NCBI GenBank assembly: GCA_040754335.1
Contig: JBFMCV010000002.1
Location: 496,001 to 560,000 of the forward strand
From: Thermodesulfobacteriota bacterium
Lineage (GTDB): Bacteria; Desulfobacterota_D; UBA1144; Nemesobacterales; UBA2774
Direction of reading: 5' to 3'
DNA length: 64,000 bases
Part shown: piece after piece, positions 1 to 64,000 of the stretch
Layout of the letters: each line of letters begins with the position of its first letter
Numbering within the stretch: the stretch's first letter is position 1
The notes under the pieces: generated by a model
The model's input: only the letters and a program-made list of their open reading frames with translations
Told to the model about the DNA's origin: nothing
Databases searched by the model: none
Position numbers and translations under genes: made by a program

Positions 1-482
1 GCTCTCGCGATGACAGTAAGGTTTTGTCACTCTGAGCCATGTCGTGAACTCGTTACAGGATCGTTTTAGAATCTCGTTTTAAATCCTCCCTAACCTATTT
101 TGACTTTAGCAACATTCAACCGGAAGTTAATTTACTACTATGACTTTGCTGTCATGGAGTCCGGTTCTTACTATTATGGCTTCTGTTGCTACGGTGCGAA
201 GAATTAGTAAATTTCGTGGACTCATCCATTAGAGACCAATTCCTCATTCGCTCGGAATTGTTGCTCAGAACCGTTCTTTGCTAAAGGAGGGAATTAAACG
301 CAAAGGATGGGAAAAAATCTCACCCCCACCTGAATCCTCCCCACTCAAGCGGGAAGGGATGTATGGAATCGCGGCAAGATGCCGCTCCTACAGATTAGAG
401 GATCCAAGCATTCGTAGGAGCGAGTTCCCGGGTCAAGCCCGGGACAGGCCAGCCGCGATTGATTGTTACTTGATATAATGAA
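1..482. repeat. Gene-free repeat cluster
   Basis: No gene is seen. The left edge holds a broken family B copy. A long family C copy runs from about 81 to 298, with CTTGCTC-type hairpins in its interior. Two family A hairpins follow at 370-392 and 414-461. The second carries a CCCGGGTCAAGCCCGGG hairpin and further repeat sequence in its loop, and the same composite stands at 4931-4979. Confidence 0.7.
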
Positions 483-1238
483 TCAATACGTCGTCCAGCC
501 GCCGTCGACCACTATGCTCGCGCCCGTCATGTACTTGGACTCGTCGCTCGCCATATATACGCACGCGTACGCGATGTCGTCGGGCTCGCCGCGGTATCCC
601 ATGGGCACTATCTGGGCCGCGATCTCGTCGAGCTTCGTCTGCGCGTCGTCGGGGTTGCCTATGAAGTCCACGTTCATCTTCGTCCTGATGAAGCCGGGGC
701 AGATGGTGTTCGCCCTGATGCCTTCCTTCGCGTGGTCGACCGCGAGGCTCCTTGTTATCTGCATGACCGCGCCCTTGGACGTGTTGTACGCGAACACGTT
801 CTGGCACCCTATGAACCCGGCGACGGACGCGTTGTTGATGATGGAGCCGCCGCCCTGCTTCACCATGTGGGGCACAACGTACTTGCACATGAGGTATATG
901 CCCTTGACGTTGATGTTTATTATCTTGTCCCAGGACTCCGTGCTGGTCGTGACGGCGGTACCCGTCTCGAGCACGCCTGCGTTGTTGAAGAGTATGTCTA
1001 TCCTTCCGAACTTCTTCATGAACTCATCGACCGCGGCTTTCACCTGCTTTTCGTCGGAGACGTCGCTCTGTATGGCCGTTATCTTCCCTCCGCTCTCCTT
1101 TACCACGTCGTCGAGCATCTCCTTCCTCCGCCCCGTGACGGCCACTTTCGCCCCTTCCTTTACGAACATGAGCGCGGTCGCCCTGCCTATGCCTTCGTTC
1201 CCGCCAGTGATGAGGGCTGTCTTACCTTCGAGTCTCAT
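483..1238 (-). CDS. SDR family NAD(P)-dependent oxidoreductase
   Basis: A classical short-chain dehydrogenase/reductase of 251 residues, a cytosolic Rossmann-fold enzyme that oxidises or reduces an alcohol/ketone pair with NAD(P). Seen directly: cofactor loop TGGNEGIG at 11-18, NNAG at 85-88, Asn110, catalytic Ser138, and YNTSK with Tyr151 and Lys155. The conserved PG turn follows at 181-182, and VVDGG sits near the C-terminus. Length is normal for the family. The ATG has a GGAGGT ribosome site six bases upstream. The gene stands alone, so the substrate cannot be named. FabG-like or sugar/steroid-alcohol dehydrogenase roles are equally possible. Confidence 0.93.
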   Translation of the reverse strand: MRLEGKTALITGGNEGIGRATALMFVKEGAKVAVTGRRKEMLDDVVKESGGKITAIQSDVSDEKQVKAAVDEFMKKFGRIDILFNNAGVLETGTAVTTSTESWDKIININVKGIYLMCKYVVPHMVKQGGGSIINNASVAGFIGCQNVFAYNTSKGAVMQITRSLAVDHAKEGIRANTICPGFIRTKMNVDFIGNPDDAQTKLDEIAAQIVPMGYRGEPDDIAYACVYMASDESKYMTGASIVVDGGWTTY

Positions 1239-1385
1239 GGAATGACCTCCGTTTGTGGAATGTAAGTATTAATATACATAAAGATGCACGATGCACGATG
1301 CAGGATGAAGCAGGGCGCTGCGGATTCAGCCGCCCGAGTCCCCTGCTCCGGGCCCCTATACGAGGAGTACGGGATGGGTCAGGCT

Positions 1386-3257
1386 CTAAAATACGCCAGA
1401 GTTGCGGTAGGCGGTCAGGAGCTTGTCATAAACCGCGCATTTGCCCGACTCACTTTCGTCCTGCGCTTGTATTCCGTACGCGCCGTTAGAAATCTGGTTA
1501 TTCATAAAGTCTGACCCGCAGTGCCGGAAATTGTAGAGATTTACCCCCATGTACAAATCGCCGATTCCGGAGGCTACGTATGCGCTCAGTAACGTAGGCA
1601 TCATCGTAATGTGAGGGACTGTGCCGCCGCAGCACTTTAGCACGCCGGGTATCGACGAGACAATGTGGAAAAATGTTTCGCGGTCGGTCAGCTTCGACCT
1701 GAATTTCTGATATTGCATAACCTCTTCAGACTCCATAATCCGTGCGTATTTTGCGAACGTGTACGGCTGGTGGTCGCCGTAAATAAGAAGTACGAAAGGT
1801 CGCCCCGTCAGCTTCTCCTGGTCCTCGAGATATTTTATCAGCTTAAGGAACCCGCGCTCGGTAGACCTGGTATGACGTATGAACTCGTTTAGGGCGCAGT
1901 TGGCTTCGTTGAACTCGTCTGAGCCCTCGAACGTAGTAACAAGCTTTTCCTTGCTGCTGAAATTTTTACATACGTGCGGAGAATGGTTCTCGATCGTTAT
2001 TATGACTTTTAAAAACGGCGCTTCTTCCGGTTTAGACAAGCTGATTACTATATCGGCCACCTGCTCGTCCGTGGTGCCCCAGCCAGCCGGACCGATATTT
2101 CCGCGGAATGAATCGAAGCCGTAGTTCTTGTATGCGTTGGAGCCGTTATAAAAATCACCGTCCGCCACGTAGTAGGCCTCGGTGACGTAACCGTGTTTTT
2201 TTAAATACGTTGCGAACGACTCTTTTACATAAGGTGAGAGTGACGAATGCGTATAAAATCCGGAGTAGCCGAAGAGGCGGGAATCTATGCCGGTGACGAA
2301 CTCAAATTCCGTTATCCATGTGCCTCCGCCGACCGCATTGACGAGCATCGGCCCGACGGCTTGCGTGTATTTAGTCGGCTCGAATAACTTGTTGTGTACG
2401 GGTTTGCTCAGTTTAAAAGCGTCTTCCGGGTTGAAGGTCGATTCGGCGAGCACGACCACGATATTCGGTTTCTTGTGCTGCTGCAACCCTCCGATATTTA
2501 TGTATTCATGAACCGCTTCCGCGATCTCGTCGTTAGTCGGGGGCGGCGCGCCCTTCCTGGGACCCAGGAAGTCTCCCGAATCTATCCGCTCGAGGTGATA
2601 CGAGTAGAACAAAAATCCCCAGATGCCTATTTTTCTCGAAAGACCGGAGAAGCGCACGCTTTCCCACATGTAGTGGTCTTCGTGCACGAGCTCCCTTACT
2701 ACGTTTAGGAATTGGGAGAGGAAGATGTTTGCGGATACGATGAGTAACGCGACGGCGAGCAGGTTCGGGATCAGCTTTCTGTAAATGCCTTTGCTTTTAC
2801 CGGATATGATGCTGCGCAAGGTGGACACCGCTGCCCATACGGTGACGAGGACGATAATTACTGCCGCGGCGGCGACTATATATAACGTCCAGACGGGCGC
2901 CTTTATCGCCTCGACAACACCTTCCGGGTTCGACATCGTGATTCTGAAGTCGAGAACCGTAAGCGGGAGCTGCGTCAGACCGCTTTTTTCTTCGTTTATC
3001 CACCAGAGCGTATAGGACAGCCCGGCGCCTAAGAAAAGCAGGCCGGGCACGAGGCGGAGCGGGAAACTTAATATGAAAAATATTCCGTATAAAATAAAGC
3101 CTCCGTATGAATATTGTTTTATATGTACGATCGTGAAATTGGAAAATGCGGTGAAGATATTTAAGGAGAATGCGGCCAGGACTATATAGAACCTCCTGTA
3201 CGTTCTCAAATGGCTCAGGATCTTGACGGCTTGTTGTCTGAGAGAAGAACCATGCAC
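1386..3257 (-). CDS. LTA-synthase-like membrane sulfatase/phosphoglycerol transferase
   Basis: A 623-residue inner-membrane enzyme of the alkaline-phosphatase superfamily, LtaS/MdoB type. About five membrane segments fill residues 23-185, and an extracytoplasmic sulfatase-fold domain starts near 262. Metal-ligand and nucleophile motifs are visible: PNIVVVLAES with Glu272, GGGTWITEFEF with the probable nucleophile Thr313, and a late YGDHQPY. Known relatives move phosphoglycerol or phosphoethanolamine onto glycans or lipids; which substrate applies here is unknown. The start is a GTG with only a GGGGTGA-like ribosome site, so it could lie a little downstream. A structured leader lies just upstream. 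Confidence 0.85.
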   Translation of the reverse strand: MHGSSLRQQAVKILSHLRTYRRFYIVLAAFSLNIFTAFSNFTIVHIKQYSYGGFILYGIFFILSFPLRLVPGLLFLGAGLSYTLWWINEEKSGLTQLPLTVLDFRITMSNPEGVVEAIKAPVWTLYIVAAAAVIIVLVTVWAAVSTLRSIISGKSKGIYRKLIPNLLAVALLIVSANIFLSQFLNVVRELVHEDHYMWESVRFSGLSRKIGIWGFLFYSYHLERIDSGDFLGPRKGAPPPTNDEIAEAVHEYINIGGLQQHKKPNIVVVLAESTFNPEDAFKLSKPVHNKLFEPTKYTQAVGPMLVNAVGGGTWITEFEFVTGIDSRLFGYSGFYTHSSLSPYVKESFATYLKKHGYVTEAYYVADGDFYNGSNAYKNYGFDSFRGNIGPAGWGTTDEQVADIVISLSKPEEAPFLKVIITIENHSPHVCKNFSSKEKLVTTFEGSDEFNEANCALNEFIRHTRSTERGFLKLIKYLEDQEKLTGRPFVLLIYGDHQPYTFAKYARIMESEEVMQYQKFRSKLTDRETFFHIVSSIPGVLKCCGGTVPHITMMPTLLSAYVASGIGDLYMGVNLYNFRHCGSDFMNNQISNGAYGIQAQDESESGKCAVYDKLLTAYRNSGVF

Positions 3258-3603
3258 GTCCGTTCACCCCGGCGGAGGACCGTATGACCCCGGGGTAGCA
3301 TCAGGCTTCGCATCAGTGCGGGAGAAAGGCGGCCCCTCCGGCCGCAACCCTCCGTGCAGGGTCCGCACCGGAAACCATATCCGGTAAGCGGAACTGCTTT
3401 TCGTCAGTGTTATCCCGTGTCTCTCGGCGTCCTATACCCTGTAAAGATTATAAAATAGCGTTGGATTTTATTCAATCTATGTCGGGATCGTTTGATAATT
3501 TAATGCTGCGGAAGGAAATAATCCCGGCTTCGGGTTAACTTCTGCCCGGTACTCCGCTGCATCTTGCCGAAGTAAGGAGAAGCGAGCCTAACGGGATTAG
3601 ATC
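3258..3603 (-). other. Structured leader of the LTA-synthase-like gene
   Basis: No gene. Two perfect hairpins and a weaker one lie within 70 bases just upstream of the GTG: GCGGCC/GGCCGC at 3329-3345, CCCTCC/GGAGGG-like arms at 3348-3361, and a two-tier stem TCCGC+ACCGGA / TCCGGT+GCGGA at 3362-3392. This could be a regulatory leader, but no known riboswitch class was recognised. The part beyond about 3430 shows nothing clear. Confidence 0.4.
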
Positions 3604-4317
3604 CTACCCCCCGTCCGTGGCCTTTGGCTTCGATATGTGGAGTCCTACGAGCCTGGCGACGAGTATGGCGAGGTAGAGCTGCCCTACTATCGCCTCCATA
3701 AGAGCGAGCGAGCGGGCGGGGTCGGTGACCGGGACGAGCGTGCCGTAACCTGTGGTCGTGAGGGTGATGTAGCTGAAGAAAAGGAACCTGGGCGCGTCGA
3801 TAGCTATCTTGCCGCTAGTGTCTATGAACGAGCCCGGTGAAACGTATTCAAGGAATATGTAGAGCGTCGCCCATGTGAGGCCGACGAGGAGGTATACGCA
3901 CACGGACGCGAAGAGTATCTCGGTAGTCACCTCGCGGGACTTCAGCAGGTGTATGAATATGTTGAACGTGGTGAAGGAGAAAAGTAGCACTGCGAACACT
4001 ATCTCTTTCCTCACGAGTATGGACCTCGCGCTCTCGAACAGCGGCAAGTTGATCATCAGAGACACGAACCAGGGGAGGGCGAAGCACAGCGCGATGATTA
4101 TGTTTCTCTTTTTGTCGCTCACGGCGATGACGAGGGATACCATCACGAATATGGTTATTACGGTCAGTATCAACTGGCCGGGGATGTCCAGTTCAAGGTA
4201 GGGGTAGGCCACGATGAGAATAACGATAGACTTCGCGAGGTAGGCGAACCTCCTGGCCCTGAACCGCGCGAGGGCCCTCGTGAGGAAGCTCGGTTGTTTC
4301 TCTTCGGGTTGGGGCAT
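3604..4317 (-). CDS. Two-pore-helix K+ channel family protein
   Basis: A 237-residue inner-membrane protein with the potassium selectivity filter TTTGYGTLVP (Thr187-Gly192). Earlier hydrophobic segments lie at about 29-67, 73-93, 105-126 and 133-157, and the last helix at about 204-225. It therefore has more membrane segments than a minimal two-helix channel. There is no RCK or cyclic-nucleotide domain, so gating is not explained. The ATG follows GGAGAAGAG. It is likely a passive K+ pathway for volume or potential control. Confidence 0.85.
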   Translation of the reverse strand: MPQPEEKQPSFLTRALARFRARRFAYLAKSIVILIVAYPYLELDIPGQLILTVITIFVMVSLVIAVSDKKRNIIIALCFALPWFVSLMINLPLFESARSILVRKEIVFAVLLFSFTTFNIFIHLLKSREVTTEILFASVCVYLLVGLTWATLYIFLEYVSPGSFIDTSGKIAIDAPRFLFFSYITLTTTGYGTLVPVTDPARSLALMEAIVGQLYLAILVARLVGLHISKPKATDGG

Positions 4318-4537
4318 ACGTCTCTTCTCCGGTGCCGTTCGAAACGAGCAAAAGATTAACTATAACCAGAAATCGGGCGGGGGAGTAGTGTAAGCTCGCG
4401 CGGCCTTGCGCCTTTTGTCCCTGGCGCGGGGCTCTTGTACCGGGCCGCCGGGGGGTTTATTATTTGTTTAATTCATTACCGGGGGGCCGCCGGGGCTTGC
4501 GGCGTCCCGAATCCCGAATAACGGGACCGGGAGAAGG

Positions 4538-4876
4538 ATGATAAAGAATATATCGAAGGGAGCGGCCGTTCTCCTTATTATTACGTTCGCTGCGGCGCTG
4601 TCCGCAGCCGGGTGCAGAGATATCAAGAAGATGTATAAGGAGGGATCTCCGTGCGGAGGGCCCGAGGGGACCGTGTGTCCGGACGGGCTCTGGTGCGACC
4701 TTGGCACGGGGGACTGCGGGGAGGAGAATATGGCGGGCGTGTGCGTCGACCTCCAGAAGTTATGCGACGGGAAATTCGAGCTCGTCTGCGGGTGCGACGG
4801 CAGGGTCTACGGGAACGACTGTATGAGGATCGACGCCGGGGTCAGGAAGGCGCACGACGGGCGGTGCGGGGAGTAG
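4538..4876 (+). CDS. Kazal-domain lipoprotein
   Basis: A 112-residue secreted protein. A signal peptide ends in LSAAGC, so Cys26 is the probable lipidated residue. The C-terminal 45 residues match the bacterial Kazal pattern VCGCDGRVYGNDC followed by DGRC; the upstream half adds a second Cys-rich segment. Kazal domains bind serine proteases, so a surface protease inhibitor is a fair inference, though many bacterial members are untested. A GGGAG ribosome site lies four bases before the ATG. Confidence 0.85.
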   Translation: MIKNISKGAAVLLIITFAAALSAAGCRDIKKMYKEGSPCGGPEGTVCPDGLWCDLGTGDCGEENMAGVCVDLQKLCDGKFELVCGCDGRVYGNDCMRIDAGVRKAHDGRCGE

Positions 4877-5204
4877 GGGGATAGAGGTATCATGTATTGA
4901 ATAGCCAGATGATCCCGATCGATAACTTCTTTGTAGGAGCGAGTTCCCGGGTCAAGCCCGGGACAGGCCAGCCGCGATTCCTTGATTTCCTTCCCCCTGA
5001 TCAGGGGGAAGGACAGGATGGGGGTGTACCTTTCATAAAACACACTATGTGTGTTCTTTGCCCTTACTTAAATAAACCCTGAAACAAGTTCAGGACGGCG
5101 TTCAGGCGTGCGTATTTTATTAACGCCAATTCTGTAATGTCATGGAAAATAAATACCGGTGCCTGAGCAAATTGATTTACACGCGGGTGCTCACCCGCCC
5201 GAAA
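4877..5204. repeat. Repeat spacer
   Basis: No gene. It holds the composite family A element at 4931-4979, a family D-like palindrome near 4990-5030, a CACACTATGTGTG palindrome at 5041-5053, family B and F fragments near 5085-5150, and the stop-region hairpin at 5171-5209. Confidence 0.6.
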
Positions 5205-5209
5205 TCAAT
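5171..5209. repeat. Hairpin overlapping the stop of the 5205 gene
   Basis: The inner palindrome GCGGGTGCTCACCCGC (5183-5198) is enclosed by outer arms ATTGATTT (5171-5178) and AAATCAAT (5202-5209). The outer right arm contains the stop codon of the minus-strand gene ending at 5205. Confidence 0.7.
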
Positions 5210-5489
5210 CGGGGTCGGGGGTGCCGAGGTTCTCTACGCATATGAGGTTGCATTCGGAGAGGCTCAGCGTGTCTATCGCCGTGACCATCTCGCAGGTTAT
5301 GGGGTCTTCCGAGAACGTGACCATGTCCCCGACCTGAAATTCCGGGCACTCGCTCGTCATCCTGTAGGGCTTCTGCCCTATCAGCATGAAGCCGTCCTTT
5401 ATGGCGGCGATCGGGTATTCGGACTGGTTCTGCGCGTATGCAGGCGAGGAAAGCGCGAGGAATAATAGAGGCAGGGAAATAATCTTCAC
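5205..5489 (-). CDS. Small secreted protein of unknown function
   Basis: The 94-residue product is not recognised. The GTG at 5489 is preferred because AGGAGG stands seven bases upstream and the product then begins with a clean signal peptide ending in SSPAYA. The mature part has four Cys residues (SECPEF, ITCEM, ECNLICVE), which suggests disulfides in the periplasm. Its stop lies inside a hairpin arm. Confidence 0.7.
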   Translation of the reverse strand: MKIISLPLLFLALSSPAYAQNQSEYPIAAIKDGFMLIGQKPYRMTSECPEFQVGDMVTFSEDPITCEMVTAIDTLSLSECNLICVENLGTPDPD

Positions 5490-5574
5490 GGAACATCCTC
5501 CTGTGACGAGCCCCGTATGCCGGGACGTTTCCAAGCATTATACTGTCAATATCCGGCCCGCACAATCGCGCGCG

Positions 5575-6054
5575 TCAGCTCCCGGACTCGCCCCTTATGC
5601 GCCGCATGAGGACGTCGATCCGGGCGATGTCCTCCTTCCCGAGCTTCGAGAAGAAGCGCTCCTTGACCGCGCGCTCGTACACGGGCCACATCTTCTTCCT
5701 GAGCCTCCTGCCCTCGGGCGTGATGTAGGCGAAGACTCCGCGCCCGTCCTGCGGGCAGGGGACGCGCCTGACTAACCCCTCGTCCTCGAGCCTCTGGACG
5801 AGCCTCGTTACGTTGTACTTGTCGAGGAGCACCCGCTTTCCGATCTCGTTAAGCCGGAGGTTGCCTCCGGGGGCCCTCTCGAGCTCCCACAGCACGTCGT
5901 ACCAGGGGAGCGGTGGGAAGCCCTCCTCCCTGAGCGCGTCCTCTACGGCGCCTACGAGGTACTGCTGCGCCCTGACGAGCCCCGTCCAGGCCGAGGTCTC
6001 CTTGTCCGTCCATTCGTGCCCGCTTCCGCCCGCCTTCTTTTTTTTCATGCGCAT
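5575..6054 (-). CDS. MarR family transcriptional regulator
   Basis: A winged-helix regulator of about 159 residues. The central part (LPWYDVLWELERAPGG through LLDKYNVTRLVQRLEDEGLVRR) matches the MarR recognition helix, followed by the DGRGVFAYITPEG wing. MarR dimers bind palindromes and release DNA on ligand or oxidant binding. A GTTGCAAATGCAAC palindrome overlaps its own promoter, and the same motif flanks the -10 of the rhodanese/DoxX promoter at 7246-7297. Self-regulation and control of that pair are therefore likely. A start at the ATG ending at 6048 would give a leaderless message. Confidence 0.88.
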   Translation of the reverse strand: MRMKKKKAGGSGHEWTDKETSAWTGLVRAQQYLVGAVEDALREEGFPPLPWYDVLWELERAPGGNLRLNEIGKRVLLDKYNVTRLVQRLEDEGLVRRVPCPQDGRGVFAYITPEGRRLRKKMWPVYERAVKERFFSKLGKEDIARIDVLMRRIRGESGS

Positions 6055-6084
6055 AATATAATACACCCTTGTTGCAAATGCAAC
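6046..6084 (-). promoter_or_regulatory. Autoregulated MarR promoter
   Basis: On the minus strand a -35 TTGCAT (6083-6078), a 17-base spacer and a -10 TATATT (6060-6055) lead straight into ATGCGCATG. The 14-bp palindrome GTTGCAAATGCAAC (6071-6084) covers the -35. A transcript starting seven bases after the -10 would begin at the second ATG. Confidence 0.6.
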
Positions 6085-6478
6085 GATGGGAATGTACGAT
6101 GCGGATGATGACCTTTAACCCGTTCGTCCTGAGGCGCAGAATCTGCACTCATGTACGATTCCTCTGTCACTCATCAACTTTCGCCAAATAATGGAGACAG
6201 GATAATACTGAACTGCGCGCCTGTCCTGAGCTTAGCCGAAGGGTCGAAGGATTAGCGGGTTAAAGGCCAGATTGCCGCATTACGCTAACTTCGTTAGCTG
6301 CATTCGCAATGACAGATAAAAACATATCGCGGCTGGAAGCCGCTCCTACGAGGTTTTAACTCGTTCGTGTAGGAGCGCCATCTTGGCGCGATTATAAGCG
6401 GGCTGCCGCCGGCATGCGTGAGTATTGAGAGAGCAGAGCAGTATCGGTGGAAACATATAATCACACACATCGTGTGCG
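6085..6478. repeat. Repeat spacer
   Basis: No gene. A reversed long family E copy fills about 6115-6250. A family B fragment and two family A hairpins with different stems follow (6324-6349 and 6369-6392). Confidence 0.6.
6462..6477. repeat. Stop-codon palindrome (MarC gene)
   Basis: CACACACATCGTGTGCG, an imperfect family E palindrome, ends two bases from the stop codon of the minus-strand gene at 6479. Confidence 0.6.
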
Positions 6479-7099
6479 TCACCCGGCGAGCGCGATGAGC
6501 TCCATTATCCCCTTCCGCACCATCATTATCCCTATCGCCGCGAGGAGTATGCTCATTATCTTGGCGAAGGCCCTGGTCCCGTTCTCCCCCAGCACTGAAA
6601 GTATCGCGTCGGCCTTGAAGAGGGCGAAGAAGAGCACAATCAGGTTGAGCACGAAAGCTATGAGCGAGGGCAGGAACCCGTAAGTGTCGACGAGTATTAT
6701 GAGCGTCGCGAGCACGGCCGGGCCCACTATGAGCGGCGTGCCGAGAGGGAATATCCCGAGCGCCCTCGGCTCGGCCCCGTGCACCCTCGCGCTCCCGTCG
6801 CCCAGGAGGTCTATGATCGAGAGTATGAACAGCAGCGCCCCGCCCGCTATGGCGAAGTCCTGGATAGTGATGCCGAGGAGGAGGAATATCGTCTTCCCCG
6901 CGAGGACGAAGATTATCCCTATGACCGTCGCCGTGAGGACCGAGTCGAGCACTATCTTCCGCCTCTCCGGGGCCTCGTAGCCCCTCGTGAGCGTGAGGAA
7001 CATGGGCACTATCCCTACCGGGTCTATAGCCGCGAATATGGGTATGAAGCAGAGGAGAGCTGCTTCTATTATAAGCTTAGGGTCGGATAGAATATCCAT
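6479..7099 (-). CDS. MarC family integral membrane protein
   Basis: A 206-residue protein with six hydrophobic segments, the usual length and topology of MarC/YhgN proteins. The N-terminal FIPIFAAIDPVGIVPMFL and the central LGIFPLGTPLIVGPAVLATL are characteristic. The function of the family is not established; the old link to multiple antibiotic resistance has not held up. GAGG lies nine bases before the ATG. Transcription would run into the palindrome at 6462-6477. Confidence 0.9.
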   Translation of the reverse strand: MDILSDPKLIIEAALLCFIPIFAAIDPVGIVPMFLTLTRGYEAPERRKIVLDSVLTATVIGIIFVLAGKTIFLLLGITIQDFAIAGGALLFILSIIDLLGDGSARVHGAEPRALGIFPLGTPLIVGPAVLATLIILVDTYGFLPSLIAFVLNLIVLFFALFKADAILSVLGENGTRAFAKIMSILLAAIGIMMVRKGIMELIALAG

Positions 7100-7245
7100 T
7101 GTTTAAGCCTCGTTATGCGTCGGATGACGTCCCCTCCGCGCTACTAAGTATGCCCGGAGTCCGGGGTTTCTCATAGGCCGGGCGGAGGCATCTATCCGGC
7201 ATGGCCGCGCGAGTATCCGTCATTATTTGCAATCCGTGAATCCAT

Positions 7246-7297
7246 GTTGCAATTGCAACCATCATAAGCTGTATAATAGTAGTTGCAATAGCAACTA
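7246..7297 (+). promoter_or_regulatory. Rhodanese/DoxX promoter with paired MarR-type operators
   Basis: A perfect -10 TATAAT (7272-7277) lies between two palindromes: GTTGCAATTGCAAC (7246-7259), covering the -35 region, and TAGTTGCAATAGCAACTA (7280-7297), covering the expected start of transcription. The core GTTGCA-N2-TGCAAC equals the site in front of the MarR gene at 6.07 kb. Confidence 0.75.
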
Positions 7298-7322
7298 CAA
7301 TAAAAAAGCGGAGGTATTGCAC

Positions 7323-7652
7323 ATGAGACACATTACGAGAGAAGAGCTGAGGGACGCGCTCGACAACGGGGCAAGGGTCACGCTCGTCGAGGCCCTGCCG
7401 GAGAAGTACTGGAGGGACGGGCACCTGCCGGGCGCGATACAGATAGACCATACGGAGGTCGCGGAGAAGGCCGGGGATCTGCTTCCGGACAAGGGGGCGA
7501 GGGTCGTCGTCTACTGCGCCAGCACCGAGTGCCAGAACTCGACGAAGGCCGCGAGGACGCTCGAGGCCTTAGGCTACACGGACGTTTACGAGTACGTCGA
7601 AGGGAAGAAGGACTGGGCCGAGGCCGGGCTGCCGCTTGTATCGGAGAATTGA
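7323..7652 (+). CDS. Rhodanese-like sulfurtransferase
   Basis: A 109-residue single-domain rhodanese. Family marks are GHLPGAIQIDH and the active-site loop VVYCASTECQNS, whose Cys would carry the persulfide. Such enzymes move sulfane sulfur to thiols or cyanide. The ATG at 7323 is chosen because GGAGG lies eight bases upstream and the operators stand just before it; an upstream in-frame extension would run through the operators. It is probably co-transcribed with the DoxX gene 124 bases downstream. Both fit a stress or thiol response. Confidence 0.9.
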   Translation: MRHITREELRDALDNGARVTLVEALPEKYWRDGHLPGAIQIDHTEVAEKAGDLLPDKGARVVVYCASTECQNSTKAARTLEALGYTDVYEYVEGKKDWAEAGLPLVSEN

Positions 7653-7699
7653 AGTATGACGGATCTGCTGTTTGTGAAGTGTTGGAAGTGAACTGAAAA

Positions 7700-7745
7700 A
7701 ATTATCACCCCCACCCGAACCCTCCCCCCTCAAGGGGGAGGGAAA
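7700..7745. repeat. Family D hairpin between rhodanese and DoxX genes
   Basis: CCCTCCCCCCTCAAGGGGGAGGG forms a long GC stem with no U tract. It could attenuate or process the two-gene message rather than end it. Confidence 0.6.
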
Positions 7746-7776
7746 AGGAACGGAGAAAGTTAAAGGAGGAAAAACA

Positions 7777-8226
7777 ATGTTGAGGAAATTGATTGAAACT
7801 GATGGAAACGATATTGCGGCGCTGATTGCCAGGGTGTTCCTCGGGATAGTGATACTCCCCCACGGGATGCAGAAGCTCCTCGGAATGTTCGGGGGATACG
7901 GCTTCGGCCCTACGGTGGAGTTCTTCTCCGGCATAGGCGTGCCCGCTTTCATAGCGGTGCTGGTAATACTGGGCGATTCCTTCGGGGCGCTCTTTCTTAT
8001 ACTCGGGCTCATAAGCAGGGTGTCCGCAGCCGGAATAACCCTCATCATGCTCGGAGCGGTGTTCCTGCTGCATCTGCCGAACGGGTTTTTCATGAACTGG
8101 GAGGGCGCGCAGAGGGGGGAGGGGTTCGAGTTCCACATCCTAGCGCTGGGTCTCGCGCTGATTGTTCTCCTGCGCGGCGGCGGCAAGTGGTCCCTCGACG
8201 GAATGATCGGCGGGAGCGCGGATTAG
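7777..8226 (+). CDS. DoxX family membrane protein
   Basis: A 149-residue protein with four membrane segments. The DoxX signature LPHGMQKLLGMFGGYG follows the first helix. A late amphipathic part (GFFMNWEGAQRGEGFEFHILALG) matches the family. Known relatives act in thiol/oxidative stress complexes with sulfurtransferases, and the rhodanese gene just upstream fits that. AGGAGG lies eight bases before the ATG. Confidence 0.9.
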   Translation: MLRKLIETDGNDIAALIARVFLGIVILPHGMQKLLGMFGGYGFGPTVEFFSGIGVPAFIAVLVILGDSFGALFLILGLISRVSAAGITLIMLGAVFLLHLPNGFFMNWEGAQRGEGFEFHILALGLALIVLLRGGGKWSLDGMIGGSAD

Positions 8227-8463
8227 GACTGCAGCCTGAGGAGTAACCGTACTTCTATAATAGGCATAACTTCATGCGGGGGTTGTGAAGGTCGTGCCGA
8301 AGGGAGAGTGATGGGGGGCACATCTGTCTAACTTACAACCGAAACCCAACCCGTTCGCCCTGAGCCTGCCTGTCCTGAGCTTTGTCGAAGGGTCGAAGGG
8401 TTGAAGAACGGGTGAGCTTTGTCGCTGGCTTCGGCAGAAGAGGTGCGGAAGAATCGTTTATGA

Positions 8464-8478
8464 GCGCAGAATCTGCGC
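8464..8478. repeat. Stop-codon palindrome (repressor gene)
   Basis: GCGCAGAATCTGCGC, family E, shares its last base with the stop codon of the minus-strand gene at 8478. The outer flank TCATAAACGATTC matches other family E copies. Confidence 0.75.
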
Positions 8479-9191
8479 TACCCGAACACGTTCATCACGC
8501 TGCATGAGACCTTGCCTATGACGATCGCGGGGTCGAACTCGTCCCATTTGATCGAGGACGCGGGGTAGTTCCTGTTGCATGGGATGAGCGACAGCCCCGA
8601 GGGCTCGGAGACGCACTCCCTCACTACCGACCCCTCCCACGGCATCACGAACGCGTAGATGCAGCCCGAGATTATCTCCTTCGTGCCCGTATCCACGACG
8701 GCTTTCGAGCCGTCCATGAGCAGCTTCTCCATCGAGTCCCCGCTAACCCGTATCACTACCGAGCCCTCTCCGTATACTCCCCTCGGTACGACGACGGTGT
8801 CCACCTCCACGGGCTCTGGCGCTCCGTGCGCGCTGCCCGCGTATGACATCACGGGGACCTCGACGTACCTCTCTTCATATCCCGGAGGAATGCCCGCGGG
8901 CGCGGGTACCCTGGTTATCCCTTCGCCCGGGACGGGCGTGCCCCGCCTTATGAAGTCGAGCGTGAGGTTCTCTCGGCCGCAGAACGTGACCAGCTCGTCC
9001 AGGAACGAGATGCTGTCTCTCTTCTTCGCGCCCGAGAGCGCGGCCCTCGCGATCCCGAGCGTTTCGGCTACCTCGTAATCGTTCGTGAAGCCCTTTAAGG
9101 ATTTGATCGTATCTATTATCTCCTCTACGGATTTCCTCAATTCAGTCTCCTCCTTCCTTTCCGCTCCGGGGACCGGGCGTGTATTATTCAT
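8478..9191 (-). CDS. S24-like (CI/LexA-type) repressor with altered active site
   Basis: About 237 residues. A helix-turn-helix lies at about 36-56 (DYEVAETLGIARAALSGAKKR), a linker at about 85-110, and a C-terminal S24 fold follows. Counting from the alternative TTG one codon upstream, the nucleophile Ser154 (GDSMEKLLMDG) and an Ala-Gly cleavage-like pair (119-120) are present. Where the family has its catalytic Lys, the sequence reads VVRECV, with Arg192. Self-cleavage may therefore be lost. There is no clear ribosome site at the ATG. Two operator-like motifs stand just upstream. No phage genes are nearby. Confidence 0.8.
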   Translation of the reverse strand: MNNTRPVPGAERKEETELRKSVEEIIDTIKSLKGFTNDYEVAETLGIARAALSGAKKRDSISFLDELVTFCGRENLTLDFIRRGTPVPGEGITRVPAPAGIPPGYEERYVEVPVMSYAGSAHGAPEPVEVDTVVVPRGVYGEGSVVIRVSGDSMEKLLMDGSKAVVDTGTKEIISGCIYAFVMPWEGSVVRECVSEPSGLSLIPCNRNYPASSIKWDEFDPAIVIGKVSCSVMNVFG

Positions 9192-9290
9192 CAAAATGTA
9201 AAATGCATCTTGTAAAATTCATCTAATTATGTTTTAATGTAATATTATAATATGCAATCTGCAAACAGCAATCAACATTTTGTTGATTCG
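9192..9290 (-). promoter_or_regulatory. Repressor promoter with two operator types
   Basis: A minus-strand promoter reads TTGATT (9275-9270), 17 bases, then TATTAT (9252-9247). The perfect palindrome AATCAACATTTTGTTGATT (9270-9288) covers the -35. Two head-to-tail 14-mers, TGTAAAATGCATCT (9197-9210) and TGTAAAATTCATCT (9211-9224), lie in the leader and run almost to the start codon. Confidence 0.65.
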
Positions 9291-9457
9291 CAGGCAGAAA
9301 TCCGGTTCGTGACGATTCTCAGGGACCGGGGATAAGGATTCTGGCGGTATAGCGGCGGCCGGTAGGGCTGATCGAACGCTTCCGGGTCTGCCCGCCCGGA
9401 AACGGCGGCGGCCGCCCTTCAAGTCGATTACTTACATTCCGAGGAGGGGGTTATCTC

Positions 9458-9679
9458 ATGGCAGAAGACAGGGTCAAGGTATCGGTCGAATTATTCAGGG
9501 ACATGCTCGCGCGCATGGACTCGCTGACGAGGGCGGAGCTGATGGAGATAAGGGCGGAGGGGAGGGAGCTCACACCCGAGAGCTGCTCCCCCGCCTACTA
9601 TCACGCCGTGCTCGCTCTAGGGGATATGGCGGGAGCGGAGCTTATAAACAGGGACCTGATCGTAGGCTCCGGGAGATGA
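9458..9679 (+). CDS. Small hypothetical protein
   Basis: A 73-residue, acidic, probably cytosolic protein that I do not recognise. GAGGAGGG lies nine bases before the ATG and codon use matches real genes here. It diverges from the S24-like repressor and could be its target, but no promoter with a matching operator was seen on this side. Confidence 0.6.
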   Translation: MAEDRVKVSVELFRDMLARMDSLTRAELMEIRAEGRELTPESCSPAYYHAVLALGDMAGAELINRDLIVGSGR

Positions 9680-9786
9680 GCTTAACAGGGGCGCCGGTTT
9701 TTCACCTCCTTAAAACTGCTTTATAATAATGTACGCGTCCGCCCGGCGGTTGAACCGGACGATTATATCAAAGGAGGATGCATGCC

Positions 9787-10212
9787 ATGAAGAGGATTAT
9801 TCTGACGATTGCGCCCGCTTTGCTCATTACGATCGCGGCTCTAGGCAATATAGGAGGATGCTCGAGCGGCGAGACCTGCGATTTCAGGTTCAACGAGTTC
9901 TATAACGGCTCCTCCCAGGCGGCTCAGGATTCCGAGTGGTCCTGCGAAAACGGCGGCGTGGTCGTATTCACCATCGCTTTCTTCGGGGACGGCACAGGTA
10001 CGAGGTCGGACGCGGGCAATTTCGCCTGGGATCAGACCAAGTGCAGGTCGCTCAACATCGATACGGAATCGGACGAGACCGCGACCCTCGACAACATAGA
10101 AGGGTTCGTGGACACTATAGGCAGTGATACGTTCGGGGAGCTCACGTTCGAGCAGACCTCCGAAGACCTGGGCGACATCACGGTCGTCTGCGACTACGTA
10201 CAATTCGACTGA
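9787..10212 (+). CDS. Lipoprotein, paralogue of the 13960 gene
   Basis: A 141-residue lipoprotein of unknown function. The signal peptide ends in NIGGC, so Cys25 is lipidated. The mature part has four more Cys residues and a conserved core (FYNGSS, ASQDSEW-like, IAFFGDGTGTRSD). The 13960 gene aligns along its whole length, including the leader AGGAGGATGCAnGCC. The second ATG, 9787, is preferred since AGGAGG lies nine bases from it and touches the first. The 10225 gene follows after 12 bases. Confidence 0.8.
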   Translation: MKRIILTIAPALLITIAALGNIGGCSSGETCDFRFNEFYNGSSQAAQDSEWSCENGGVVVFTIAFFGDGTGTRSDAGNFAWDQTKCRSLNIDTESDETATLDNIEGFVDTIGSDTFGELTFEQTSEDLGDITVVCDYVQFD

Positions 10213-10224
10213 TAAGGAGTTTAC

Positions 10225-10704
10225 ATGAAGAGGAGCGGGATTGCGTTCGTATTGCTGCTGATACTGAGTGTCGGCATTATGGCCGCTTACATAATACAGT
10301 GGCAGCAGGTCTCGGACGACGATATAGAGGCCGAGGAGCAGGCGGCCCGGAGCGCGGACGCGCAACCTGCCGCGGGGCAGGACGCGGCGAGCTCGGAGGA
10401 GGCCCTCGAGAAGAGCATAGAGAACACGCGTCACCTCCAGGACAAGCGGAAGAAGCTCATGGACGAGATGGTCGAGGGCGGGATCGCCGAGAGGATAGAG
10501 AACCCGGCGGGGGAGCCGTTCGTCTACGTGATGAGGCCGTTTTACGGGTTAAGCTTCGAGGAGCAGGCCTCGCTAATGAACGTCGTCTGGTCTTACTACA
10601 TCACGGAGGACAGGAATTCGAAAGTAGTCACCATATACGACAACGACACCGGGCAGGAGGTCGGGAGCTATTCCCAGGCCGGGCTCAAGATGGCCGGGGA
10701 GTGA
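10225..10704 (+). CDS. Membrane-anchored hypothetical protein
   Basis: 159 residues, not recognised. One N-terminal membrane helix (about 6-25) is followed by an acidic and Ala-rich linker, a charged helical stretch (about 57-85), and a compact C-terminal part (VYVMRPFYGLSFEEQASLM to the end). The 12-base gap and a TAAGGAG ribosome site suggest it shares a message with the 9787 lipoprotein. Confidence 0.7.
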   Translation: MKRSGIAFVLLLILSVGIMAAYIIQWQQVSDDDIEAEEQAARSADAQPAAGQDAASSEEALEKSIENTRHLQDKRKKLMDEMVEGGIAERIENPAGEPFVYVMRPFYGLSFEEQASLMNVVWSYYITEDRNSKVVTIYDNDTGQEVGSYSQAGLKMAGE

Positions 10705-11146
10705 GGTGGGCGGGGGTGCGTGGATGTGAGGGGTTTATCATCGCGGCTGGAAGCCGCTCCTACGGGGTTTATAGCTCTTTTATGTAGGAGCGCCATCTTG
10801 GCGCGATTATTTAAATCGAAAAGACGAGATTCCCGATCAAGTCGGGAATGACAACATGAAAGACAAATCTTCCCTAACCTATTTTTGACTTAGCGACATT
10901 CAGCCTGAAGTTAATTTTCTTGTTGCCTTTGTTGTAATGGCGTCCGAATGCTTACTTGCTCGCATTCGTTCTTTTCCAAAGGATGGAATTAATAGCTAAA
11001 AGTGAGGGATAACATTTCCCCCTTTGAAAAAGGGGGATTCAGGGGGATTTAAAATAGGAAATGCAAAAACTAAATCCACCCTTTCCCTCCTTTACAAAAG
11101 GAGGGAATGAAAGAAAGCACCAAGGTGCGGGCCGCTTCAGTCTCAA
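10705..11146. repeat. Repeat spacer
   Basis: No gene. It holds paired family A hairpins with different stems (10740-10765 and 10785-10809), a family B CCCGA copy (10826-10853), a long family C copy with a CGAATGC/GCATTCG hairpin (about 10866-10990), and two shorter family C copies. Confidence 0.65.
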
Positions 11147-12163
11147 CTACTCCGCCTCCGGCGTAGCCGTCGGCATCCCCGGGCTCGCTGCCGGTGTCGG
11201 CGGCGGCGGAGGGCTCCCCTGCGTGATGAACTTCCCGAAGGCGAGGGGGCTCTCGCCTACCTTGATCGATGTCTCGACCTTGTTCTTCTCCGTGTCTATG
11301 ACCGTGACCGTATCATCCCCGGAGTTGGCGACGTAGAGGAATTTCCCGTCGGGCGTGAGGTCAGCGCCCGATGCGAGAGGGCCCGCGGGAATCGTCGCCT
11401 TCACCTCGTAGTCGGACGTGTCTATGACCGTCACGTCGCTGCTCCCGGAATTGGCCGTGTAGACGAGCCTGCCGTCCCGGCTCACGACGACCCCCGACGG
11501 GAGCATCCCCGACTTTATCGTGCGTATTACCATATTGTCCGCGGTTCTTATAACGGATACGTCCCCGCTCGCGATATTCGTTACGTAAACGAACTGCCCG
11601 TCCGGGCTTACGACTATGCCCGAGGGCCTGTGCGCGCTCGGGACCGTGGCCTTCACCGTGTTCTCGGACGCGTCTATGACGGTGACCGTGTCGGCGTCGA
11701 AATTGGCCGTGTAGACGTATTTCCCGTCTGGCGTGACCGCGACACCGTCGGGCTTGCTCCCGACTGGCACCGATGCGACGACCTTGTTCTCCCCCGTGTC
11801 TATGACCGATACCGTGCCGCTCTTGAAGTTGGTCACGTATGCGCGCCTGCCGTCCGGGCTCACCGCCACGCACTGGGGCCTTTCACCGACCCGTATGGTA
11901 GCCGTGACCCGGTTGACCGACGTGTCGATGACGGAGAGGCTGTCGCCGAGATAGTTCGTGACATAGACATATCTCCCGTCCGCGCTCACGGCGACGCCCC
12001 TCGGCTCGTCCCCGGCCGCGACCGTCGCCACCACGGCGTTGGTCGCGGTGTCGATGACCGAGACCGTGTCGTCCATCTCGTTCGTGATGTAGGCGTAGGG
12101 AGCTGCAAGGGCGGCCCGCGCTATGAATAAGCAAAGGAGGCACAAGACCCATGTTTTCTTCAT
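11147..12163 (-). CDS. YVTN-type beta-propeller secreted protein
   Basis: 338 residues. A signal peptide (about 1-20, ending ARAALA) is followed by seven repeats of about 42 residues with the pattern YVTN..D.TVSVIDT...VATI.VG..P.GVAVSPDG. Seven blades make a closed propeller. The C-terminus is a Pro/Ala/Thr tail without an IPTL signal, unlike the 27060 propeller. It is probably a periplasmic or surface binding protein with an unknown ligand. The start is set by GGAGGTGA seven bases upstream and by the signal peptide. Confidence 0.88.
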   Translation of the reverse strand: MKKTWVLCLLCLFIARAALAAPYAYITNEMDDTVSVIDTATNAVVATVAAGDEPRGVAVSADGRYVYVTNYLGDSLSVIDTSVNRVTATIRVGERPQCVAVSPDGRRAYVTNFKSGTVSVIDTGENKVVASVPVGSKPDGVAVTPDGKYVYTANFDADTVTVIDASENTVKATVPSAHRPSGIVVSPDGQFVYVTNIASGDVSVIRTADNMVIRTIKSGMLPSGVVVSRDGRLVYTANSGSSDVTVIDTSDYEVKATIPAGPLASGADLTPDGKFLYVANSGDDTVTVIDTEKNKVETSIKVGESPLAFGKFITQGSPPPPPTPAASPGMPTATPEAE

Positions 12164-12647
12164 CTCTCTCACCTCCGCCGGGGGGGACTGCGGCAGGCAC
12201 CCCGCACACCCTATAATACTACATTGCGCCCCGCATGAATACTGCATTTTTCAGGCGGGGGCGGGGGCTGACGTACGTGTTTATTGTGAGAGCGGGTCGG
12301 GAGGAATCGGCGGATTGAGCAGGGGAGCTGGAAGGAATCGTATACGAACGCGGATTCTGCGGCTCAGGACGGACGGTATAGGCTTTGTTCGCGGGTCGAG
12401 CACATATGCGACGGTAGAACCGGTTATCAGCGGAGATTCTCCGCTGCTTCAAACTTCGCGCGCGCGGATGTATAATGGATATGGGCGTTGGGCGATACTT
12501 GCGGATACATCACAGACGGCCCGGCAATGGGCCTCACCATCTTTACGGCGGATCCTGATATTCCATTCCGTAACTCCTTTCCGACATAGATGCGAATCCC
12601 CGAACGGAACTCCCTGCGCCGGAAATCCGTCATCGGAGCGGGCGCTT
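12164..12647. other. Intergenic stretch
   Basis: No convincing gene. An open frame continues in phase upstream of the hydrolase, but it lacks start signals and matches nothing. A family E fragment lies near 12340-12385. Otherwise nothing clear. Confidence 0.4.
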
Positions 12648-13397
12648 ATGGAAAAGTTCACGAGCTTCGACGGGGTCGAGCTCGCGTATGAGGACTCCCG
12701 CGGGAAGGGGTTCCCCCTGATACTGCTCCACGGCTTCACCACATCGTCAGCCGCGGACTGGACGGATACCTGCGTGTATCCGGCCCTCGCCTCGAGCGGG
12801 CGGCGGGTGATAATGCTCGACCTGCGCGGGCACGGGGAGTCGGCCAAGCCCCACAGCGCGCAATCGTACTGCAACAGGGCGATGGCGAGGGACGTGCAGG
12901 CGCTCGCCCGGCACCTCGGCCTCTACGGATACGACCTCATGGGATACTCGATGGGGGCCAAGGTCGCGGTGGAGGCGGCGCTCATGTCCGAGCGGGTGAG
13001 GAAGCTCGTCCTCGTCGGGTTCGCAGTCTACGAGAGGGACTGGCAGTACAGCGAGGCGGAGCGGCTCTCGCGCATAAAGAACATGCTCAGCAGGAAGCCC
13101 GCTAAGGGCGACGCGTACAGGCTCACGGCCGAGCTTTACCACGGGGACAGGAAGGCGTTCGCGGCCAGGCTCGAAGGGGCGCTCCTGCCGGAATTCACGG
13201 GCAGGGACCTCATGAAGATAGATTCGCCCGTGCTCGTCGTGAACGGGCGCGACGACGAGGCCGACGCCCACAGGGCGGCCTCGTACTTCAGGCGCGGCAG
13301 CGCGGAGTCGATATGCGGCGACAGCCGCTCAGTGCTCTGGAACCGGGAGCTCCCCGGAATAGCGCTCGCGTTCCTCGGCTCGGGCGAAGAGGATTGA
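12648..13397 (+). CDS. Alpha/beta hydrolase lacking the usual catalytic His
   Basis: 249 residues of alpha/beta-hydrolase fold. Seen: HGF oxyanion motif (28-30), DLRGHGES (58-65), nucleophile elbow GYSMG with Ser101, and the acid strand VLVVNGRDDEAD. The late loop where the family has its His reads ICGDSRSVLWNRELPG and contains no His; the reading frame is intact around it. The enzyme may be inactive or use another residue. GGAG lies nine bases before the ATG. A carboxylesterase-like substrate is likely, not proven. Confidence 0.8.
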   Translation: MEKFTSFDGVELAYEDSRGKGFPLILLHGFTTSSAADWTDTCVYPALASSGRRVIMLDLRGHGESAKPHSAQSYCNRAMARDVQALARHLGLYGYDLMGYSMGAKVAVEAALMSERVRKLVLVGFAVYERDWQYSEAERLSRIKNMLSRKPAKGDAYRLTAELYHGDRKAFAARLEGALLPEFTGRDLMKIDSPVLVVNGRDDEADAHRAASYFRRGSAESICGDSRSVLWNRELPGIALAFLGSGEED

Positions 13398-13959
13398 GCG
13401 GGGCTTTTCATTTTTCCGTCTTTAGTCCCGGCTCCGGTCGGCGATACGCGGCTGACATATACATCTATTCCGGGAGAAATGGGTTGGGCTTAAACCATAG
13501 ACGAACCTCAACCCGTTCGTCCTTCGACCCTTCGACTTCGCTCAGGACAGGCTCGCAGATCAGTATTGTCCTTGCTCCGTTATTTGGCGAAAGCTGAGGA
13601 GTGACGGAGCAATCATATATGAGCGCAGATTCTGCGCCTCAGGATGAACGGGTTAGGATCAGATGCAGGTTAGTCAGATGAACCTTCCGTCACTTCTCTG
13701 CACCTACGATACTCTTATATTTATCCATGGCACTCCAGTCCCCGTTCGTGCTGAGCTTGTCGAAGCACGGTTGTTCAGGGCAATGCGAGGGAAGCTGAGG
13801 ATGTGCGGGCAGCCGTCCCCTATTTTCAAATCCCGCTCCGCCGCCATATTTCTCTCCCGCATTCTGATATATAATTGATGTAACTTTCCCGGGGCTGCCT
13901 TTGCTTCGGGGGAGTAATACCATCATATGCCTAATACCATCTGAAGGAGGATGCAGGCC
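13398..13959. repeat. Repeat spacer with long family E copy
   Basis: No gene. A long family E copy runs at about 13509-13660, ending in the GCGCAGATTCTGCGC palindrome. It is nearly identical to the copy at 52150-52315. Confidence 0.6.
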
Positions 13960-14385
13960 ATGAGGAAATTTCTATTATCGTCAGCCGCGCTCGCGGTTCT
14001 TGTCGCGGCCGTTTCGCTCGGGAACATAGGGGGGTGCGGGGGCGACAACTTGTGCAATTTCGGCATATCCAGCATTTATAACGGCGGCAGCTTCGCAAGC
14101 CAGGACTCCGAGTGGGAGTGCAGGACGGGAGGGGTAGTCGAGTACACGATAGCCTTCTTCGCCGACGGCACGGGGACGCGCTCCGACATAGGGGACTTCG
14201 TCTGGGAGCAGACCGAATGCAAGCAGCTCGAGTTCTCTGCCGACTCGGGGGATTTCGCGACGCTCAAGGGGCTCCAGGTCACGGGCGGAATCATAGGCGG
14301 GGAAGAGTTCGGGCAGATGAAGTTCAACCAGGTCTCGGACGACCTCGGGAACTTCGGATACACCTGCGAGCTGATTGTTTTCTAG
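13960..14385 (+). CDS. Lipoprotein, paralogue of the 9787 gene
   Basis: A 141-residue lipoprotein with lipobox NIGGC (Cys26). It shares with the 9787 product the framework IYNGGS, SQDSEWEC, IAFFADGTGTRSD, and the late QVSDDLG/TCEL segment. As there, AGGAGG precedes the second ATG by nine bases, so the duplication took the translation start with it. The function is unknown; it is secreted and probably anchored in a membrane. Confidence 0.8.
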   Translation: MRKFLLSSAALAVLVAAVSLGNIGGCGGDNLCNFGISSIYNGGSFASQDSEWECRTGGVVEYTIAFFADGTGTRSDIGDFVWEQTECKQLEFSADSGDFATLKGLQVTGGIIGGEEFGQMKFNQVSDDLGNFGYTCELIVF

Positions 14386-14846
14386 CACGGGCGCCAGGAT
14401 TAATATAATTTCCCTCCACTAGTTGGGTGGAGGTGTACCTTACTGTAGGAGCGCCATCTTGGCGCGATAATCAGATTTAATCGCGGCTGGAAGCCGCTCC
14501 TACAATAAAAATTCTCACGAGTGTCTTCCAGCCGCGGCCTGCCCCGCTCCGTCTCTCTCATCGCCCCCTTACCCTGTCTTTGCGAGCGCAACGAACGGAT
14601 GTGAGCGAAGCGCGGCAATCTCATCATTTGCGGTTAATTGCCTCCTTCTTCTAAGACGGAATTGAAGACAGATACGGGGATTATTATTGTCGGTCGGCCA
14701 AAAGATCTGGATGGAATCGTAGAAGCACACATTATGTGTTTGAGTTAATGCGCCGGGAGGGGTAAATTTGTTGTCGCGGGATGCCGCGCCTCGGGCGATT
14801 CGTCCGGGGCGGGCGGGGGTATTAACGAACCGGAGCGCACTGTTAC
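14386..14846. repeat. Repeat spacer
   Basis: No gene. Two family A hairpins with different stems (14443-14470 and 14479-14503), a family B fragment near 14578-14625, and a CACACATTATGTGT palindrome (14727-14740) with the family E flank. Confidence 0.6.
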
Positions 14847-15689
14847 ATGGAAATCATCATAGCCTGGCTCACGATCGCATCCCTCATCATGATTGTAGTC
14901 GGGCTGATAGACCCGGCGATCGCGCTGCCCTGGTCGAGGGAAAAGACCAGGAAGAGGGCGGCGATGGTATACGGCTACGCGTTCTTCGCGATGGTCGCGC
15001 TCAGCATCGTGTTCTTCCCGCGCACCAACCTCGAGAGCAGGCTCTACGCCCTTTTCTTCCTCTGCATCGCCGCGCTCGCCGCGGGGCTTGCGCACCCGAG
15101 GCTCGTGCTCCCGTGGGCAAGGGAAGCCACCCGGAGCGGGGTGCTCCTGTTCTATCTCCCCCCCGCCGTGCTCCTCATAGCGGCGATGGTATACGCGAAC
15201 GCATCGCGGCAGGTGGACCCCAGGTACTACGTTCCGCCCGCCGAGTTGAGCGCCGCCGACCCGGTGAGGACGCTCAAATACAGGGCCGCCGCCGAGCTCA
15301 AGGGGCAGAACAACATAGGGCTCGACCGTGTGCGCAAGATTGAGGTGACGGAAGCGCCGGGAGGCGGGTACGAAGTGCTCGTCGAGTTCAACATCGACGA
15401 CGTGATGCTGCCCTCGTTTTTCAGGATAAAGGCCGAGTCCGATATGACGAAGGTGTACAAGGCGCTCTACACGTCCGGGTACGACGTGAAGGACGCGACA
15501 GTAACGGCCTTCTTCCCGGCCGGGTACAGGGAGAGGGAGGAGCCGACGCCCCCCGTGCCCGTGCTCACCACGTCGCTTAACGCGGCGCAGGCTTCGAAGA
15601 TCGACTGGGGCGGGAACGTCTACGAGCTCGAGGCCGAAGTCCTTCCCAAAACGTGGAAGACCATTTACAGGCGCGAGGGTTTCCAGTGA
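14847..15689 (+). CDS. Membrane protein with C-terminal soluble domain
   Basis: 280 residues, not recognised. Four membrane helices (about 3-27, 39-57, 65-84, 99-118) form two similar halves, each ending in LPW(S/A)RE, which suggests an internal duplication. The rest (about 125-280) is a soluble domain with two parts rich in beta strands. The start has no strong ribosome site. It stands alone. Confidence 0.7.
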   Translation: MEIIIAWLTIASLIMIVVGLIDPAIALPWSREKTRKRAAMVYGYAFFAMVALSIVFFPRTNLESRLYALFFLCIAALAAGLAHPRLVLPWAREATRSGVLLFYLPPAVLLIAAMVYANASRQVDPRYYVPPAELSAADPVRTLKYRAAAELKGQNNIGLDRVRKIEVTEAPGGGYEVLVEFNIDDVMLPSFFRIKAESDMTKVYKALYTSGYDVKDATVTAFFPAGYREREEPTPPVPVLTTSLNAAQASKIDWGGNVYELEAEVLPKTWKTIYRREGFQ

Positions 15690-15795
15690 TTTTTTCGGCC
15701 GCGCGCTCTGGATAAGGGTTTAATTTCCATTATAATAATCCCCGATTCAAGAGAAGCGGTCCCTGATATAACCAAAACCGGAGGTCGGATAAGCG

Positions 15796-16224
15796 GTGAT
15801 TTATTTAAAGATAATCGCGGCTCTGCTCATCGTTGCGTTCATAGGTATCCAGTTCGTTCCCGTAGAGAGGTCGAACCCGCCTGTTGCGGGCGAGATAGAC
15901 GCGCCCGCACAGGTGAAGGAGCTCATGAGGCGCTCCTGCTACGACTGCCATTCGAACGAGACCGTGTGGCCGTGGTACTCGTACATCGCGCCCGCGTCCT
16001 GGCTCCTCGCCGACGACGTTACGGAAGGGAGGGCGGAGCTCAACTTCTCCGAGTGGAACGGGTACGACGAGAAGATGAAGCAGAAGAAGATAAAGGAGAC
16101 GTGGGAGGAAGTCGGGGAAGGAGAGATGCCGCAGTGGTACTACATTCTCATGCACCCCGAGGCCAGGCTGTCGGAGGCCGACAAGAAGACGCTGCAAGAG
16201 TGGACCGCAGCGCGGGGGAAGTAG
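15796..16224 (+). CDS. Haem-binding domain protein (CxxCH)
   Basis: 142 residues. An N-terminal membrane anchor (about 3-20) and one haem c motif CYDCH (48-52) are followed by SNETVWPWYSYIAP, typical of the bacterial haem-binding domain family. A late Met (EMPQWYY) could serve as the second haem ligand. It is a likely periplasmic electron carrier or haem sensor. The start is GTG after GGAGG. Decayed copies of its 3' end lie at 16756-16797, 18947-19112 and 21912-21978. Confidence 0.85.
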   Translation: MIYLKIIAALLIVAFIGIQFVPVERSNPPVAGEIDAPAQVKELMRRSCYDCHSNETVWPWYSYIAPASWLLADDVTEGRAELNFSEWNGYDEKMKQKKIKETWEEVGEGEMPQWYYILMHPEARLSEADKKTLQEWTAARGK

Positions 16225-16225
16225 G

Positions 16226-16240
16226 GCACACAATGTGTGC
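16226..16240. repeat. Stop-codon palindrome (haem gene)
   Basis: GCACACAATGTGTGC starts one base after the TAG of the haem-binding gene and is followed by TCATGGATGAT. The same palindrome lies after the copied gene tails at 16.77 and 21.96 kb. Confidence 0.75.
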
Positions 16241-17082
16241 TCATGGATGATAATTCCGCACCTCACCAGCCTAAGCCAGCTATCACAACAATTTCGTCTT
16301 GCGCTTTTATTCCCTCCTTTGGAAAAGGAGGGTTAGGGAGGATTTTCTTTTCTTATTTTAAATCCCCATATTTAATTTAACCGAGTGAGGCACTTCGGCC
16401 AAGATGCTGACTTGCTTTCAGCCAGCTGCGACCAATTCCTCTTATTTTGACTTCAGGAAAATCTGCACGGGGGAACCTAAGCGTCATTGCATTTAGCCCT
16501 GACCGACCAATTCTTCGCTTGCTCAGAATTGTTGCTCGGAATTGTTCCCCCTTTTTCTAAGGGGGAAATAAATAGCATACTTAGGACGAACGGTGATTTG
16601 TTGTCGCGGCTGGAAGCCGCTCCTACAAATTTAAAAACGAGATCCTGAAACAATCCTGAAACGATCCCGGATCACGTCCGGGACATGGTTCAGGACATGG
16701 TTCAGGACGACAATAAACCAAATTCGCCCCTTCCTCTTACCCTCTTCCTCCGGCGCGGGGGAAGTAGGGCACACAATGTGTGCTCATGGATGATTTATCC
16801 CCTCTTTCTTAACCTGGATCGGCAATAGCGACGATTTCGTCTTGCGTTTTTATTCCCTCCTTAGAAAAAGGAGGGGTAGGGAGGATTTAGTTTTGCCCGT
16901 TCGTCCAATTTTTTATCCCCTCGCCCCAGCGTGGAACGAAGGCGAACAAGTGAGCATTCGGTCGCCTTTGAACAGAGACTATGAAGCACATCAACTTCAG
17001 GCTCAATTTTGTGAATACCATTATGCGGGATTTCCGTCAGAAATCTGACTGAAAAGGGGGATCCCGGGGGCTTGACATTCTG
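16241..17082. repeat. Repeat spacer
   Basis: No gene. A long family C copy (about 16310-16570), a family A hairpin (16602-16627), nested family B copies (16634-16715), a second copy of the haem gene's last bases plus its palindrome (16756-16797), and another family C copy fill it. Confidence 0.6.
16756..16797 (+). pseudogene. Copied tail of the haem-binding gene
   Basis: About 40 bases repeat the last codons, stop and GCACACAATGTGTGC palindrome of the 15796 gene, starting at the shared GGCGCGGGGGAAGTAG-like stretch. Nothing of the rest of the gene is present. Confidence 0.65.
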
Positions 17083-17111
17083 TTGACTATACGGCCTGAA
17101 AGTTTTATAAT
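17083..17111 (+). promoter_or_regulatory. Sigma-70 promoter for the DUF1326 pair
   Basis: TTGACT (17083-17088), 17 bases, TATAAT (17106-17111). A second TTGACA lies 11 bases before. The leader to the first gene would be about 175 bases. Confidence 0.6.
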
Positions 17112-17293
17112 TTTATCGATCCAGCGAAGTCTCCTGTTAGTTATGTGGCAGAGATGAGTGACGGCCGGTCGCCGACACTAATTGGGAAGGGCGGGCCACA
17201 TATAACCTAAGCGACCGTTCAAACTGAACGCCTTGACAGCGGTGATGCCCTATCAAACCTTTTTTTGAGACGCACTGAGGGGAGGACCGGCAA

Positions 17294-17962
17294 ATGACCG
17301 ATCAATGGCTTTTCAAGAGCGAAACCTACGATAACTGCAATTGCGCTGTGAATTGCGGCTGCCAGTTCAACTTGCCCAGCACCCACGGCTATTGCCAGTC
17401 GGCCTTCGTCGGTAACATCGTCGAAGGCAACTTCAACGATACGCCGCTCGCGGGGCTGAATTGGGCGGCGCTGTACAAGTGGCCTGGCGAGATCAAGGAT
17501 GGAAACGGCAAACGCCAGATTGTTATCGACGAACGTGCGGATGATGCTCAACGGGCCGCACTTGAAACGATTATCTCGGGCGGGGCGTGCAAACCCTTGA
17601 GCAATTTGTTCGCCGTATTCGCGTCCACATGCTCGGAATTTTGCGAGACATTGTTCCTGCCGATCGGTCTCGAAGCGAACCTGGAGCTCAGGACCGCAAG
17701 GGTCGATATACCGGGCATCATGCGGAGCAGCGGCAGACCGATAATCAACGAGTTTAATGGCGAGCCGTTCCACATTGCGCTGGCGCGTCCCAGCGGCAGT
17801 TTCGAGTTTACCTATGCAGAAATCGGTCAAGGCACGACCTCGGTGACGGGTGATATGGAGATGGCGTACGAAGATTCATGGGCGCATTTTTGTATTCACC
17901 ACTTCAATCAGGATGGGTTGGTCCGCAAAAGATCGAGGCTCACAGCATGGCTAGGCGCATGA
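17294..17962 (+). CDS. DUF1326 domain protein 1
   Basis: 222 residues, soluble. The N-terminal Cys cluster YDNCNCAVNCGCQF (13-26) is the family mark and a possible metal or thiol site. DUF1326 has no established activity. The second copy at 18149 has the same length and aligns end to end. Both use codons such as TTT, AAT and GGC more evenly than neighbours, and family C-type spacers do not interrupt them, which suggests recent transfer. GGGGAGGA precedes the ATG. Confidence 0.85.
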   Translation: MTDQWLFKSETYDNCNCAVNCGCQFNLPSTHGYCQSAFVGNIVEGNFNDTPLAGLNWAALYKWPGEIKDGNGKRQIVIDERADDAQRAALETIISGGACKPLSNLFAVFASTCSEFCETLFLPIGLEANLELRTARVDIPGIMRSSGRPIINEFNGEPFHIALARPSGSFEFTYAEIGQGTTSVTGDMEMAYEDSWAHFCIHHFNQDGLVRKRSRLTAWLGA

Positions 17963-18148
17963 ATCCGGACTCCCGTCAATGACGGCAGTGGGGCAGAAGC
18001 AGACGCCACAGTGGTGGAATAGTCGCGTATCGTGGTTCTACGTTCAGGATATTCAGCCCGTGCCGTGCCACACCCGGCGTATCTTGGACGCCAGTGATCG
18101 TTCGTATGCTCAGCTGAATCGCAGCGATGACCCTTGGAGGTGAAACAA

Positions 18149-18817
18149 ATGCCTGACCAGTGGGAATTCAAAAGCCATACCTACGACAACTGCAATTGTT
18201 CTGTGAGCTGCGGCTGTCAATTCAACGAGCCTACGACACATGGCAATTGTCAGTTCGCCTATGTCGGCTCCATCGTCGAAGGGCATTTCAACGACACGCC
18301 GCTCGCGGGCCTGAATTGGGCGCTGATTTGCAAATTCCCCGGCGAGATTGCGGAGGGAAACGGCAAGCGCCAGATCGTGATCGACGAGAGAGCAGACGAC
18401 GCTCAACGTAGGGCTCTCGAGACAATCATCTCGGGCAAGGCGTGCAAACCCCTCAGCAATCATTTCTCGGTCTTCGGTTCCTTATGCACGGAGTTTTTCC
18501 AGACGCTGTTTCTGCCGATCGGACTGGAGGTAGACCTTGAGGGCAGAGCGGCTAAGGTCGACATTCCCGGTGTCGTAACTAGTGTCGCCCGACCGATCAT
18601 CAACGAGTTCAATGGCGAGCCATTCCACATTGCAATCGCACGCCCGAGCGGCAGCTTCGAGTTTACCTACGCGGAAATCGGACGAGGCACGACCTCGGTG
18701 ACGGGCGACCTGGAGATGGCGTTCGAAGATTCCTGGGCGATGTTTTGCGTGCATCACTACAATCAGGACGGCTTGATCCGCAAAAGATCAAGGCTCACAG
18801 CATGGCTTGACACTTGA
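18149..18817 (+). CDS. DUF1326 domain protein 2
   Basis: 222 residues, a close paralogue of the 17294 product (YDNCNCSVSCGCQF at the same place; shared NEFNGEPFHIA, ARPSGSFEFTYAEIG and RKRSRLTAWL). The tandem pair with the same length and a 186-base gap indicates duplication before or after transfer. ATG 18149 is chosen over the TTG upstream because GGAGGTGA lies seven bases before it. The function is unknown. Confidence 0.85.
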   Translation: MPDQWEFKSHTYDNCNCSVSCGCQFNEPTTHGNCQFAYVGSIVEGHFNDTPLAGLNWALICKFPGEIAEGNGKRQIVIDERADDAQRRALETIISGKACKPLSNHFSVFGSLCTEFFQTLFLPIGLEVDLEGRAAKVDIPGVVTSVARPIINEFNGEPFHIAIARPSGSFEFTYAEIGRGTTSVTGDLEMAFEDSWAMFCVHHYNQDGLIRKRSRLTAWLDT

Positions 18818-18946
18818 GTCTGCACTCGCTTGAAAAACCCGACAGCATGACGTGTTTTCTCACTCAGACGAAGCGTTCTCCTGTGAGTTCTACTGACGTA
18901 CCTGAGGCGGTCCTTCGTCGAGACCGGCAAGCGACAACCCTTGGGG

Positions 18947-19112
18947 AACGGGTACGACGATAAGAAGAAGCAGAAGAAGATAAAGAGATATGGGAGGAAG
19001 TGGAGGAAGGCGAGATGCCGCAGTGGTACTACATTTTCATACGCCCCGAGGCCAGGCTGTCGTAGGCCCAAAAGAAGACGCTCCGCGACTGGACCGCAGC
19101 GTTGGGGAAGTA
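18947..19112 (+). pseudogene. Decayed C-terminal part of the haem-binding gene
   Basis: It matches the last 55 codons of the 15796 gene (NGYD.K.KQKKIK...EMPQWYY...HPEARLS...DWTAA.GK stop). It has lost codons near 18985 (frameshift), carries an in-frame TAG at about 19062, and lacks the haem motif. It begins abruptly right after the DUF1326 region, as if that region had been inserted in or next to a duplicated copy. Confidence 0.8.
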
Positions 19113-19555
19113 GGGGGAGGGGAGAAAAATCATTTTTCCCCCTTTCGTAAAGGGGAACAATTCCGACAAATCGGAGGAATTGGTCGGAGATGATTGAAGC
19201 CAAAGAAATTTCTTAACTTGAGCGATACAGTGGTTGAACCAAATTCAGGGGGATTTGAATAATGAAAAGAAAAATCCACCCTAACCCTCCTTTACAAAGG
19301 AGGGAATTAAAAGATGAAATTACTGCTCACTATAACTTAATATACTGCTTTACTCTTGAAAGTTAACACCCTGTCCTGCTTGGCTCTTCACCCGGTTTTA
19401 GCAAGCCCCCGGTAACCGGGGAAAGCAGTTTCAAACTGCATTGCATAATATCCGTTAGTTTGATCGGGCCATTTAAACGTAAGCCCAAACACGAAGGGCT
19501 TGCAATTACCTCAACAAAAACAAATTAAGAGCATTAGAATTAGTATCGGAGAATT
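19113..19555. other. Repeat spacer and structured leader
   Basis: No gene. Family C copies fill 19130-19315. From 19401 to 19503 there is a hairpin cluster described separately. Confidence 0.5.
19401..19503 (+). promoter_or_regulatory. Switch-like structured leader before the RTX/CAP gene
   Basis: Hairpin CCCCGG-TAA-CCGGGG (19407-19421) is followed by GCAGTTT/AAACTGC (19425-19439). GGGCTTGC (19496-19503) can pair either with GCAAGCCC (19401-19408), closing the whole domain, or through GGGCTT with AAGCCC (19481-19486) as a local hairpin. The two pairings exclude each other. The start codon lies 53 bases downstream. No known riboswitch class was recognised. Confidence 0.5.
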
Positions 19556-20452
19556 ATGTTATGGGCCGGTATTGCGCATGAGGCCTGCGGGTACATGAAT
19601 ATCTTCATGAGATTAAGGAAGTCGATTGTTTTGTTATTTCTATCGTTTGCAGTCGGCGCATCGTACGCCGATCCGGTTTTTGCTCAACCCAAATGCAGCG
19701 GTCTCGAAGCCACGATCACAGGCACGCCCGGTAATGACGTGATTAACGGTACGCCCGGTCCGGATGTAATCGCCGGACTCGCCGGGAACGATGTGATCAG
19801 GGGCCTCGGGGGCGACGACGTGATATGCGGGGGATCGGGTAATGATTTAATCGTGGGCGGAGCCGGAAACGATCAGCTTTTCGGGGAATCAGGGGCCGAT
19901 ACTTTAAGAGGCAAGGCCGGCAACGATACGTTGAGAGGCGGCATTGGAAACGATTTCCTAAACGGCGGTCCCGATATGGACGATTGCCTGGACGATACGG
20001 GATTACGCGCCGTCACGAGTTGTGAAGAGCGCGACGCGGCCGTAATGCTCGGTCTGATCAATAAAGCGCGGGCGGAAGGAAGGAACTGCGGCGATACGTT
20101 TTTCCCCGCGGCTCCCCCGCTCAACTGGGACGACAGGGTTGCGGCGGCGGCACTCGGCCACTCGACCGATATGGCCGGGACCAATTTTTTCGGACACGTG
20201 GGCTCCGACGGCTCGGACCCGGGGGACAGGCTTATGAACGAGGGCTATGACACGATGCTCTGGGGGGAGAATATCGCGGTCGGGTACGATCGCGAGGCCG
20301 CTGTCATGGACGCATGGCTCAAATCCCCCGATCACTGTGCTAACATAATGGACCCTTCTTATGAAGACGTCGGGGTCGGGTCTGCCAAGGGCAAGTTCGC
20401 GGGCAATACGGAAACGTACTGGACTCTGGACCTTGCGGCCGAGATACGGTGA
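19556..20452 (+). CDS. Secreted RTX-repeat/CAP-domain protein
   Basis: 298 residues. A signal peptide ends near SYADPVFAQ. Residues about 52-140 are Ca2+-binding RTX nonapeptides (GTPGNDVINGTPGPDVI, GGAGNDQLFG and others). Residues about 150-298 are a CAP/SCP domain: LINKARAEGR, LNWDDRVAAAALGHSTDMA, FFGHVGSDGSDPGDR, WGENIAVGY, WLKSPDHCANIMDP, YWTLDLA. CAP domains of this YkwD type are secreted, with uncertain catalysis; the putative His pair (GHST, GH) is present. The start is unsure: GGAG precedes 19556 by four bases, but a later ATG would give a shorter signal peptide. Confidence 0.85.
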   Translation: MLWAGIAHEACGYMNIFMRLRKSIVLLFLSFAVGASYADPVFAQPKCSGLEATITGTPGNDVINGTPGPDVIAGLAGNDVIRGLGGDDVICGGSGNDLIVGGAGNDQLFGESGADTLRGKAGNDTLRGGIGNDFLNGGPDMDDCLDDTGLRAVTSCEERDAAVMLGLINKARAEGRNCGDTFFPAAPPLNWDDRVAAAALGHSTDMAGTNFFGHVGSDGSDPGDRLMNEGYDTMLWGENIAVGYDREAAVMDAWLKSPDHCANIMDPSYEDVGVGSAKGKFAGNTETYWTLDLAAEIR

Positions 20453-20509
20453 TCTGTCTCCATACACTTGGCATGGTTATGGCAGGGAGGTTTCGGGATT
20501 CCTACCATC

Positions 20510-20939
20510 TGTCATGCTGAACCATGTCCTGAATTTATTTCAGGATTGTTTCAGCATCTAAAATTCTTTTAATATATTCGCATGTTCCGTTCATATATTT
20601 ACATTATGAGCAATAAAAAGTTCACAACACTTTATATAGGAGTAACAAATGATCTGGAAAGGAGGGTGCTGGAACATAAGCTGGGAACAGGCTCGGATTT
20701 TACAACGAGATATAAATTGGATCGGCTGATTTATTTCGAGGAAGGCGTAAGGATAGAGGATGCAATTGCCAGAGAGAAGCAGTTAAAGAGATGGCACCGC
20801 GAATGGAAGTGGAACTTGATAAAATCCATGAACCCCACGCTTGAGGATTTATCGAAGGGTTGGTATGACGATGAACTGCTTAAAAAACGAGATGCTGAAT
20901 AGATCCTGAAACTAGTTCAGGACATGGTTCAGCATGACA
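20510..20939 (+). mobile_element. Candidate GIY-YIG cassette with inverted repeat ends
   Basis: A 430-bp unit whose outer 24 bases are perfect inverted repeats (20510-20533 and 20916-20939). The ends are nested family B elements in opposite orientation (20510-20558 and 20889-20939). It holds only the GIY-YIG gene, whose last codons lie in the right repeat. No target-site duplication is obvious. A mobile role is inferred from architecture only. Confidence 0.55.
20582..20902 (+). CDS. Single-domain GIY-YIG nuclease
   Basis: 106 residues, the UPF0213-like stand-alone GIY-YIG fold. Seen: YIYIM (5-9), LYIGVTNDLERRVLEHK (17-33), and the AIAREKQLKRWHREWK helix with the probable catalytic Glu, then NP...DL. 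Relatives cleave DNA, often in repair or homing; single-domain members are little studied. The final residues (KKRDAE) and stop are encoded by the flanking family B repeat. The start lacks a good ribosome site. Confidence 0.88.
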   Translation: MFRSYIYIMSNKKFTTLYIGVTNDLERRVLEHKLGTGSDFTTRYKLDRLIYFEEGVRIEDAIAREKQLKRWHREWKWNLIKSMNPTLEDLSKGWYDDELLKKRDAE

Positions 20940-21212
20940 ATAAACCAAAATCCCCCCATTCCTCTATGCCTGGTTCCTCCGGCAGCCGGATTCATAGCGC
21001 CAACCCCCCCCGCCACGCAGCCCCGACGCTTGTTTTAAAATCCAAAATTATGTTGTATATTCAATTATATTTGTTTTAGACTTTGATTGCTTTAACGCGT
21101 TTGCTGAAAGTATTATCATGACAATTATGGATGGCAGCCGGCGCTTATAGCTGCTTTACGCTGGGCGGATAATACGGATCAAGCAAATATCATCTTGAAT
21201 GGAGGATTCAAA
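20940..21212. other. AT-rich upstream region of the 21213 gene
   Basis: No gene. A possible promoter TTGCTT-N18-TATTAT lies near 21086-21115. A family C/B fragment stands at the left. Confidence 0.3.
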
Positions 21213-21896
21213 ATGGTTAAGCAATCGATTCGGTTTTTCACGTACTCCTGGATAATTTCAGCCGCCCTGCTCGCAATGATCGGCTGGTCGTCGAGCGCCT
21301 CGGCGGGCGTTGCTATCCCCGTCGTTTGGGATGAATTCGCCGTTACGGAGGGTAACCTCGCAAGGTCTACCGTGAATCTCCTCAATGTCTCGGGACCGGG
21401 TCTTGAAATCGTTGACCTGTCCGGGCCTGACTTCGCGGCGGCCCCGCTTTCGTCCAACACGGTCGTCGTGGAATACGACGTGCTGTCGGATTGGACGGCG
21501 ACGTTCGACCCGCCGGTAGAGAACCTCCTGCTCTACATAATATTCTGGCGAGGGATTGCCGGCGGACCCGACCCCGTCACGTATCAATTCGATCAATCGT
21601 TTACTGTGCTCTCCGGCCTGGGCGGCACGACGGTCTCTAACGGCAACACGTTGCTCTCTATACCGGGAAGCTTCTTCGCAAACGGGATACTCCAGTTCTC
21701 GGGCCCCGTGAGCTCGCTTTCTGTCTTAACGAATGGAAACAATAATAGCTCTCAGGTGCTCACGTTCGGCGTATTCAGTTCCGATATACCACCAACCAAT
21801 ATCCCGACCCTCTCCGAGTGGGGTCTGATGGCGATGGCCGCCGTCCTCGGCATTGCAGGATTCATGGCTGTTAGGAGAAGGAAGGTGACGGCTTAA
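21213..21896 (+). CDS. IPTL-CTERM sorted secreted protein
   Basis: 227 residues. A signal peptide (about 1-26) is followed by a beta-rich body of unknown function. The C-terminal sorting signal IPTLSEWGLMAMAAVLG leads into a helix and the basic tail RRRK. Such tails are thought to be cut by a rhombosortase/exosortase-like enzyme; none is encoded in this window. GGAGG lies eight bases before ATG 21213, and a TTG upstream is rejected. Confidence 0.88.
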   Translation: MVKQSIRFFTYSWIISAALLAMIGWSSSASAGVAIPVVWDEFAVTEGNLARSTVNLLNVSGPGLEIVDLSGPDFAAAPLSSNTVVVEYDVLSDWTATFDPPVENLLLYIIFWRGIAGGPDPVTYQFDQSFTVLSGLGGTTVSNGNTLLSIPGSFFANGILQFSGPVSSLSVLTNGNNNSSQVLTFGVFSSDIPPTNIPTLSEWGLMAMAAVLGIAGFMAVRRRKVTA

Positions 21897-21911
21897 ATCC
21901 TACACTGGCAA

Positions 21912-21978
21912 TAAGACCCTCCACGACCGGACCGCAACGTGGGGGAAGTAGGCGCACAATGTGTGCCCGATTCTGTAA
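21912..21978 (+). pseudogene. Copied tail of the haem-binding gene
   Basis: The bases read as KTLHDRTATWGK stop, followed by a GCACAATGTGTGC palindrome. They are most like the 18947-19112 remnant, so the tail has been copied more than once. Confidence 0.6.
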
Positions 21979-22270
21979 TGTCGGGTGGAAAACAAAGGCG
22001 AGATTGCCGCGCTACGCTCGCAATGACAAATTATTATAAGCACGTTCGCCCTGAGGAGTTCCGGAAGAATCGTAGAAACACACATTGTGTGTATGAAATC
22101 CTACATCTCTGTCTGTCCGAAATCCGGCAGAAAAAACCGCTTTGACCCCGGCACCCGTCATTTATACTTGTAACTGCGTGTGCTCGTTCTGAATTCGGCA
22201 GACCGATCTCACGGCACGGGCGTTGCCTGTTACGTATCTGGCAAGTATGCCGATACGGAGGTATCCGCAC

Positions 22271-22951
22271 ATGCACAGGTTTATTACACCGACGATAATT
22301 ATTCTGCTCATCGCGGTCGCTCTACTGTTCGGGTCGTGCGACGAAGCCGGGGACGTGTTCGACGGCGGCCCGTCTGACGAGCCCAACTTCACCGCCGAGG
22401 GCACGGGCGAGAACACGACGACCGACCTCTTCATCGAGATAAGGGCACAGCGCGAGAACGGGAACACCGCCGGCGAAGGGACGGCGGTAATCGGGGGCGA
22501 GGAGTTCGAGATAGAAGTCACTGGCGGCGAGCTCCCGACCGACTTCGACACGGAGCCTCCCATACCCCAGACGGACGACCTCCTGCCGCTCGATTTCATC
22601 TGCACGCCGAGGTCAGCGACTCTTAACGTGAGGATAACTCCGGGGGACTTCGAGACCACGATGACGCTCAACGAATGCGAGGAGAACAACCCCGACATAT
22701 TCGACGAGGACGGCATGGTGTTCAACCCGTGTAACGGCGACGCGCCCGTGCAGGACCTCGAGTTCTTCAGCGGAGTGTGCCTCGATATGCCGGAGATTGG
22801 CGTCGAGCGCGGGAGGGACACGATAGTGCTCGGGGAGTTCAACGGAATGTGCGGGGCGGACGCGCCTTGCATAGTGCCGAGGGACGTCATCGTCTTCGTG
22901 CCTGCTTTCAACGACGACGTCGATCCGGGCGATATCGTGGATGAGTTTTAG
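22271..22951 (+). CDS. Acidic lipoprotein of unknown function
   Basis: 226 residues. A signal peptide ends in LFGSC. The mature protein is strongly acidic and carries Cys residues in FICTP, NECEE, NPCNG, GVCLD and GMCGADAPC, which suggests an extracytoplasmic disulfide-bonded domain. ATG 22271 is chosen because GGAGGT lies about nine bases before it and the signal peptide starts there. No family was recognised. Confidence 0.75.
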   Translation: MHRFITPTIIILLIAVALLFGSCDEAGDVFDGGPSDEPNFTAEGTGENTTTDLFIEIRAQRENGNTAGEGTAVIGGEEFEIEVTGGELPTDFDTEPPIPQTDDLLPLDFICTPRSATLNVRITPGDFETTMTLNECEENNPDIFDEDGMVFNPCNGDAPVQDLEFFSGVCLDMPEIGVERGRDTIVLGEFNGMCGADAPCIVPRDVIVFVPAFNDDVDPGDIVDEF

Positions 22952-23170
22952 GAGAGAGGCAATTGTTTTTATCCTTCTTTTCCTTGATGAAAAGATAGCA
23001 CAGAATTTGTAGACCTCCGGAGTTTTCATCTTCGTTTTTGGCTTAGTTCCCTCCTTTGGAAAAGGAGGGGTAGGGAGGATTTTTCTTTTTTATTTTTAAA
23101 TCCCCCTTAATCCCTCCTTCGACAAGCTCAGGACAGGCTCTTTTACAAAGGGGGAAAATAAATAGCAAAC

Positions 23171-23866
23171 TTAGGACGAACGGTTTTTTTCTTCACTGCT
23201 TAACGGCCTGATGCACTCCTCGCCCTGGTTCTTGTATGAATTCACGTACGGGGAGACTTCCCAGCATTCCATTTCGCCGGACGGATAGGGAACGAGGAGC
23301 GGGAGCAGGTCGCCGGGCTTGCCGATCTCCGGGTCGAGCCAGCGCGCCTCGTCCTTCTCATGCAGTATCACGGGCATCCTGTCGTGTACAGGGGCCATGA
23401 GCTCGTTAGCCGACGTGGTGACGATGGTGAACGAGCGGATCTCGTCCTCCCTGCCCGCATGCCACACGGTCCAGAGACCGGCGAAAGCGAACGGCGCGCC
23501 GCCCCTGAGCCCGAAGAAGTAGGGCGTCTTCCCGCCGCCCTTCTGCTTCTTCCATTCGTAAAACCCGGAGGCCGGGACCAGGCAGCGGGACTTCCTGAGC
23601 AGCGTCTTGAAGCTCTGTTTCTCGGCCACGGTCTCTCCGCGCGCGTTTATCATCCTGTACCCGATCTTCGCGTCCTCGGCCCACGCGGGGACGAGCCCCC
23701 AGCGCATGAGGCCGAGCACGCGCCTGTCGCCCTCGACCGTGACGACCGGGCAGTCCTGCGAAGGCGCGATGTTATACCCGGGCGCTAACAGAATGCCCCG
23801 GGCGTCGCACCCGAACCTTTCTTCGAGGAGGTCTTTGTCGCCCTTCCGCACGAACCTTCCGCACAT
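23171..23866 (-). CDS. yedK: HMCES/YedK-type abasic-site processing protein
   Basis: 231 residues of the SRAP family. Cys2 (MCGRF), which forms the thiazolidine crosslink to abasic sites in single-stranded DNA, is directly after the start Met. Also seen: NIAPSQ, the NARGET loop, SGFYEW with its Glu, and HDRMPVIL with the His. It protects abasic sites at forks in the cytosol. Its start is fixed by Cys2. The last codons (SSEEKNRSS) run into repeat sequence. Confidence 0.93.
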   Translation of the reverse strand: MCGRFVRKGDKDLLEERFGCDARGILLAPGYNIAPSQDCPVVTVEGDRRVLGLMRWGLVPAWAEDAKIGYRMINARGETVAEKQSFKTLLRKSRCLVPASGFYEWKKQKGGGKTPYFFGLRGGAPFAFAGLWTVWHAGREDEIRSFTIVTTSANELMAPVHDRMPVILHEKDEARWLDPEIGKPGDLLPLLVPYPSGEMECWEVSPYVNSYKNQGEECIRPLSSEEKNRSS

Positions 23867-24220
23867 GGGGTAATTTTACCATCTCGGGCGGGGCTGCGGG
23901 TGAGTATGTGAATGTCGGGAGGGAGAAGAAGAAAACTAAATCCTCCCTAATTTGGGTTTACTACCTGCGTTACTATGAGTTAAGGCATTTCTTTGCCATT
24001 TATCAGCACCGACCAATTCCTCCGATTTGTCGGAACTGTCCTCCTTTTTCTAAGGAGGGAATGGAAAGATTTTTCCCCCTTTGAAAAAGAGCCTGTCCTG
24101 AGCTTGTCGAAGGAGGGATTCAGGGGGATTTTGTCAGTGCTTCGACAAGCTCAACACGAGTGGGTTTGTTGGCTTAGAGGATGAGCTTGAATGGAATAGT
24201 ATATCAGCATCTATTGCGTG
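23867..24220. repeat. Repeat spacer
   Basis: No gene. It is composed of family C copies, one with a CAATTCC...GGAACTG hairpin (24002-24030), and family E fragments containing CTTGTCGAAGG. Confidence 0.55.
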
Positions 24221-24889
24221 CTACTCAGCTATGCCTATGCTGCCGGAGCCGTCCATCTCGGAGATCGATTTCAGCGATTCCTCGCTCGCGTAGATGAGGG
24301 ACACGAGGCATTTCTTGCCGTCGCCGCGGATCATCAGCACCACCATCGAGCCCGGCACGTTCCACTGGGCTCCGTACATAAGGTCGCCCCTGCAGACGGC
24401 CTCCGCCTCTTTATCCTTCTCTATGACTGCGCCGGGGTTGAGCTGCTTCTCCCCGTCTATCACAGGCGCGCCGTATTCCTTCGTAATGGCGCTCTTGAGG
24501 TTCTCGTAATTCTCGAGGTATTTACTGTCGCTGTCGTGCTTCTGGGAGTAAAGGACCCCGGCGCGGTAGAGCTTGTCGTCCTTGAACTGATAAGTGATGT
24601 AGACGAACTGCCCCTTGTAGCGGCCGTCGAACGTGAGAGAGCCCTCGTCTTCGTACAGCGGCTGTTTCCGCTCGGCGGCCTTGACCTCCGCTTTGGACAT
24701 GCCCCATGTCGCGGCCCTGAAATCGAATTTCTGCTCTTCTTTCGATTGCGGTCCGGGGGTGACAGGGGGGGCCGGCGTTATTTCGGCGGCGGCCTCGGGC
24801 GTGGGCGCGGGGCCGGGCTGTTTCCCTTCGTTCTTGCATGCGGCGAGCGCGAGCGCGATCCCGAAGACTATCATCAAAGACTTTTTCAA
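24221..24889 (-). CDS. WGMSK-family lipoprotein 1
   Basis: 222 residues. Lipobox ALAAC, then a Pro-rich linker and a globular domain beginning FDFRAATWGMSKAEVKAAE. The same opening occurs in the 39562 and 52379 products, so these are three distant paralogues. The body has alternating strand-like parts (YKGQFVYITYQF, KLYRAGVLY). It is probably periplasmic with unknown function. A CCTCC complement (GGAGGTAGAG) precedes the ATG. Confidence 0.75.
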   Translation of the reverse strand: MKKSLMIVFGIALALAACKNEGKQPGPAPTPEAAAEITPAPPVTPGPQSKEEQKFDFRAATWGMSKAEVKAAERKQPLYEDEGSLTFDGRYKGQFVYITYQFKDDKLYRAGVLYSQKHDSDSKYLENYENLKSAITKEYGAPVIDGEKQLNPGAVIEKDKEAEAVCRGDLMYGAQWNVPGSMVVLMIRGDGKKCLVSLIYASEESLKSISEMDGSGSIGIAE

Positions 24890-25615
24890 ATTCTCTACCT
24901 CCTCAAGCTTTTGTGCGAACGGGTGAATAGTTTACCTGACCCGGAGGGAGTGGGGAGGGGGATTTTGAAGCAGGGCTGCGCGTGGGAGGATCCCCGCCGG
25001 CTCAATCATTATGAAGACTTGCGGAATTTTTAATCCGGCACCGCATCTGCGTACGTAGATAGTAATGGAGTAAGGCTAAGGGGAATAGCGCTTTACGGCA
25101 TTCCCTCGCTGCGGTGAAAGGCAATCGATTCGAGAAGGGGATCAGAACCTGCCGCGGCGGGGATGCCGCCTTTTTGTTTCCTGACGGATCCGTGATCCCG
25201 ATCCCGATTTATGGCTGTATTCCTTCCTGCCCCTCTTTTTTTTAAGGAGGGAATCGAAAGAAAAGGCAAAAGATGAGATTGTCGCGGTCACAAAAAGCGT
25301 TCCCTCGCAAAGACAAGTGGCGGGAGATTGCCGCGCGGAGCCTGTCCTGAGTTCATCGAAGGGCTCGCGATGACAGTAAGTCGGGATCGCGGCAGGCCTG
25401 TCCTGAATACTGAATCAAGTTCAGCACAAGCTTGATTCAGGAAAGCAGCTCCTACAAATTTAAATACGAGATTCTGAAACAATCCCGGATCGGAGTCCGG
25501 GACATGGTTCGGAATGACAGGAATTTCAATGTGCGGCAAAAACAAAACGGATGAAATCGCCGACCCGATCTGTTACACTTATATAATCACGGGGAAAGTT
25601 CGAGGGGGTGATTAT
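24890..25615. repeat. Intergenic stretch with repeats
   Basis: No gene is seen to about 25200. From there on, family C, B and A fragments, including a nested family B copy at about 25470-25520. Confidence 0.45.
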
Positions 25616-25897
25616 ATGAAAGCGTTATTAACCGCTCTGCTGATTACGTTCCTTCTGACCGCCGCCCGCGGCGGGGCGCTCGCCGACGATTATTTCGAGA
25701 AAGCTGTCTCGCCCGAAGGGGCCGACGACAGGAGCAGCCAGGTTTACCCGGCCTACGATTTCGAAGACGTGATTTTCACGCGAGAATATTTCTACACGCT
25801 CGAAGAGGGGAGGGCTCAGCTCGAGCGCTCGGGCGGCACGTGGAAGACGCTCGATTTCAACTTCGGGTTTTTAGGCGGCAAGAGCGAAGCCGAGTGA
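25616..25897 (+). CDS. Small secreted hypothetical protein
   Basis: 93 residues. A signal peptide (ending GGALA) is followed by a short acidic mature part, without Cys. GAGGGGGTG precedes ATG 25616; upstream in-frame starts fall in repeats and are rejected. Not recognised. A terminator-like hairpin overlaps its stop. Confidence 0.65.
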   Translation: MKALLTALLITFLLTAARGGALADDYFEKAVSPEGADDRSSQVYPAYDFEDVIFTREYFYTLEEGRAQLERSGGTWKTLDFNFGFLGGKSEAE

Positions 25898-25928
25898 GCG
25901 CGCCTGCAGGTTCGGGCTCTTTTTTTTC
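25888..25928 (+). terminator. Probable rho-independent terminator
   Basis: AGCCGA (25888-25893) pairs with TCGGGCT (25912-25918) with one bulged C, CCTGCAGG lies inside, and eight T follow. Confidence 0.6.
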
Positions 25929-26443
25929 CTCTGTAAAATTTTGCTTGGTAACTCCGATATAACTGGTATAATTAATCTTGAATATCCCCTTCTCTACCCT
26001 CGCCCCTCATTACTTGTAGTTAAGGAGGGGGGAGGGTTTTTTTTATGTGCCTTGTTTCACTTACATTCCCCAAAGACCCTTACCTATTGATAACAATTAA
26101 TTTTATAAGCGGGAACCGGTTGGTTCATACACACCGCGAAGTCAAAAATCGCATGCAGGTGCATGCGTGAGGGGCGGCTCCCGTCGTACGGTCGGTTTAA
26201 TTGGGTAAGACCGATGCAGCAAAGGTTTCTCGAACCCTTATTCCGTAGGAGCGGGTTTCCTGAATCGATCCTGAAATAAACCTGTGCTGAACTTGTTTCA
26301 GTATTCAGGACATGGTTCAGGACAGGCCAGCCGCGATGACAGAAAATAATCGCGCCAGGGATGGCGCTCCTACGGGTGGATGTGACGATGCGTCGGAAAT
26401 TACTGAGTGGACCGGGAACGATCGTGTGAGCACGCACTGTGTG
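25929..26443. repeat. Repeat spacer
   Basis: No gene. A family D-like GGGGGGAGGG run sits near 26025. A composite of family A with a family B insert spans about 26245-26340, and another family A hairpin lies at 26348-26373. Confidence 0.5.
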
Positions 26444-26444
26444 C
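26430..26444. repeat. Stop-codon palindrome (26444 gene)
   Basis: GCACGCACTGTGTGC, one mismatch, shares a base with the stop codon of the minus-strand gene at 26444. The outer flank CTCACACGATC is family E-like. Confidence 0.65.
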
Positions 26445-26755
26445 TAAGGCATCGGGACCTTGAACATGTAGGGGTTCATGCCTCGCGTCGAGTCACGGAA
26501 GAGCTTGACGATGTTCGTCTCGTAGAGGTGGAGGAACCGGGAGACTATGTCGAGGCGCCTCGGCGTGAGCGGCGTGCGGCATACGACTTCGAGCGTCCCG
26601 TCCTCCCCGAGCTCGGCGTAGAGCTCGGCCAGGGTCCTGTCGGGCTCGTACTTGTGGCTGAGCCGGAACTTGCAGATTATCCTGCCGCTGAGCACGACGC
26701 TTATATCGTCTATGTTCAGAAGGATGTCCCCCAGCCTTTCCGATATCGTCTCCAT
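26444..26755 (-). CDS. Small hypothetical cytosolic protein
   Basis: 103 residues, not recognised. No signal peptide or membrane segment. It has an N-terminal ERLGDILLNIDDISVVLSG strand-like part and a basic C-terminal half. Only a weak ribosome site (GGCGGT) precedes the ATG. Codon use fits a real gene. Confidence 0.55.
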   Translation of the reverse strand: METISERLGDILLNIDDISVVLSGRIICKFRLSHKYEPDRTLAELYAELGEDGTLEVVCRTPLTPRRLDIVSRFLHLYETNIVKLFRDSTRGMNPYMFKVPMP

Positions 26756-27059
26756 ACCGCCAACGCCCCCCCGGCGTTACGCCCTGAAACGGGTTGGAAT
26801 ATATATATAGTATATTACAATTCGGGCTCGGAAGGGAAGGGGGGATGAAGGATGCGGGATTCAGGATGCAAATAGAGTTCCTTCTTTACTATGTTGGAGA
26901 AGGACGGGATGAGGGGGATAAATATCACCACCATCCTATCCCCCTTCGCCGAGGCTTCGGGGGACAGGCCGCCTGGCAGGAAGGATGAACGGGTTTGGCT
27001 TCCCTGGCGGTTTAAGCGGAGCAGTCCCGCAGGAACCGTATATCGGCACACATTGTGTG
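26756..27059. repeat. Repeat spacer
   Basis: No gene. A family G run lies near 26848-26870 and family D/E fragments at 26930-27000. It ends in the palindrome at 27046-27060. Confidence 0.5.
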
Positions 27060-27060
27060 T
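27046..27060. repeat. Stop-codon palindrome (propeller gene)
   Basis: GCACACATTGTGTGT, family E, overlaps the stop of the 27060 gene by one base. The outer side reads CGATATACGGTTC on the gene strand. Confidence 0.7.
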
Positions 27061-28154
27061 CAGACTGCGCGCATCTTCATTCGTTTTCTGAGCGTGATAA
27101 ACCCGGCCAGGCCCAGAATCGCGACCATAACCATCATGCCCCATTCCCCGAGGGTCGGAATGCTCTTTGACGGCGCGGGGGCATTCACTATGAACGTCCC
27201 GTTATCGACGAGGCCGTCGAGCTGTCCGCCGGATATCGTATCTATCACTTCGTTGTCAGAAGTCCTTATCACCGCCACGTCGTCGCTGAAAATCGCGGTG
27301 ATGTAGGCGAACTGACCGTCGGGCGTAATGTCCGCTCCGTGCGGGGTGTCCTGTCCAGTCGGGATCGTATCGACGGTGGTATGGTCGGAGGTCCTGATGA
27401 CGGACACGTCGCTGCTGTTACCGTTCGCGACGTATGCCAACGCGCTGTCGGGCGTGAAAGCGATGTTCCTCGGGCTGCTGCCGACAGTTACGGTGTCGAT
27501 AACGGTATCGGTCAGCGTGTCGATCACGGTCACTATGTTGCTTCCCGTGGAGGCGACGTAGACGAATTGGCCGTTTGGCGCGACCGTGACGTTCCTGACG
27601 AGTGAGCCGCCGGGGACCGGGATGACGTCCGATATTGTGACGGACGCCGTGTCTATCACGTATACCGCATTCTCGACCTGGTCCGCGACGTAAGCCTTCG
27701 TCCCGTCGGGGGTGAAGTCGAGGTTGTCGGGGCCTGCGCCCATGGGTATCGAGTCGATTACCGTGAAGTCCGAAGTCCTTATTACCGTGAGAGTGTCCGT
27801 TATGGAGCTCGTGACGTAGACCGTGGACCCGTCGGGCGAAACGGCGATGCCGTTAGAGCCCGCGTTGCCTACAGCGACCGCGCCGGCGATGCTAGCGTCC
27901 GACGTGTCGATTGCGGTCACGGTATTCCCGCCGTAGTAGATAAATCTGCTGTCCGAGGATACGTCCGAGGTGTCCGCGCTCGAGCCGTTCTGCAGGCGGA
28001 ATATATAGACAATCTGGTTCGTGGGCACGTCCACGATCGATACGTAGTTATTGTTGTTGCTGCCGATGTACGCGACGGGCTGGGCATATGCGGAGAAAAC
28101 GGTAAACAGGGGTGAAAATAATAAGCAAAGGTATAACGCTATTGTTCTTGCCAT
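27060..28154 (-). CDS. YVTN beta-propeller protein with IPTL-CTERM tail
   Basis: 364 residues. Signal peptide to about SAYAQ, then beta-propeller repeats of about 42 residues (VSIVDVPTNQIV, LTVIRTSDFTVI, VTVIDTLTDTVI, VSVIRTSDHTTV, VAVIRTSDNEVI and others). The sorting tail IPTLGEWGMMVMVAILG is followed by a helix and RKRMK. It is probably exported and anchored or processed at the surface. The start is the ATG six bases after GGAGG. Unlike the 11147 propeller, it carries the sorting tail. Confidence 0.88.
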   Translation of the reverse strand: MARTIALYLCLLFSPLFTVFSAYAQPVAYIGSNNNNYVSIVDVPTNQIVYIFRLQNGSSADTSDVSSDSRFIYYGGNTVTAIDTSDASIAGAVAVGNAGSNGIAVSPDGSTVYVTSSITDTLTVIRTSDFTVIDSIPMGAGPDNLDFTPDGTKAYVADQVENAVYVIDTASVTISDVIPVPGGSLVRNVTVAPNGQFVYVASTGSNIVTVIDTLTDTVIDTVTVGSSPRNIAFTPDSALAYVANGNSSDVSVIRTSDHTTVDTIPTGQDTPHGADITPDGQFAYITAIFSDDVAVIRTSDNEVIDTISGGQLDGLVDNGTFIVNAPAPSKSIPTLGEWGMMVMVAILGLAGFITLRKRMKMRAV

Positions 28155-28738
28155 CGACATCCTCCGACTTGCTGGTTGGGCATGAGGCTCACTGCGCTCA
28201 CTCAAACCCTAACATCAATTTTACACCGGTGCGGGTGATAGGGTCAAGCGCGTTTTTGCCTTTAGACAAGGGGTGTTGCATTCGGCGATGTGTATGCGTA
28301 TGAGGGATGCGGGATACAAGATGCAGGATACAGGATGCAGGATGTCCGGCTACGTCTTTGACTACCCGGCTTCGCATTGCTATGCCGTGGCACGCGTATT
28401 ACTTCGCCGTGGCAAGCGCCGGGACGAGCAGGATACGGGATTAAAGAAATGGATTCCCGATTCTTTTTGGCTTGTGCTGCTATGGTGCCGGGATAATGAA
28501 GAGTATATGCAATCGGTGGAGGGCGACCGATTCTTGCGCATGCTCAGAATCGTTTTCGGGAATGACACCTCTTTTTCTGTCTTCGCGAGACCGCATGTCC
28601 TGAACTTGTTTCAGGATCTAGGTCGTGGCGATCTCGCTTTATTCATGAGATTGCCGCGGTCGCAGACTGAGCTCCCTCGCAATGACAGTTTAAAACGAGA
28701 TTCCCGATCTTGCGGGGATGACGGGAAGGGAATGTGTG
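28155..28738. repeat. Repeat spacer
   Basis: No gene. A family G run (28300-28345), then family B pieces with CTTGTTTCAGG and GCCGCGG arms, and a final family B CCCGA copy near 28690-28722. Confidence 0.5.
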
Positions 28739-29122
28739 TCAGCCCTTGTCCGGAATGTACGGCGTGATCTGCCAGACGAGGAGGAGCCATTTCCCGCCGC
28801 TCTTCCTGTATATAGACGTGACGTGGAAGGTTCCTGCAATGTCGTTGCCTTTGTAACTGATCTCCTCGTCCGCGCGGTAGGAGAGAACCGCGAGGGAGTC
28901 CGAGAACGCGAGCAGCCTGAAGCCGTCCATGTCGAACTTATTCAGCACGAGGGAAGGGAAGAGGTCGTTCAAAATCTCCCCGCCCGTGAGCCTCCCGACG
29001 TAGTTCACCTCCACGAAGTCGTCGTCGAGGAGGCTCGCGAGCAATGCGGGGTCGCGCTCGAGCCACGCCTTCGCACGTGTCCTTTCGAGCGCTGTGAGAT
29101 GCTCCATGAGCTCATTGTCCAT
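28739..29122 (-). CDS. DUF4440/SnoaL-like protein
   Basis: 127 residues with the cone-shaped NTF2-like fold. Seen: LERTRAKAWLERDPALLASLLDDDFVEVNYVGRLTGG at the start, and FHVTSIYRKSGGKWLLLVWQITP at the end, the usual DUF4440 opening and closing. Cytosolic, usually a small-ligand pocket; substrate unknown. The stop is followed by CACACATTCCC, half of a family E palindrome. Confidence 0.85.
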   Translation of the reverse strand: MDNELMEHLTALERTRAKAWLERDPALLASLLDDDFVEVNYVGRLTGGEILNDLFPSLVLNKFDMDGFRLLAFSDSLAVLSYRADEEISYKGNDIAGTFHVTSIYRKSGGKWLLLVWQITPYIPDKG

Positions 29123-29709
29123 ACCGGTGCGCCTCCACGTCTTTTATGGGAAGAATAAAGACAATTGCGTTGTCAGACAAGCCGTTCGCCGGTTTTCTGC
29201 TCCATGTGAGCGGGTTTGTCCCCCTCACCCTGACACTGTTTTGTAGTGGAGGGAATTAACAGTAAAGGCAAGATTGCCGCGTGGAGCCTGTCCTGAGCGT
29301 AGTCGAAGGGCAAACTTCCGTAAGCTCCGCTCGCAATTTTAGATGCCAAGTAATTCGAGGACAAAAGTTGTCTCACCTGAATACATATAAAAGCAATTTA
29401 TTTTTCTTCTTTTCCTTGATGAAAAGAAGCAAAAATCAACCGACAGCACATAATTGGCTAAAAAATCCCTAGTTAACGCAAAAATGTTTCATTCGACCCG
29501 CAACCCCGAAACATTTTCACGCGTTAACAGCTGATTTTTTTTTCACGCCAATTCTGTGAATGTCGGGAAATACAAACACCATTCCTTCCATTCTATCCAG
29601 GAGAATTCCGGCCGCGAATTATTTAACATCTACAACAATGACGAATAAAATAGGTCGCGGCTGGCCTGTTCCGGACTCGACCCTGGTACTCGCTCCTACG
29701 GATGAATAG
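29123..29709. repeat. Repeat spacer with family F copy 1
   Basis: No gene. Family B/E pieces come first (29265-29340), then family F copy 1 (29406-29567), and a family A hairpin interrupted by a family E-like insert (29651-29700). Confidence 0.55.
29406..29567. repeat. Structured element family F, copy 1
   Basis: Hairpin CTTCTTTTC/GAAAAGAAG (29406-29429) is followed by two stacked stems: GTTAACGC (29472-29479) with GCGTTAAC (29521-29528), and AAAATGTTTC (29481-29490) with GAAACATTTT (29508-29517). It ends in AATGTCGGG. The stems differ in sequence from copies 2 and 3 but pair perfectly. Confidence 0.7.
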
Positions 29710-30399
29710 TTACTCACCGGGTGTCTGGGACTGCTGGCTCTCGTTCTTCACCTTCTGGAGGTTGACGTCGCTCACGCAGTCGCTCACGGCAGGGTAGGTG
29801 TTATTGTACTTGTTTACGCAGTAGCTCTTTATGCAGCCCGCATCCCCGCCGCACTGCTCTATTATCACGTCCGATATCCGGGCCCTGACCCGGTCCGTGC
29901 AGTAGGCTGTCCAGTCGGGGTCGTCGGCGCCCTTGTAGCCGACCGAGCATTTCTTCTTCACGCACCCGACGTCGTCGCCGCAGATGTCGTATATCTCTCC
30001 GAGCCTCTTTTCCTTTATCTCGCTCTTCGCTTTCTCCTCCGCGAGCCTCGCCTCCTGCTCCGCTTCGAGGGCTTCGTTCGTGCTCGACTTCATGTCGCTC
30101 GCAAGCCTGGACGCGCCCGGCCTGTCGAGCGTGAGCTCCTCCCAGTACCATATCGTGACGGGCTGCCCCTGTGCGTCCATCTCGACGTAGGAGTTCTTCC
30201 ACCACACCCTGCCCGACTCCGTGTCTATCTTGTGGACGACCGAGCCGTCCTGAGAGGCGGCGAGCTGGTAGCGGTTCGGGGGGCCGGAAAGGGAGAGTAT
30301 GATGAGCGTGATTATCACACCGGCGGCTACGCCCGCCGCGAAAGTAACCGCGCCTATTTTCCTGCCTGAATCCAGATCCTCGTTCAGCTCTCCGCTCAT
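29710..30399 (-). CDS. Membrane-anchored coiled-coil protein with duplicated Cys motif
   Basis: 229 residues, not recognised. A membrane helix (about 15-38) precedes a short domain, a charged Glu/Lys/Ala helix likely to be coiled coil (about 105-135), and two copies of a small Cys module: ICGDDVGCVKKKC...YC and QCGGDAGCIKSYC...DC. The Cys pattern suggests disulfides outside the cytoplasm. GGAGGAGGAG precedes the ATG. Confidence 0.75.
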   Translation of the reverse strand: MSGELNEDLDSGRKIGAVTFAAGVAAGVIITLIILSLSGPPNRYQLAASQDGSVVHKIDTESGRVWWKNSYVEMDAQGQPVTIWYWEELTLDRPGASRLASDMKSSTNEALEAEQEARLAEEKAKSEIKEKRLGEIYDICGDDVGCVKKKCSVGYKGADDPDWTAYCTDRVRARISDVIIEQCGGDAGCIKSYCVNKYNNTYPAVSDCVSDVNLQKVKNESQQSQTPGE

Positions 30400-30909
30400 G
30401 TCTCCTCCTCCGGGGGGATGGTTTTCAACATTTTACCTGACGGCGGGGGGAGAAACGATGCGGGATACAAGATGCAGGATACAAGATTAAAGACGAGATT
30501 CCCGATAAAGACATTCGGGAATGACAGAAAGAAAAATCCCTCTGAATTTGGCTTAACTTACCGAGTCACTTCAATTATGTCATTTCTTTGCCGTTTATCA
30601 CCACTGACCAATTCCTCACTTGCTCGGAATTGTTCCCCTTTGCTAAAGGGAGGGGATTACAGACAAAAGGATGAGATTGCCGCGGTCGCTTCCGGCTTCG
30701 CCTAAAGGTTACGCCAGGACAAGACGCCGTGATAAAGCGCTCCCTCGCAAAGACAGATTAAAGATGAGATTCCCGTTCGATGCCGGGAATGACGGAAAGG
30801 AAAGGATGAGATTGCCTCCGGATCAAGTCCGGTATGCCGGCCGGTATTGGATTATGCGGGGTTTTTATGTAAAATGGTCGGAAAATTTCTCTCTTATGGA
30901 GGATTGGAG
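30400..30909. repeat. Repeat spacer
   Basis: No gene. Family G (30458-30485), family B with CCCGA arms (30494-30523), family C with a CAATTCC/GGAATTG hairpin (30608-30632), and further family B pieces. Confidence 0.5.
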
Positions 30910-31692
30910 ATGTTTAAGCTGACGTGCTGCACCTCGGTTGCAAAGATCTATTTAATCCTTTTGACCATGTTCATTTTTTCCGTAACTCCAGCGCTCGCAC
31001 AGGTGAATTTTACATTCGATGAAGCGGAGTTCCTGGCCCAGAATCCGAACCTGCAATTCCAGAATTTCCTCGGTACGTTCGTAGCGCCGGGGGATTTGCT
31101 GGTGTGTGATGATGTTGTGGACTCATCAACAAACGATGATTGTTTCACACCCGGGCAGATTCTCCCAGGCCTGGTATTCCAGGCAAAACCCCAAGGTCTC
31201 GGGCCTGCCGAGATAATACTCGTCGGCTCCGATTTTTTTGGTAATGCCAACCCGACGAATGCCCTGATAGCGAACCAGTTCGGCTCGGGCCTCGATATTC
31301 TCTTTTTAACGCCGGATACCAACGCTGTCGGAATTACCGCCGGATGCCTGCTCGAGTTCGAACCGTGCACACCGAGGAATATGTCCGTATCGGTATTCGG
31401 TGAAAACGGACTCATCGGCACAACAAACCTGCTCGTATCCGACGCATTCGACTCGTTCCTGGGTATTACGTCGACTGAGCCTATTGTGGAGATATTACTG
31501 GATAATGAAATACCTATGTCCGGTGATTTCCAGAACGGGTTGCTTGATTTAAGATTCGGAACCAGGGTTCTAGAGATAAATATTCCCACGCTCAGCGAAT
31601 GGGGGATGATTGCGGCGGCGGGGGGATTGGGATTGGCGGGAGTGTGGTTTGCGGTGAGGAAGAGGAAAAGATCCACGATGCAGGATGCATGA
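30910..31692 (+). CDS. IPTL-CTERM secreted protein (NPNLxFQ family) 1
   Basis: 260 residues. Signal peptide (to ALAQ) and a body that opens VNFTFDEAEFLAQNPNLQFQNFLGTFVAPGD. This opening and the later C-rich SxGCLxE..PC part are shared with the 31950 and 49079 products. The tail IPTLSEWGMIAAAGGLG leads to a helix and RKRKR. The last residues (STMQDA) and stop come from a family G repeat. GGAGG lies seven bases before ATG 30910. Function unknown. Confidence 0.87.
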   Translation: MFKLTCCTSVAKIYLILLTMFIFSVTPALAQVNFTFDEAEFLAQNPNLQFQNFLGTFVAPGDLLVCDDVVDSSTNDDCFTPGQILPGLVFQAKPQGLGPAEIILVGSDFFGNANPTNALIANQFGSGLDILFLTPDTNAVGITAGCLLEFEPCTPRNMSVSVFGENGLIGTTNLLVSDAFDSFLGITSTEPIVEILLDNEIPMSGDFQNGLLDLRFGTRVLEINIPTLSEWGMIAAAGGLGLAGVWFAVRKRKRSTMQDA

Positions 31693-31949
31693 TTCAGGAT
31701 GAAAGATAAAAAGAAAAATCCTCCCTCACCCTCCTTTACAAAAGGAGGGAATAGAAAGGAAAAAAATTGATTCCCACTTCCGCGGGAATAACAAAATTTG
31801 CGGCCCCTTTCCTCCGGTGCGGGGGGAAGGGGCTTTTTTGTTTCTTATGCGAAGAGGTTTTCTGAATTTTTGGAACTCCGGAAAAGAGCTGGATTGAATT
31901 CATTATTTATTGTAAAATGAATACGACACTTTTCTTAGAGGAGGACGGT

Positions 31950-32699
31950 GTGATATCCAAAACCATTAACCAAAAGCTAATTGTAAAGCTGTATCTCATT
32001 GTAATCTCAGTATTTTTATTTTCTGCACCCTCAGCTTTAGCGCAGGTCACGTTCACGACCGACGACGCGGTGTTCTTCGCGCAGAATCCGAATCTGGCTT
32101 TTCAGGACTTCGAGAGCGGAAACGTTGCGCCTGGTGGCAACACCTCTTGCTCCCAGACTATAAACGAGAATACGAACGACGCGTGCTTTTCGCCGGGGGA
32201 TATACTGCCAGGGATCGAGTTCACTGCCTTATTAAATGTTTTAGTCATTGTGGGACCGGGCTTCAACAACAATCCTTTCGTTGTTCTCGTTCCCAACATC
32301 CCTCCGGATTCTCTGGATATAACATTCCCGGGCAATACAGTGAACGCCGTAGGGGTGGATCTGGGCTGCCTTGTCGAAAGCCTGGGTCCCTGCAGCGACA
32401 CTGTATTTGTTCAGGTATTCGGCGAGGGTGACGTGCTGATCGGCTCTACTTCTGTTGCAGTTACGAGTCTCTTCGATAGTTTCCTGGGTATCCAATCGGC
32501 TGAGCCCATAACGAGGATAAATGTTTCAAACGCGGTTCTGGAACGTTTCGAGGGCATAGACGGGATCGCCTTCGGCTTTACGGAATTTGCTACCAACATT
32601 CCCACGCTCAGCGAGTGGGGGATGATATCCGCCGCCGTCGGATTGGGATTGGCGGGAGTGTGGTTTGCGGTGAGGAGGAGAAAGGTAAGAGCTATATGA
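31950..32699 (+). CDS. IPTL-CTERM secreted protein (NPNLxFQ family) 2
   Basis: 249 residues from the GTG at 31950, five bases after AGAGGAGG. Signal peptide to SALAQ. Body VTFTTDDAVFFAQNPNLAFQDFESGNVAPGG, closely like the 30910 and 49079 products. Tail IPTLSEWGMISAAVGLG, then helix and RRRK. Two further, orphan copies of this tail lie directly downstream. Exported; function unknown. Confidence 0.87.
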   Translation: MISKTINQKLIVKLYLIVISVFLFSAPSALAQVTFTTDDAVFFAQNPNLAFQDFESGNVAPGGNTSCSQTINENTNDACFSPGDILPGIEFTALLNVLVIVGPGFNNNPFVVLVPNIPPDSLDITFPGNTVNAVGVDLGCLVESLGPCSDTVFVQVFGEGDVLIGSTSVAVTSLFDSFLGIQSAEPITRINVSNAVLERFEGIDGIAFGFTEFATNIPTLSEWGMISAAVGLGLAGVWFAVRRRKVRAI

Positions 32700-32774
32700 T
32701 TTCAGTTGGAATATTAATGAGAGGTACCCCCTCACCCTAACCCTCTCCCTCGCTGGGGAGAGGGAAATAAAACG

Positions 32775-32861
32775 GAGTGGGGGATGATCGCGGCGGCTGG
32801 GGGGTTGATGCTGGTCGGAGTGGTCTTTGCTATAAGGAAGAGAAAGATAAAGGCTGTTTGA
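32775..32861 (+). pseudogene. Orphan IPTL-CTERM tail, unit 2
   Basis: It encodes EWGMIAAAGGLMLVGVVFA, then RKRKIKAV and stop. There is no start codon with a ribosome site and no signal peptide. Confidence 0.75.
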
Positions 32862-32935
32862 ATACGGTTGATTTATTAATGCAAGGTGTCACCCCCCATC
32901 CTAACCTTCCCCCATACAGGGGGAAGGGAAAAGAA

Positions 32936-33025
32936 GAGTGGGGGATGATGTCCGCCGCTGTTGGATTGGGATTGGCGGGAGTGTTCTTTGCGGTGAGGAA
33001 GAGGAAGATGCGGGATGCAGGATAA
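32936..33025 (+). pseudogene. Orphan IPTL-CTERM tail, unit 3
   Basis: It encodes EWGMMSAAVGLGLAGVFFA, then RKRKMRDAG and stop. The last residues come from a family G repeat. Confidence 0.75.
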
Positions 33026-33194
33026 TGTCCATTAACCCGTTCATACTTCGATCCCCCGACGGCTCATAGCCTATGGGCGACGTGCCGCACGCTCAGTACG
33101 AACGGCTTAAAAATGAGACCCTGAAACAAGTTCAGGGTGACAAAGGTATGAATGTCTTTTCCCTTCTGGTCAGTGATGGGTATATTTTCCCTGC

Positions 33195-33647
33195 ATGCAC
33201 CGTATCAAGAACTACGTCCGTGTTAGCGATGATATAGCCACGTCGGGACAGCCGGCGCGGGAGGACTTCGCCGGAATAGCGGACGCGGGTTATGCGGCCG
33301 TCGTCAACCTCGCGACGGGCACGTCGCCTGACGCGATACCCGACGAAGGGCAGGCAGTTTCCGCTGAAGGGATGACGTATTACCACATACCGGTCGCGTG
33401 GACCGCTCCCGAATTATCGGACCTCGACCGCTTCTTCTCCGTCATGGACTCGCTCCGCGGAAAGAAGGTGTGGATTCACTGCGTCGTCAACATGCGGGCG
33501 TCCGCGTTCGTTTACCTCTACAGGCTCATCGAGCTCGGGGTGCCGGAGGATGAGGCGAGGGCCCCGATGGACGAGGTGTGGGAGCCTGACGGGATATGGC
33601 GGGCGTTCATCGAGCGGGCGAAGGAGAGTTATGCTGCGGGGCGGTAG
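33195..33647 (+). CDS. Protein tyrosine phosphatase-like protein
   Basis: 150 residues of the DSP/beta-lactamase-hydrolase-like phosphatase type. The opening SDDIATSGQPAREDFAGIADAGYAAVVNL is typical. The P-loop reads HCVVNMRASAF, Cys followed by four residues and Arg, one shorter than the classic CX5R. It is cytosolic or exported without a signal; the substrate is unknown. No clear ribosome site precedes the ATG. Confidence 0.8.
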   Translation: MHRIKNYVRVSDDIATSGQPAREDFAGIADAGYAAVVNLATGTSPDAIPDEGQAVSAEGMTYYHIPVAWTAPELSDLDRFFSVMDSLRGKKVWIHCVVNMRASAFVYLYRLIELGVPEDEARAPMDEVWEPDGIWRAFIERAKESYAAGR

Positions 33648-34131
33648 GGGTGGAGGGGTGTTGTGCATGCTGGAGAAAGACGAGATGCTGAATATTTTGG
33701 GTTGATGAATGAATATGCGGAGAATTGTTACGTAAGTGGATTAAGCCAATGGCGTCCGTTTCGTTTTGGTTTCAATAGTTCATCTCAAGCACATAGACGT
33801 CCGAGTATTCAGCCGAAAGAGGCCAGATTCTCACTCGTTCGAATCTGTTACACGCTCAGAAACGTAGTTCAGCATGACAAGATTTTTAGATTCCCGATTA
33901 AGACGTTCGGGAATGACAACATTAAAGACAAATCCACCCTAACCCTCCTTTACAAAGGAGGGAATTAAAGAAATCGCGGCTGGAAGCCGCTCCTACAGAT
34001 TTAAAGATGAGATCCTGAAACAAGCCTGTCCTGAACCATGTCCCGGCATGTCCTGAACTTGATTCAGGAACTCCAATCCGGGATCTATTCAGGAAAATCG
34101 CTCCTGCACTGTAGGCGGTCTATCTTGTGTC
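33648..34131. repeat. Repeat spacer
   Basis: No gene. Family C interior sequence (33700-33850), family B copies, a family A hairpin (33973-33998), and nested family B arms (34008-34090). Confidence 0.5.
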
Positions 34132-34767
34132 TCACAGTGCATTGATGCCGGCCTGGAGCTGCAAAAGAAGAGGCTCGTAGATACCGCTATCGGGAACGGG
34201 CTCGGTCAGGTCGCACGAGAGCGTTGCGAACACGTTGAAGTAGAGGACCTGATTGTAAAGTATGAGGAGCCTCTGCTCGAATTCGGGAGACGCGTCCACT
34301 CTGCTCGGGCCGTCGAGGAAGGTGAACCCGCCTCCGTTGTCGAGCCTTATGCAGCTGCTGAAGAAACTATTGGCCGTCTCGTCGAACGTACCGTCGTTAT
34401 TGTAGTCGGCGTCAGCCTTGATGAATTCGCACGCCGTGCCCGCGCCCGTGGGTACGCCGCTGAATCCGAAAGTGGTGGTCCCGTCGAATACCAGCACGTA
34501 AACGTTGCTGCCGTCAGAGAAGAGGTGCGTGTCGAGCGTGCTTCCGGGAGCGTTGTAGACGTAGAACTCCTCCACGTCATCGCCGTCGAGGTAGGGCGTA
34601 TTCAGCGAGGGGGAATTGCACGCCGACGGGCTGGATGTGGGCTGCGGCGTAGGCTCGGGAGTCGGCTGGGGGTTTGGGCTGTCCGAGGAAGAGCTTCCTC
34701 CGCAGGCGTAAATCAAGGCGATAAATGCAGTTACAAATATAACTAAACGTAATCCTCCAGATTTCAT
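34132..34767 (-). CDS. Lipoprotein with Pro/Thr linker
   Basis: 211 residues. Lipobox LIYAC, then Ser and Pro-Thr-Glu repeats as a spacer, and a globular domain (about 50-211) with an EF-hand-like NNDGTFDE segment in ADADYNNDGTFDE. It is probably an outer-surface protein of unknown function. ATG 34767 follows GGAGGATAAAG. It diverges from the collagen-like gene. Confidence 0.75.
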   Translation of the reverse strand: MKSGGLRLVIFVTAFIALIYACGGSSSSDSPNPQPTPEPTPQPTSSPSACNSPSLNTPYLDGDDVEEFYVYNAPGSTLDTHLFSDGSNVYVLVFDGTTTFGFSGVPTGAGTACEFIKADADYNNDGTFDETANSFFSSCIRLDNGGGFTFLDGPSRVDASPEFEQRLLILYNQVLYFNVFATLSCDLTEPVPDSGIYEPLLLQLQAGINAL

Positions 34768-34967
34768 CTTTATCCTCCGATAAAATTTGAACAATTTTAC
34801 CACAGCAGAATGGATGCGAAAAAACACCGCTGCCGGGTAATCACAATTAATTAAAACTAAAAATATAAAATGAACATAAGTGACTGAAACCTAAGAACAG
34901 TTATTAAGAATTAGCTTAAAACAACCAGTCTTATTACCGATTACTAAAATAACCTATATCGCAAAAT

Positions 34968-34996
34968 TTGACAAGTGCAATTACAAATATTAAAAT
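34968..34996 (+). promoter_or_regulatory. Sigma-70 promoter of the collagen-like gene
   Basis: TTGACA (34968-34973), 17 bases, TAAAAT (34991-34996). The leader would be about 90 bases. The AT-rich divergent region 34768-35093 holds no repeat of families A-G. Confidence 0.65.
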
Positions 34997-35093
34997 AAAC
35001 GACATTTTTGTTATCGTCTGTTACCCGTGACATGTAGTCAATACAAGATTTGTATTAGACCTTTTTAAAATCACTTTGGAGGAAGGGGATATT

Positions 35094-36488
35094 ATGAAAA
35101 GGTTCACAAGGGTTTTTTGTGCCTTCTGCTTTTTGTTGTGCGGAAGCGCCGCTTTTGCCGAAGAAGTTAGCTTTTGCGTTCTCGACGATTTTCTTCAAAT
35201 AGTCACTTACAAGGGGCCTGACACGGAATGTTCCAGTCAGGAGATACCGCTCGAAATCACCTCCGGCGAGCAGGGGCCTCCCGGACCTCCGGGACCGCAG
35301 GGTCCGCAGGGTGTGGAAGGTCCTCCGGGGCAGATCGGGCCTATAGGGCCTCAGGGTGTGCAAGGGCCAGTCGGAGCAACGGGACCTCAGGGACCTGTCG
35401 GCGCAACCGGGCCGCAAGGGCCAACCGGGACGAACGGGCTCAATGCGTTCGTAAACACGACCCCCGAGCCGCCGGGGTCTAACTGCACCGATGGAGGTAT
35501 TAAGGTGGAATCGGGACAGGACAATATTGTATCAAGCACTACTTTCGTTTGTAACGGAGCTGTCGGACCACAGGGGGTACAGGGAGACACCGGGCCTCAA
35601 GGCCCCCAAGGCAATACGGGGCCGACCGGACCGACCGGACCGCAGGGAGACCAGGGGCCTCAAGGACCGACAGGGCCAACAGGTGCTACCGGTGCAACCG
35701 GGCCGCAAGGGCCAGCAGGACTCGATGCATTCGTCAACACGACGCCCGAACCCCCTGGCGCTAACTGCGCTGGCGGCGGGGTCAAGGTTGAATCGGGGCA
35801 GAACAGCATAGTTACGAGCACTACTTATGTATGTAACGGGCCGGAGGGACCGCAGGGAGCTCAGGGTGATCCGGGGCCTCAAGGGCCGACGGGACCGACC
35901 GGACCTGCCGGAGCGACGGGACCAGCGGGGCCGCAGGGTGATCCGGGGCCGACCGGACCCACAGGGGCAACAGGACCAGCCGGTCCAGCGGGGCCAGCCG
36001 GGCCGCAGGGCGATCCCGGGCCTCAGGGCGAAGAGGGAGAAGAGGGGCCTGCAGGGCCTGCGGGGCCTGCGATTCAAATAATCGGCGGCGGGACGTCCAC
36101 CAACCTTTCGAATTCGGGATCAAGTTATTTACCCATGTTTTATTCCGAGACCAATTCTAATGAAAGTCAGGTTCAACAGCTTATGCCGGCCTCGGGTGCG
36201 ATAACATCTCTCAGGGTACGCTTGAGATCGGCTATTGCTTCGGGTGCGGGCGACAGCTACACGTTTTTCATCAGAAAGAATAGTGCCGACGCATCGGTCA
36301 CGTGCCAAATAACACACGGAAACCTCACATGCAGCGACACGACTCACTGCATCGATTTTACCGCCAATACGGACCTCATCGCTGTAAGATCCCTGCCTGC
36401 CAGTTCTCCGACGAGTCTGCCTGCGCACTGGACGGCGGTCTTCCATCCCGGAGAGACGTGTGCGTCGCTCGGAGCGGGGCCGTTCTGA
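35094..36488 (+). CDS. Secreted collagen-like protein
   Basis: 464 residues. Signal peptide (to AFA) and a short Cys-containing head. Then three Gly-X-Y blocks rich in [10 protein letters not shown], separated by two copies of a 40-residue Cys-paired module ([20 protein letters not shown]...V.STT.VCNG). A non-collagen C-terminal head (about 325-464) may be the trimerisation or binding part. Trimeric surface fibres are likely, but hydroxylation is not expected. GGAGG precedes ATG 35094. Its own promoter and terminator mark a single-gene unit. Confidence 0.9.
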
Positions 36489-36545
36489 TGTAGGGTTTTG
36501 CGCTCTCACGAAGAGCCGATAAAAATTTCAATCCTGGGAATACGA

Positions 36546-36576
36546 AGCCCGGGTGAATGCTCCCCGGGCTTTTTTG
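36546..36576 (+). terminator. Rho-independent terminator
   Basis: AGCCCGGG pairs with CCCGGGCT over an eight-base loop, followed by six T. It closes the collagen-like gene. Confidence 0.9.
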
Positions 36577-36852
36577 TGCGCGCGGACGTGCGGGCGTATT
36601 CGGTTCTGTGTAGGGAAAGAAAAAGCGAGATTCCCGATCGTGGTCGGGAACGACAAAACCTAGATCCTGAAATAAATTCAGGATGACTGATTTAAATGTA
36701 AACCCCCACCCGAACCCTCCCCCTTGGGAAGGGGGAGGGAATTAGTTGGTTGTGCTGAACTTGTCGAAGTAGGACGTGTCGGGCTGCGTGTGGTGGTAAA
36801 AGCAACAACGGTTCACTAGAATCGTATATGAGCGCACAACGTGCGCTTTGTG
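36577..36852. repeat. Repeat spacer
   Basis: No gene. Family B with CCCGA arms (36630-36657), family B with CCTGAA arms (36664-36687), family D (36703-36735), and the palindrome GCGCACAACGTGCGC (36832-36846), six bases from the stop of the 36853 gene. Confidence 0.65.
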
Positions 36853-38472
36853 TTAATAATCCCGCCAGAGGATCGCGGAGATCGTGCCCTCGTCCTGGAA
36901 TATGTCGAGCAGCTGATCGAATTCGACTATGGGGACGTCGTTGACGACGAGCTGGTAGACGAGACGTCTGCCGCTCTTCGTGTCGATATAACCCCCGAAC
37001 GCCTGCCCCTTGATCACGAGGCCCGACTCGTCGCCCGCGGCGAACGTGCCGGTCTTCGCGTGGACCTGTCCCTTTGCGCCCGCAAGCGAGGGGTCCTGCT
37101 CGAAATCGGTCACGAACCCGAGGGAGCCGTCCACTCCGAGTATCGGGAGCGCGTCGAAGAAAGTGTCGAACGCCTGCTGGTCGGTCATAATTTCAAGCCA
37201 TTGGGTCACTACACGGTTGGTCGCGGTTGTATCGCCGCCTCCGCTCCCGTCGACGAAGAAAAACTCGTCGCCGGGTATGCCGTAAACCGTGGTGAGAGAT
37301 TCCCTTTCCTCGACGAGCGCGTCGTCCATGTTATCTACACCGGCAGTGAGTCCCCAGAGGAGGAGGCTTGTGTCCGCGCCGATGTTGTAGCTCACTTTCA
37401 GGATTAGCCTCGCGTAGTCACCATACGGAAACGAAACGAAGGTCGTTACGAGGTCGTCCTGCGAGTACGAATCCTTGGGCGGGAGCTTCGCGACGGGGTT
37501 CAGGGCCACGGTGTCGGCGAGCACAGTGACGCCCGCGTCTTCCAGCAATTCGATAAGCACGGTGCGCGCGTAGTTCTGAGGCTCGACTATTCTGAAGGTT
37601 CTTATGAGCGGGAACTCTTCCGTGAGGGGCGGTATGAAATCGATAGGGAGCTGTCCCGAAATCTCTCCCGAGCAGCCGGGCTCGCCGAAGCACGGGGGGA
37701 ATTCCGGGTCGAGTTCGAGCATGAACTCTGTTCCCGGGCCGCTCGTGACTATATCATTCTGCACGGTGAATGCGGCGGATTTGGGACGCCAGTCGACGGA
37801 CGCTTCCATTCCGACCGAGGCCGGATTAACAATCAGGTCGACGCAGTCGTCGTTCACGAATATCGGCCTGATCGCGAAATTGCCCTCGTTCCTGAAGGGG
37901 TAGGGCTGGAAGAGCCTGTCGTCGATGACGACGTCGTCCACCTGCGTGATGCCCGCTGCCGCTATCTGCTCGGCTATCGCCTTGTATCCCTTGAGCGGGT
38001 TGGGTTTCGTGAGCACGGCGTTCCCGAGGGAATTCGCCTCGTTGTGGTCGAAGTTGCTGATCGCGAACTGCCCGTTCGCCTTGGTACGGCCGCCCATCGA
38101 GATGTCGCCCGAGGCGACGAGGATGAGATTGCCGTCGAGCACCCCCGAGCCGTCGACTTCGCCTTGTTTGTATATCGGAGTGACGAAGTGGGTGTCGGCT
38201 CCGATTGCATTGAGCAGCTCGCCGACTGAAAAGACCTTTCTGACAGAGCCGATGAAGAACGGGTAATTTGGTTTCAAGTCGATGAGCACTTCGCCTGTTT
38301 CGAGGTCAACTACGCGGAGCCCCCATATGGCTCCATTGTAGAATGATTTGTTGAATATCGCGCGGATGTCGGCCGGGATGTTCGAGCCTCCGCCGTTATT
38401 GCAGCCTCCGACGAGGCCGAACGCGGCCGTGAAGACGAGTAAAAGTGATAGTAATGCTTTCCTGTATCTCAT
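36853..38472 (-). CDS. dacB: D-Ala-D-Ala carboxypeptidase, PBP4/DacB type
   Basis: 539 residues of peptidase family S13. It carries all three active-site motifs: SVRK (Ser76, Lys79), SYN (in LKVSYNIGAD), and HAKTG. A large insert between the first two motifs is usual for PBP4. The signal peptide ends in LVGGC, so it may be a lipoprotein, unlike typical soluble PBP4. It trims peptidoglycan stem peptides in the periplasm. AGGAGG lies seven bases before ATG 38472. Confidence 0.88.
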   Translation of the reverse strand: MRYRKALLSLLLVFTAAFGLVGGCNNGGGSNIPADIRAIFNKSFYNGAIWGLRVVDLETGEVLIDLKPNYPFFIGSVRKVFSVGELLNAIGADTHFVTPIYKQGEVDGSGVLDGNLILVASGDISMGGRTKANGQFAISNFDHNEANSLGNAVLTKPNPLKGYKAIAEQIAAAGITQVDDVVIDDRLFQPYPFRNEGNFAIRPIFVNDDCVDLIVNPASVGMEASVDWRPKSAAFTVQNDIVTSGPGTEFMLELDPEFPPCFGEPGCSGEISGQLPIDFIPPLTEEFPLIRTFRIVEPQNYARTVLIELLEDAGVTVLADTVALNPVAKLPPKDSYSQDDLVTTFVSFPYGDYARLILKVSYNIGADTSLLLWGLTAGVDNMDDALVEERESLTTVYGIPGDEFFFVDGSGGGDTTATNRVVTQWLEIMTDQQAFDTFFDALPILGVDGSLGFVTDFEQDPSLAGAKGQVHAKTGTFAAGDESGLVIKGQAFGGYIDTKSGRRLVYQLVVNDVPIVEFDQLLDIFQDEGTISAILWRDY

Positions 38473-39561
38473 TGTCCATCCTCCTTTAAGGCCGAGTGGC
38501 ATAGATTAACACGAAAATATAAAGATTAATAATTATAACCCCGGCTGGATGGAAGGGGGAGACGGGGACTACGCCTCTTACTTTGCACGCCCGAGCAGGA
38601 TGTCTGGCTACGTCTTTGACTACCCGGCTTACCGGCTTCGCTTCGCTACGCCGTGGCATGCGCCGGGACATGCATGGTGCAGGATACAGGATGAAAGAAA
38701 TGGATTCCCGATTTATTTCGGCTTGTGCTGCCGAGGAGCCTGAATAAAGAGACTTACTTGCAATAAGCCATGAGCGACCGGTTCTCACCAATTTGGCTTC
38801 CGTTGCTACGATGCGGAGAAATAATAAGATTCGTGCACACATCCATTAGAGACCAATTTATTTTGGCTTCAATAGAGCATCCCATGCTATAATCGTCCGT
38901 GTATTCGGCCGGAAGAGACCGGATTCTCTTATTTTGGCTTAAATCAGTAAGTAGCCGGGGATAATTAACTTGTGAGTAATCTGTCTAAGGAGTCCGATTC
39001 CTCACGCGTTCAGAATCGTTGCTCGAATCCGTTACTTGCCCGGATTTGCTGTTCAGAACCGTGGTCGGGAATGACAAAAATAAAAATCCCCCCGAACCCC
39101 CCTTTAAGAAAGGGGGGATTAAAAGGAAAGGCAAAAGTTGGATTTTTCACGTGAGTTCGAAATGACAAGTTAAGGATGAGATTGCCGCGCTTCCACTCGC
39201 TTTCACTCGTTCCGCTCGCAATGACAGGAAAAAGATGAGATGCTGAATAGATCCTGAAACGATCCCGGATCGGAGTTCCTGAATCAAGTTCAGGACAGGC
39301 CGGGACGTGGTTCAGGGCATGGTTCAGGATGACAAGATAGATTTCTTGTTTTGGCTTGTGCGGATTGTATACGATGTGAATGTGAGTTATGTGCAATCAG
39401 CTAAGAGCGACCAGTTTAATATGGCTTCACGAGATTGTCCTTCGTTGATCAGCAGACTTGCACTCAACCAATAACAACCAATTGCTCACTTGCTCGCAAT
39501 TGTTGCCTGCTCAGAACTGTTGCTCGAAATGACAAAACAGGAGGTGCATGGACGGAGCTGC
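38473..39561. repeat. Long repeat field
   Basis: No gene in 1.1 kb. Family G and B fragments (38600-38710), family C interiors (38760-39060), a family C copy (39083-39125), several family B copies with different arms (39130-39340), and a hairpin CAATTGC-tcaCTTGCTC-GCAATTG (39480-39502). Confidence 0.6.
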
Positions 39562-40257
39562 TTAAAGCATCTCGTGGAGCTCGTCCGAGAGTGAGGGGTC
39601 TACTGGGTATTCGACGCTCTCGTAGAATACGGAGAGGTTGCAGTCGGGCGAGGGGGAGAATTTCTTTTCGTCGAGCTCGATCGAGACGTCGGTCCTCCCG
39701 TTCAGCGTGGGCCAGACGTGCTTGAGCGCATACTTTCCCTCGCATATCTCTCCGGGGCTCGAATAAGGGTCCTGCTTCGGCGGGGAATCGCCGTACTCGG
39801 CGACGCCCGAGGCGGGGACGCCCGTCTCTTTAGATATCCCGGCAGACTTTGCCCTGAGGAGCCTTACGTACTCTGAGGGGGGCTGCCCGCTGTCGCGTAG
39901 GTGAAGGACTGCCATGCCGAGCTTCCCGTCCTTGAACGCGTAGACTATGTCGTATTCGGGCTCGACGTTCTCGACCTCTATCGTCACGCGCGGATGCGAT
40001 ACGGCGCCGTCCTCGCCGTCGACCTCCACCTCGACCACGCCCTCCGACGCCACGGTCGAGAGCTCGCCGCCTATCCTGTACGTGAGCGCCTCGTTCCCCT
40101 CCCTCATGAGCTCCCCCGACTCGCGCTCCTTCACCTCTTCCTTCGACATGCCCCACCTGACGTTCCTGAAGTCGGGCTTTTCGTCGCGGGAGCAGGTGCA
40201 CCCTGCGGCGAGGCATATAAATAAGGCGAGGATTACGGCGCATGTACGGCTGGTCAA
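39562..40257 (-). CDS. WGMSK-family lipoprotein 2
   Basis: 231 residues from a TTG start that follows GGGAG at seven bases or so. Lipobox LAAGC, then PDFRNVRWGMSKEEVKERE, the opening shared with the 24221 and 52379 products. The body contains more acidic strand-like stretches than its paralogues. Periplasmic, function unknown. Confidence 0.75.
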   Translation of the reverse strand: MTSRTCAVILALFICLAAGCTCSRDEKPDFRNVRWGMSKEEVKERESGELMREGNEALTYRIGGELSTVASEGVVEVEVDGEDGAVSHPRVTIEVENVEPEYDIVYAFKDGKLGMAVLHLRDSGQPPSEYVRLLRAKSAGISKETGVPASGVAEYGDSPPKQDPYSSPGEICEGKYALKHVWPTLNGRTDVSIELDEKKFSPSPDCNLSVFYESVEYPVDPSLSDELHEML

Positions 40258-40325
40258 GGGTTAACGCTCCCGGGGTGATTGGCTATATTATGTGCGGGGG
40301 AGGGGGAAGATGCAAATGCGACCTG

Positions 40326-40470
40326 TTATTCCATTAAAACGAGTTTGAGTGGAATAAGGAGGGTGGTTATTCCAATGGAATGGAATAAGGAAGGGCCTTA
40401 TTCCATTAATTTGCGTTTTAGTGGAATAAGGGGTATTCTTATTCCATTAAGTTAGAATAAATTGGAATAA
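40326..40470 (+). promoter_or_regulatory. Four-unit operator array upstream of the Fic gene
   Basis: Four inverted repeats TTATTCCA-N-TGGAATAA at 40326-40357, 40367-40388, 40398-40429 and 40439-40470, with inner spacers of 16, 6, 16 and 16. Unit starts are 41, 31 and 41 bp apart, so all half-sites fall on about the same face of the helix. The array ends ten bases before the Fic ATG. It is not found elsewhere in the window. Confidence 0.85.
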
Positions 40471-40480
40471 GAGAGCGGAT

Positions 40481-41650
40481 ATGATGGAAAGAAATAAGCT
40501 TCCGAAGATACCTGAACTTCTACCGCCAAAGATCGACTATAGCAAGATATTTAGAGAATTGGGTCAGGCAAATAAGGCTGTGGGTGAACTTCAGGGAGTT
40601 CTGACGAACATTCCAAATAAATTTTTGTTAATTGACCCAATGTTAACGAATGAAGCAGTTACCAGTTCAAAAATTGAGGGGACTCAGGCAAGTCTAGAAG
40701 AAATATATAAGTATGAAGCTTCAAAAAAGCAAATTGAAGGAATCGAAAAAGAACAAGATATAAAAGAAGTATTGAACTATAGGAAAGCTTTAAAGTACTC
40801 AATTGATAAAATAGAAAAAGAGGGTCAACCAATAGGCGAAAATTTCATCAAGGAAATACATTCCATGCTGTTAGATTCTACTAGAGGAGAAAAAAAGGAC
40901 AGGGGGAATTTGAGGAGAATTCAGGTGTTCGTAGGAAGACGTGGAGCGACTATTGATGAGGCGAACTATATTCCACCGCCTCCAACGGATCTTCCTCGCT
41001 TGCTGAGTAATTGGGAAAACTATGTGAATATGAATAAAGATGAAGATCCGCTGGTGATTGCTGCAGTCTCTCATTATCAGTTCGAGGCGATACATCCGTT
41101 TATGGACGGGAGCGGAAGGATAGGGAGAATACTAATTCCAATCATTTTATTTCAGAAGAAATACTTGAACTATCCTTACTTATATATGAGTGAATATTTT
41201 GAGCATAAAAGGGATAATTATATTTTTTGGCTTCAACAGATGGATGAGAACAAGATTTGGGAAGATTGGATAAATTTTTTTCTTCGCTCAGTCACGATTC
41301 AAGCTATTGGCAGCAAAATAAAAGCCCTCAATATGCTAATCCTTTATCATGAGAAAAAGGAAGTAATAGGATCCATGAATTCGAAGTATGCGATGAACTT
41401 GTTAGACATATTATTTTCGAATCCCATGGTTTCATTCAAAACTTTAAAAAAATTGATGGATGCAAAGAGTAATCAGACGATTTATAATCTATTGGACAAA
41501 TTTGTAAAAGGAGGGATTCTCAGCGAAATTGGTGAAGAAAAAAGAAATTCGCTCTATGCTTTTCAGGAACTTCTTGATACTGTGAAGACTTCGAGTTTTT
41601 CTGAAAAGGATGAGTTGCCTAGTATTGGGGAAACACCTTCCGGAAGCTGA
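40481..41650 (+). CDS. Fic family AMPylase-like protein with C-terminal winged helix
   Basis: 389 residues. An N-terminal inhibitory motif SSKIEG (Ser62xxxGlu66-Gly67) marks a class II Fic protein. The core motif is HPFMDGSGRIGR (His205-Arg216), with Ser211 where most have Asn. The C-terminal part (about 310-370, FKTLKKLMDAKSNQTIYNLLDKFVKGGIL) is a winged helix-turn-helix. Fic domains transfer AMP from ATP to protein side chains. The AT-rich codon use is unlike the neighbours, so transfer is likely. The operator array just upstream suggests self-repression through its own winged helix. Confidence 0.9.
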   Translation: MMERNKLPKIPELLPPKIDYSKIFRELGQANKAVGELQGVLTNIPNKFLLIDPMLTNEAVTSSKIEGTQASLEEIYKYEASKKQIEGIEKEQDIKEVLNYRKALKYSIDKIEKEGQPIGENFIKEIHSMLLDSTRGEKKDRGNLRRIQVFVGRRGATIDEANYIPPPPTDLPRLLSNWENYVNMNKDEDPLVIAAVSHYQFEAIHPFMDGSGRIGRILIPIILFQKKYLNYPYLYMSEYFEHKRDNYIFWLQQMDENKIWEDWINFFLRSVTIQAIGSKIKALNMLILYHEKKEVIGSMNSKYAMNLLDILFSNPMVSFKTLKKLMDAKSNQTIYNLLDKFVKGGILSEIGEEKRNSLYAFQELLDTVKTSSFSEKDELPSIGETPSGS

Positions 41651-41952
41651 TTAGCTTAATTGCCATTGTTAACAGGATACAAAAATCCTCCCTGACCCTC
41701 CTTTGCCAAAGGAGGGAATAGAAAGAAAAAATGAGATCCCGAATATATTGGGTTAACCAATATTATCCGAGGAACAATCACTTCATTGCATTTTGCCTAT
41801 GGCGTCCGGTTCTTGCACTAGTTCAGACCCGTAGTTCAGAATGACTTTGTAAACGGATTTCTCACATACGTTCTAAATGACAAGCGCAGTAGTGAATCTT
41901 GCATCGATCCCGGTTCAATCGCGGCAAGATGCCGCTCCTACAGGGGAGGATA
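41651..41952. repeat. Repeat spacer
   Basis: No gene. Family C (41683-41722), family C/B interior, and a family A hairpin (41918-41943). Confidence 0.5.
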
Positions 41953-42846
41953 TCAAATTGACCCCGCCAAAAATTCCTCGATCGCTGCGAGCACTTCCCC
42001 GGGGGCGTCTTCCTGGAGGAAGTGGGAGGCGTCGGGTATTTCGACGACTCGCGCGCGGGGATATACGCGTTTCCACATTTCCAGAACCTGGGGCGGGAGC
42101 ACGGGGTCGAGCATGCCCCAGACGATGAGAATGGGGATATTGCCGAATAGCGGCAGGCTGTCCTCGATACGCTTCATCTCGTCCCACGACGCGTCCCCTT
42201 CGGCGACCGGGATGTCGCGGGACCAGCAGAGTAGAGCTCTCCTCGATTCCGGCGTGGGGAATGGCGCCAGATACGCGGACATAACCTCCGGCGTCAGCTT
42301 CTCAGGGTAGTTCACTGTGCCCGTTAACGCGCGCGCGGCGTATCCGTTCTTCTCCAATACGAACTGCTCGCCGCGGGGGGAGCGTATCATCTCTATCAAT
42401 TTCGGGAAGGGCGCGCCCGGCCACTCTGCGAACGCCCAGGTGTTCGTGAGCACGAGGCGCTTAATCAGCTCCGGTCGTCTCGCTGCGAAGCCTAAGCCCA
42501 CTGGGCCGCCCCAGTCGTGCACTACGAGCGTTATGTCCGAGAGACCGAGAGAGAGGACGAGCGATTCGAGGTTCGTTATGTGGTGGCGGAGGAGATAAGG
42601 ATACGGTTCCGCGGGCGCGTCCGATTTGCCCATGCCCATGTGGTCGGGGACTATGACCCTCCTTTTCCGCGACAGCGCCGGGATGAATCTACGCCACAGG
42701 TAGCCCCACGTCGGGTCGCCGTGGAGCATGAGGACGGGCTCGCCTCCACCCTCGTCTACGTAATGCAAGTCGAGACCGCCCGCGCTGAAGAAGCGGGAGG
42801 TGAAGGGATACGCGCCGCCGAACGTTTCGTCTTTTATTCCGGGCAT
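41953..42846 (-). CDS. Haloalkane dehalogenase-like alpha/beta hydrolase
   Basis: 297 residues. HGDPTWGYLWR near 42-52, nucleophile Asp111 in VVHDWGGPVG with the adjacent Trp112 that could hold halide, the acid in WGMLDPVLPP, and the base His275 in DASHFLQED. This Asp-nucleophile arrangement is that of haloalkane dehalogenases and related epoxide hydrolases. The HGDPTW form is common in annotated dehalogenases. The actual substrate is unknown. No strong ribosome site. It stands alone. Confidence 0.8.
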   Translation of the reverse strand: MPGIKDETFGGAYPFTSRFFSAGGLDLHYVDEGGGEPVLMLHGDPTWGYLWRRFIPALSRKRRVIVPDHMGMGKSDAPAEPYPYLLRHHITNLESLVLSLGLSDITLVVHDWGGPVGLGFAARRPELIKRLVLTNTWAFAEWPGAPFPKLIEMIRSPRGEQFVLEKNGYAARALTGTVNYPEKLTPEVMSAYLAPFPTPESRRALLCWSRDIPVAEGDASWDEMKRIEDSLPLFGNIPILIVWGMLDPVLPPQVLEMWKRVYPRARVVEIPDASHFLQEDAPGEVLAAIEEFLAGSI

Positions 42847-43477
42847 GACGGATAGTACGATACTACATTATTTAGAGGATGGCGGCTATGGGGGTGAATC
42901 CAGAGGGCGGGATTACGGCGCGCAACAGTCCTTCGACTGGCTCAGGACGAACGGGTTAAAGACAAATCCTCCCTACCTATTTTGGCTAAGGCAGCGTTGT
43001 GCGGGGAGTTAATCTTCTATGATGCTCTTTTAGCTTGGGCGTCCGAATGCTTACTTGCTCGCATTCGTTCTTTTTCAAAGGAGGGAATAAAGACAACAAT
43101 AGATTTCTCGCTATTAGAACTTGATCCCGCATTTTCTCCTCGTTAATTAGCTTCTGTTACCTAAGCGAGGGCGTCCGGTTCTTGCGCACACTCAGAACTG
43201 TTGCTCGAAATGACAGATAAAAATCTATCGCGGCTGGAAGCCGCTCCTACAGTTTCTACAAGACGAGATTCCCGATTTCTCGGGAATGACAGAAAGGATA
43301 AAGACAGATCCTGAAATAAATTCAGGATGACAAGATAATGATGAGATTGCCGCGGTCACAAAAAGCGTTCCCTCGCAACGACAGGGTGGGGGGAGATTAC
43401 CGCGGTCGCTTCCGGATTCGCCGGGCGCGGGAGTGAATCTATACCCCGGTCCGGATATGCTCGGGAAATCATCTCTT
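42847..43477. repeat. Repeat spacer
   Basis: No gene. Family C with a CGAATGC/GCATTCG hairpin (about 42965-43089), one with CGGTTCT arms (43172-43200), family A (43228-43253), and family B with CCCGA arms (43264-43292), CCTGAA arms (43311-43333) and GCCGCG arms. Confidence 0.65.
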
Positions 43478-46400
43478 CTATTTAGCCGCGGGCCGGGCCG
43501 GAGGCGAGTCCAGAACCTCGCGCACCTTGCCGAGCAGGTTCAACGGCGTAAAAGGTTTCTGGATGAAGGATTTTCCGTTCGAGAAGATACCATGCTCATC
43601 GATCGTATGATCGATGTAGCCCGACATGTAAAGGACTTTCATCTCCGGGTGAAGAGCAGTCAAGCGCCGTGCGAGCTCGGGGCCGCTCATCCGCGGCATT
43701 ACCACGTCTATCAGAAGCAGGTGGATCGGGTCCCGGTACTCCTCGCAGGCACGGACCGCTTCGATACAGTTATTCGCTTTAAGCACCTTATGGCCGGCTT
43801 CTTCCAGTACGAGACTGATCAGGGACAGGACCTCCTGCTGGTCCTCGGCAATAAGTATGGTTTCGGGCCCTCCCTGCGGGCGCACCGTTACACCCGCGCT
43901 TTCTCCGGCCTGCTCGGGCTGACCGTCGACCGCGGGGAGATATATTTTAAACGTCGTGCCCCTGTTCCTTCCGCTATCGACCGTGACGTGTCCGCCGCTC
44001 TGATTGATTATCCCGTAGACGGTCGCGAGGCCGAGCCCTGTCCCTTTCCCGAGCTCCTTCGTCGTGTAGAAGGGCTCGAATATCTGCGACAGCGTCGCCT
44101 CGTCCATGCCGTGTCCGGTATCGCTCACTGCGAGCATCACGTACCGGCCTGGCGGGAGATCGGGTTTGAGGACCGCGGAAGCATCGACTTGAGAAACGTT
44201 CAACGTTTGTATGTGCAGCCTGCCCCCCCTGGGCATGGCGTCGCCGGCGTTTATGACGAGGTTCATCACCACCTGCTCGATCTGTACCGGGTCGGCTTTC
44301 ACGCGCCCGAGCGCGGGCTCGAGCTCGGTAACGAGCTCAATGTCCTCGCGGACGAGCCGCCGTATCATCTTCTCCATGCCGGTAACCACTCCGTTCAGGT
44401 CGAGAACCTTGGGCTGGAGTATCTGCTTGCGGCTGAAGGCCAGGAGCTGGTTCGTCAAAGCCGCGGCGCGCTCCCCGGCGTTCCTGATCTCACGTATGCC
44501 CTCCTCCTGCTTTTTATCGACGAGCGGGCGCGAGAGCAGGAGGTCGCTGTAGTTGAGTATGACCGTCAGCAGGTTGTTGAAGTCGTGGGCGATACCGCCC
44601 GCGAGCTTCCCAACGGCTTCCATCTTCTGGGACTGGCGGAGCCGCTCTTCGAGACGCTTCCTCTCGGTTATGTCCGTGACGAAGCCTTCCAGGTAAAGGA
44701 GCTCTCCCGAGGGCGAGTATACGCCCTGGCCTTTGTCCCATACCCACTTCTCTTCTCCGGTCCTCGTCCTTATCCTGTAGACGAGCTCATACATTTTGTG
44801 CTTTTCGAGCGCCTCGTACACGTCGCTCAGGAGAGGCGGAAGGTCTTCGGGGTTGACGATGTCGAGGTAATTCACCTTTTTGCTCTCGTAGTCTTCGAAC
44901 GTATAGCCGGTGAGCGCCTTCAGGCCTTCGCTCGCGAATTCGAACGAGAAGTCCTCGTCGTTCCTGCAGCGGTAGGTGCATCCCGGCAGGCTGCTCAGCA
45001 CTGTCGTGAGCATGCGTTCGTGCTCTCTCAGCGCCTTCTCCGTCTTTCTCAGGCCGGTGATGTCGAGCACCGTCCCTATCATGCGGACAGGCCGGCCGTA
45101 ATCGTCGAAGACGACCTCGGCCTGCTCGTGGACGAACCGCTCCGAGCCGTCCGGCAGCACTATCCGGTGGTCGATGCTGTAGATCGCACCCCTGTAGAGC
45201 GCGTCGTCGACGGCCTTCTTTACGAAATCCCTGTCGTCCGGGTGGACGGAATTCAGGAACGATCCGTAAGTGGCGCCGAACTCCTGGGGCTCGTATCCGA
45301 ATATGCGGTAGACTTCGTCCGACCAGTGAAGCTCGTTCGTAATTACATCCCAGTCCCAGTTGCCGAGGTGCGCAATGCGCTGCGCGTCGGAGAGGCTCTC
45401 CTTGGCCTTCCGGAGCGCTTCCTCCGCTTCCCTGCGCTTGGTGATGTCCTCGGCGACCGCCATGCCGCCGATGACTTTTCCATTTACATCGCGCAGGGGA
45501 GAAAAGTAAAGGGATAACCATAAGTCCGCCGAACTTGTCGTAGCGGAGTAGAGACCTTCATGGTAAGAAGACTGCCCTTCAATTGCACGCTCCATCGCGG
45601 GGATAAAACTCTTGTCCTTGAGCTTCCTCATATCGAGTCCAAAAATCTCGTCATAGGACGACTGTATTATCTCAGCCAAACGCTTGTTACATTGGGTAAT
45701 CCTCAACTCATTATCGAATATATACACGCCGACGGGCGACTGGTCGAAGAGTATGCGGTAGCGCTCCTCCGATTGCCGGAGCGCCTCGGTCATGCGTATT
45801 TTTGTGATGGCCCTCTCGATCTGGCCGGCCACCGTTTCCAATAAATTCAGCTCTTCCCCGTCGAACGCCTCCCTCTTCAGGGAATGTATGTTAATAGTCC
45901 CCGTGACCTTGCCTTCGTCGCTGAACGGCATGGACACGTAGCTCTTCGTTCCCAGCTTTCTGCCGGCGGGACCGATGGCCATGTCCTTGTCCACGTCGGA
46001 GCAATAGAGCAAGGGCTTGTTCTCCATGATCGCTTTCCAGGTAAAGCCCTTCGGATACGGTATCCTGCCGGCCTCGCTGATGTACCAGGCCGGGTAGCCT
46101 CTATAGGCCTTGAGCACCGCCTCGCGGCTTTCGACGAAATAGATCGAAACGATGTCGGAAGGATCCAGGTTCCTGCTTATGGCGTCGACTATGTCTTCCA
46201 GAATTTCCTGAAGGTTATCGGATTCGGTAACGCTCCTGCTGATCGAGCCGGTTATAGATTCGTACCGGTTCTTCTTCGAAAGCCGGGTGAGGCTCTCGTT
46301 CAACTCTTCGACGAGGTGCCTCTCGTCGGTGACGTCGCGGTAGCTGCAGACGACGCCGACTATTTCGTTGCCCACCATCTGAGGATTGCTAGAGTGCTCG

Positions 46401-47182
46401 AATACCCTGCCGTCCCTGAGCTCTATGAACTCGTGTATCGCCTTCCCGGGGAACTCCTCGAGATGCCTTACCGTCCCGTGGATGCTTTGGGTGTCCTTTA
46501 CTTGTGAGAGTAGGTGCTCTATCAGCAGGCCGAAGTCTTTCGTCTCAGCTATAGATTCCGGAAGCCGCCACATTTCGATGTACTTCCGGTTGAGGCTCGT
46601 TATCCTGTTCGAGGCGTCTATCGAGATAATGCCGTCCGCCGTGGCGTCGAGCGTGGCGCGCAGCAGCGATAGCGCATGTTCGAGCTCGTTTTTCGATCTC
46701 TCCTCTCTGCTGACGTCGCGGAGTATGGCCGTGAACACCATGCCGTCCCCCGTGCCCTGCCGGGAGATCGAGGCCTCGGCCTGGAACTCCGTGCCGTCCT
46801 TGCGGAGGGCCGCAAACCGGGAGCGCTCGTTCATGTACTTTGAAGATACGGGGCCGCGGGCGAAATTCTCTACGTGCTTTTGGTGCTCCTCGACGAAACG
46901 GCCGGGTATGAGGACGTCGAGCGGCTTGCCCAGGATTTCGTCCCGGCTGTAGCCGAAAATCTTCTCCGCCCCTTTATTGAAGAAGACGATCTTCTGGTTC
47001 CGGCCGACGGACACGACGGCGTCCTCGGTGATGTTCAGGATGCTTTCCCGGCGGGAGCTCTGCTTTCGCAGGCCTTCGATCTCTTCAGCGAGCTCTTTTT
47101 TTCCAACAAATCTTTCTTTCATCTCCTCTACCACGCCTCGGCAGAGTCCGGCCGAGGCTGCCTTCCCGTTACGGCGGGGCAT
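43478..47182 (-). CDS. Hybrid sensor histidine kinase, multi-PAS/GAF
   Basis: 1234 residues with no clear membrane segment, so probably a cytosolic sensor. In order: PAS (about 45-165), PAS (170-290), GAF (315-470), three PAS/PAC units (480-600, 610-735, 740-865), HisKA with [11 protein letters not shown] carrying the phospho-His, HATPase with its N, G1 and G2 boxes ([25 protein letters not shown]), and a receiver with [12 protein letters not shown]. It is an orphan: no response regulator lies nearby. The start is uncertain; the ATG at 47182 lacks a ribosome site and a later Met (residue 21) is possible. Confidence 0.92.
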
Positions 47183-48191
47183 GAGTAACTACTTTCACTT
47201 CGTGACCTGAGTGCCGGAGCCAGCAGCATAATGAGCGGCAGGGGACGACGCGGGGCGGCGCGAGAAGGAATTTTATTCATCCGGCGAACGAAACTTGTAC
47301 TCCATATTCTGTATTGCTTAATCACAGATAGGGCTTATTAATTTTACTTAATTATAATCCCTATTTGCCGGAATTTGCCGGCCCGTCCGCACAGGGTGCG
47401 GAATTCGTGAAATACCGCCGGGAACCGGACGGAACGCCGGGACCGGGCACTTACAATCGCAGCGGGGAATGACGGAAAGATTAAGGTAAACCCCCGCCCA
47501 AGCTGTTTTTGGCTTATGTGTGATTGAGCCGGAAGTCAATTTGCTTCTGTGACTTTGTTGTGAGTGCGACCGGTTTCGCGCTCGCTTGCAGCCGGTCCCC
47601 GTTTGGAAGGCGGAGGGGAAAAGAGGAAGGTGCGGGATTGCAGCGCTGCTCCCGGTTTCGCTGAAACTTCGCAGGACAGGTCGCGCTCCCTCGTAATGAC
47701 GGAAAAGATAGAGCCGAGATGCTGAAACAAGTTCAGCATGACAGTTATTTATAGCGTGCCCCCTCATCCTGAAACGATCCTGGATCAAGTCCAGGAAATG
47801 GTTCAGGATGACAAGATAATGATGAGATTGCCCCCGGATCGGTGTCCGGGGCAGGCGCGGCTCATTCTGAGCCTCGCAATGACAAATATCGCGTCCTTCG
47901 ACTGTACGCTGCATGTGCGCCCGGGACGAACAGGGAAAAAACTAAATCCTCCCTAGCCCTCCTTTTAGATCCTGAAACGAGTTCAGGACAGGGGAGGGGA
48001 TTAAAGGAATCGCGGCAGGATGCCGCTCCTACAGCTTATTAAAGGCGAGATTCCCGATCGGTGTCGGGAATGACAAAAATAAAAGAAGAGATTGCCGCGC
48101 TTACGGCTTCGCCCAAGGCTACGCCGCACAAGCAGGGCGAACGGGTATGGTTGAGCAGAGTCGGTGAATAGGACCGTATGCCCGCGGGTGC
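47183..48191. repeat. Long repeat field
   Basis: No gene in 1 kb. Nothing clear to 47455. Then a family C interior, family B copies with GCTGAA arms (47717-47744), CCTGAA arms (47767-47812) and CCCGA arms (48046-48074), and family A (48007-48032). Confidence 0.55.
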
Positions 48192-48199
48192 TCACCCGC
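48184..48199. repeat. Stop-codon palindrome (48192 gene)
   Basis: GCGGGTGCTCACCCGC contains the stop codon of the 48192 gene (48192-48194). Beyond it the gene strand reads GGGCATACGGTC, the family E flank. Confidence 0.75.
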
Positions 48200-48902
48200 C
48201 GCCGGGGCCGGAGAGGAGGTATTTGATCGCGTCCGAGGAGCGGCCGGGAGGGAGCTTGAGCGTCTCGGAGTAGAGATCGGCGATGGCGAAGCAGACCTTC
48301 TTCTTCTCTTCTTCGGTGAGCGGGGTCTGCGCGGTGTAGTCGATCTCGGGGCCGTACTTCGCCACGATGTTCGACGATATCCTCCCTATGTCCTTCTCCG
48401 CCTGCTTCACGTCAGCGAGCTCGGCGGGCTCGGTGTTAGCCGACCTTATTATGAGCGCTATCCCACGGAGCACCTCGTTCTGCTCTTCCCCGGACATGAG
48501 CGACCACATGCACCCTTCGCTACCGTTTATGAGCTCGACGCAGCAGCCGGGGTCGGTGTTCCCGGCCTTCTCGAATACGCGGATGAAAGAGGTTATGAAG
48601 GCCGACGTCGCCTCGGGGGAAGCGAGGGGGAGATCGTTCTGAAGGAGCGCCGCGAGCGTCATGCCGTTATCCGATATAACGTCGTCCATGCTTCCGCCCC
48701 TGAGTATCGCCGATTTCGTGTCGGAGAGAATCTGCGCGTAGAGGTCGGGGTAGAATTCCTTTATCTCGGGGAAGGCGGGGACCTCGAGTATCCGGGACTC
48801 GGCTGTGAAGTAGTCGTAGAGCCTCGGCGCCCAGACAGACGCCAGATAGCCTATAACGACAACGGCGGCTGCTGCCGCCAGAATCCTCAAAACAGCGCGC
48901 AT
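48192..48902 (-). CDS. Membrane-anchored hypothetical protein
   Basis: 236 residues, not recognised. One N-terminal helix (about 5-24) anchors a largely helical domain. Cys residues occur in PGCCVE, GCMW and VCFA. The C-terminus (LLSGPGGG) is encoded in a palindrome. It probably faces the periplasm. Confidence 0.7.
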   Translation of the reverse strand: MRAVLRILAAAAAVVVIGYLASVWAPRLYDYFTAESRILEVPAFPEIKEFYPDLYAQILSDTKSAILRGGSMDDVISDNGMTLAALLQNDLPLASPEATSAFITSFIRVFEKAGNTDPGCCVELINGSEGCMWSLMSGEEQNEVLRGIALIIRSANTEPAELADVKQAEKDIGRISSNIVAKYGPEIDYTAQTPLTEEEKKKVCFAIADLYSETLKLPPGRSSDAIKYLLSGPGGG

Positions 48903-49078
48903 CGGTTTTACCTATCCTTGGCAGGGGGGATTTAGCTGCGGACAACTGAATTATACTCGGAGAATCGGGCGGTGTGAAATTTCCGGGAGGGGGCGGCGCC
49001 GGGGGATCGGGATATTTTATTAGCTCCTTCAATTGTGATAGAATTACAGGAACACTTCTTGAAGGAGGATGGACTCTC

Positions 49079-49843
49079 GTGTGTCAATTAATCCATAAAT
49101 ACAGGGCTATATTCACCGCTTTGGTCGTTTTTATCGCCTTATCCGCGTCCGGTACGGAATCGAGGGCGCAGGTCACTTTCCTGACCGACAGGGACGAATA
49201 CATAGCGAACCATCCGGACCAGCTCGTGCAGACTTTCGAGGACGGAAACGTAGCTCCGGGAGGTGAGACTTTCTGCGACACAGTATTGATAAACAGCTCC
49301 TCGGACGATCCATGCTTTGATCCCGGGGACATTCTGCCCGGTCTCGAGTTCTTCTCGAATCCGACATTCGGGAGCTTCTATCTCGTGGGCGCACACGACA
49401 ACGGACACCCGAACCCGAGGAATGGGCTCGGGAGGCAGACGGACGGGAAGAACGAGTTTATAGAGATAACGCTCCCCCCGCCCGGTGTTTTGTCCGCCGG
49501 GGTAACGACGGGCTGTTTCGACGGAGAGCCGCCCTGTAACGGTGTATCCCTGTTCCAGGTGTACGGCGCGGGCGGCGTGCTTCTTGACGAGATCACGATA
49601 CCCGTGACAGATGAGCTCGAAACGTTCATAGGATTCGATTCGACGACGCCGGTCGAGCGTGTTACGGTCTCGGACTTCCAGGGGAATGCAACTGTCGAGG
49701 CTGTAACCGAAGTGAGGTTTGACCAGCCTGTGAATCCGATTCCCGCGCTTTCGGAGTGGGCGATGATTGCGGCGGCTGCGGGGTTGGGGCTGGTGGGGGT
49801 GTGGTTTACGGTGAGGAGGAGAAGAGCATCTTCCGCGGCATAA
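49079..49843 (+). CDS. IPTL-CTERM secreted protein (NPNLxFQ family) 3
   Basis: 254 residues from the GTG at 49079, ten bases after AGGAGG. Signal peptide to SRAQ. Body VTFLTDRDEYIANHPDQLVQTFEDGNVAPGG, homologous to the 30910 and 31950 products. Tail IPALSEWAMIAAAAGLG, then helix and RRRR; the motif has Ala for Thr and Ala for Gly. Exported; function unknown. Confidence 0.85.
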   Translation: MCQLIHKYRAIFTALVVFIALSASGTESRAQVTFLTDRDEYIANHPDQLVQTFEDGNVAPGGETFCDTVLINSSSDDPCFDPGDILPGLEFFSNPTFGSFYLVGAHDNGHPNPRNGLGRQTDGKNEFIEITLPPPGVLSAGVTTGCFDGEPPCNGVSLFQVYGAGGVLLDEITIPVTDELETFIGFDSTTPVERVTVSDFQGNATVEAVTEVRFDQPVNPIPALSEWAMIAAAAGLGLVGVWFTVRRRRASSAA

Positions 49844-50114
49844 TACGCTTTCGACCCTTCGACGAGCTCAGGACAGGCTAGGCTCAGGGCGAACGGGTTA
49901 AAAACCAAATCCTCCCTAACCTATTTTGACTTAGGCTGCGATGAGCTAAAAAGTTAAGTTGCTCTGCAGCCTTTGTTGGTGAGGAGTCCGAATGCTCGCT
50001 TGTTCGCATTCGTTCTTTGCTAAAGGAGGGAATTAAAGACAAAGAGGAGATTCCCGGTTTCGCAGGAATGACAGGAAGATTAGTGGACTTTCCCCATTCT
50101 AACTAAATACCTGA
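49844..50114. repeat. Repeat spacer
   Basis: No gene. A family E fragment, then a long family C copy with a CGAATGC/GCATTCG hairpin (49909-50036), and a family B fragment. Confidence 0.55.
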
Positions 50115-50465
50115 TCAATAGGGAGCGCGGTAGAGGAGCAGCCCTCCGGCAGGCACGTTCGGAACGAAGTACGAGCAGTCAAACGGCGGCGGCTGATGCC
50201 CGGGAGGAAGCCCCGGCACCCAGATGCGGCACTCACCCGGCGGGGGATACTGTCCCGGCGGGATTACGACGTAGCCGTATGGAATTCCGGGCGGGTATCC
50301 CTTGTAATAATCATCGTCGTCATAATCATAATAGTCTTCGTAATATTCGTCCCGGTCGTCGTCCCAATCGTCGTCATCGTCGTCCGCCGCCGCCGCTGCC
50401 GCGCACAGGATTACCATGAGCAGGCTTATGAGGACGGGCCTGAACGGAAGGAATTTGTCTTTCAT
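50115..50465 (-). CDS. Secreted Asp/Tyr-rich, Pro-rich protein
   Basis: 116 residues. Signal peptide (to AAAAA), then a run of Asp with Trp, Tyr and Glu (about 26-56), then PPGQYPPPGECRIWVPGLPP and similar Pro-rich turns with two Cys. The PPG-ECR-W pattern occurs in many small Gram-negative periplasmic proteins of unknown role. The acidic tract may bind cations. ATG 50465 sits after AGGTG. Confidence 0.75.
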   Translation of the reverse strand: MKDKFLPFRPVLISLLMVILCAAAAAADDDDDDWDDDRDEYYEDYYDYDDDDYYKGYPPGIPYGYVVIPPGQYPPPGECRIWVPGLPPGHQPPPFDCSYFVPNVPAGGLLLYRAPY

Positions 50466-51088
50466 CGAGCACCTCATGGTCTAGTGATACCATACGGATA
50501 TTCCGTTGCAACAAGATTTTGCTCAACTTATTAAAGATGAATCCTCCCTTGCCTATTTTTGGTTTAGGCGACGGTGAGCTGGAAGTTAATTTGCCCAGCT
50601 GCCTTTGTTGTTATGGCGTCCGGTTCTTGCTATTTTGGCTTCCGTTGCTACGATGCGGAGAAATAATAAGGTTTGTGTACTCATCCATTAGAGACCAATT
50701 CCTTACTCGCTCGGAATTGTTGTTCAGAACCGTTCTTTGCCAAAGGAGGGAATTGAAATGCAAAGGATGAGATTGCTTCGCTTCAATCGCAATTGTTGCA
50801 ATAATGATTTCCCCCTTAGAAAAAGGGGGATTAAGGGGGATTTAAAATAGAAAAGAAAATCCTCCCTAACCCTCCTTTTCCAAAGGAGGGAATTAAAACT
50901 CCGTCCTTCGACGGGCTCCAGGCTTCGCCAATAGGCTTCCGTCTTCGCTAAAACTACGCCGGACGAGACGCCGTGATAAATCGCTCCGCTCGCAATGACA
51001 TATAATGTATGAAAGAGGAAATGTTTTTAGAATCTGATATTATTCTAACGGCAAGGGTTGTATCCAAAATTAAATCCGGAGGAATTAC
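50466..51088. repeat. Repeat spacer
   Basis: No gene. A long family C copy (50535-50757) shows nesting: outer CGGTTCT/AGAACCG arms enclose a CAATTCC/GGAATTG hairpin. Further family C and B copies follow. Confidence 0.6.
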
Positions 51089-51511
51089 ATGGCGCTGACA
51101 CGAGAGCAGATGGACAGGATGATCGACGAACATTTCGGGTATGAGGCGAAGGACGACGTGGAGGGGGTGCTGAGCACTCTCACGGAGGACGTCGTCCACG
51201 ACATAGTAGGCTCGCCGACGGGGCCGACGTACGGAAGGGAGAACGCGCGGGCGTTCTACGAGGGGATGTTCGCAGACCTCGAAGGGGGGAAGGTTACGTG
51301 CATAAGGAGGCTTTACGGGGAGAACTTCCTCGTCGACGAATCTCTATGGGAGGGCAGGGCGCCGGGCAGCCCTTTCGGCATCGAGGGCAAGGGGCGTCCG
51401 CTCAAGTTCAGGCTGCTGCACGTGATCGAGTTCACGGACGACTCTATGATAAAGAGGGAGAACGTGTGGATAGACCTCGCGGAGATAATAAAGCAGCTGC
51501 CGAAGGAGTGA
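51089..51511 (+). CDS. SnoaL-like/NTF2-fold protein
   Basis: 140 residues, cytosolic. VEGVLSTLTEDVVHDIVG and the GRENARAFYEGMF helix, then RLLHVIEFTDDSMIKRENVWID, match SnoaL-like polyketide-cyclase/isomerase relatives. Substrate unknown. GGAGG lies seven bases before the ATG. Confidence 0.85.
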   Translation: MALTREQMDRMIDEHFGYEAKDDVEGVLSTLTEDVVHDIVGSPTGPTYGRENARAFYEGMFADLEGGKVTCIRRLYGENFLVDESLWEGRAPGSPFGIEGKGRPLKFRLLHVIEFTDDSMIKRENVWIDLAEIIKQLPKE

Positions 51512-52363
51512 GGGGGTTGTCTGGTTACGCGAGTAAGGACAATCCTAAAACATGTTTTCTTCTTTTCCTTGATGAAAAGAAGCAAAAATCACACACGTAG
51601 TGTGTTTTACGGTTGTTAAGCAGCTACAGGTGCAAATCTAGCAATCGTATAAATTGAGCGGTAGCGGAGGCTTAAGGATCGTGTGCCTGCGGGTGCTCAC
51701 CCGCACATAATTTGCTAAAAATCTTGCGTTTAAGCTAAAATCTTTCAAATGGAAAGCTGAAAGATTTTTTCGCTTCAACACGCGATTTTCTTGACGATTA
51801 ACCAGCAGAAAATAACGGAGCCAAGAAAGTGGCACGTTGTCTGTTAGGATAGAGCGACCGATTCCTCGCTTGCTCGAAATCGTTTCTGTAATGTCGGGGA
51901 AGGATAAAAAGCGAGATTGCCGCGCGGAGTTTATCCTGAGCGGAGTCGAAGGACTCGCAGTGACAAATAAAAAATATATCGCGGCTGGAAGCCGCTCCTA
52001 CAGACTGTAAAGACGAGATGCTGAAATAAATTCAGCATGACAATAATATTAAGGTGACACCCCCATCCTGAAACAATCCTGAAACGAGTTCAGGACATGG
52101 TTCAGGACAGGCTCCTGACCTTCCCCCTAGCAGGGGGGAAGGGGGAAGATGAAACGTGCTTCGACCCTTCGTCCTTCGACAGGCTCAGGATGAACGGAGC
52201 TCAGGACAGGCTCGCAGATCAGTATTGTCCTTGCTCCGTTATTTGGCGAAAGCTGAGGAGTGACGGAGCAATTATATATGAGCGCAGATTCTGCGCCTCA
52301 GGACGAACGGGTTGGGCACTATGGGTGGTTTAAGCAGATGAGGTGCGGATGAATCGTATATGA
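51512..52363. repeat. Repeat field with family F copy 2
   Basis: No gene. Family F copy 2 spans 51559-51898. Then family A (51979-52003), family B with GCTGAA arms (52016-52042), nested family B, family D, and a long family E copy (52160-52318). Confidence 0.6.
51559..51898. repeat. Structured element family F, copy 2
   Basis: Hairpin CTTCTTTTC/GAAAAGAAG (51559-51582). Stems: GCGTTTAAGC (51726-51735) with GCTTCAACACGC (51772-51783, imperfect), and AAAATCTTTCA (51737-51747) with TGAAAGATTTT (51758-51768, perfect). The right part, from about 51803, is nearly identical to copy 3. An insert of about 110 bp carrying GCGGGTGCTCACCCGC separates the first hairpin from the stems. Confidence 0.7.
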
Positions 52364-52378
52364 GCACACATTGTGTGC
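52364..52378. repeat. Stop-codon palindrome (52379 gene)
   Basis: GCACACATTGTGTGC abuts the stop codon of the 52379 gene. The gene strand then reads TCATATACGATTC. Confidence 0.8.
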
Positions 52379-52984
52379 TTAGAAGTTCTCCATCTCCTGT
52401 TTGAGCCTGCGCTCTTCGACGCGGGGGTTGAGCTCGACGCTGTAGTAAAGCACGGAGAGTATGGTGTTCACGTTCCCGCCCTCGAGCGTGAGGAAGATTT
52501 CCGTCCGGGGCGTGCGCCAGGCGCTCTGGAGCACGAGCCTGCCTTCCGCCACCGCCTTGCCGTAGCCCTCGGGGTTCGCCTCCTCCTTCCCCTCCCGCCA
52601 CACCTTGTCGTCGCGCGCGGGCTGGCCGTACTCACCCGCGAGGACGCCCTTTATCTTCTCGTAGTCCTTTACGTACTGCGCGGGGTCGCCGTACTTGTTC
52701 GTCACGGCGTAACCGCCGAGGACGAGCTTATCGTTCGTGAACAGGTATCCGATCTCGGCGTCGAGCCCCTCGTACTTGCCCTTGTACGAGACCGCGAGGT
52801 CGTAGGGCGGGAGATCGGTCTCGCTCACGGGGGCTGAGTTCTCGGTGAGCTTCACCTGCGCGGGCGTCATGCCCCACCGCGTGCTGCGGAAGTCGTGGGA
52901 CGGGTCCTTCTGCGCGTGGGCGTGATCGATGAGGGCGGTAAATATGATGAACGCGATGAGCGCCGGCGTGACGGGATTCTTCAA
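52379..52984 (-). CDS. WGMSK-family periplasmic protein 3
   Basis: 201 residues from the TTG at 52984, chosen because CAGGAG lies eight bases upstream and a signal peptide (to AHAQ) then starts the protein. An upstream ATG is in frame but worse placed. Opening HDFRSTRWGMTPAQVKLTE is shared with the 24221 and 39562 products. It is secreted but not lipidated, unlike them. Function unknown. Confidence 0.75.
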   Translation of the reverse strand: MKNPVTPALIAFIIFTALIDHAHAQKDPSHDFRSTRWGMTPAQVKLTENSAPVSETDLPPYDLAVSYKGKYEGLDAEIGYLFTNDKLVLGGYAVTNKYGDPAQYVKDYEKIKGVLAGEYGQPARDDKVWREGKEEANPEGYGKAVAEGRLVLQSAWRTPRTEIFLTLEGGNVNTILSVLYYSVELNPRVEERRLKQEMENF

Positions 52985-53461
52985 TGCGGTTTCTCCTGCG
53001 GAGAAAGTATACATGCAGGATGCAAGATGTAGGATACAGGATACATGATCCGTCCTTCGACCCTTCGTCCTTCGACAGGCTCAGGATGAACGGAGCTCAG
53101 GACAGGCGCGCAGTTCAGTATTATCCTGTCTCCATTATTTTATTTGGCGAAAGTTGATGAGTGACGGAGGAATCGTACATGAGCGCAGATTCTGCGCCTC
53201 AGGACGAACGGGTTAAATACTAAATCCCCCTTTAGCAAAGGGGGATTTAGGGGGATTTAAAGAAAAGTAAAGAAAAATCCACCCTAGCCTAATTTGGCTT
53301 AGGCCACGAACAGCCGCAAATTTATTTACTTTGGTGCCTTTGTTGTTCGGGCGTCCGGTTCTTACGCTTGCTCAGAACCGTTCTTTACAAAGGAGGGAAT
53401 TAAGTGCAAAAGACGGGATTGCCACGCCTTCGGCTCGCAATGACAACCAAATCTTCGCTTC
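52985..53461. repeat. Repeat spacer
   Basis: No gene. Family G (53012-53048), a long family E copy (53050-53214), family C copies, one with CGGTTCT/AGAACCG around a CTTGCTC loop (53354-53381). Confidence 0.6.
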
Positions 53462-53632
53462 CTATTGACCCAGGTCGTTGAGGAGCCTCTTAAGGAGCTC
53501 TTCGCGCTTCTTCATCTCTTCGCGGAAGCTCATGCTGTCGGTGTCGGCTATCTCCATCCTGAGGTCGGAGAGATAGCTCGAGAGAATCTCTTTCATCATT
53601 TCGACATCTTCTGCTGACAAATTGAGCTGCAT
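53462..53632 (-). CDS. Small duplicated helical protein 1
   Basis: 56 residues: MQLNLSAEDVEMMKEILSSY and, near the end, FREEMKKREELLKRLL. It is probably two helices, the second strongly charged. No family name is known to me. GGGGGTAA precedes the ATG. A paralogue lies at 53870-54043, and the copied segment includes upstream DNA. Confidence 0.75.
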   Translation of the reverse strand: MQLNLSAEDVEMMKEILSSYLSDLRMEIADTDSMSFREEMKKREELLKRLLNDLGQ

Positions 53633-53869
53633 GGCGGTTACCCCCTATTCTCATTTGGCATATAAATATCATAGGTTCGCCGCTCTCAAATTGCAAGCGG
53701 GGGAGGGGGAGAACTTTCGGGTTGTCTGGAGGGGGTGGGACTGATGCGTTGTTTCGCAGTGGGATCCATGTTATCGCGGCTGGAAGCCGCTCTTACGGGT
53801 GGGATGCGGGATACGGGATTAAATATGTGGATTCCCGATCAGGGTCGGGCATTACAGCGGGGATTACGC
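53633..53869. other. Upstream region of small gene 1
   Basis: The bases 53640-53715 match those upstream of the second copy (54050-54125), including GGTTCGCCG and AAATTGCAAGCGGGGGAGGG. A family A hairpin lies at 53773-53797. Confidence 0.6.
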
Positions 53870-54043
53870 TTACGACTTCCCGATATCCGCTATCAGCCTC
53901 TTCAGAAGGACCTCTCTCTTTTTCAGCTCTTCACGGAAATCCATGCTGTCCGTATCCGCGATCTCCATCCTGAGGTCGGAGAGGTAGCTCGCGAGGATCT
54001 CTTTCAGCATGTCTGCTTCTTCTGCCGTCAAATTCAGCTGCAT
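53870..54043 (-). CDS. Small duplicated helical protein 2
   Basis: 57 residues, paralogue of the 53462 product. The middle SYLSDLRMEIADTDSM is identical. Differences lie at the ends (AEEADMLKEILA; VLLKRLIADIGKS). GGGGGTAA precedes the ATG. Function unknown; the matching charged helix suggests self-association. Confidence 0.75.
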   Translation of the reverse strand: MQLNLTAEEADMLKEILASYLSDLRMEIADTDSMDFREELKKREVLLKRLIADIGKS

Positions 54044-54366
54044 GGCGTTTACCCCCTGTCGTCAGTCGGTATATGAATTATCTTAGGTTCGCCGTGCTGA
54101 AATTGCAAGCGGGGGAGGGGGGGTGATGCGAGATACAGGATAAAGGATGCATGATGCAGGATGAGATGGGTGCTGCGCTCGCAATGACAAAGAAAAGGCA
54201 AATCCACCCTAACCCTCCTTTGTTAAAGGAGGGAATTAAAAGACAAATATGAGATTCCCGATCAGCGCCTGCCCTGAACCATGTCCCGTACTTGATACGG
54301 GATCTATTCAGGGTCGGGAATGACAGAGAGGAAGGGGACGGGATTGCCGAGGTTCGGCGGCGAAAT
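54044..54366. repeat. Repeat spacer
   Basis: No gene. The duplicated upstream region (to about 54125), family G, family C, and nested family B with CCCGA arms (54252-54331). Confidence 0.55.
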
Positions 54367-54394
54367 AAAAAAGGGAGACCGGAGTCTCCCTTTT
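54367..54394. terminator. Bidirectional terminator of the 54420 gene
   Basis: AAAAGGGAGAC pairs with GTCTCCCTTTT around CGGA, giving T tracts on both strands. Confidence 0.85.
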
Positions 54395-54419
54395 CTTTTC
54401 ACTGGTTGATTTATAAATC

Positions 54420-54998
54420 TTACGCGGTCTGTTTCCTTCTCCTGTAAGCCATGAATCCGGCTATTCCGAGCGACGCTGCCAAACCTAACAGCCCTATCTC
54501 GGACACAGTCGGTATAGGGGCGAGAGCCGGCCTTGAGAAATTGCAGCAGAAGACCTCGACCTGCGTCTGGTCAGTAGGCTGGCAGAAATCTTCAAAACTC
54601 GGATTGCAGGGGATTTCGCCCTGGCAAAAAAAGCTGATGGCTCCGGTGCCGTTCGTTACAGGGCCGCCGGGGCCGCCCGGTCCGCAGCCGGCCTGTTTCC
54701 TGCCCGTCCAGATGCCTACGTCGTATCCGTTCGACTCGCATACGAACTGCGCCCAGGAGTTTGCCTGGTCGCAGCTATTGGTATTACAGTCGCCGAAGCT
54801 GAAGTTGGAATTGCACGCTTCGTCGGGCCAGGCTTCTGTGCCTTCGCTCCACTTCAGTATTGCCTCGTTGGGGTTCTGGCACTGCTCGACAGCTGGCGTA
54901 ATGCACGCCCCTTCGGGCAGCTCCACGGGCTGCGCCCAGAGCCTCGGGGCCGCGGTAAGAATAATAATGAAAAATATCGATGAATATATTTTTTTCAC
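54420..54998 (-). CDS. IPTL-CTERM secreted protein, Cys-rich
   Basis: 192 residues from the GTG at 54998, nine bases after AGGAGG; an ATG touching the AGGAGG is less likely. Signal peptide to LWAQ, then a body with about fourteen Cys and a GGPGGP turn. The tail IPTVSEIGLLGLAASLG is a divergent IPTL signal (Ile for Trp), then helix and RRRK. Its last 30 bases and terminator match those of the 55545 gene. Confidence 0.82.
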   Translation of the reverse strand: MKKIYSSIFFIIILTAAPRLWAQPVELPEGACITPAVEQCQNPNEAILKWSEGTEAWPDEACNSNFSFGDCNTNSCDQANSWAQFVCESNGYDVGIWTGRKQAGCGPGGPGGPVTNGTGAISFFCQGEIPCNPSFEDFCQPTDQTQVEVFCCNFSRPALAPIPTVSEIGLLGLAASLGIAGFMAYRRRKQTA

Positions 54999-55492
54999 GG
55001 TATCCATCCTCCTGGATTGTTAATTAACGCGGTTGGAAACATCCTACAATAATTCGATAAGCGGGTCAATGAGGAGAGATTGCGGGGGGATAATGCAGGA
55101 TACGGGATACAAGATGCAGGATGCGGGATGAAAGACGAGATTCCCGATCGGCGCCTGCCCTGAACCATGTCCCTTACTTGATACGGGATCTATTCAGGGT
55201 CGGGAATGACAGAATGAAAAGATAAACAATAGATTTCTCGCGCTGCTCGAAATGACAAGATGAGGATGAGATTGCCGCGCCTTCGGCTCGCAATGACAGG
55301 TGGGGGGAGATTGCCGCGGTCGCTTCGCTCCCTCGCAATGACACTTCCTTTTCTGTCTTCGCGAGGCTGTCTTATAGCCGTGGCGATCTCTCTTTTCGCT
55401 GGAGATTGCCGCGTGGAGTTTATCCTGAGCATAGTCGAAGGGCTCGCAAAGACAGGAAGGGGACGGGATTGCCGAGGTTCGGCGGCGAAATA
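54999..55492. repeat. Repeat spacer
   Basis: No gene. Family G (55094-55130), nested family B with CCCGA arms (55139-55211), family B with GCCGCG arms (55268-55343), and a copied segment before the terminator. Confidence 0.55.
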
Positions 55493-55520
55493 AAAAAGGG
55501 AGACCGGAGCCTCCCTTTTC
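55493..55520. terminator. Terminator of the 55545 gene
   Basis: AAAAGGGAG pairs with CTCCCTTTT. It is a copy of 54367-54394 with one changed arm base. Confidence 0.75.
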
Positions 55521-55544
55521 TTTTCACTGGTTGATTTATATATC

Positions 55545-56246
55545 TTACGCGGTCTGTTTCCTTCTCCGGTAAGCCATGAGTCCGGCCATTCCGAAAAACG
55601 CCGCCATGGCTGTCATGCCCCATTCGGAGAGCGTAGGTATGGGCGTGGTGACGGAATCGCCTCTGAATCCGACGCAGGTGTATGTCTGGCCGAACCCGTT
55701 GCTGTCAACGAAATCCGACGACCAGATACTGCCCCTCGGTGTCAAAGTATTGGCTTCCGGGCAAGTGTTGGAATCGATCCAAGTGAGGCTGCCGGATTCG
55801 TATCCCAGGGCGAAGCATAGCGCTTCGGCTGCGTCGATCGGCACCCCGTTATTGTTGGCGTCGGGCGCGTTGCAGACGCCGAACAGGGGATTTTCAGCGT
55901 CGCAGCATCCCGTCAGGTTCACGTCCGGCATTACATCGCCTTCCGCATTGCCGGGATCGACGGCGGCTCTCATCGCACCACTTCCAGTTGATCCGAACGA
56001 GAGCGTCTCCGTCGCAGGGTCGAAATTACAGAAGAAATCCTCGGGTGCGCAGCCGTTCGTCGGACAGCCGATCCAGTGGAGCGTGCTGTTCGTGTACGCA
56101 CGCAGGTCCACTCCTCTTGCCGGTTGGCCCCACATAGGTATGTCAGTTACGAGATCGTCGCATGTGGCGGGAAGAGGCTGTGCAAGTAATTGCGGGGATG
56201 AGATAAAAAGGAACGTAAGGGCTAATGATAAAAAGAATTTTTTCAT
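55545..56246 (-). CDS. IPTL-CTERM secreted protein
   Basis: 233 residues from the ATG at 56246, six bases after AGGAGG. Signal peptide to LLAQ. The Cys-containing body (CPTNGCAPEDFFC, CCDAENPLFGVC) is of unknown role. Tail IPTLSEWGMTAMAAFFG, then helix and RRRK. The 3' end and terminator are shared with the 54420 gene, while the bodies hardly match, so the tails were probably exchanged or copied. Confidence 0.85.
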   Translation of the reverse strand: MKKFFLSLALTFLFISSPQLLAQPLPATCDDLVTDIPMWGQPARGVDLRAYTNSTLHWIGCPTNGCAPEDFFCNFDPATETLSFGSTGSGAMRAAVDPGNAEGDVMPDVNLTGCCDAENPLFGVCNAPDANNNGVPIDAAEALCFALGYESGSLTWIDSNTCPEANTLTPRGSIWSSDFVDSNGFGQTYTCVGFRGDSVTTPIPTLSEWGMTAMAAFFGMAGLMAYRRRKQTA

Positions 56247-56404
56247 TCCCATCCTCCTCAAAGTTTTTTAAGTATTCCAATAGTCAGCATTTTACAATAG
56301 TTTGATAATATTTGTCAACGTTGATGGGGGGTTCAGTTTCTGCTGCCTTGACACAGCGTTCTGAATTAAAATAGACTTTGTATATCAATCAATGGGGGTA
56401 TGCA

Positions 56405-57259
56405 ATGAACGTTAACGACGATTTCATAAGCTGCTGGAACGAGATACTCGTCCCGAAATGGAACAGGTTCCGCCACCTGCTGTCGGGGAACGGCGCCGTG
56501 CACAGCGCCGCGGCGTACGAATATTTCCGGATAAAGCCCGGCGACAAGGTGCTCGACATCGGGTGCGGTTACGGGGAGACGACCATAGAGATGGGCAGGA
56601 TGGTCGGCCCTTCGGGAGAGGTGCTGGGGCTCGATTGCACGCAGGCGTTCCTCGACGTCGCAAACAGGGAGAGGGACGAGGCGGGGCTTACGAACGTGAA
56701 GTTCGTCCTCGGCGACGCGCAGAGTTACGAGCTGCCGGCGAATTACTACGACGTGGTGTATTCGCGGTTCGGCGTGATGTTTTTCCAGAACATCGTCTAC
56801 GCGCTCAAGAACGCGCACAGGGCGCTCAAGCCCGGAGGAAAGCTCTGCATGATAGTGTGGAGGACGATCAGGGACAACCCGTGCTGGGGCCTGGCTAAAG
56901 ACATAGCGCTCAAGCATCTGCCGCCTCCGGGAGAGGGCGCGCAGACGTGCGGGCCTGGGCCGTTCGCGCTCGCCGACGAGGAGACGGACAGGGGGATGCT
57001 CAGGGCGGCGGGGTTCGAGAAGGTGGACCTGTTCATGAGGAACGACGCCGAGGTGTGCATCGGGACGAGCATTGAGGAGGCGCTCGACTACCAGATACTC
57101 GTCGGCCCGTCGGGGGAGATAATACGGGAGGCCGCGGAGCTCGGGCAGGAGAAGCTCCCCCTGGTGCGCGAGGATATGAAGCGGGCGATGGAGCCTTACG
57201 TGAAGAACGGGGGCGTGTACATGCCGTCGAGCACGTGGTTCATCATGGCGAGGAAGTAA
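56405..57259 (+). CDS. Class I SAM-dependent methyltransferase
   Basis: 284 residues, cytosolic. Motif I VLDIGCGYGETT binds SAM, followed by LGLDCTQAFLDVAN, a GDAQSYELP motif, and FQNIVYALKNAHRALKPGGKLCMIVWR. This is the UbiE/Methyltransf_11 kind; substrate unknown. GGGGGTATGCA precedes ATG 56405; an upstream ATG is less well placed. Confidence 0.9.
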   Translation: MNVNDDFISCWNEILVPKWNRFRHLLSGNGAVHSAAAYEYFRIKPGDKVLDIGCGYGETTIEMGRMVGPSGEVLGLDCTQAFLDVANRERDEAGLTNVKFVLGDAQSYELPANYYDVVYSRFGVMFFQNIVYALKNAHRALKPGGKLCMIVWRTIRDNPCWGLAKDIALKHLPPPGEGAQTCGPGPFALADEETDRGMLRAAGFEKVDLFMRNDAEVCIGTSIEEALDYQILVGPSGEIIREAAELGQEKLPLVREDMKRAMEPYVKNGGVYMPSSTWFIMARK

Positions 57260-58191
57260 ATTCTTCCGATGGCCGCACACGCGGGGTTTAGGAAAAGACT
57301 AAAGAAAAGGAACGCTAATTTTATTTCTTCTTTTCCTTGATGAAAAGAAGCAAAAATCACCCGACAGAACAGAATTTGCTAAAAATATCGCATTAAGGCT
57401 AAAATCGTTCAATTCTGCCCCAATTGGCAAAGTAGTTTAGTGATAGCCAAGGTTAATTTATTTCATAATGGTAGGTGAGGGCGTCCGAATGCGCGCTCGC
57501 TTGCATTCGTTCCCTGAACGATTTTCACGCCTTAATACTCTATTTTCTTAACGATTTGCCAGTAGAAAATAACGGAGCCAAGAAAGTGGCACGTTGTCTG
57601 TTAGGATAGAGCGACCGATTCCTCGCTTGCTCGAAATCGTTTCTGTAATGTCGGGAAAGGAAAAGAACGGGATTGCCGCGCGGAGTTTATCCTGAGCGGA
57701 GTCGATGGACTCGCAATGACACCCTTTTTCTGTCTTCGCGAGGCTACGAATGTAGCCGTGGCGATCTCGCTTTATTCATGAGATTGCCGCGGTCGCTATG
57801 CTCCCTCGCAAAGACAGATTAAAAGCAAATCCACCCTATCCCTCCTTTACAAAGGAGGGGATAAAATGAAAAAGAACAGACGGGATGCTGAAACAAGTTC
57901 AGCATGACAAAATTATTAGATTCCCGATCGTGGTTCCTGAATAGATCCCGGATCGGAGTTCCTGAATCAAGTTCAGGACAGGCCGGGACATGGTTCAGGA
58001 CAGGCGGGAATGACAGAAAAATTAAGGAAGCCTAACCCATTCATGCTTCGACCCTTCGGCTAAGCTCAGGACAGGCGCGCAGTTCGGTATTATCCTGTCT
58101 CCATTATTTGGCGAAAGTTGATGAGTGACAGAGGAATCGTACATGAGCGCAGATTCTGCGCCTCAGGACGAACGGGTTGAGTTTTCATACC
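57260..58191. repeat. Repeat field with family F copy 3
   Basis: No gene. Family F copy 3 (57328-57654), family B copies, family C (57826-57862), family B with GCTGAA arms (57882-57908), nested family B, and a long family E copy (58030-58178). Confidence 0.6.
57328..57654. repeat. Structured element family F, copy 3
   Basis: Hairpin CTTCTTTTC/GAAAAGAAG (about 57327-57350). Stems: ATTAAGGC (57392-57399) with GCCTTAAT (57529-57536), and AAAATCGTTCA (57401-57411) with TGAACGATTTT (57515-57525), both perfect. The long loop holds a GAATGC/GCATTC hairpin of family C interior type. Confidence 0.7.
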
Positions 58192-58626
58192 TTATTCCGC
58201 CATCGTCTCGCCCGTGCCGCCGGCGTCCTTCGGGAAGTCCCTGAACTTGGGCAGGCCGTCCTTCATGCGGAGCACCGTCTCCTGATAGTTCACGTGGATC
58301 GCCGCTTTGAACGGGAAGTCCGGGATCACGGCCGCGTACACGTCCTTGAGATTTATCGTCGGATGCTCCGTTAGCAAATGGCCCCCGCACGACTTGCACC
58401 ACTTGCGGAAGCTGAAGGGGGTTTTGTTGTACGTGCCTATGTTGTCCGCGCCCTTCGTGACCCTGACCGCTTCAGGGCTCCAGAGCGTGAACGCCGTCAC
58501 GGGGCTCGCCGACCAGCTCTTGCAGGAATCGCAGTGGCAGTAGCCCATGAGCGCAGGCTCGCCCGTTACCTCAATTTCGACCGCCCCGCAGAAGCAGGTC
58601 CCTTTGTATTTCTGATTCTGACTCAT
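58192..58626 (-). CDS. GFA/CENP-V family zinc protein
   Basis: 144 residues with the GFA zinc ligands CFCGAVE, CHCDSC and WCKSCGGHL. The name comes from glutathione-dependent formaldehyde-activating enzyme, but that activity is doubtful for most members. Cytosolic. A remnant of a related gene's end lies at 59692-59757. A palindrome of family E lies 33 bases after the stop. Confidence 0.88.
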   Translation of the reverse strand: MSQNQKYKGTCFCGAVEIEVTGEPALMGYCHCDSCKSWSASPVTAFTLWSPEAVRVTKGADNIGTYNKTPFSFRKWCKSCGGHLLTEHPTINLKDVYAAVIPDFPFKAAIHVNYQETVLRMKDGLPKFRDFPKDAGGTGETMAE

Positions 58627-58937
58627 ATCGATCCTCCTCTGAAAATGTTATCTGTTACAGCTGCCGTTCTCATGGCGTATCTCATTTATGAATCGTATGA
58701 GTATATATAGGTGCAAACGAGATGCCAATTGGAGCGGGCAGAATATTTGTTACTGATCACGGAGGATTAAGAAGCGTTACGGGGAATTTCCCGTGTGGCG
58801 TAATCCCGCTATTTGCGAGAAATCGTTATGAAATAATAACGGGAACCGGGACATTGAATAAACCAGGCGCGGGCTTGACAAAAGAGCATACCGGGCGCAA
58901 TCATTTGGTAGATCGACCGGAGCGTGGGAGGCTGCAA
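58627..58937. other. Intergenic stretch
   Basis: No repeat of families A-G is clear. A frame open into the 58938 gene has no good start. Nothing else seen. Confidence 0.4.
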
Positions 58938-59567
58938 ATGAATGTAATAAATATAAGGAATAATGACTGGCGAAATAATTTCGGGTTGAAGCCGAGAACG
59001 TCGGCGGTCTCCATACCGCTCCCCGCGGACAAGGATCTGCCGGCCGATGTCGCGGCCGCGCTGTCCGGGCTTCCGAGGCTGAACAACCTCCGCATGTTCG
59101 CGCGCGTCCCTCGCTGTTTCAAAACCCTCATGAGCTTCATAGACGAGATTTTCAATCAAGGAAGCTTCGACAAGAGGCTGAGGGAGTGCATGTATATACG
59201 CATCGCTTACATTTGCGGGCTGTATTACGAGATGAGGCACAATGTGCTGTTCGCCAGGAAGCTGGGTATAACGGAAGGGGAGATCGCGGCGCTGACGAGC
59301 GACGGCATGGTGGACGGGCTCGACGCAGACACAAATCTTGCCTGCAGAGCGGCCGAGGAGATAACCAAAAACATAAGCCTGAGCGACGATACGCTCGCAA
59401 AACTGCTCAAGCGCTTCGGCGTGGATGCGGCGTCCGAGCTCATACTGATCGTCTCGTGGTTCAACATGCTCATAAGATACGTCGAGTCGACGCGCGTGCC
59501 TTACGAGGAGAATCTGGAGGAGATAATCACAAGCCCGTCCCCGGTTAAATTAAAGCGGGGAAGTTAG
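58938..59567 (+). CDS. Carboxymuconolactone decarboxylase-like protein
   Basis: 209 residues of the AhpD/CMD helical fold. The core RLRECMYIRIAYICGLYYEMRHNVLFARKLGITEGEI matches the family's YE..H helix pair, but the CxxC redox site of true AhpD is absent, so peroxidase activity is unlikely. GGAGG lies six bases before ATG 58938; a longer upstream frame is rejected. Confidence 0.82.
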   Translation: MNVINIRNNDWRNNFGLKPRTSAVSIPLPADKDLPADVAAALSGLPRLNNLRMFARVPRCFKTLMSFIDEIFNQGSFDKRLRECMYIRIAYICGLYYEMRHNVLFARKLGITEGEIAALTSDGMVDGLDADTNLACRAAEEITKNISLSDDTLAKLLKRFGVDAASELILIVSWFNMLIRYVESTRVPYEENLEEIITSPSPVKLKRGS

Positions 59568-59691
59568 AACGGCGAGGACTCTGACGAAGACGGAAGCTTG
59601 TCGAAGGGTTGAATGGGTTTGTTAGATAGATGATTGAAAGGTAACACCCCCACCCATGCCCTCCCCCCTCAAGGGGGAGGGAATTGTTTTA

Positions 59692-59757
59692 TTACTCCAC
59701 CATCGTCCCGCCCGAGCAGCCGGCTTCCTTGGGGAAGTCTTTGAACTTGGGGACCGT
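59692..59757 (-). pseudogene. Remnant of a GFA gene 3' end
   Basis: The minus strand reads VPKFKDFPKEAGCSGGTMVE and stop, matching the end of the 58192 product (LPKFRDFPKDAGGTGETMAE). The rest of the gene is gone. Confidence 0.8.
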
Positions 59758-59803
59758 CATTCCTGATTACATCCGGGCGTAAAGTTGATATAATTGTCCT
59801 CCT

Positions 59804-61978
59804 ATGAGCATAAATTCCGTCGGGTTCACGGTGCAGGTAATTATCGGGCTCGTGCTGGGCATATTCGCCGGCCTGTTTTTCGGTGAATACTGCAGGGTCC
59901 TCGCCCCCGTAGGCTCCGTCTTCGTGATGCTGCTCGAAGCGGTGCTGTACCCGTTCCTCGTGTCCTCGCTGATATACGGGCTCGGCAAAATGTCCCCCGA
60001 GAATTTCGGAAAGCTTTTCAGGAGAGGGTGGCACTACTACATCCTTTTGTGGGCGGTTACGTTGTCGGCGCTGGCTATACTCATACGCGCGTTCCCTGTA
60101 GCGTCGCCGCTATTGATAGACCCGGCGGGGTCGGGCGATTCAGCCTCCCAGTTCCTCGAGCTCATCATCCCGAAGAACCTGTTCGTCGACTTTACGAGCA
60201 ACTTCGTTCCGGCCGTAGTCGTCTTCTCCATACTTCTCGGGCTCGCGGTGCAGAGGATAGAGAAGAAGGCGTCCACGCTCGAGCTCTTCGACGTCGTGAG
60301 CAAGTCGTGCCTCCTCATCTGGAAAGGGATTATCAAGTTCTCGCCGATCGCGGTCTTCGCGCTCTTCGCCAATTTGTTCGGGACCATAACCGTCACGCAG
60401 CTCGACAACCTGGTCGCGTACCTGCTCCTGTTCATAGCCGCGTCGCTCATACTGACGTTCTGGATCGTGCCCGGAATGGTATCAGCGTTTATCGGCTTCC
60501 CTGTCACGAGGATTATCAGGGAAATGCGGGAGGGGGTATTCATGTCCGCGGTGACGATGCTCCCCGTAACGTCCATACCCTACATATTCCAGGCGGTGGA
60601 CAGGTTCACGGAGGAGCTTAATTTCGACAAGAACGACGAATTCGGCATAAAGGAGACGGTGCTCTCGTTCAGCTATCCGCTGACGCAGATCGGCAACCTG
60701 TTCGTATACCTCTTCATGGGGTTCTGCATATTCTATTACAAGCACCCGGTGAATTTCCTGGACCAGCTCCTCATGCCCGTGCTGAGCCTGCTTTCTTCGT
60801 TCGGCACGCCGATCGCCACTCTCAACTCGATATCGTTCATGAGCTCGTGGCTGGGATTCACGCAGAACACGACCGACCTTTACGTCGAGCTCATGACAAT
60901 CACGAGGTATTTTCAGGTCATCGCCTCGGTCGCGGGAATATTTTTCATCACCGTCGTCGTGACATTCGCTTTCTTCAAAAGGATCAGGTTCAGTAAATCG
61001 CGGTTCGCCATACATCTCGCGCTCCCGTTCATCGTGCTCTCTGCGGCGAGCTACGGTATCTACGAGCTCGAGGCATGGCTCAGCCCCAAAAGGCCTAACC
61101 CCTACCTCTCGTACTCTCTGCCGGCCGGGACAGGCGACGGAGTAAACGCGACGGTATACAAGGACAGGGACGCCGCGCTCAAGGCCGGGGCTCACGACCC
61201 CGGAGCGGGCGGCGGGTCGCTGTTCAGCCACATCCAGAGTACAGGGGTGCTGAGGATAGGATACAACGCGGCGCCGATACCGTTCAGCTATTTCAACGAC
61301 AAAGGGGAGCTCGTCGGATACGACGTGTCGTTCGCGTACGACCTGGCGAGGACGCTCAACGTCGATCCCGTTTTCGTGCCCTACACGTGGGAAGGGCTCG
61401 CGGACGACCTCAAGGCGGGGCGGTTCGACATCGCGGTCTCGGGGATATACATAACCGACGACAGGATAAAGGACCTCGAGGTATCACACCCTTATTTCGA
61501 GAGCCCCGTCGTCATGATAGCGCCTTCTGAAAAGGCGGGCGATTACGTATCGAGAGAGAAGATGTCGCGGATAAAGGACCTGAGGATCGGGGTGTTCAAC
61601 GACACCGTGCTCGCGGGGTTCGTAAGGGAGACCTTCCCTGAGGCGCAGGTCGTGTACGTGACGAGCCTCGAGGACATGCTTTCCTTCAACGGCTTCGACG
61701 CGCTCATCTGGACCGAGGAGCAGGCGCTCATACTCGCGTCGCTGAGACCGGGCATAAGCGTCGTCCTGACGAAAGACCTCCACTCTCCGCTCCTCTTCGC
61801 GTACATGATGCCGCCCGGATCTGACGAGATGCTGAGGTATATAAATTACTGGCTTGAGCTGAGGGGTTCGGACGGGTTCACGGAGCGGATGAAGGAGTAC
61901 TGGTTCCAGGGAAAGACCGGGGCCGCCCCCGAGCCGCGGTGGAGCGTGATAAGGAACGTGCTCGGCTGGGTGGAGTAG
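59804..61978 (+). CDS. Dicarboxylate/amino-acid symporter fused to a periplasmic binding domain
   Basis: 724 residues. Residues 1-405 are an SDF (DAACS) transporter with about eight helices and re-entrant loops; another helix (about 407-425) leads outside. Residues about 485-715 are a complete SBP-3 solute-binding domain (TGVLRIGYNAAPIPFSYFND, GELVGYDVSFAYDLA, RFDIAVSGIYIT). The symporter lacks the usual NMDGT motif; the equivalent reads TQIGNLFVY, so ion coupling may differ. Tethered binding-protein delivery of a solute to an SDF carrier is the likely role. Confidence 0.88.
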   Translation: MSINSVGFTVQVIIGLVLGIFAGLFFGEYCRVLAPVGSVFVMLLEAVLYPFLVSSLIYGLGKMSPENFGKLFRRGWHYYILLWAVTLSALAILIRAFPVASPLLIDPAGSGDSASQFLELIIPKNLFVDFTSNFVPAVVVFSILLGLAVQRIEKKASTLELFDVVSKSCLLIWKGIIKFSPIAVFALFANLFGTITVTQLDNLVAYLLLFIAASLILTFWIVPGMVSAFIGFPVTRIIREMREGVFMSAVTMLPVTSIPYIFQAVDRFTEELNFDKNDEFGIKETVLSFSYPLTQIGNLFVYLFMGFCIFYYKHPVNFLDQLLMPVLSLLSSFGTPIATLNSISFMSSWLGFTQNTTDLYVELMTITRYFQVIASVAGIFFITVVVTFAFFKRIRFSKSRFAIHLALPFIVLSAASYGIYELEAWLSPKRPNPYLSYSLPAGTGDGVNATVYKDRDAALKAGAHDPGAGGGSLFSHIQSTGVLRIGYNAAPIPFSYFNDKGELVGYDVSFAYDLARTLNVDPVFVPYTWEGLADDLKAGRFDIAVSGIYITDDRIKDLEVSHPYFESPVVMIAPSEKAGDYVSREKMSRIKDLRIGVFNDTVLAGFVRETFPEAQVVYVTSLEDMLSFNGFDALIWTEEQALILASLRPGISVVLTKDLHSPLLFAYMMPPGSDEMLRYINYWLELRGSDGFTERMKEYWFQGKTGAAPEPRWSVIRNVLGWVE

Positions 61979-62687
61979 GGGTTGGTGCTCTACTGGATTG
62001 ACACCCGTTCGCCCTGAAGCGCAGAACCTGCGCTCGTATATGGTCCCTGTGTCGCTCCTAAGATTTAACCGAATTATGGAGCCAATCCAGAACTGCGCGC
62101 CTGTCCTGAGCGTAGTCAAAGGATCGAAGGGTTGAACGGGTTTAACAAAGTGAAAGGAAAAATCCACCCTAGCCTAATTTGGCTTAGGCCACGAACAGCC
62201 GCAAATTTATTTACTTTGGTGCCTTTGTCGTTAGGGTGTCCGGTTCTTACGCTTGCTCAGAACCGTTCTTTACGAAAGGAGGGGATGAAATTAATTGCAA
62301 ATGATGAGATTGCCGCGCTTTCGGCTCGCAAAGACAGATTAAAGCGAGATGCTGAATAGATCCCGTGTCGTGGCACGGGACATGGTTCAGCATGACAGAT
62401 AAATGCAAAAAAGATAGATTTCTCACGTGCGTTCGAAATGACAACGTTGAAAGACGAGATTCCCGATCGGCGTCGGGAATGACAGAAAGGAAGGGACGAG
62501 ATTGCCGCGGTCGCTGTGCTCCCTCGCAAAGACACACTTCGACAAGCTCAGGGCGAACGGGTTTAAAAAAGCGAAAGAGAAAATCCTCCCTGACTCTCCT
62601 TTTTCTAAGGAGGGAATTAAAGATGAAAAGCAAAAGATGAGATTGCTTCGCTTCGCTCGCAAAGACAAGAATGTAATGTTCCCCCCG
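61979..62687. repeat. Dense repeat field
   Basis: No gene. In order: reversed long family E (62008-62140), family C with a CGGTTCT/AGAACCG hairpin (62160-62288), family B with GCCGCG arms, nested family B (62347-62397), family B with TTTC/GAAA arms (62418-62442), family B with CCCGA arms (62457-62484), another GCCGCG copy, and family C (62582-62622). Confidence 0.65.
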
Positions 62688-63332
62688 TCACACATTCTGG
62701 AATACCCATCTCACGCGGCCGACGATTAAATTCCGGTCGAGCTCGTCGAGAGGGACCGGGTAGTCGGCAACCATTTTGTTGTCGCTCTTGATGATGATCT
62801 CGCTGGGCGTGATCTCGAGGCGCTTGACGACGTAGCCCTCGTAGGGGAGGTGCAGGCAGTAGATGCCGTTGCTCACGATCTTCTTGTCGTTCGGGTCGAA
62901 GCCGACGTAAGCGCCGTTGACGATCGTGGGGTACATGCTGTCCCCTTCGACCTTGAACCCGTTCGTGTAGCTCCGCACGAGCTTCGACGGGAGCGTGACG
63001 CGCTCTATCGGCTCGGCGTCGGGAGAGGTGAGCGGATTACCAGCGCCGGCGAGCTCCCATATCTTTATCTCGACGAGGCTGTCGCCGCCGAAGACGGACG
63101 ATATATCCGGAAGGAACATGTCCCCCTGGCCGCGGCGGAGCCACCTCGGGCTGATGCCGTATATTTTCTCGATGACCTTGAGGAAGTGATCGGGCGGGCG
63201 GGTGCGGCCGGACTCCCAGCTTAGCACCGTGTTGAGTGATTTCCCTATCCCCTTGCCGAACTCCTCCTGCGTCAAGTCGAGCGCTTCCCGCACAAGCTTG
63301 AGCCTCTGCCCTATTTCATTATTGTGATCCAT
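62688..63332 (-). CDS. LexA/CI-like S24 repressor
   Basis: 214 residues. XRE helix-turn-helix (about 8-62, LTQEEFGKGIGKSLNTVLSWESG), linker, and S24 domain with an Ala-Gly cleavage site (LAGAG, 95-96), nucleophile Ser132 (GDSMYP) and Lys170 (VVKRLE). All parts for DNA-damage-induced self-cleavage are present. Three TCACA-N4-TGTGA-type operators lie in the divergent region with the DUF559 gene. GGGG precedes the ATG by four bases. Confidence 0.9.
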   Translation of the reverse strand: MDHNNEIGQRLKLVREALDLTQEEFGKGIGKSLNTVLSWESGRTRPPDHFLKVIEKIYGISPRWLRRGQGDMFLPDISSVFGGDSLVEIKIWELAGAGNPLTSPDAEPIERVTLPSKLVRSYTNGFKVEGDSMYPTIVNGAYVGFDPNDKKIVSNGIYCLHLPYEGYVVKRLEITPSEIIIKSDNKMVADYPVPLDELDRNLIVGRVRWVFQNV

Positions 63333-63345
63333 TCTGCCCCCTGAT

Positions 63346-63445
63346 TCACAAAACTGTGATTTTACCTATTGACAAATTCCCAGTTCTGTGAATATAATAT
63401 ACATAAACAATATGACAATAGCAATATTAATACACAATACTGTGA
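63346..63445. promoter_or_regulatory. Divergent control region with three operators
   Basis: Sites: TCACAAAACTGTGA (63346-63359), TCCCAGTTCTGTGA (63378-63391), ACACAATACTGTGA (63432-63445), starts 32 and 54 bp apart. A plus-strand promoter TTGACA (63369-63374), 18 bases, TATAAT (63393-63398) has site 2 in its spacer. Repression of the DUF559 gene and of the repressor itself is inferred. Confidence 0.75.
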
Positions 63446-63462
63446 ATTGCAAGTGGGGATCA

Positions 63463-63978
63463 ATGGAAATTGTGAACAGAGATGATGAAGGGAGGGGAGA
63501 TTCTTTTGTTCCTTCCCCCTTGAGGGGGGAAGGTGAGGATGGGGGTGAAGTGAATAGAAAGGCCTCCACTGACAATGCTCGCCAATTGAGGAAAAACCTG
63601 ACGGATGCTGAAAAGAAATTATGGAGACATCTACGGTTAAAGAATATTGGAGGAAACAAGTTTCGAAGGCAGCAGCCGATCGGGAAATACATTGTGGATT
63701 TTGTATGTCATGAGAGGAGGCTGGTCGTAGAGGTAGACGGCGGGCAGCATGGAGAGCAAATCGCGTATGACAATGAACGCACAGCCTGGCTCGAATCCGA
63801 AGGCTATCGCGTGCTCAGGTTTTGGAACAATGAGGTGCTTGAGGACGTAGAGATTGTATTGGAGGTAATTGTAAGAGCTTTGGAAGATGACATGCGGTGT
63901 CACCCCCACCTTACTCCTCCCCCCTCAAGGGGGAGGAAAATGAGAAGCACAGCTTGCAAAGTAGGGGAAGTCGGATGA
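63463..63978 (+). CDS. DUF559 (Vsr-like) endonuclease domain protein
   Basis: 171 residues from ATG 63463. The DUF559 core is about 34-145: LRKNLTDAEKKLWRHLR, KFRRQQPIGKYIVDFVC, LVVEVDGGQHGEQIAYD, then LRFWNNEVL. The Asp and Glu ligands of the nuclease fold are visible. Both ends are encoded by family D repeats in inverted orientation (63511-63548 and 63900-63938). A GTG at 63550, after GGGGGTGA, is another possible start. It is under the LexA-like repressor's apparent control. Confidence 0.85.
   Translation: MEIVNRDDEGRGDSFVPSPLRGEGEDGGEVNRKASTDNARQLRKNLTDAEKKLWRHLRLKNIGGNKFRRQQPIGKYIVDFVCHERRLVVEVDGGQHGEQIAYDNERTAWLESEGYRVLRFWNNEVLEDVEIVLEVIVRALEDDMRCHPHLTPPPSRGRKMRSTACKVGEVG
63511..63938. 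mobile_element. Candidate DUF559 cassette bounded by inverted family D repeats
   Basis: Left copy 63511-63548 and right copy 63900-63938 face each other: both have their hairpin outward and GGGGGTGA/TCACCCCC inward. The nuclease core lies between. A mobile role is inferred from the layout only. Confidence 0.45.
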
Positions 63979-64000
63979 TGACGGAAATGACGAGATGAGA

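Follow-up and report, generated by a model that had tools for sequence, protein, structure and literature searches.

A small GIY-YIG nuclease gene boxed by TGTC-tagged palindromic repeats: a candidate spreader of the CGTC class of bacterial REPs

A 430-bp unit, in which two inverted hairpin arms enclose a gene for a small GIY-YIG nuclease, is likely to represent the autonomous version, equipped with a gene, of a CGTC/TGTC-tagged REP, with solo and nested repeats as its non-autonomous relatives and with spread driven by cutting by the nuclease and subsequent repair. As judged from comparison of sequences, the structure of the unit, its generality, the pairing of nuclease clades with repeat classes, the co-occurrence of gene and repeats and the gain or loss of whole units are evident, and we infer mobilization by the enzyme, that is, cutting of hairpins of its own class and their spread. 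A 2013 survey divided bacterial REPs into a GTAG class with RAYT transposases and a CGTC class whose members “apparently lack a dedicated transposase,” found no transposase gene flanked by CGTC repeats and left open how this class spreads (Di Nocera et al., 2013; PMC3733652). Across many phyla, each branch of the GIY-YIG nuclease family is matched to a kind of repeat of its own, which makes this nuclease a strong candidate for the enzyme, so far missing, behind the spread of the CGTC class, one of the two big classes of bacterial palindromic repeats. A search of open papers, with preprints and most subscription journals outside its scope, found no earlier report linking GIY-YIG to bacterial REP, CGTC, RPE or REPIN repeats, and a 2025 REP paper that cites the 2013 survey mentions neither GIY-YIG nor transposases.

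The unit lies in a 64-kb window, by which we mean the whole stretch of DNA that was analyzed, and has the following parts:

20510-20939, the 430-bp unit: two inverted hairpin arms with the GIY-YIG gene between them
20510-20559, plus strand, left end: nested, REP-like hairpin with an outward TGTC tag, matching the right end in inverted orientation; fold z -5.4
20582-20902, plus strand: GIY-YIG nuclease gene, 106 aa, the sole cargo; Pfam GIY-YIG E=5.5e-15
20890-20939, minus strand, right end: nested hairpin with an outward TGTC tag, which overlaps the final codons of the gene; fold z -4.8; solo copies elsewhere in the genome

The arms are 50 nt each, inverted and 88% complementary, and are perfect over their outer 24 nt (TGTCATGCTGAACCATGTCCTGAA), as the preliminary description had stated; they are the sole perfect inverted pair of at least 20 nt at 150-600 nt spacing in a scan of the 64-kb window. 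Each arm folds with an outer stem, ATGCTGAA/TTCAGCAT, that bears the TGTC tag, unpaired, at the outer end, while a second hairpin (TCCTGAA/TTCAGGA) replaces the loop of the outer one. These folds are far better than those of shuffled sequences by the z values above, which bears out the claim of a nested palindromic element at each end. The gene had also been correctly described as the only cargo, with its end in the right repeat, since the right arm contains the codons GAT GCT GAA and the stop TAG (20900-20902). Solo copies of the right-hand element, of ~56-59 nt and ~89-93% identity, are found elsewhere in the genome.

The encoded protein belongs to the GIY-YIG superfamily by its Pfam GIY-YIG domain and its conserved catalytic residues, with the active-site residues Y7, Y18, R28, E65 and N84 invariant in a 12-member alignment, and a Pfam search gave no Y1_Tnp match to it. 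A single-sequence structure model was of low confidence (mean pLDDT 57), and no conclusion rests on it. The gene just upstream (window 19556-20452), read by eye, encodes RTX-like calcium-binding repeats followed by an apparent CAP/SCP-type domain.

Eighteen GTC-tagged hairpins were found in the window, and the only ones that face outward around a gene are the two ends of the unit; the repeats elsewhere in the window stand alone, as originally described. Gene-less copies include the following:

16640-16705, minus strand: nested copy of the same repeat class as the unit ends
33118-33141, minus strand: simple copy of the same class as the unit ends (GTCACCCTGAACT..)
39238-39334, minus strand: multiply nested copy; nested fold, z -4.0
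47719-47812, minus strand: two neighboring copies of the unit-end class
57885-57908, minus strand: simple copy
62347-62397, minus strand: nested copy with an inner hairpin of another class (CCCGTG)

Simple copies have the form ATGCTGAA-CTTGT-TTCAGCAT, and the inner hairpins of the nested elements at 39238-39334 and 62347-62397 differ from that of the unit. The nested hairpins at 16640-16705, 39238-39334 and 62347-62397, sometimes with another class inside, look as if the loop tip were a favored insertion site. The genome as a whole holds 35 CTGAA, 49 CCCG and 41 TGCG copies. Three GIY-YIG matches in it exceed the Pfam cut-off; one is a domain within a 606-aa frame, and the other two are small genes. 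The second small gene (C1:514.8 kb) is likewise boxed, by inverted copies of a different palindromic class, GTCATTGCGAG..GCAATCTC / GTCATTGCGAG..GCGGCAATCTC.

Boxing of this kind is widespread. Homologues of the window protein are present in 23 of 61 related genomes, most of them flanked by outward-pointing repeats starting GTCAT or GTCAC, and a scan of named genomes added 80 further loci in Bacteroidota, Pseudomonadota, Ignavibacteriota, Spirochaetota, Chloroflexota, Thermotogota, several candidate phyla and others. Inverted-repeat flanks, defined by a score of 24 or more between the two flanks of 150 nt, were found for 74% of these 80 homologues vs 2.4% of 1010 control windows, which were drawn from the same loci with the same geometry (Mann-Whitney p=6e-32), and about a quarter of the homologues had none at this threshold; none were found for the Rhizobium tumorigenes homologue. 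Outward-tagged hairpins stood on both sides of 34/80 homologues vs 5/1010 controls, and inward-facing ones flanked 2/80. A matching 10-mer after GTC was seen on both sides at 55 of 110 loci and in 0 of 2000 shuffled flank pairs. At the CIAT894 locus an IS disrupts the left flank, and no usable empty site was available.

Individual loci offered further observations. A Neisseria gonorrhoeae record (L126) has a GIY-YIG gene among CGTCATTCCCGC..GCGGGAATC repeats, one of which overlaps the end of the gene; these repeats resemble the neisserial dRS3 repeats. On a Planktothrix agardhii plasmid (L129), a GIY-YIG gene with CTGAG-class repeats has an MmeI-type restriction gene on one side and DISARM drmA on the other. 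The nuclease gene is frameshifted or broken in several copies (L130; L033; G021:C31; G032:C6), as expected of a dispensable selfish gene.

Repeats were sorted by stem into CTGAA, CCCG, TCCTGC, CTGAG and TGCG classes, which were defined by sequence pattern after the flanks had been seen, with six labels added by hand. On a maximum-likelihood tree of 106 nucleases, 65 rows of which were labeled, repeat class changes 7 times, compared with a mean of 33.9 changes when labels were shuffled (minimum 27 in 1000) and 29.0 (minimum 21) when they were shuffled within host phylum only; the alignment has only ~100 columns and many forks of the tree are open, a weakness tempered by the use of the same tree in the shuffles. 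Host phylum changes 23 times on this tree, and the repeat thus follows the nuclease more closely than it follows the host. Boxed genes occur as well in a deeper, YhbQ-like GIY-YIG clade (L193-L196, in relatives), where the inverted CGTTC..CTGAG..TCGAAG repeats form another widespread class. Several repeat classes each have a nuclease clade of their own, and the link thus extends beyond the “family B” repeats of the preliminary description.

Gene and repeats also co-occur. When three repeat classes were counted in the 61 relatives (reversed-pattern controls, 0), at least five repeats were present in 21 of 23 gene-bearing genomes vs 2 of 38 without the gene (Fisher p=5e-12; medians 31 and 0), in tests that control genome kinship only partly; the contrast was seen again inside families f1, f4 and f6. 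Among gene-bearing genomes, each class was commoner where a nuclease of its own class was seen (p=0.017, 0.005 and 0.022; combined permutation p=2e-4). In some genomes (e.g., G002, G003, G014 and G025), CTGAA repeats were present and no nuclease of the CTGAA class was found.

Comparison of orthologous sites indicates that whole units have been gained or lost, the direction at each site being left aside. In the fnrL-fixJ spacer of Sphingobium plasmids, seven records have the unit, its gene being frameshifted in one of them, and five lack it. Two of the empty alleles (L132/L133) have a single palindrome instead, perfect in one (CGTCACCCCGGGTCAAGCCCGGGGTGACG), two others have different sequence with small palindromes, and the S. 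herbicidovorans spacer has neither unit nor repeat; the single palindrome of L132/L133 is lacking in L134, L135 and L137 and in the empty alleles of Azospirillum. Azospirillum lipoferum 4B has the gene inside its suf operon, in the sufB-sufC gap, bracketed by two outward-tagged repeat dimers, and three relatives with 95-96% identity have no unit there. Shinella PSBB067 holds a different unit in the same gap. Shinella HZN7 has a unit between two genes that stand without one in S. sumterensis and S. zoogloeoides. Within the genus of the window, G003 has an orthologue of the gene upstream of the unit with no unit downstream. In G001, a unit stands beside the orthologue of window stretch 15083-16239, where the genome studied here has repeats only. 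As the spacers have diverged, the exact insertion junction or a target duplication is not readable at the compared sites. The sufB-sufC gap used by GIY-YIG units in Azospirillum and Shinella contains a DUF559 nuclease-like gene in Sphingomonas parapaucimobilis (L190).

The preliminary description had named two findings that would tell against it, homologues without flanking repeats and an absence of gain or loss of the unit; neither was borne out, as inverted-repeat flanks were found at 74% of 80 homologues and units were present or absent at orthologous sites. Its likening of the unit to the REP/RAYT relationship gains strong support from the boxed homologues in many phyla and from a repeat class that tracks nuclease clade. 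Its further suggestion, of an autonomous form that spreads the repeats, is strongly supported by comparison as regards the autonomous form, and spreading by the protein is the part that we infer.

The orientation of the repeats provides a lead on mechanism. Past ~500 kb of contig C2 (~500-644 kb, the window and beyond), 42 of 42 consecutive repeats are on the minus strand. For 61 repeats in stretches of this genome, including C8, direction follows the sign of GC skew, whatever the direction of neighboring genes (p=3e-6, an optimistic value since neighboring repeats are not independent); all 31 repeats in positive-skew stretches are minus, and 7 of the 8 in negative-skew ones are plus. In a second genome, G006, overall repeat direction showed no relation to GC skew and only strong-skew stretches agreed, and, given this weak replication, polarity is treated as a lead: it is the pattern that single-strand action at the replication fork would leave.

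A mechanism consistent with these findings would have the nuclease recognize tagged hairpins of its own class and cut at or near the tag, after which the whole unit or a bare hairpin could spread when the host repairs the cuts, with the DNA probably single-stranded at a replication fork during this process. GIY-YIG enzymes hydrolyze DNA with no covalent intermediate, so that joining by host repair would be expected instead of strand transfer of the Y1 type; to our knowledge, no GIY-YIG enzyme joins DNA. The balance of the evidence leans toward a broader reading, in which small GIY-YIG nucleases would be dedicated mobilizers of CGTC-REPs and, with them, would form unrecognized, phylum-spanning minimal mobile elements that move by replication-coupled cutting and repair, in convergence with the unrelated RAYT/REP system; the deeper clade would do likewise for CGTTC..TCGAAG repeats.

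The main alternative is that the enzyme is a homing nuclease living in the repeats, which would be only its landing site: it would cut alleles with an intact hairpin and copy itself by gene conversion, and the repeats would have been multiplied otherwise. Known homing endonucleases include GIY-YIG enzymes, and the gene-less Sphingobium alleles that hold a single palindrome where sister plasmids have the unit fit this view. Nevertheless, homing is unlikely as the explanation. Repeat number, both from genome to genome and class by class, can be predicted from the presence of the gene, a link not required of a mere lodger, and some empty alleles (S. herbicidovorans; Azospirillum) hold no tagged repeat at all. 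Still less probable is that the nuclease serves the host by processing hairpins, so as to control or remove REPs, and that selection keeps it near them without any part in their spread. Hairpins can block replication, and the UPF0213 relatives with solved structures have no assigned function, but the class of repeat follows the nuclease from phylum to phylum, units appear and disappear, broken copies are common, and housekeeping control would not need inverted ends of matching class.

Mobilization by Y1/RAYT-type transposases, with the GIY-YIG gene as a passenger, has a precedent in the RAYTs that mobilize GTAG-tagged REPs (cited in PMC3733652), although the same survey found no transposase for CGTC repeats. 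It is very improbable here and was rejected for want of any association across the 61 genomes, in which Y1_Tnp is unlinked to the repeats (11/30 vs 12/31, p=1); moreover, ten genomes from the same family that bear repeats (G001-G003, G005-G010 and G015) gave no Y1_Tnp match, and Y1 genes were boxed by tagged hairpins in 0/27 cases and had inverted flanks in 2/27. Chance would require that two repeats merely happen to flank a gene, in a window where repeats are dense, but the pair is the only one of its kind in 64 kb. This explanation has next to no probability and is excluded by the control rates (2.4% vs 74%; 0/2000 shuffled) together with the second, differently boxed GIY-YIG gene.

On the preferred reading, of an autonomous unit whose nuclease spreads the repeats, a concrete candidate enzyme can be named for the CGTC class, and from the pairing of clade with class one can predict the hairpin that each enzyme should cut; the orthologous sites supply ready-made occupied and empty pairs. 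If true, it would assign a function to a common set of small, little-characterized GIY-YIG genes, and hairpin-based minimal mobile elements would have arisen with two unrelated nucleases.

Among known systems, the unit ends are, by tag, stem and loop, TGTC-tagged members of the CGTC-REP superfamily with a different tail. This superfamily, which includes Rickettsia, Neisseria and alphaproteobacterial repeats (PMC3733652), has an unpaired CGTC/TGTC (or CCTC) tag at one end, as do the arms with their TGTC; an 8-9 bp stem starting with AT pairs and a loop of 4-5, as seen in the simple copies; and many dispersed intergenic copies and inverted dimers, with multiple copies here as well. The tail of the CTGAA class is CTA/CTC, i.e., CT(A/C), instead of CCA, but the survey states that “most” CGTC-REP tails fit CCA, so a CCA tail is no strict requirement; in other genomes, repeats of the CCCG class do have the CCA ending. 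Also unlike the superfamily as described, the unit ends are nested, with a second hairpin in the loop, and a GIY-YIG gene is boxed by the repeats where the survey had no transposase gene.

The closest solved relatives of the protein by sequence profile are small GIY-YIG proteins of UPF0213/COG2827 (PDB 1zg2 and 1ywl; E 3e-8 and 5e-6), which are structural-genomics entries without an assigned function and for which the search output notes no link to repeats. GIY-YIG homing endonucleases (e.g., I-TevI and the phage Seg enzymes) share the catalytic domain and the selfish-looking gene, whereas the protein studied here has ~100 aa with no separate DNA-binding domain recognized by Pfam, and its gene is flanked by its own multicopy hairpins and is not in an intron or phage. 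The RAYT/GTAG-REP system and REPINs offer the nearest parallel, with an enzyme gene flanked by inverted REPs, clades paired with repeat classes and many gene-less copies. The enzyme there is a Y1 HuH nuclease and here a GIY-YIG nuclease, from unrelated families, and the tag is GTAG there and TGTC here; the GIY-YIG system thus seems to work like RAYT/REP while differing from it in enzyme family and tag, and is on both counts no member of it.

Follow-up and report, generated by a model that had tools for sequence, protein, structure and literature searches.

The window, that is, the whole 64,000-nt stretch of DNA that was analyzed (GCA_040754335.1, contig JBFMCV010000002.1, positions 496,001–560,000 of the forward strand), belongs to a genome of Candidatus Dadabacteria and contains copies of a repeated element, designated family F. 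The original prediction placed three copies at 29406–29567, 51559–51898, and 57328–57654, and all three were present as placed; exact matches to a 32-mer, TTCTTTTCCTTGATGAAAAGAAGCAAAAATCA, lie at 29407, 51560, and 57328, always on the + strand, with 0 occurrences expected (100 shuffles). A copy number of three was an undercount: the host genome carries the element at 29 distinct places (E ≤ 0.001, rows merged), and the window holds at least 3 fragments in addition. The features in the window are as follows.

5113–5141, + strand: solo 3′ end, degenerate
21970–21985, + strand: solo 3′ end TCTGTAATGTCGGG of a related element
22973–23000, + strand: solo 5′ hairpin, truncated
29337–29372, + strand: left flank of copy 1, probable outer inverted repeat of a larger composite (match by eye)
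29406–29429, + strand: 5′ hairpin of copy 1, CTTCTTTTC-CTTGAT-GAAAAGAAG (exact position; the hairpin covaries in other copies)
29430–29438, + strand: tail of copy 1, CAAAAATCA, whose ATCA pairs with TGAT of the hairpin loop (loop–tail covariation)
29440–29566, + strand: body of copy 1 (cmsearch, 150 bits)
29614–29642, − strand: right flank of copy 1, probable partner of the outer inverted repeat at 29337–29372 (match by eye)
51559–51591, + strand: 5′ hairpin and tail of copy 2 (exact position)
51592–51704, + strand: insert of about 113 nt at the hairpin–body junction of copy 2, CACACGTAGTGTG...CACCCGC, which recurs at other copies
51705–51898, + strand: body of copy 2, with an extra module preceding the TCTGTAATGTCGGG end
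57327–57359, + strand: 5′ hairpin and tail of copy 3 (exact position)
57360–57655, + strand: body of copy 3, with a long apical loop and the same 3′ extra module as copy 2

The inner and outer stems are perfect in copy 1 (29481–29490/29508–29517 and 29472–29479/29521–29528) and in copy 3 (57401–57411/57515–57525 and 57392–57399/57529–57536). In copy 2, the inner stem (51737–51747/51758–51768) is perfect and the outer stem (51726–51735/51772–51783) is imperfect, in agreement with the earlier description. Two further stems lie outside the outer stem of copy 1, CCGACA/TGTCGG (29440–29445/29561–29566) and ACATAATTGGC/GCCAATTCTGT (29448–29458/29547–29557), and the nested stems of the body comprise these two together with GTTAACGC/GCGTTAAC and AAAATGTTTC/GAAACATTTT. 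The core of family F, about 160 nt, consists of a 9-bp hairpin followed by stacked stems. Conserved internal loops of asymmetric form (GC-TA-AAAA opposite TTTT-CTTAAC-GC) connect these stems, and a C-rich loop caps them. The loop of the hairpin pairs with the tail 3′ of the hairpin, forming either a pseudoknot or an alternative hairpin, in a module of about 33 nt. This loop–tail pairing occurs in 13 distinct combinations, with 3.38 of 4 pairs formed compared with 2.49 in shuffles (0/10000 shuffles reach the observed value; register shifts 0, 1, and 2 were tried together, and only shift 1 was positive). All 4 pairs are formed in 100 of the 124 parsed elements, 9 of the 133 elements not being parsed and left out.

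The original prediction took compensatory change in the stems as evidence of a selected fold, and the larger set of copies supports this claim. The covariance model was built on 36 elements (35 of the 40 found by search and copy 1 of the window), and covariation was evaluated on 68 distinct sequences, 67 of which were absent from the model-building set; 62 chosen loci served as input, not all of which were taken in. Standard pairs filled 90.3% of pair cells compared with 72.5% in shuffles, and double changes occurred at 28 of the 42 pairs (482 double-changed cells versus 146 in shuffles). Covariation reached 0.415 compared with 0.117 in shuffles and at most 0.075 for slid structures, and 0/500 shuffles reached the observed value; because the tested rows are related sequences and their kinship remains in the shuffle controls, the p-values are optimistic. 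Removal of identical and over-95% similar rows kept 88 of 130 rows in one filtered set. Model helices 4 and 6 were paired in only about 75% of cells, and half-changed intermediates were very few among the covarying pairs. Local inverted duplication lacking a conserved frame does not account for the data, since the asymmetric internal loops, the apical loop, and the hairpin tail remain constant in sequence and register from one family to another, and also in Bacteroidota. The statement that no known RNA family was recognized also stood: no Rfam 15 match at gathering score was found in the window, and at E ≤ 1 there were two weak, chance-like matches in locus L061, below gathering score, and none in L005, L015, and L093.

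Family F was found in 22 of the 57 genomes of the host phylum, patchily within families, and in 9 of the 59 genomes around a Ferruginibacter genome (Bacteroidota). Within a single family, some genomes have 0 copies and others tens, and the subfamilies are genome-specific. The element also occurs in IMG/VR phage contigs. Copies in a prophage sit between terminase, portal, scaffold, and head genes; in the phage contigs, the elements come after late genes, and phage copies recur at matching positions among the portal, scaffold, and head genes. The earlier observation is confirmed and is larger than first stated. Searches of an open-access library, which did not extend to ISfinder or subscription papers, returned no description of family F, and the family may be in print elsewhere.

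The original prediction had allowed the fold to be RNA or single-stranded DNA, and the evidence now leans to DNA. Among mismatches flanked by two Watson–Crick pairs on each side, read on the top strand of 118 elements (15 of 133 were omitted as longer than 185 nt), A·C/C·A occurred 25 times and G·T/T·G twice (p = 6e-6), or 18 versus 2 when each clade contributes a position only once (p = 4e-4). This asymmetry suggests that the selected fold is probably that of the bottom strand. The mismatches are few against a background of about 5000 Watson–Crick pairs, and thus even bottom-strand G·T wobble amounts to only about 0.5%, which is low for RNA. Summed over the rows of the 68 sequences, G·U-type pairs make up less than 1% of paired cells. 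With DNA energies, the bottom strand folds better in 108 of 118 elements.

The orientation of the elements follows GC skew. In flanks of up to 3 kb, skew was positive in the element direction in 97 of 109 cases (109 of 130 elements were kept after dropping repeats and short flanks). The same was true of 36 of 43 elements with convergent or divergent neighbor genes, for which gene direction cannot account; tandem contexts with both genes opposed to the element had positive skew in only 10 of 13. An orientation linked to skew is not confined to single-strand elements: replication is reportedly tied to how transposable elements at large are oriented. Upstream genes were co-oriented with the element in 86 of 113 cases and downstream genes in 52 of 104 (134 elements after a filter similar to that of the skew test). 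A reading as gene terminators is weakened, since orientation follows GC skew even where the neighbors converge or diverge.

Several known repeats resemble family F in part. BOX/ERIC/NEMIS-type small repeats are likewise modular, nested, intergenic palindromes; we know of none with a cross-phylum architecture of pseudoknot and internal loops of this kind. REP/RAYT and IS200/IS605 (Y1 transposase) elements are likewise short, intergenic, hairpin-bearing, strand-oriented, and of high copy number, whereas family F is about 160 nt long with stacked internal loops. REPs carry a GTAG-type tag. In chromosomal integrons, the bottom strand of attC, which is the recombinogenic one, is reported to lie on the leading-strand template (PMC11023631), and the orientation of family F matches this. 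Like family F, attC is an imperfect hairpin with divergent sequence and conserved structure; its bottom strand is the one that folds, as is probable for family F. The A·C over G·T asymmetry and the DNA folding energies of family F are consistent with a folded, and perhaps used, bottom strand. Family F differs in that (i) it has an extra 5′ pseudoknot module; (ii) its internal and apical loops are conserved; and (iii) it does not lie in gene-cassette arrays. The STAXI motif is also a repeated pseudoknot motif discussed as RNA or single-stranded DNA, but its pseudoknots, as described in PMC2864571, are tandem and near other kinds of genes. The OTH-22-1 motif occurs in several phyla and is proposed in PMC8632094 to be structured single-stranded DNA with a relation to attC. 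As described there, it begins with RYYYAAC on the 5′ side, a box that only 5 of 118 family F elements have close to the start of the body.

It is very improbable that family F is a non-autonomous form of one of the known systems (integron attC, IS200/IS605 or REP/RAYT, TnpB guide RNA, retron or group II intron), even though attC shares orientation and probable bottom-strand folding with it and IS200/IS605 shares hairpin ends and lagging-strand targeting. Integron integrase (TIGR02249) scored over cut-off in 0 of 21 genomes, and 0 of 118 elements had RYYYAAC at one end and GTTRRRY at the other (RYYYAAC in the first 25 nt of the body, 5/118; GTTRRRY in the last 25 nt, 0/118). Runs of same-direction elements in genome G012 were considered as integron cassette arrays, a reading rejected because the intervening genes are phage head and packaging genes in conserved order and no integron integrase scored over cut-off. 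Y1_Tnp does not track the element (9/22 carriers versus 17/35 others) and is absent from 12 of the 14 carriers of the host's own family; Y2_Tnp occurs in 1 of 57 genomes, G011, which has no element match. TnpB-like nuclease was found in 3 of 22 carriers (a weak match below cut-off in G004; the other two, G037 and G039, have a single weak element match each) versus 11 of 35 others. For reverse transcriptase, the counts were 2 of 22 carriers (G012 and G019) versus 7 of 35 others. On this presence and absence across carriers and non-carriers, the IS200/RAYT, IS91, TnpB, and reverse-transcriptase readings were dropped.

We tentatively favor, at somewhat short of an even chance, the reading of family F as a DNA element, non-coding, non-autonomous, and probably mobile, that is recognized when one of its strands, most likely the bottom one, is single and folded. 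The fold with its covariation, the loop–tail pairing, the mismatch asymmetry, and the orientation are observed, whereas DNA in place of RNA, movement, and reading by a dedicated protein are inferences. The hairpin or pseudoknot and the long stacked stem, with its two conserved asymmetric internal loops and conserved apical loop, would form a docking surface, and the docking partner, perhaps a dedicated protein, would be a candidate recombinase or nuclease. Phages carry the element, and copies settle in intergenic positions with the better-folding strand on the leading-strand template. In a stronger form, which is possible but rather doubtful, family F would be a new class of single-stranded-DNA element common to Dadabacteria, Bacteroidota, and phages, read through its DNA pseudoknot and internal loops by a new type of recombinase, that is to say, a second, integrase-independent answer to the problem of attC. 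A structured RNA, most likely from the bottom strand, such as a phage-borne small RNA or a processing or attenuation element at gene 3′ ends, is rather unlikely. The hairpin, A-rich linker, and tail pairing resemble an H-type pseudoknot, the unpaired loops are conserved in sequence, the elements come after late genes in phage contigs, and the bottom-strand G·U tolerance fits an antisense RNA; the co-orientation of upstream genes is what a 3′-end RNA element would give, although promoter avoidance explains part of it. These points are set against the scarcity of G·U-type pairs, the agreement with GC skew at convergent and divergent gene pairs, the lack of an Rfam match at gathering score, and the fact that a bottom-strand transcript would be antisense to the upstream gene in most contexts.

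The single-strand fold, the orientation with GC skew, and the constant relative places in phages would also suit a fixed replication-tied DNA signal (e.g., a site of single-strand initiation or one related to the fork) that is not actively mobile and owes its spread mostly to phages. This is unlikely given the variation in copy number within one family, the genome-specific subfamilies, and the 35 of 57 phylum genomes without a match. Still less probable is a reading in which the fold is not under selection, the repeats being old palindromes with template-switch correction maintaining the complementarity of their arms. Such correction would fit the rarity of half-changed intermediates and the presence of other repeats within hairpins, but it has not erased the CAAAA linker, the C-rich loop at the apex, or the asymmetry of the internal loops (TA opposite CTTAAC), the loop–tail pairing covaries as well, and the A·C over G·T bias is not given by simple correction.

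To our knowledge, selection for a single-stranded fold is established for very few DNA sites. A widespread family with strong covariation, covarying loop–tail pairing, strand preference, and no tie to the known enzymes, present in phages and in two phyla, points to a further DNA-handling protein, and its many natural variants are material for finding it. The A·C versus G·T and GC-skew tests offer cheap general ways to ask which strand and which molecule underlie a covarying motif.

Local BLAST of the flanks found no clean empty site or target duplication. Comparisons of L056 with L184 and of L073 with L115 were uninformative, and the intergenic DNA of G001 and G000, of the same genus, is too diverged to align. 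The sole informative comparison, L101 with L224/L226, resembles a deletion between short repeats, and not an empty site, because L101 retains half of the hairpin. Hairpin-only places, read for a longer autonomous form, contained only other nested repeats. Other inserted repeats also occur in hairpin tips and loops, and the left flank of copy 1 (29337–29372) resembles, by eye, what lies to the left of many copies from another family.

The core of family F, the long repeat with copies 1, 2 and 3 in the window, comprises a 5' hairpin of 9 bp with a 6-nt loop, a linker (CAAAA) and a tail that pairs with the loop, followed by an outer stem, an internal loop, a stem, a second internal loop of like kind, an inner stem, and an apical loop close to AATTCNNCCNCANCCC. 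Long forms carry additional sequence in the apical loop or on the 3' side. All three copies claimed in the original prediction are present, as are all the stems that it listed, the outer stem being perfect in two copies and imperfect in copy 2, as claimed. The relevant features are as follows:

29406-29567, + strand, copy 1
51559-51898, + strand, copy 2
57327-57655, + strand, copy 3
29337-29372 and 29614-29642, flanks of copy 1 similar in sequence to the outer inverted repeats of G023, a compared genome
51592-51704, insert of copy 2, a separate repeated module (CACACGTAGTGTG...GCGGGTGCTCACCCGC) between hairpin and body

The genes beside these copies are ordinary (SnoaL-like, methyltransferase, DUF4440 and GFA). 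Two proteins with an IPTL-CTERM sorting motif are encoded in the window, at 55545-56261 and 21195-21896.

The fold of family F is real and conserved. The covariation proposed from the three copies was borne out in a wider check (0.415 versus 0.117 in shuffles, none of 500 shuffles being as high; slid structures reached at most 0.075). RNAalifold proposed 32 pairs on 36 aligned elements, 15 of them with double changes. A model combining these pairs with an inner stem added from column counts was searched over 62 chosen loci, mainly from other genomes, and gave 68 matches. Similarity between a match and its closest counterpart among the 36 sequences had a median of 0.77, and one match (L164) had the same sequence as L038 in the first alignment. 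Among these matches, 90.3% of 2774 cells were paired versus 72.5% in shuffles, and double changes occurred in 28 of 42 pairs (482 double-changed cells versus 146 shuffled), counts that lean towards the structure because the alignment was fitted to it.

Full pairing between the tail and the final four bases of the loop is seen in 100 of the 124 elements included (of 133). The 13 distinct loop/tail combinations, including TGAT/ATCA, CGAT/ATCG, CGAG/CTCG, TGAC/GTCA, TCAT/ATGA and AGAT/ATCT, averaged 3.38 of 4 pairs versus 2.49 in 10000 shuffles, none of which was as high; neighbouring registers were negative for this pairing. On the 68-sequence alignment, 93.8% of loop-tail cells pair, with six double-changed cells versus 0.3 shuffled. 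This pairing is either a pseudoknot or one of two mutually exclusive hairpins.

Mismatches were counted by aligning the left arm of each element with its right arm in reverse complement, all mismatches having an equal score. Isolated top-strand mismatches in 118 elements were A.C/C.A in 25 cases and G.T/T.G in 2, or 18 and 2 once per clade and position, and a looser count over 88 elements gave 58 and 16, all these counts sharing ancestry. Since a top-strand A.C is a bottom-strand G.T, the bottom strand seems to be the one whose pairing is kept. Wobble accounts for ~0.5% of pairs, which suggests DNA as the molecule. Calculated DNA folding energies revealed a more stable bottom strand in 108 of 118 elements, which are related by ancestry.

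Flank GC skew was positive in the element direction in 97 of 109 cases, which, by the usual reading of GC skew, would place the bottom strand on the leading-strand template. On contig 2 of the own genome (496-644 kb), skew is positive and copies are +; in negative-skew stretches of another genome (G006), copies are - and genes run in both directions. Where neighbouring genes converge or diverge, the element agrees with the skew in 36 of 43 cases. A study of chromosomal integrons (PMC11023631) likewise reports recombinogenic bottom attC strands on the leading-strand template, limiting their folding.

Because of this strand and orientation evidence, an attC-like, single-stranded-DNA mode is, with moderate confidence, the best single account of family F, which we infer to be mobile; a putative enzyme would act on it as single-stranded DNA. 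Identity with attC, REP/RAYT, TnpB or retron elements was rejected by the tests made, and an integron integrase over the cut-off was found in 0 of 21 genomes. When enzyme searches were crossed with carriage in the phylum (22 carriers, 35 others), Y1 was found in 9/22 carriers versus 17/35 others, reverse transcriptase in 2/22 versus 7/35, Y2 in 0/22 versus 1/35, and TnpB in 3/22 versus 11/35; enzyme absence from carriers counts against known machinery, only suggestively, because the genomes differ in completeness and the enzyme could be supplied by a phage.

Family F also occurs in composite forms. In G023, many copies are enclosed in a larger unit whose outer inverted repeats end in GCAATGACA. 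The flanks of copy 1 are probably such an outer inverted repeat, and the same kind of repeat around copy 1 and many G023 copies suggests that family F and an ordinary inverted-repeat element together form a composite. The copy 2 module recurs in the own genome at C5:133 kb, C2:24 kb and C1:430 kb. Other repeats lie inside the tip of the hairpin or separate the hairpin from the stem; those within the tip are palindromic at L019, L024, L224:879-1188 and L226:1107-1187, as though insertion favoured hairpin tips. Compared with L224 and L226, locus L101 has apparently lost the element by deletion between GAAAAGAA repeats, which lie in the hairpin arm and the purine-rich right flank.

Searching the own genome (3.26 Mb) at the DNA level returned 50 pieces, and the covariance model returned 54 rows at E <= 1, those at E <= 0.001 merging by hand into 29 distinct places. 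Within the phylum, this model found matches in 22 of 57 genomes, spread over several families, genomes without any copy standing beside dense carriers. A congeneric genome (G001) and the Dadabacteria record MFCJ01 have contig places in common. Named records with the exact hairpin were mostly Candidatus Dadabacteria, also Bacteroidetes; no description of family F was found in the open-access literature searched. With a second covariance model, matches were obtained in 9 of the 59 genomes surrounding a Ferruginibacter genome, the best at E 6e-16. In an alignment of ten of these sequences, the hairpin, the tail and the GC-TA-AAAA / TTTT-CTTAAC-GC loops were of the same type, and the apical domain was larger. 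Further variants occur at other Bacteroidetes loci, some with the bulge on the opposite side. MAG-29 loci, including L061, L063, L066 and L070, carry a Bacteroidetes variant that has the same hairpin and a stem whose CTTAAC bulge is on the 5' side, that is, a mirrored internal loop.

Copies also occur in phages. G012, another compared genome, has fourteen copies, all +, in ~36 kb amid terminase, portal, scaffold, major head and tail genes; at L122 and L123 (G012:C1:234-271 kb), they set apart prophage gene blocks, one copy per 2-3 kb. Four IMG/VR contigs carry copies; in three of them the copies come after portal, scaffold or head genes, an arrangement much like that in G012. The phage copies are similar to whichever subfamily the corresponding host clade carries.
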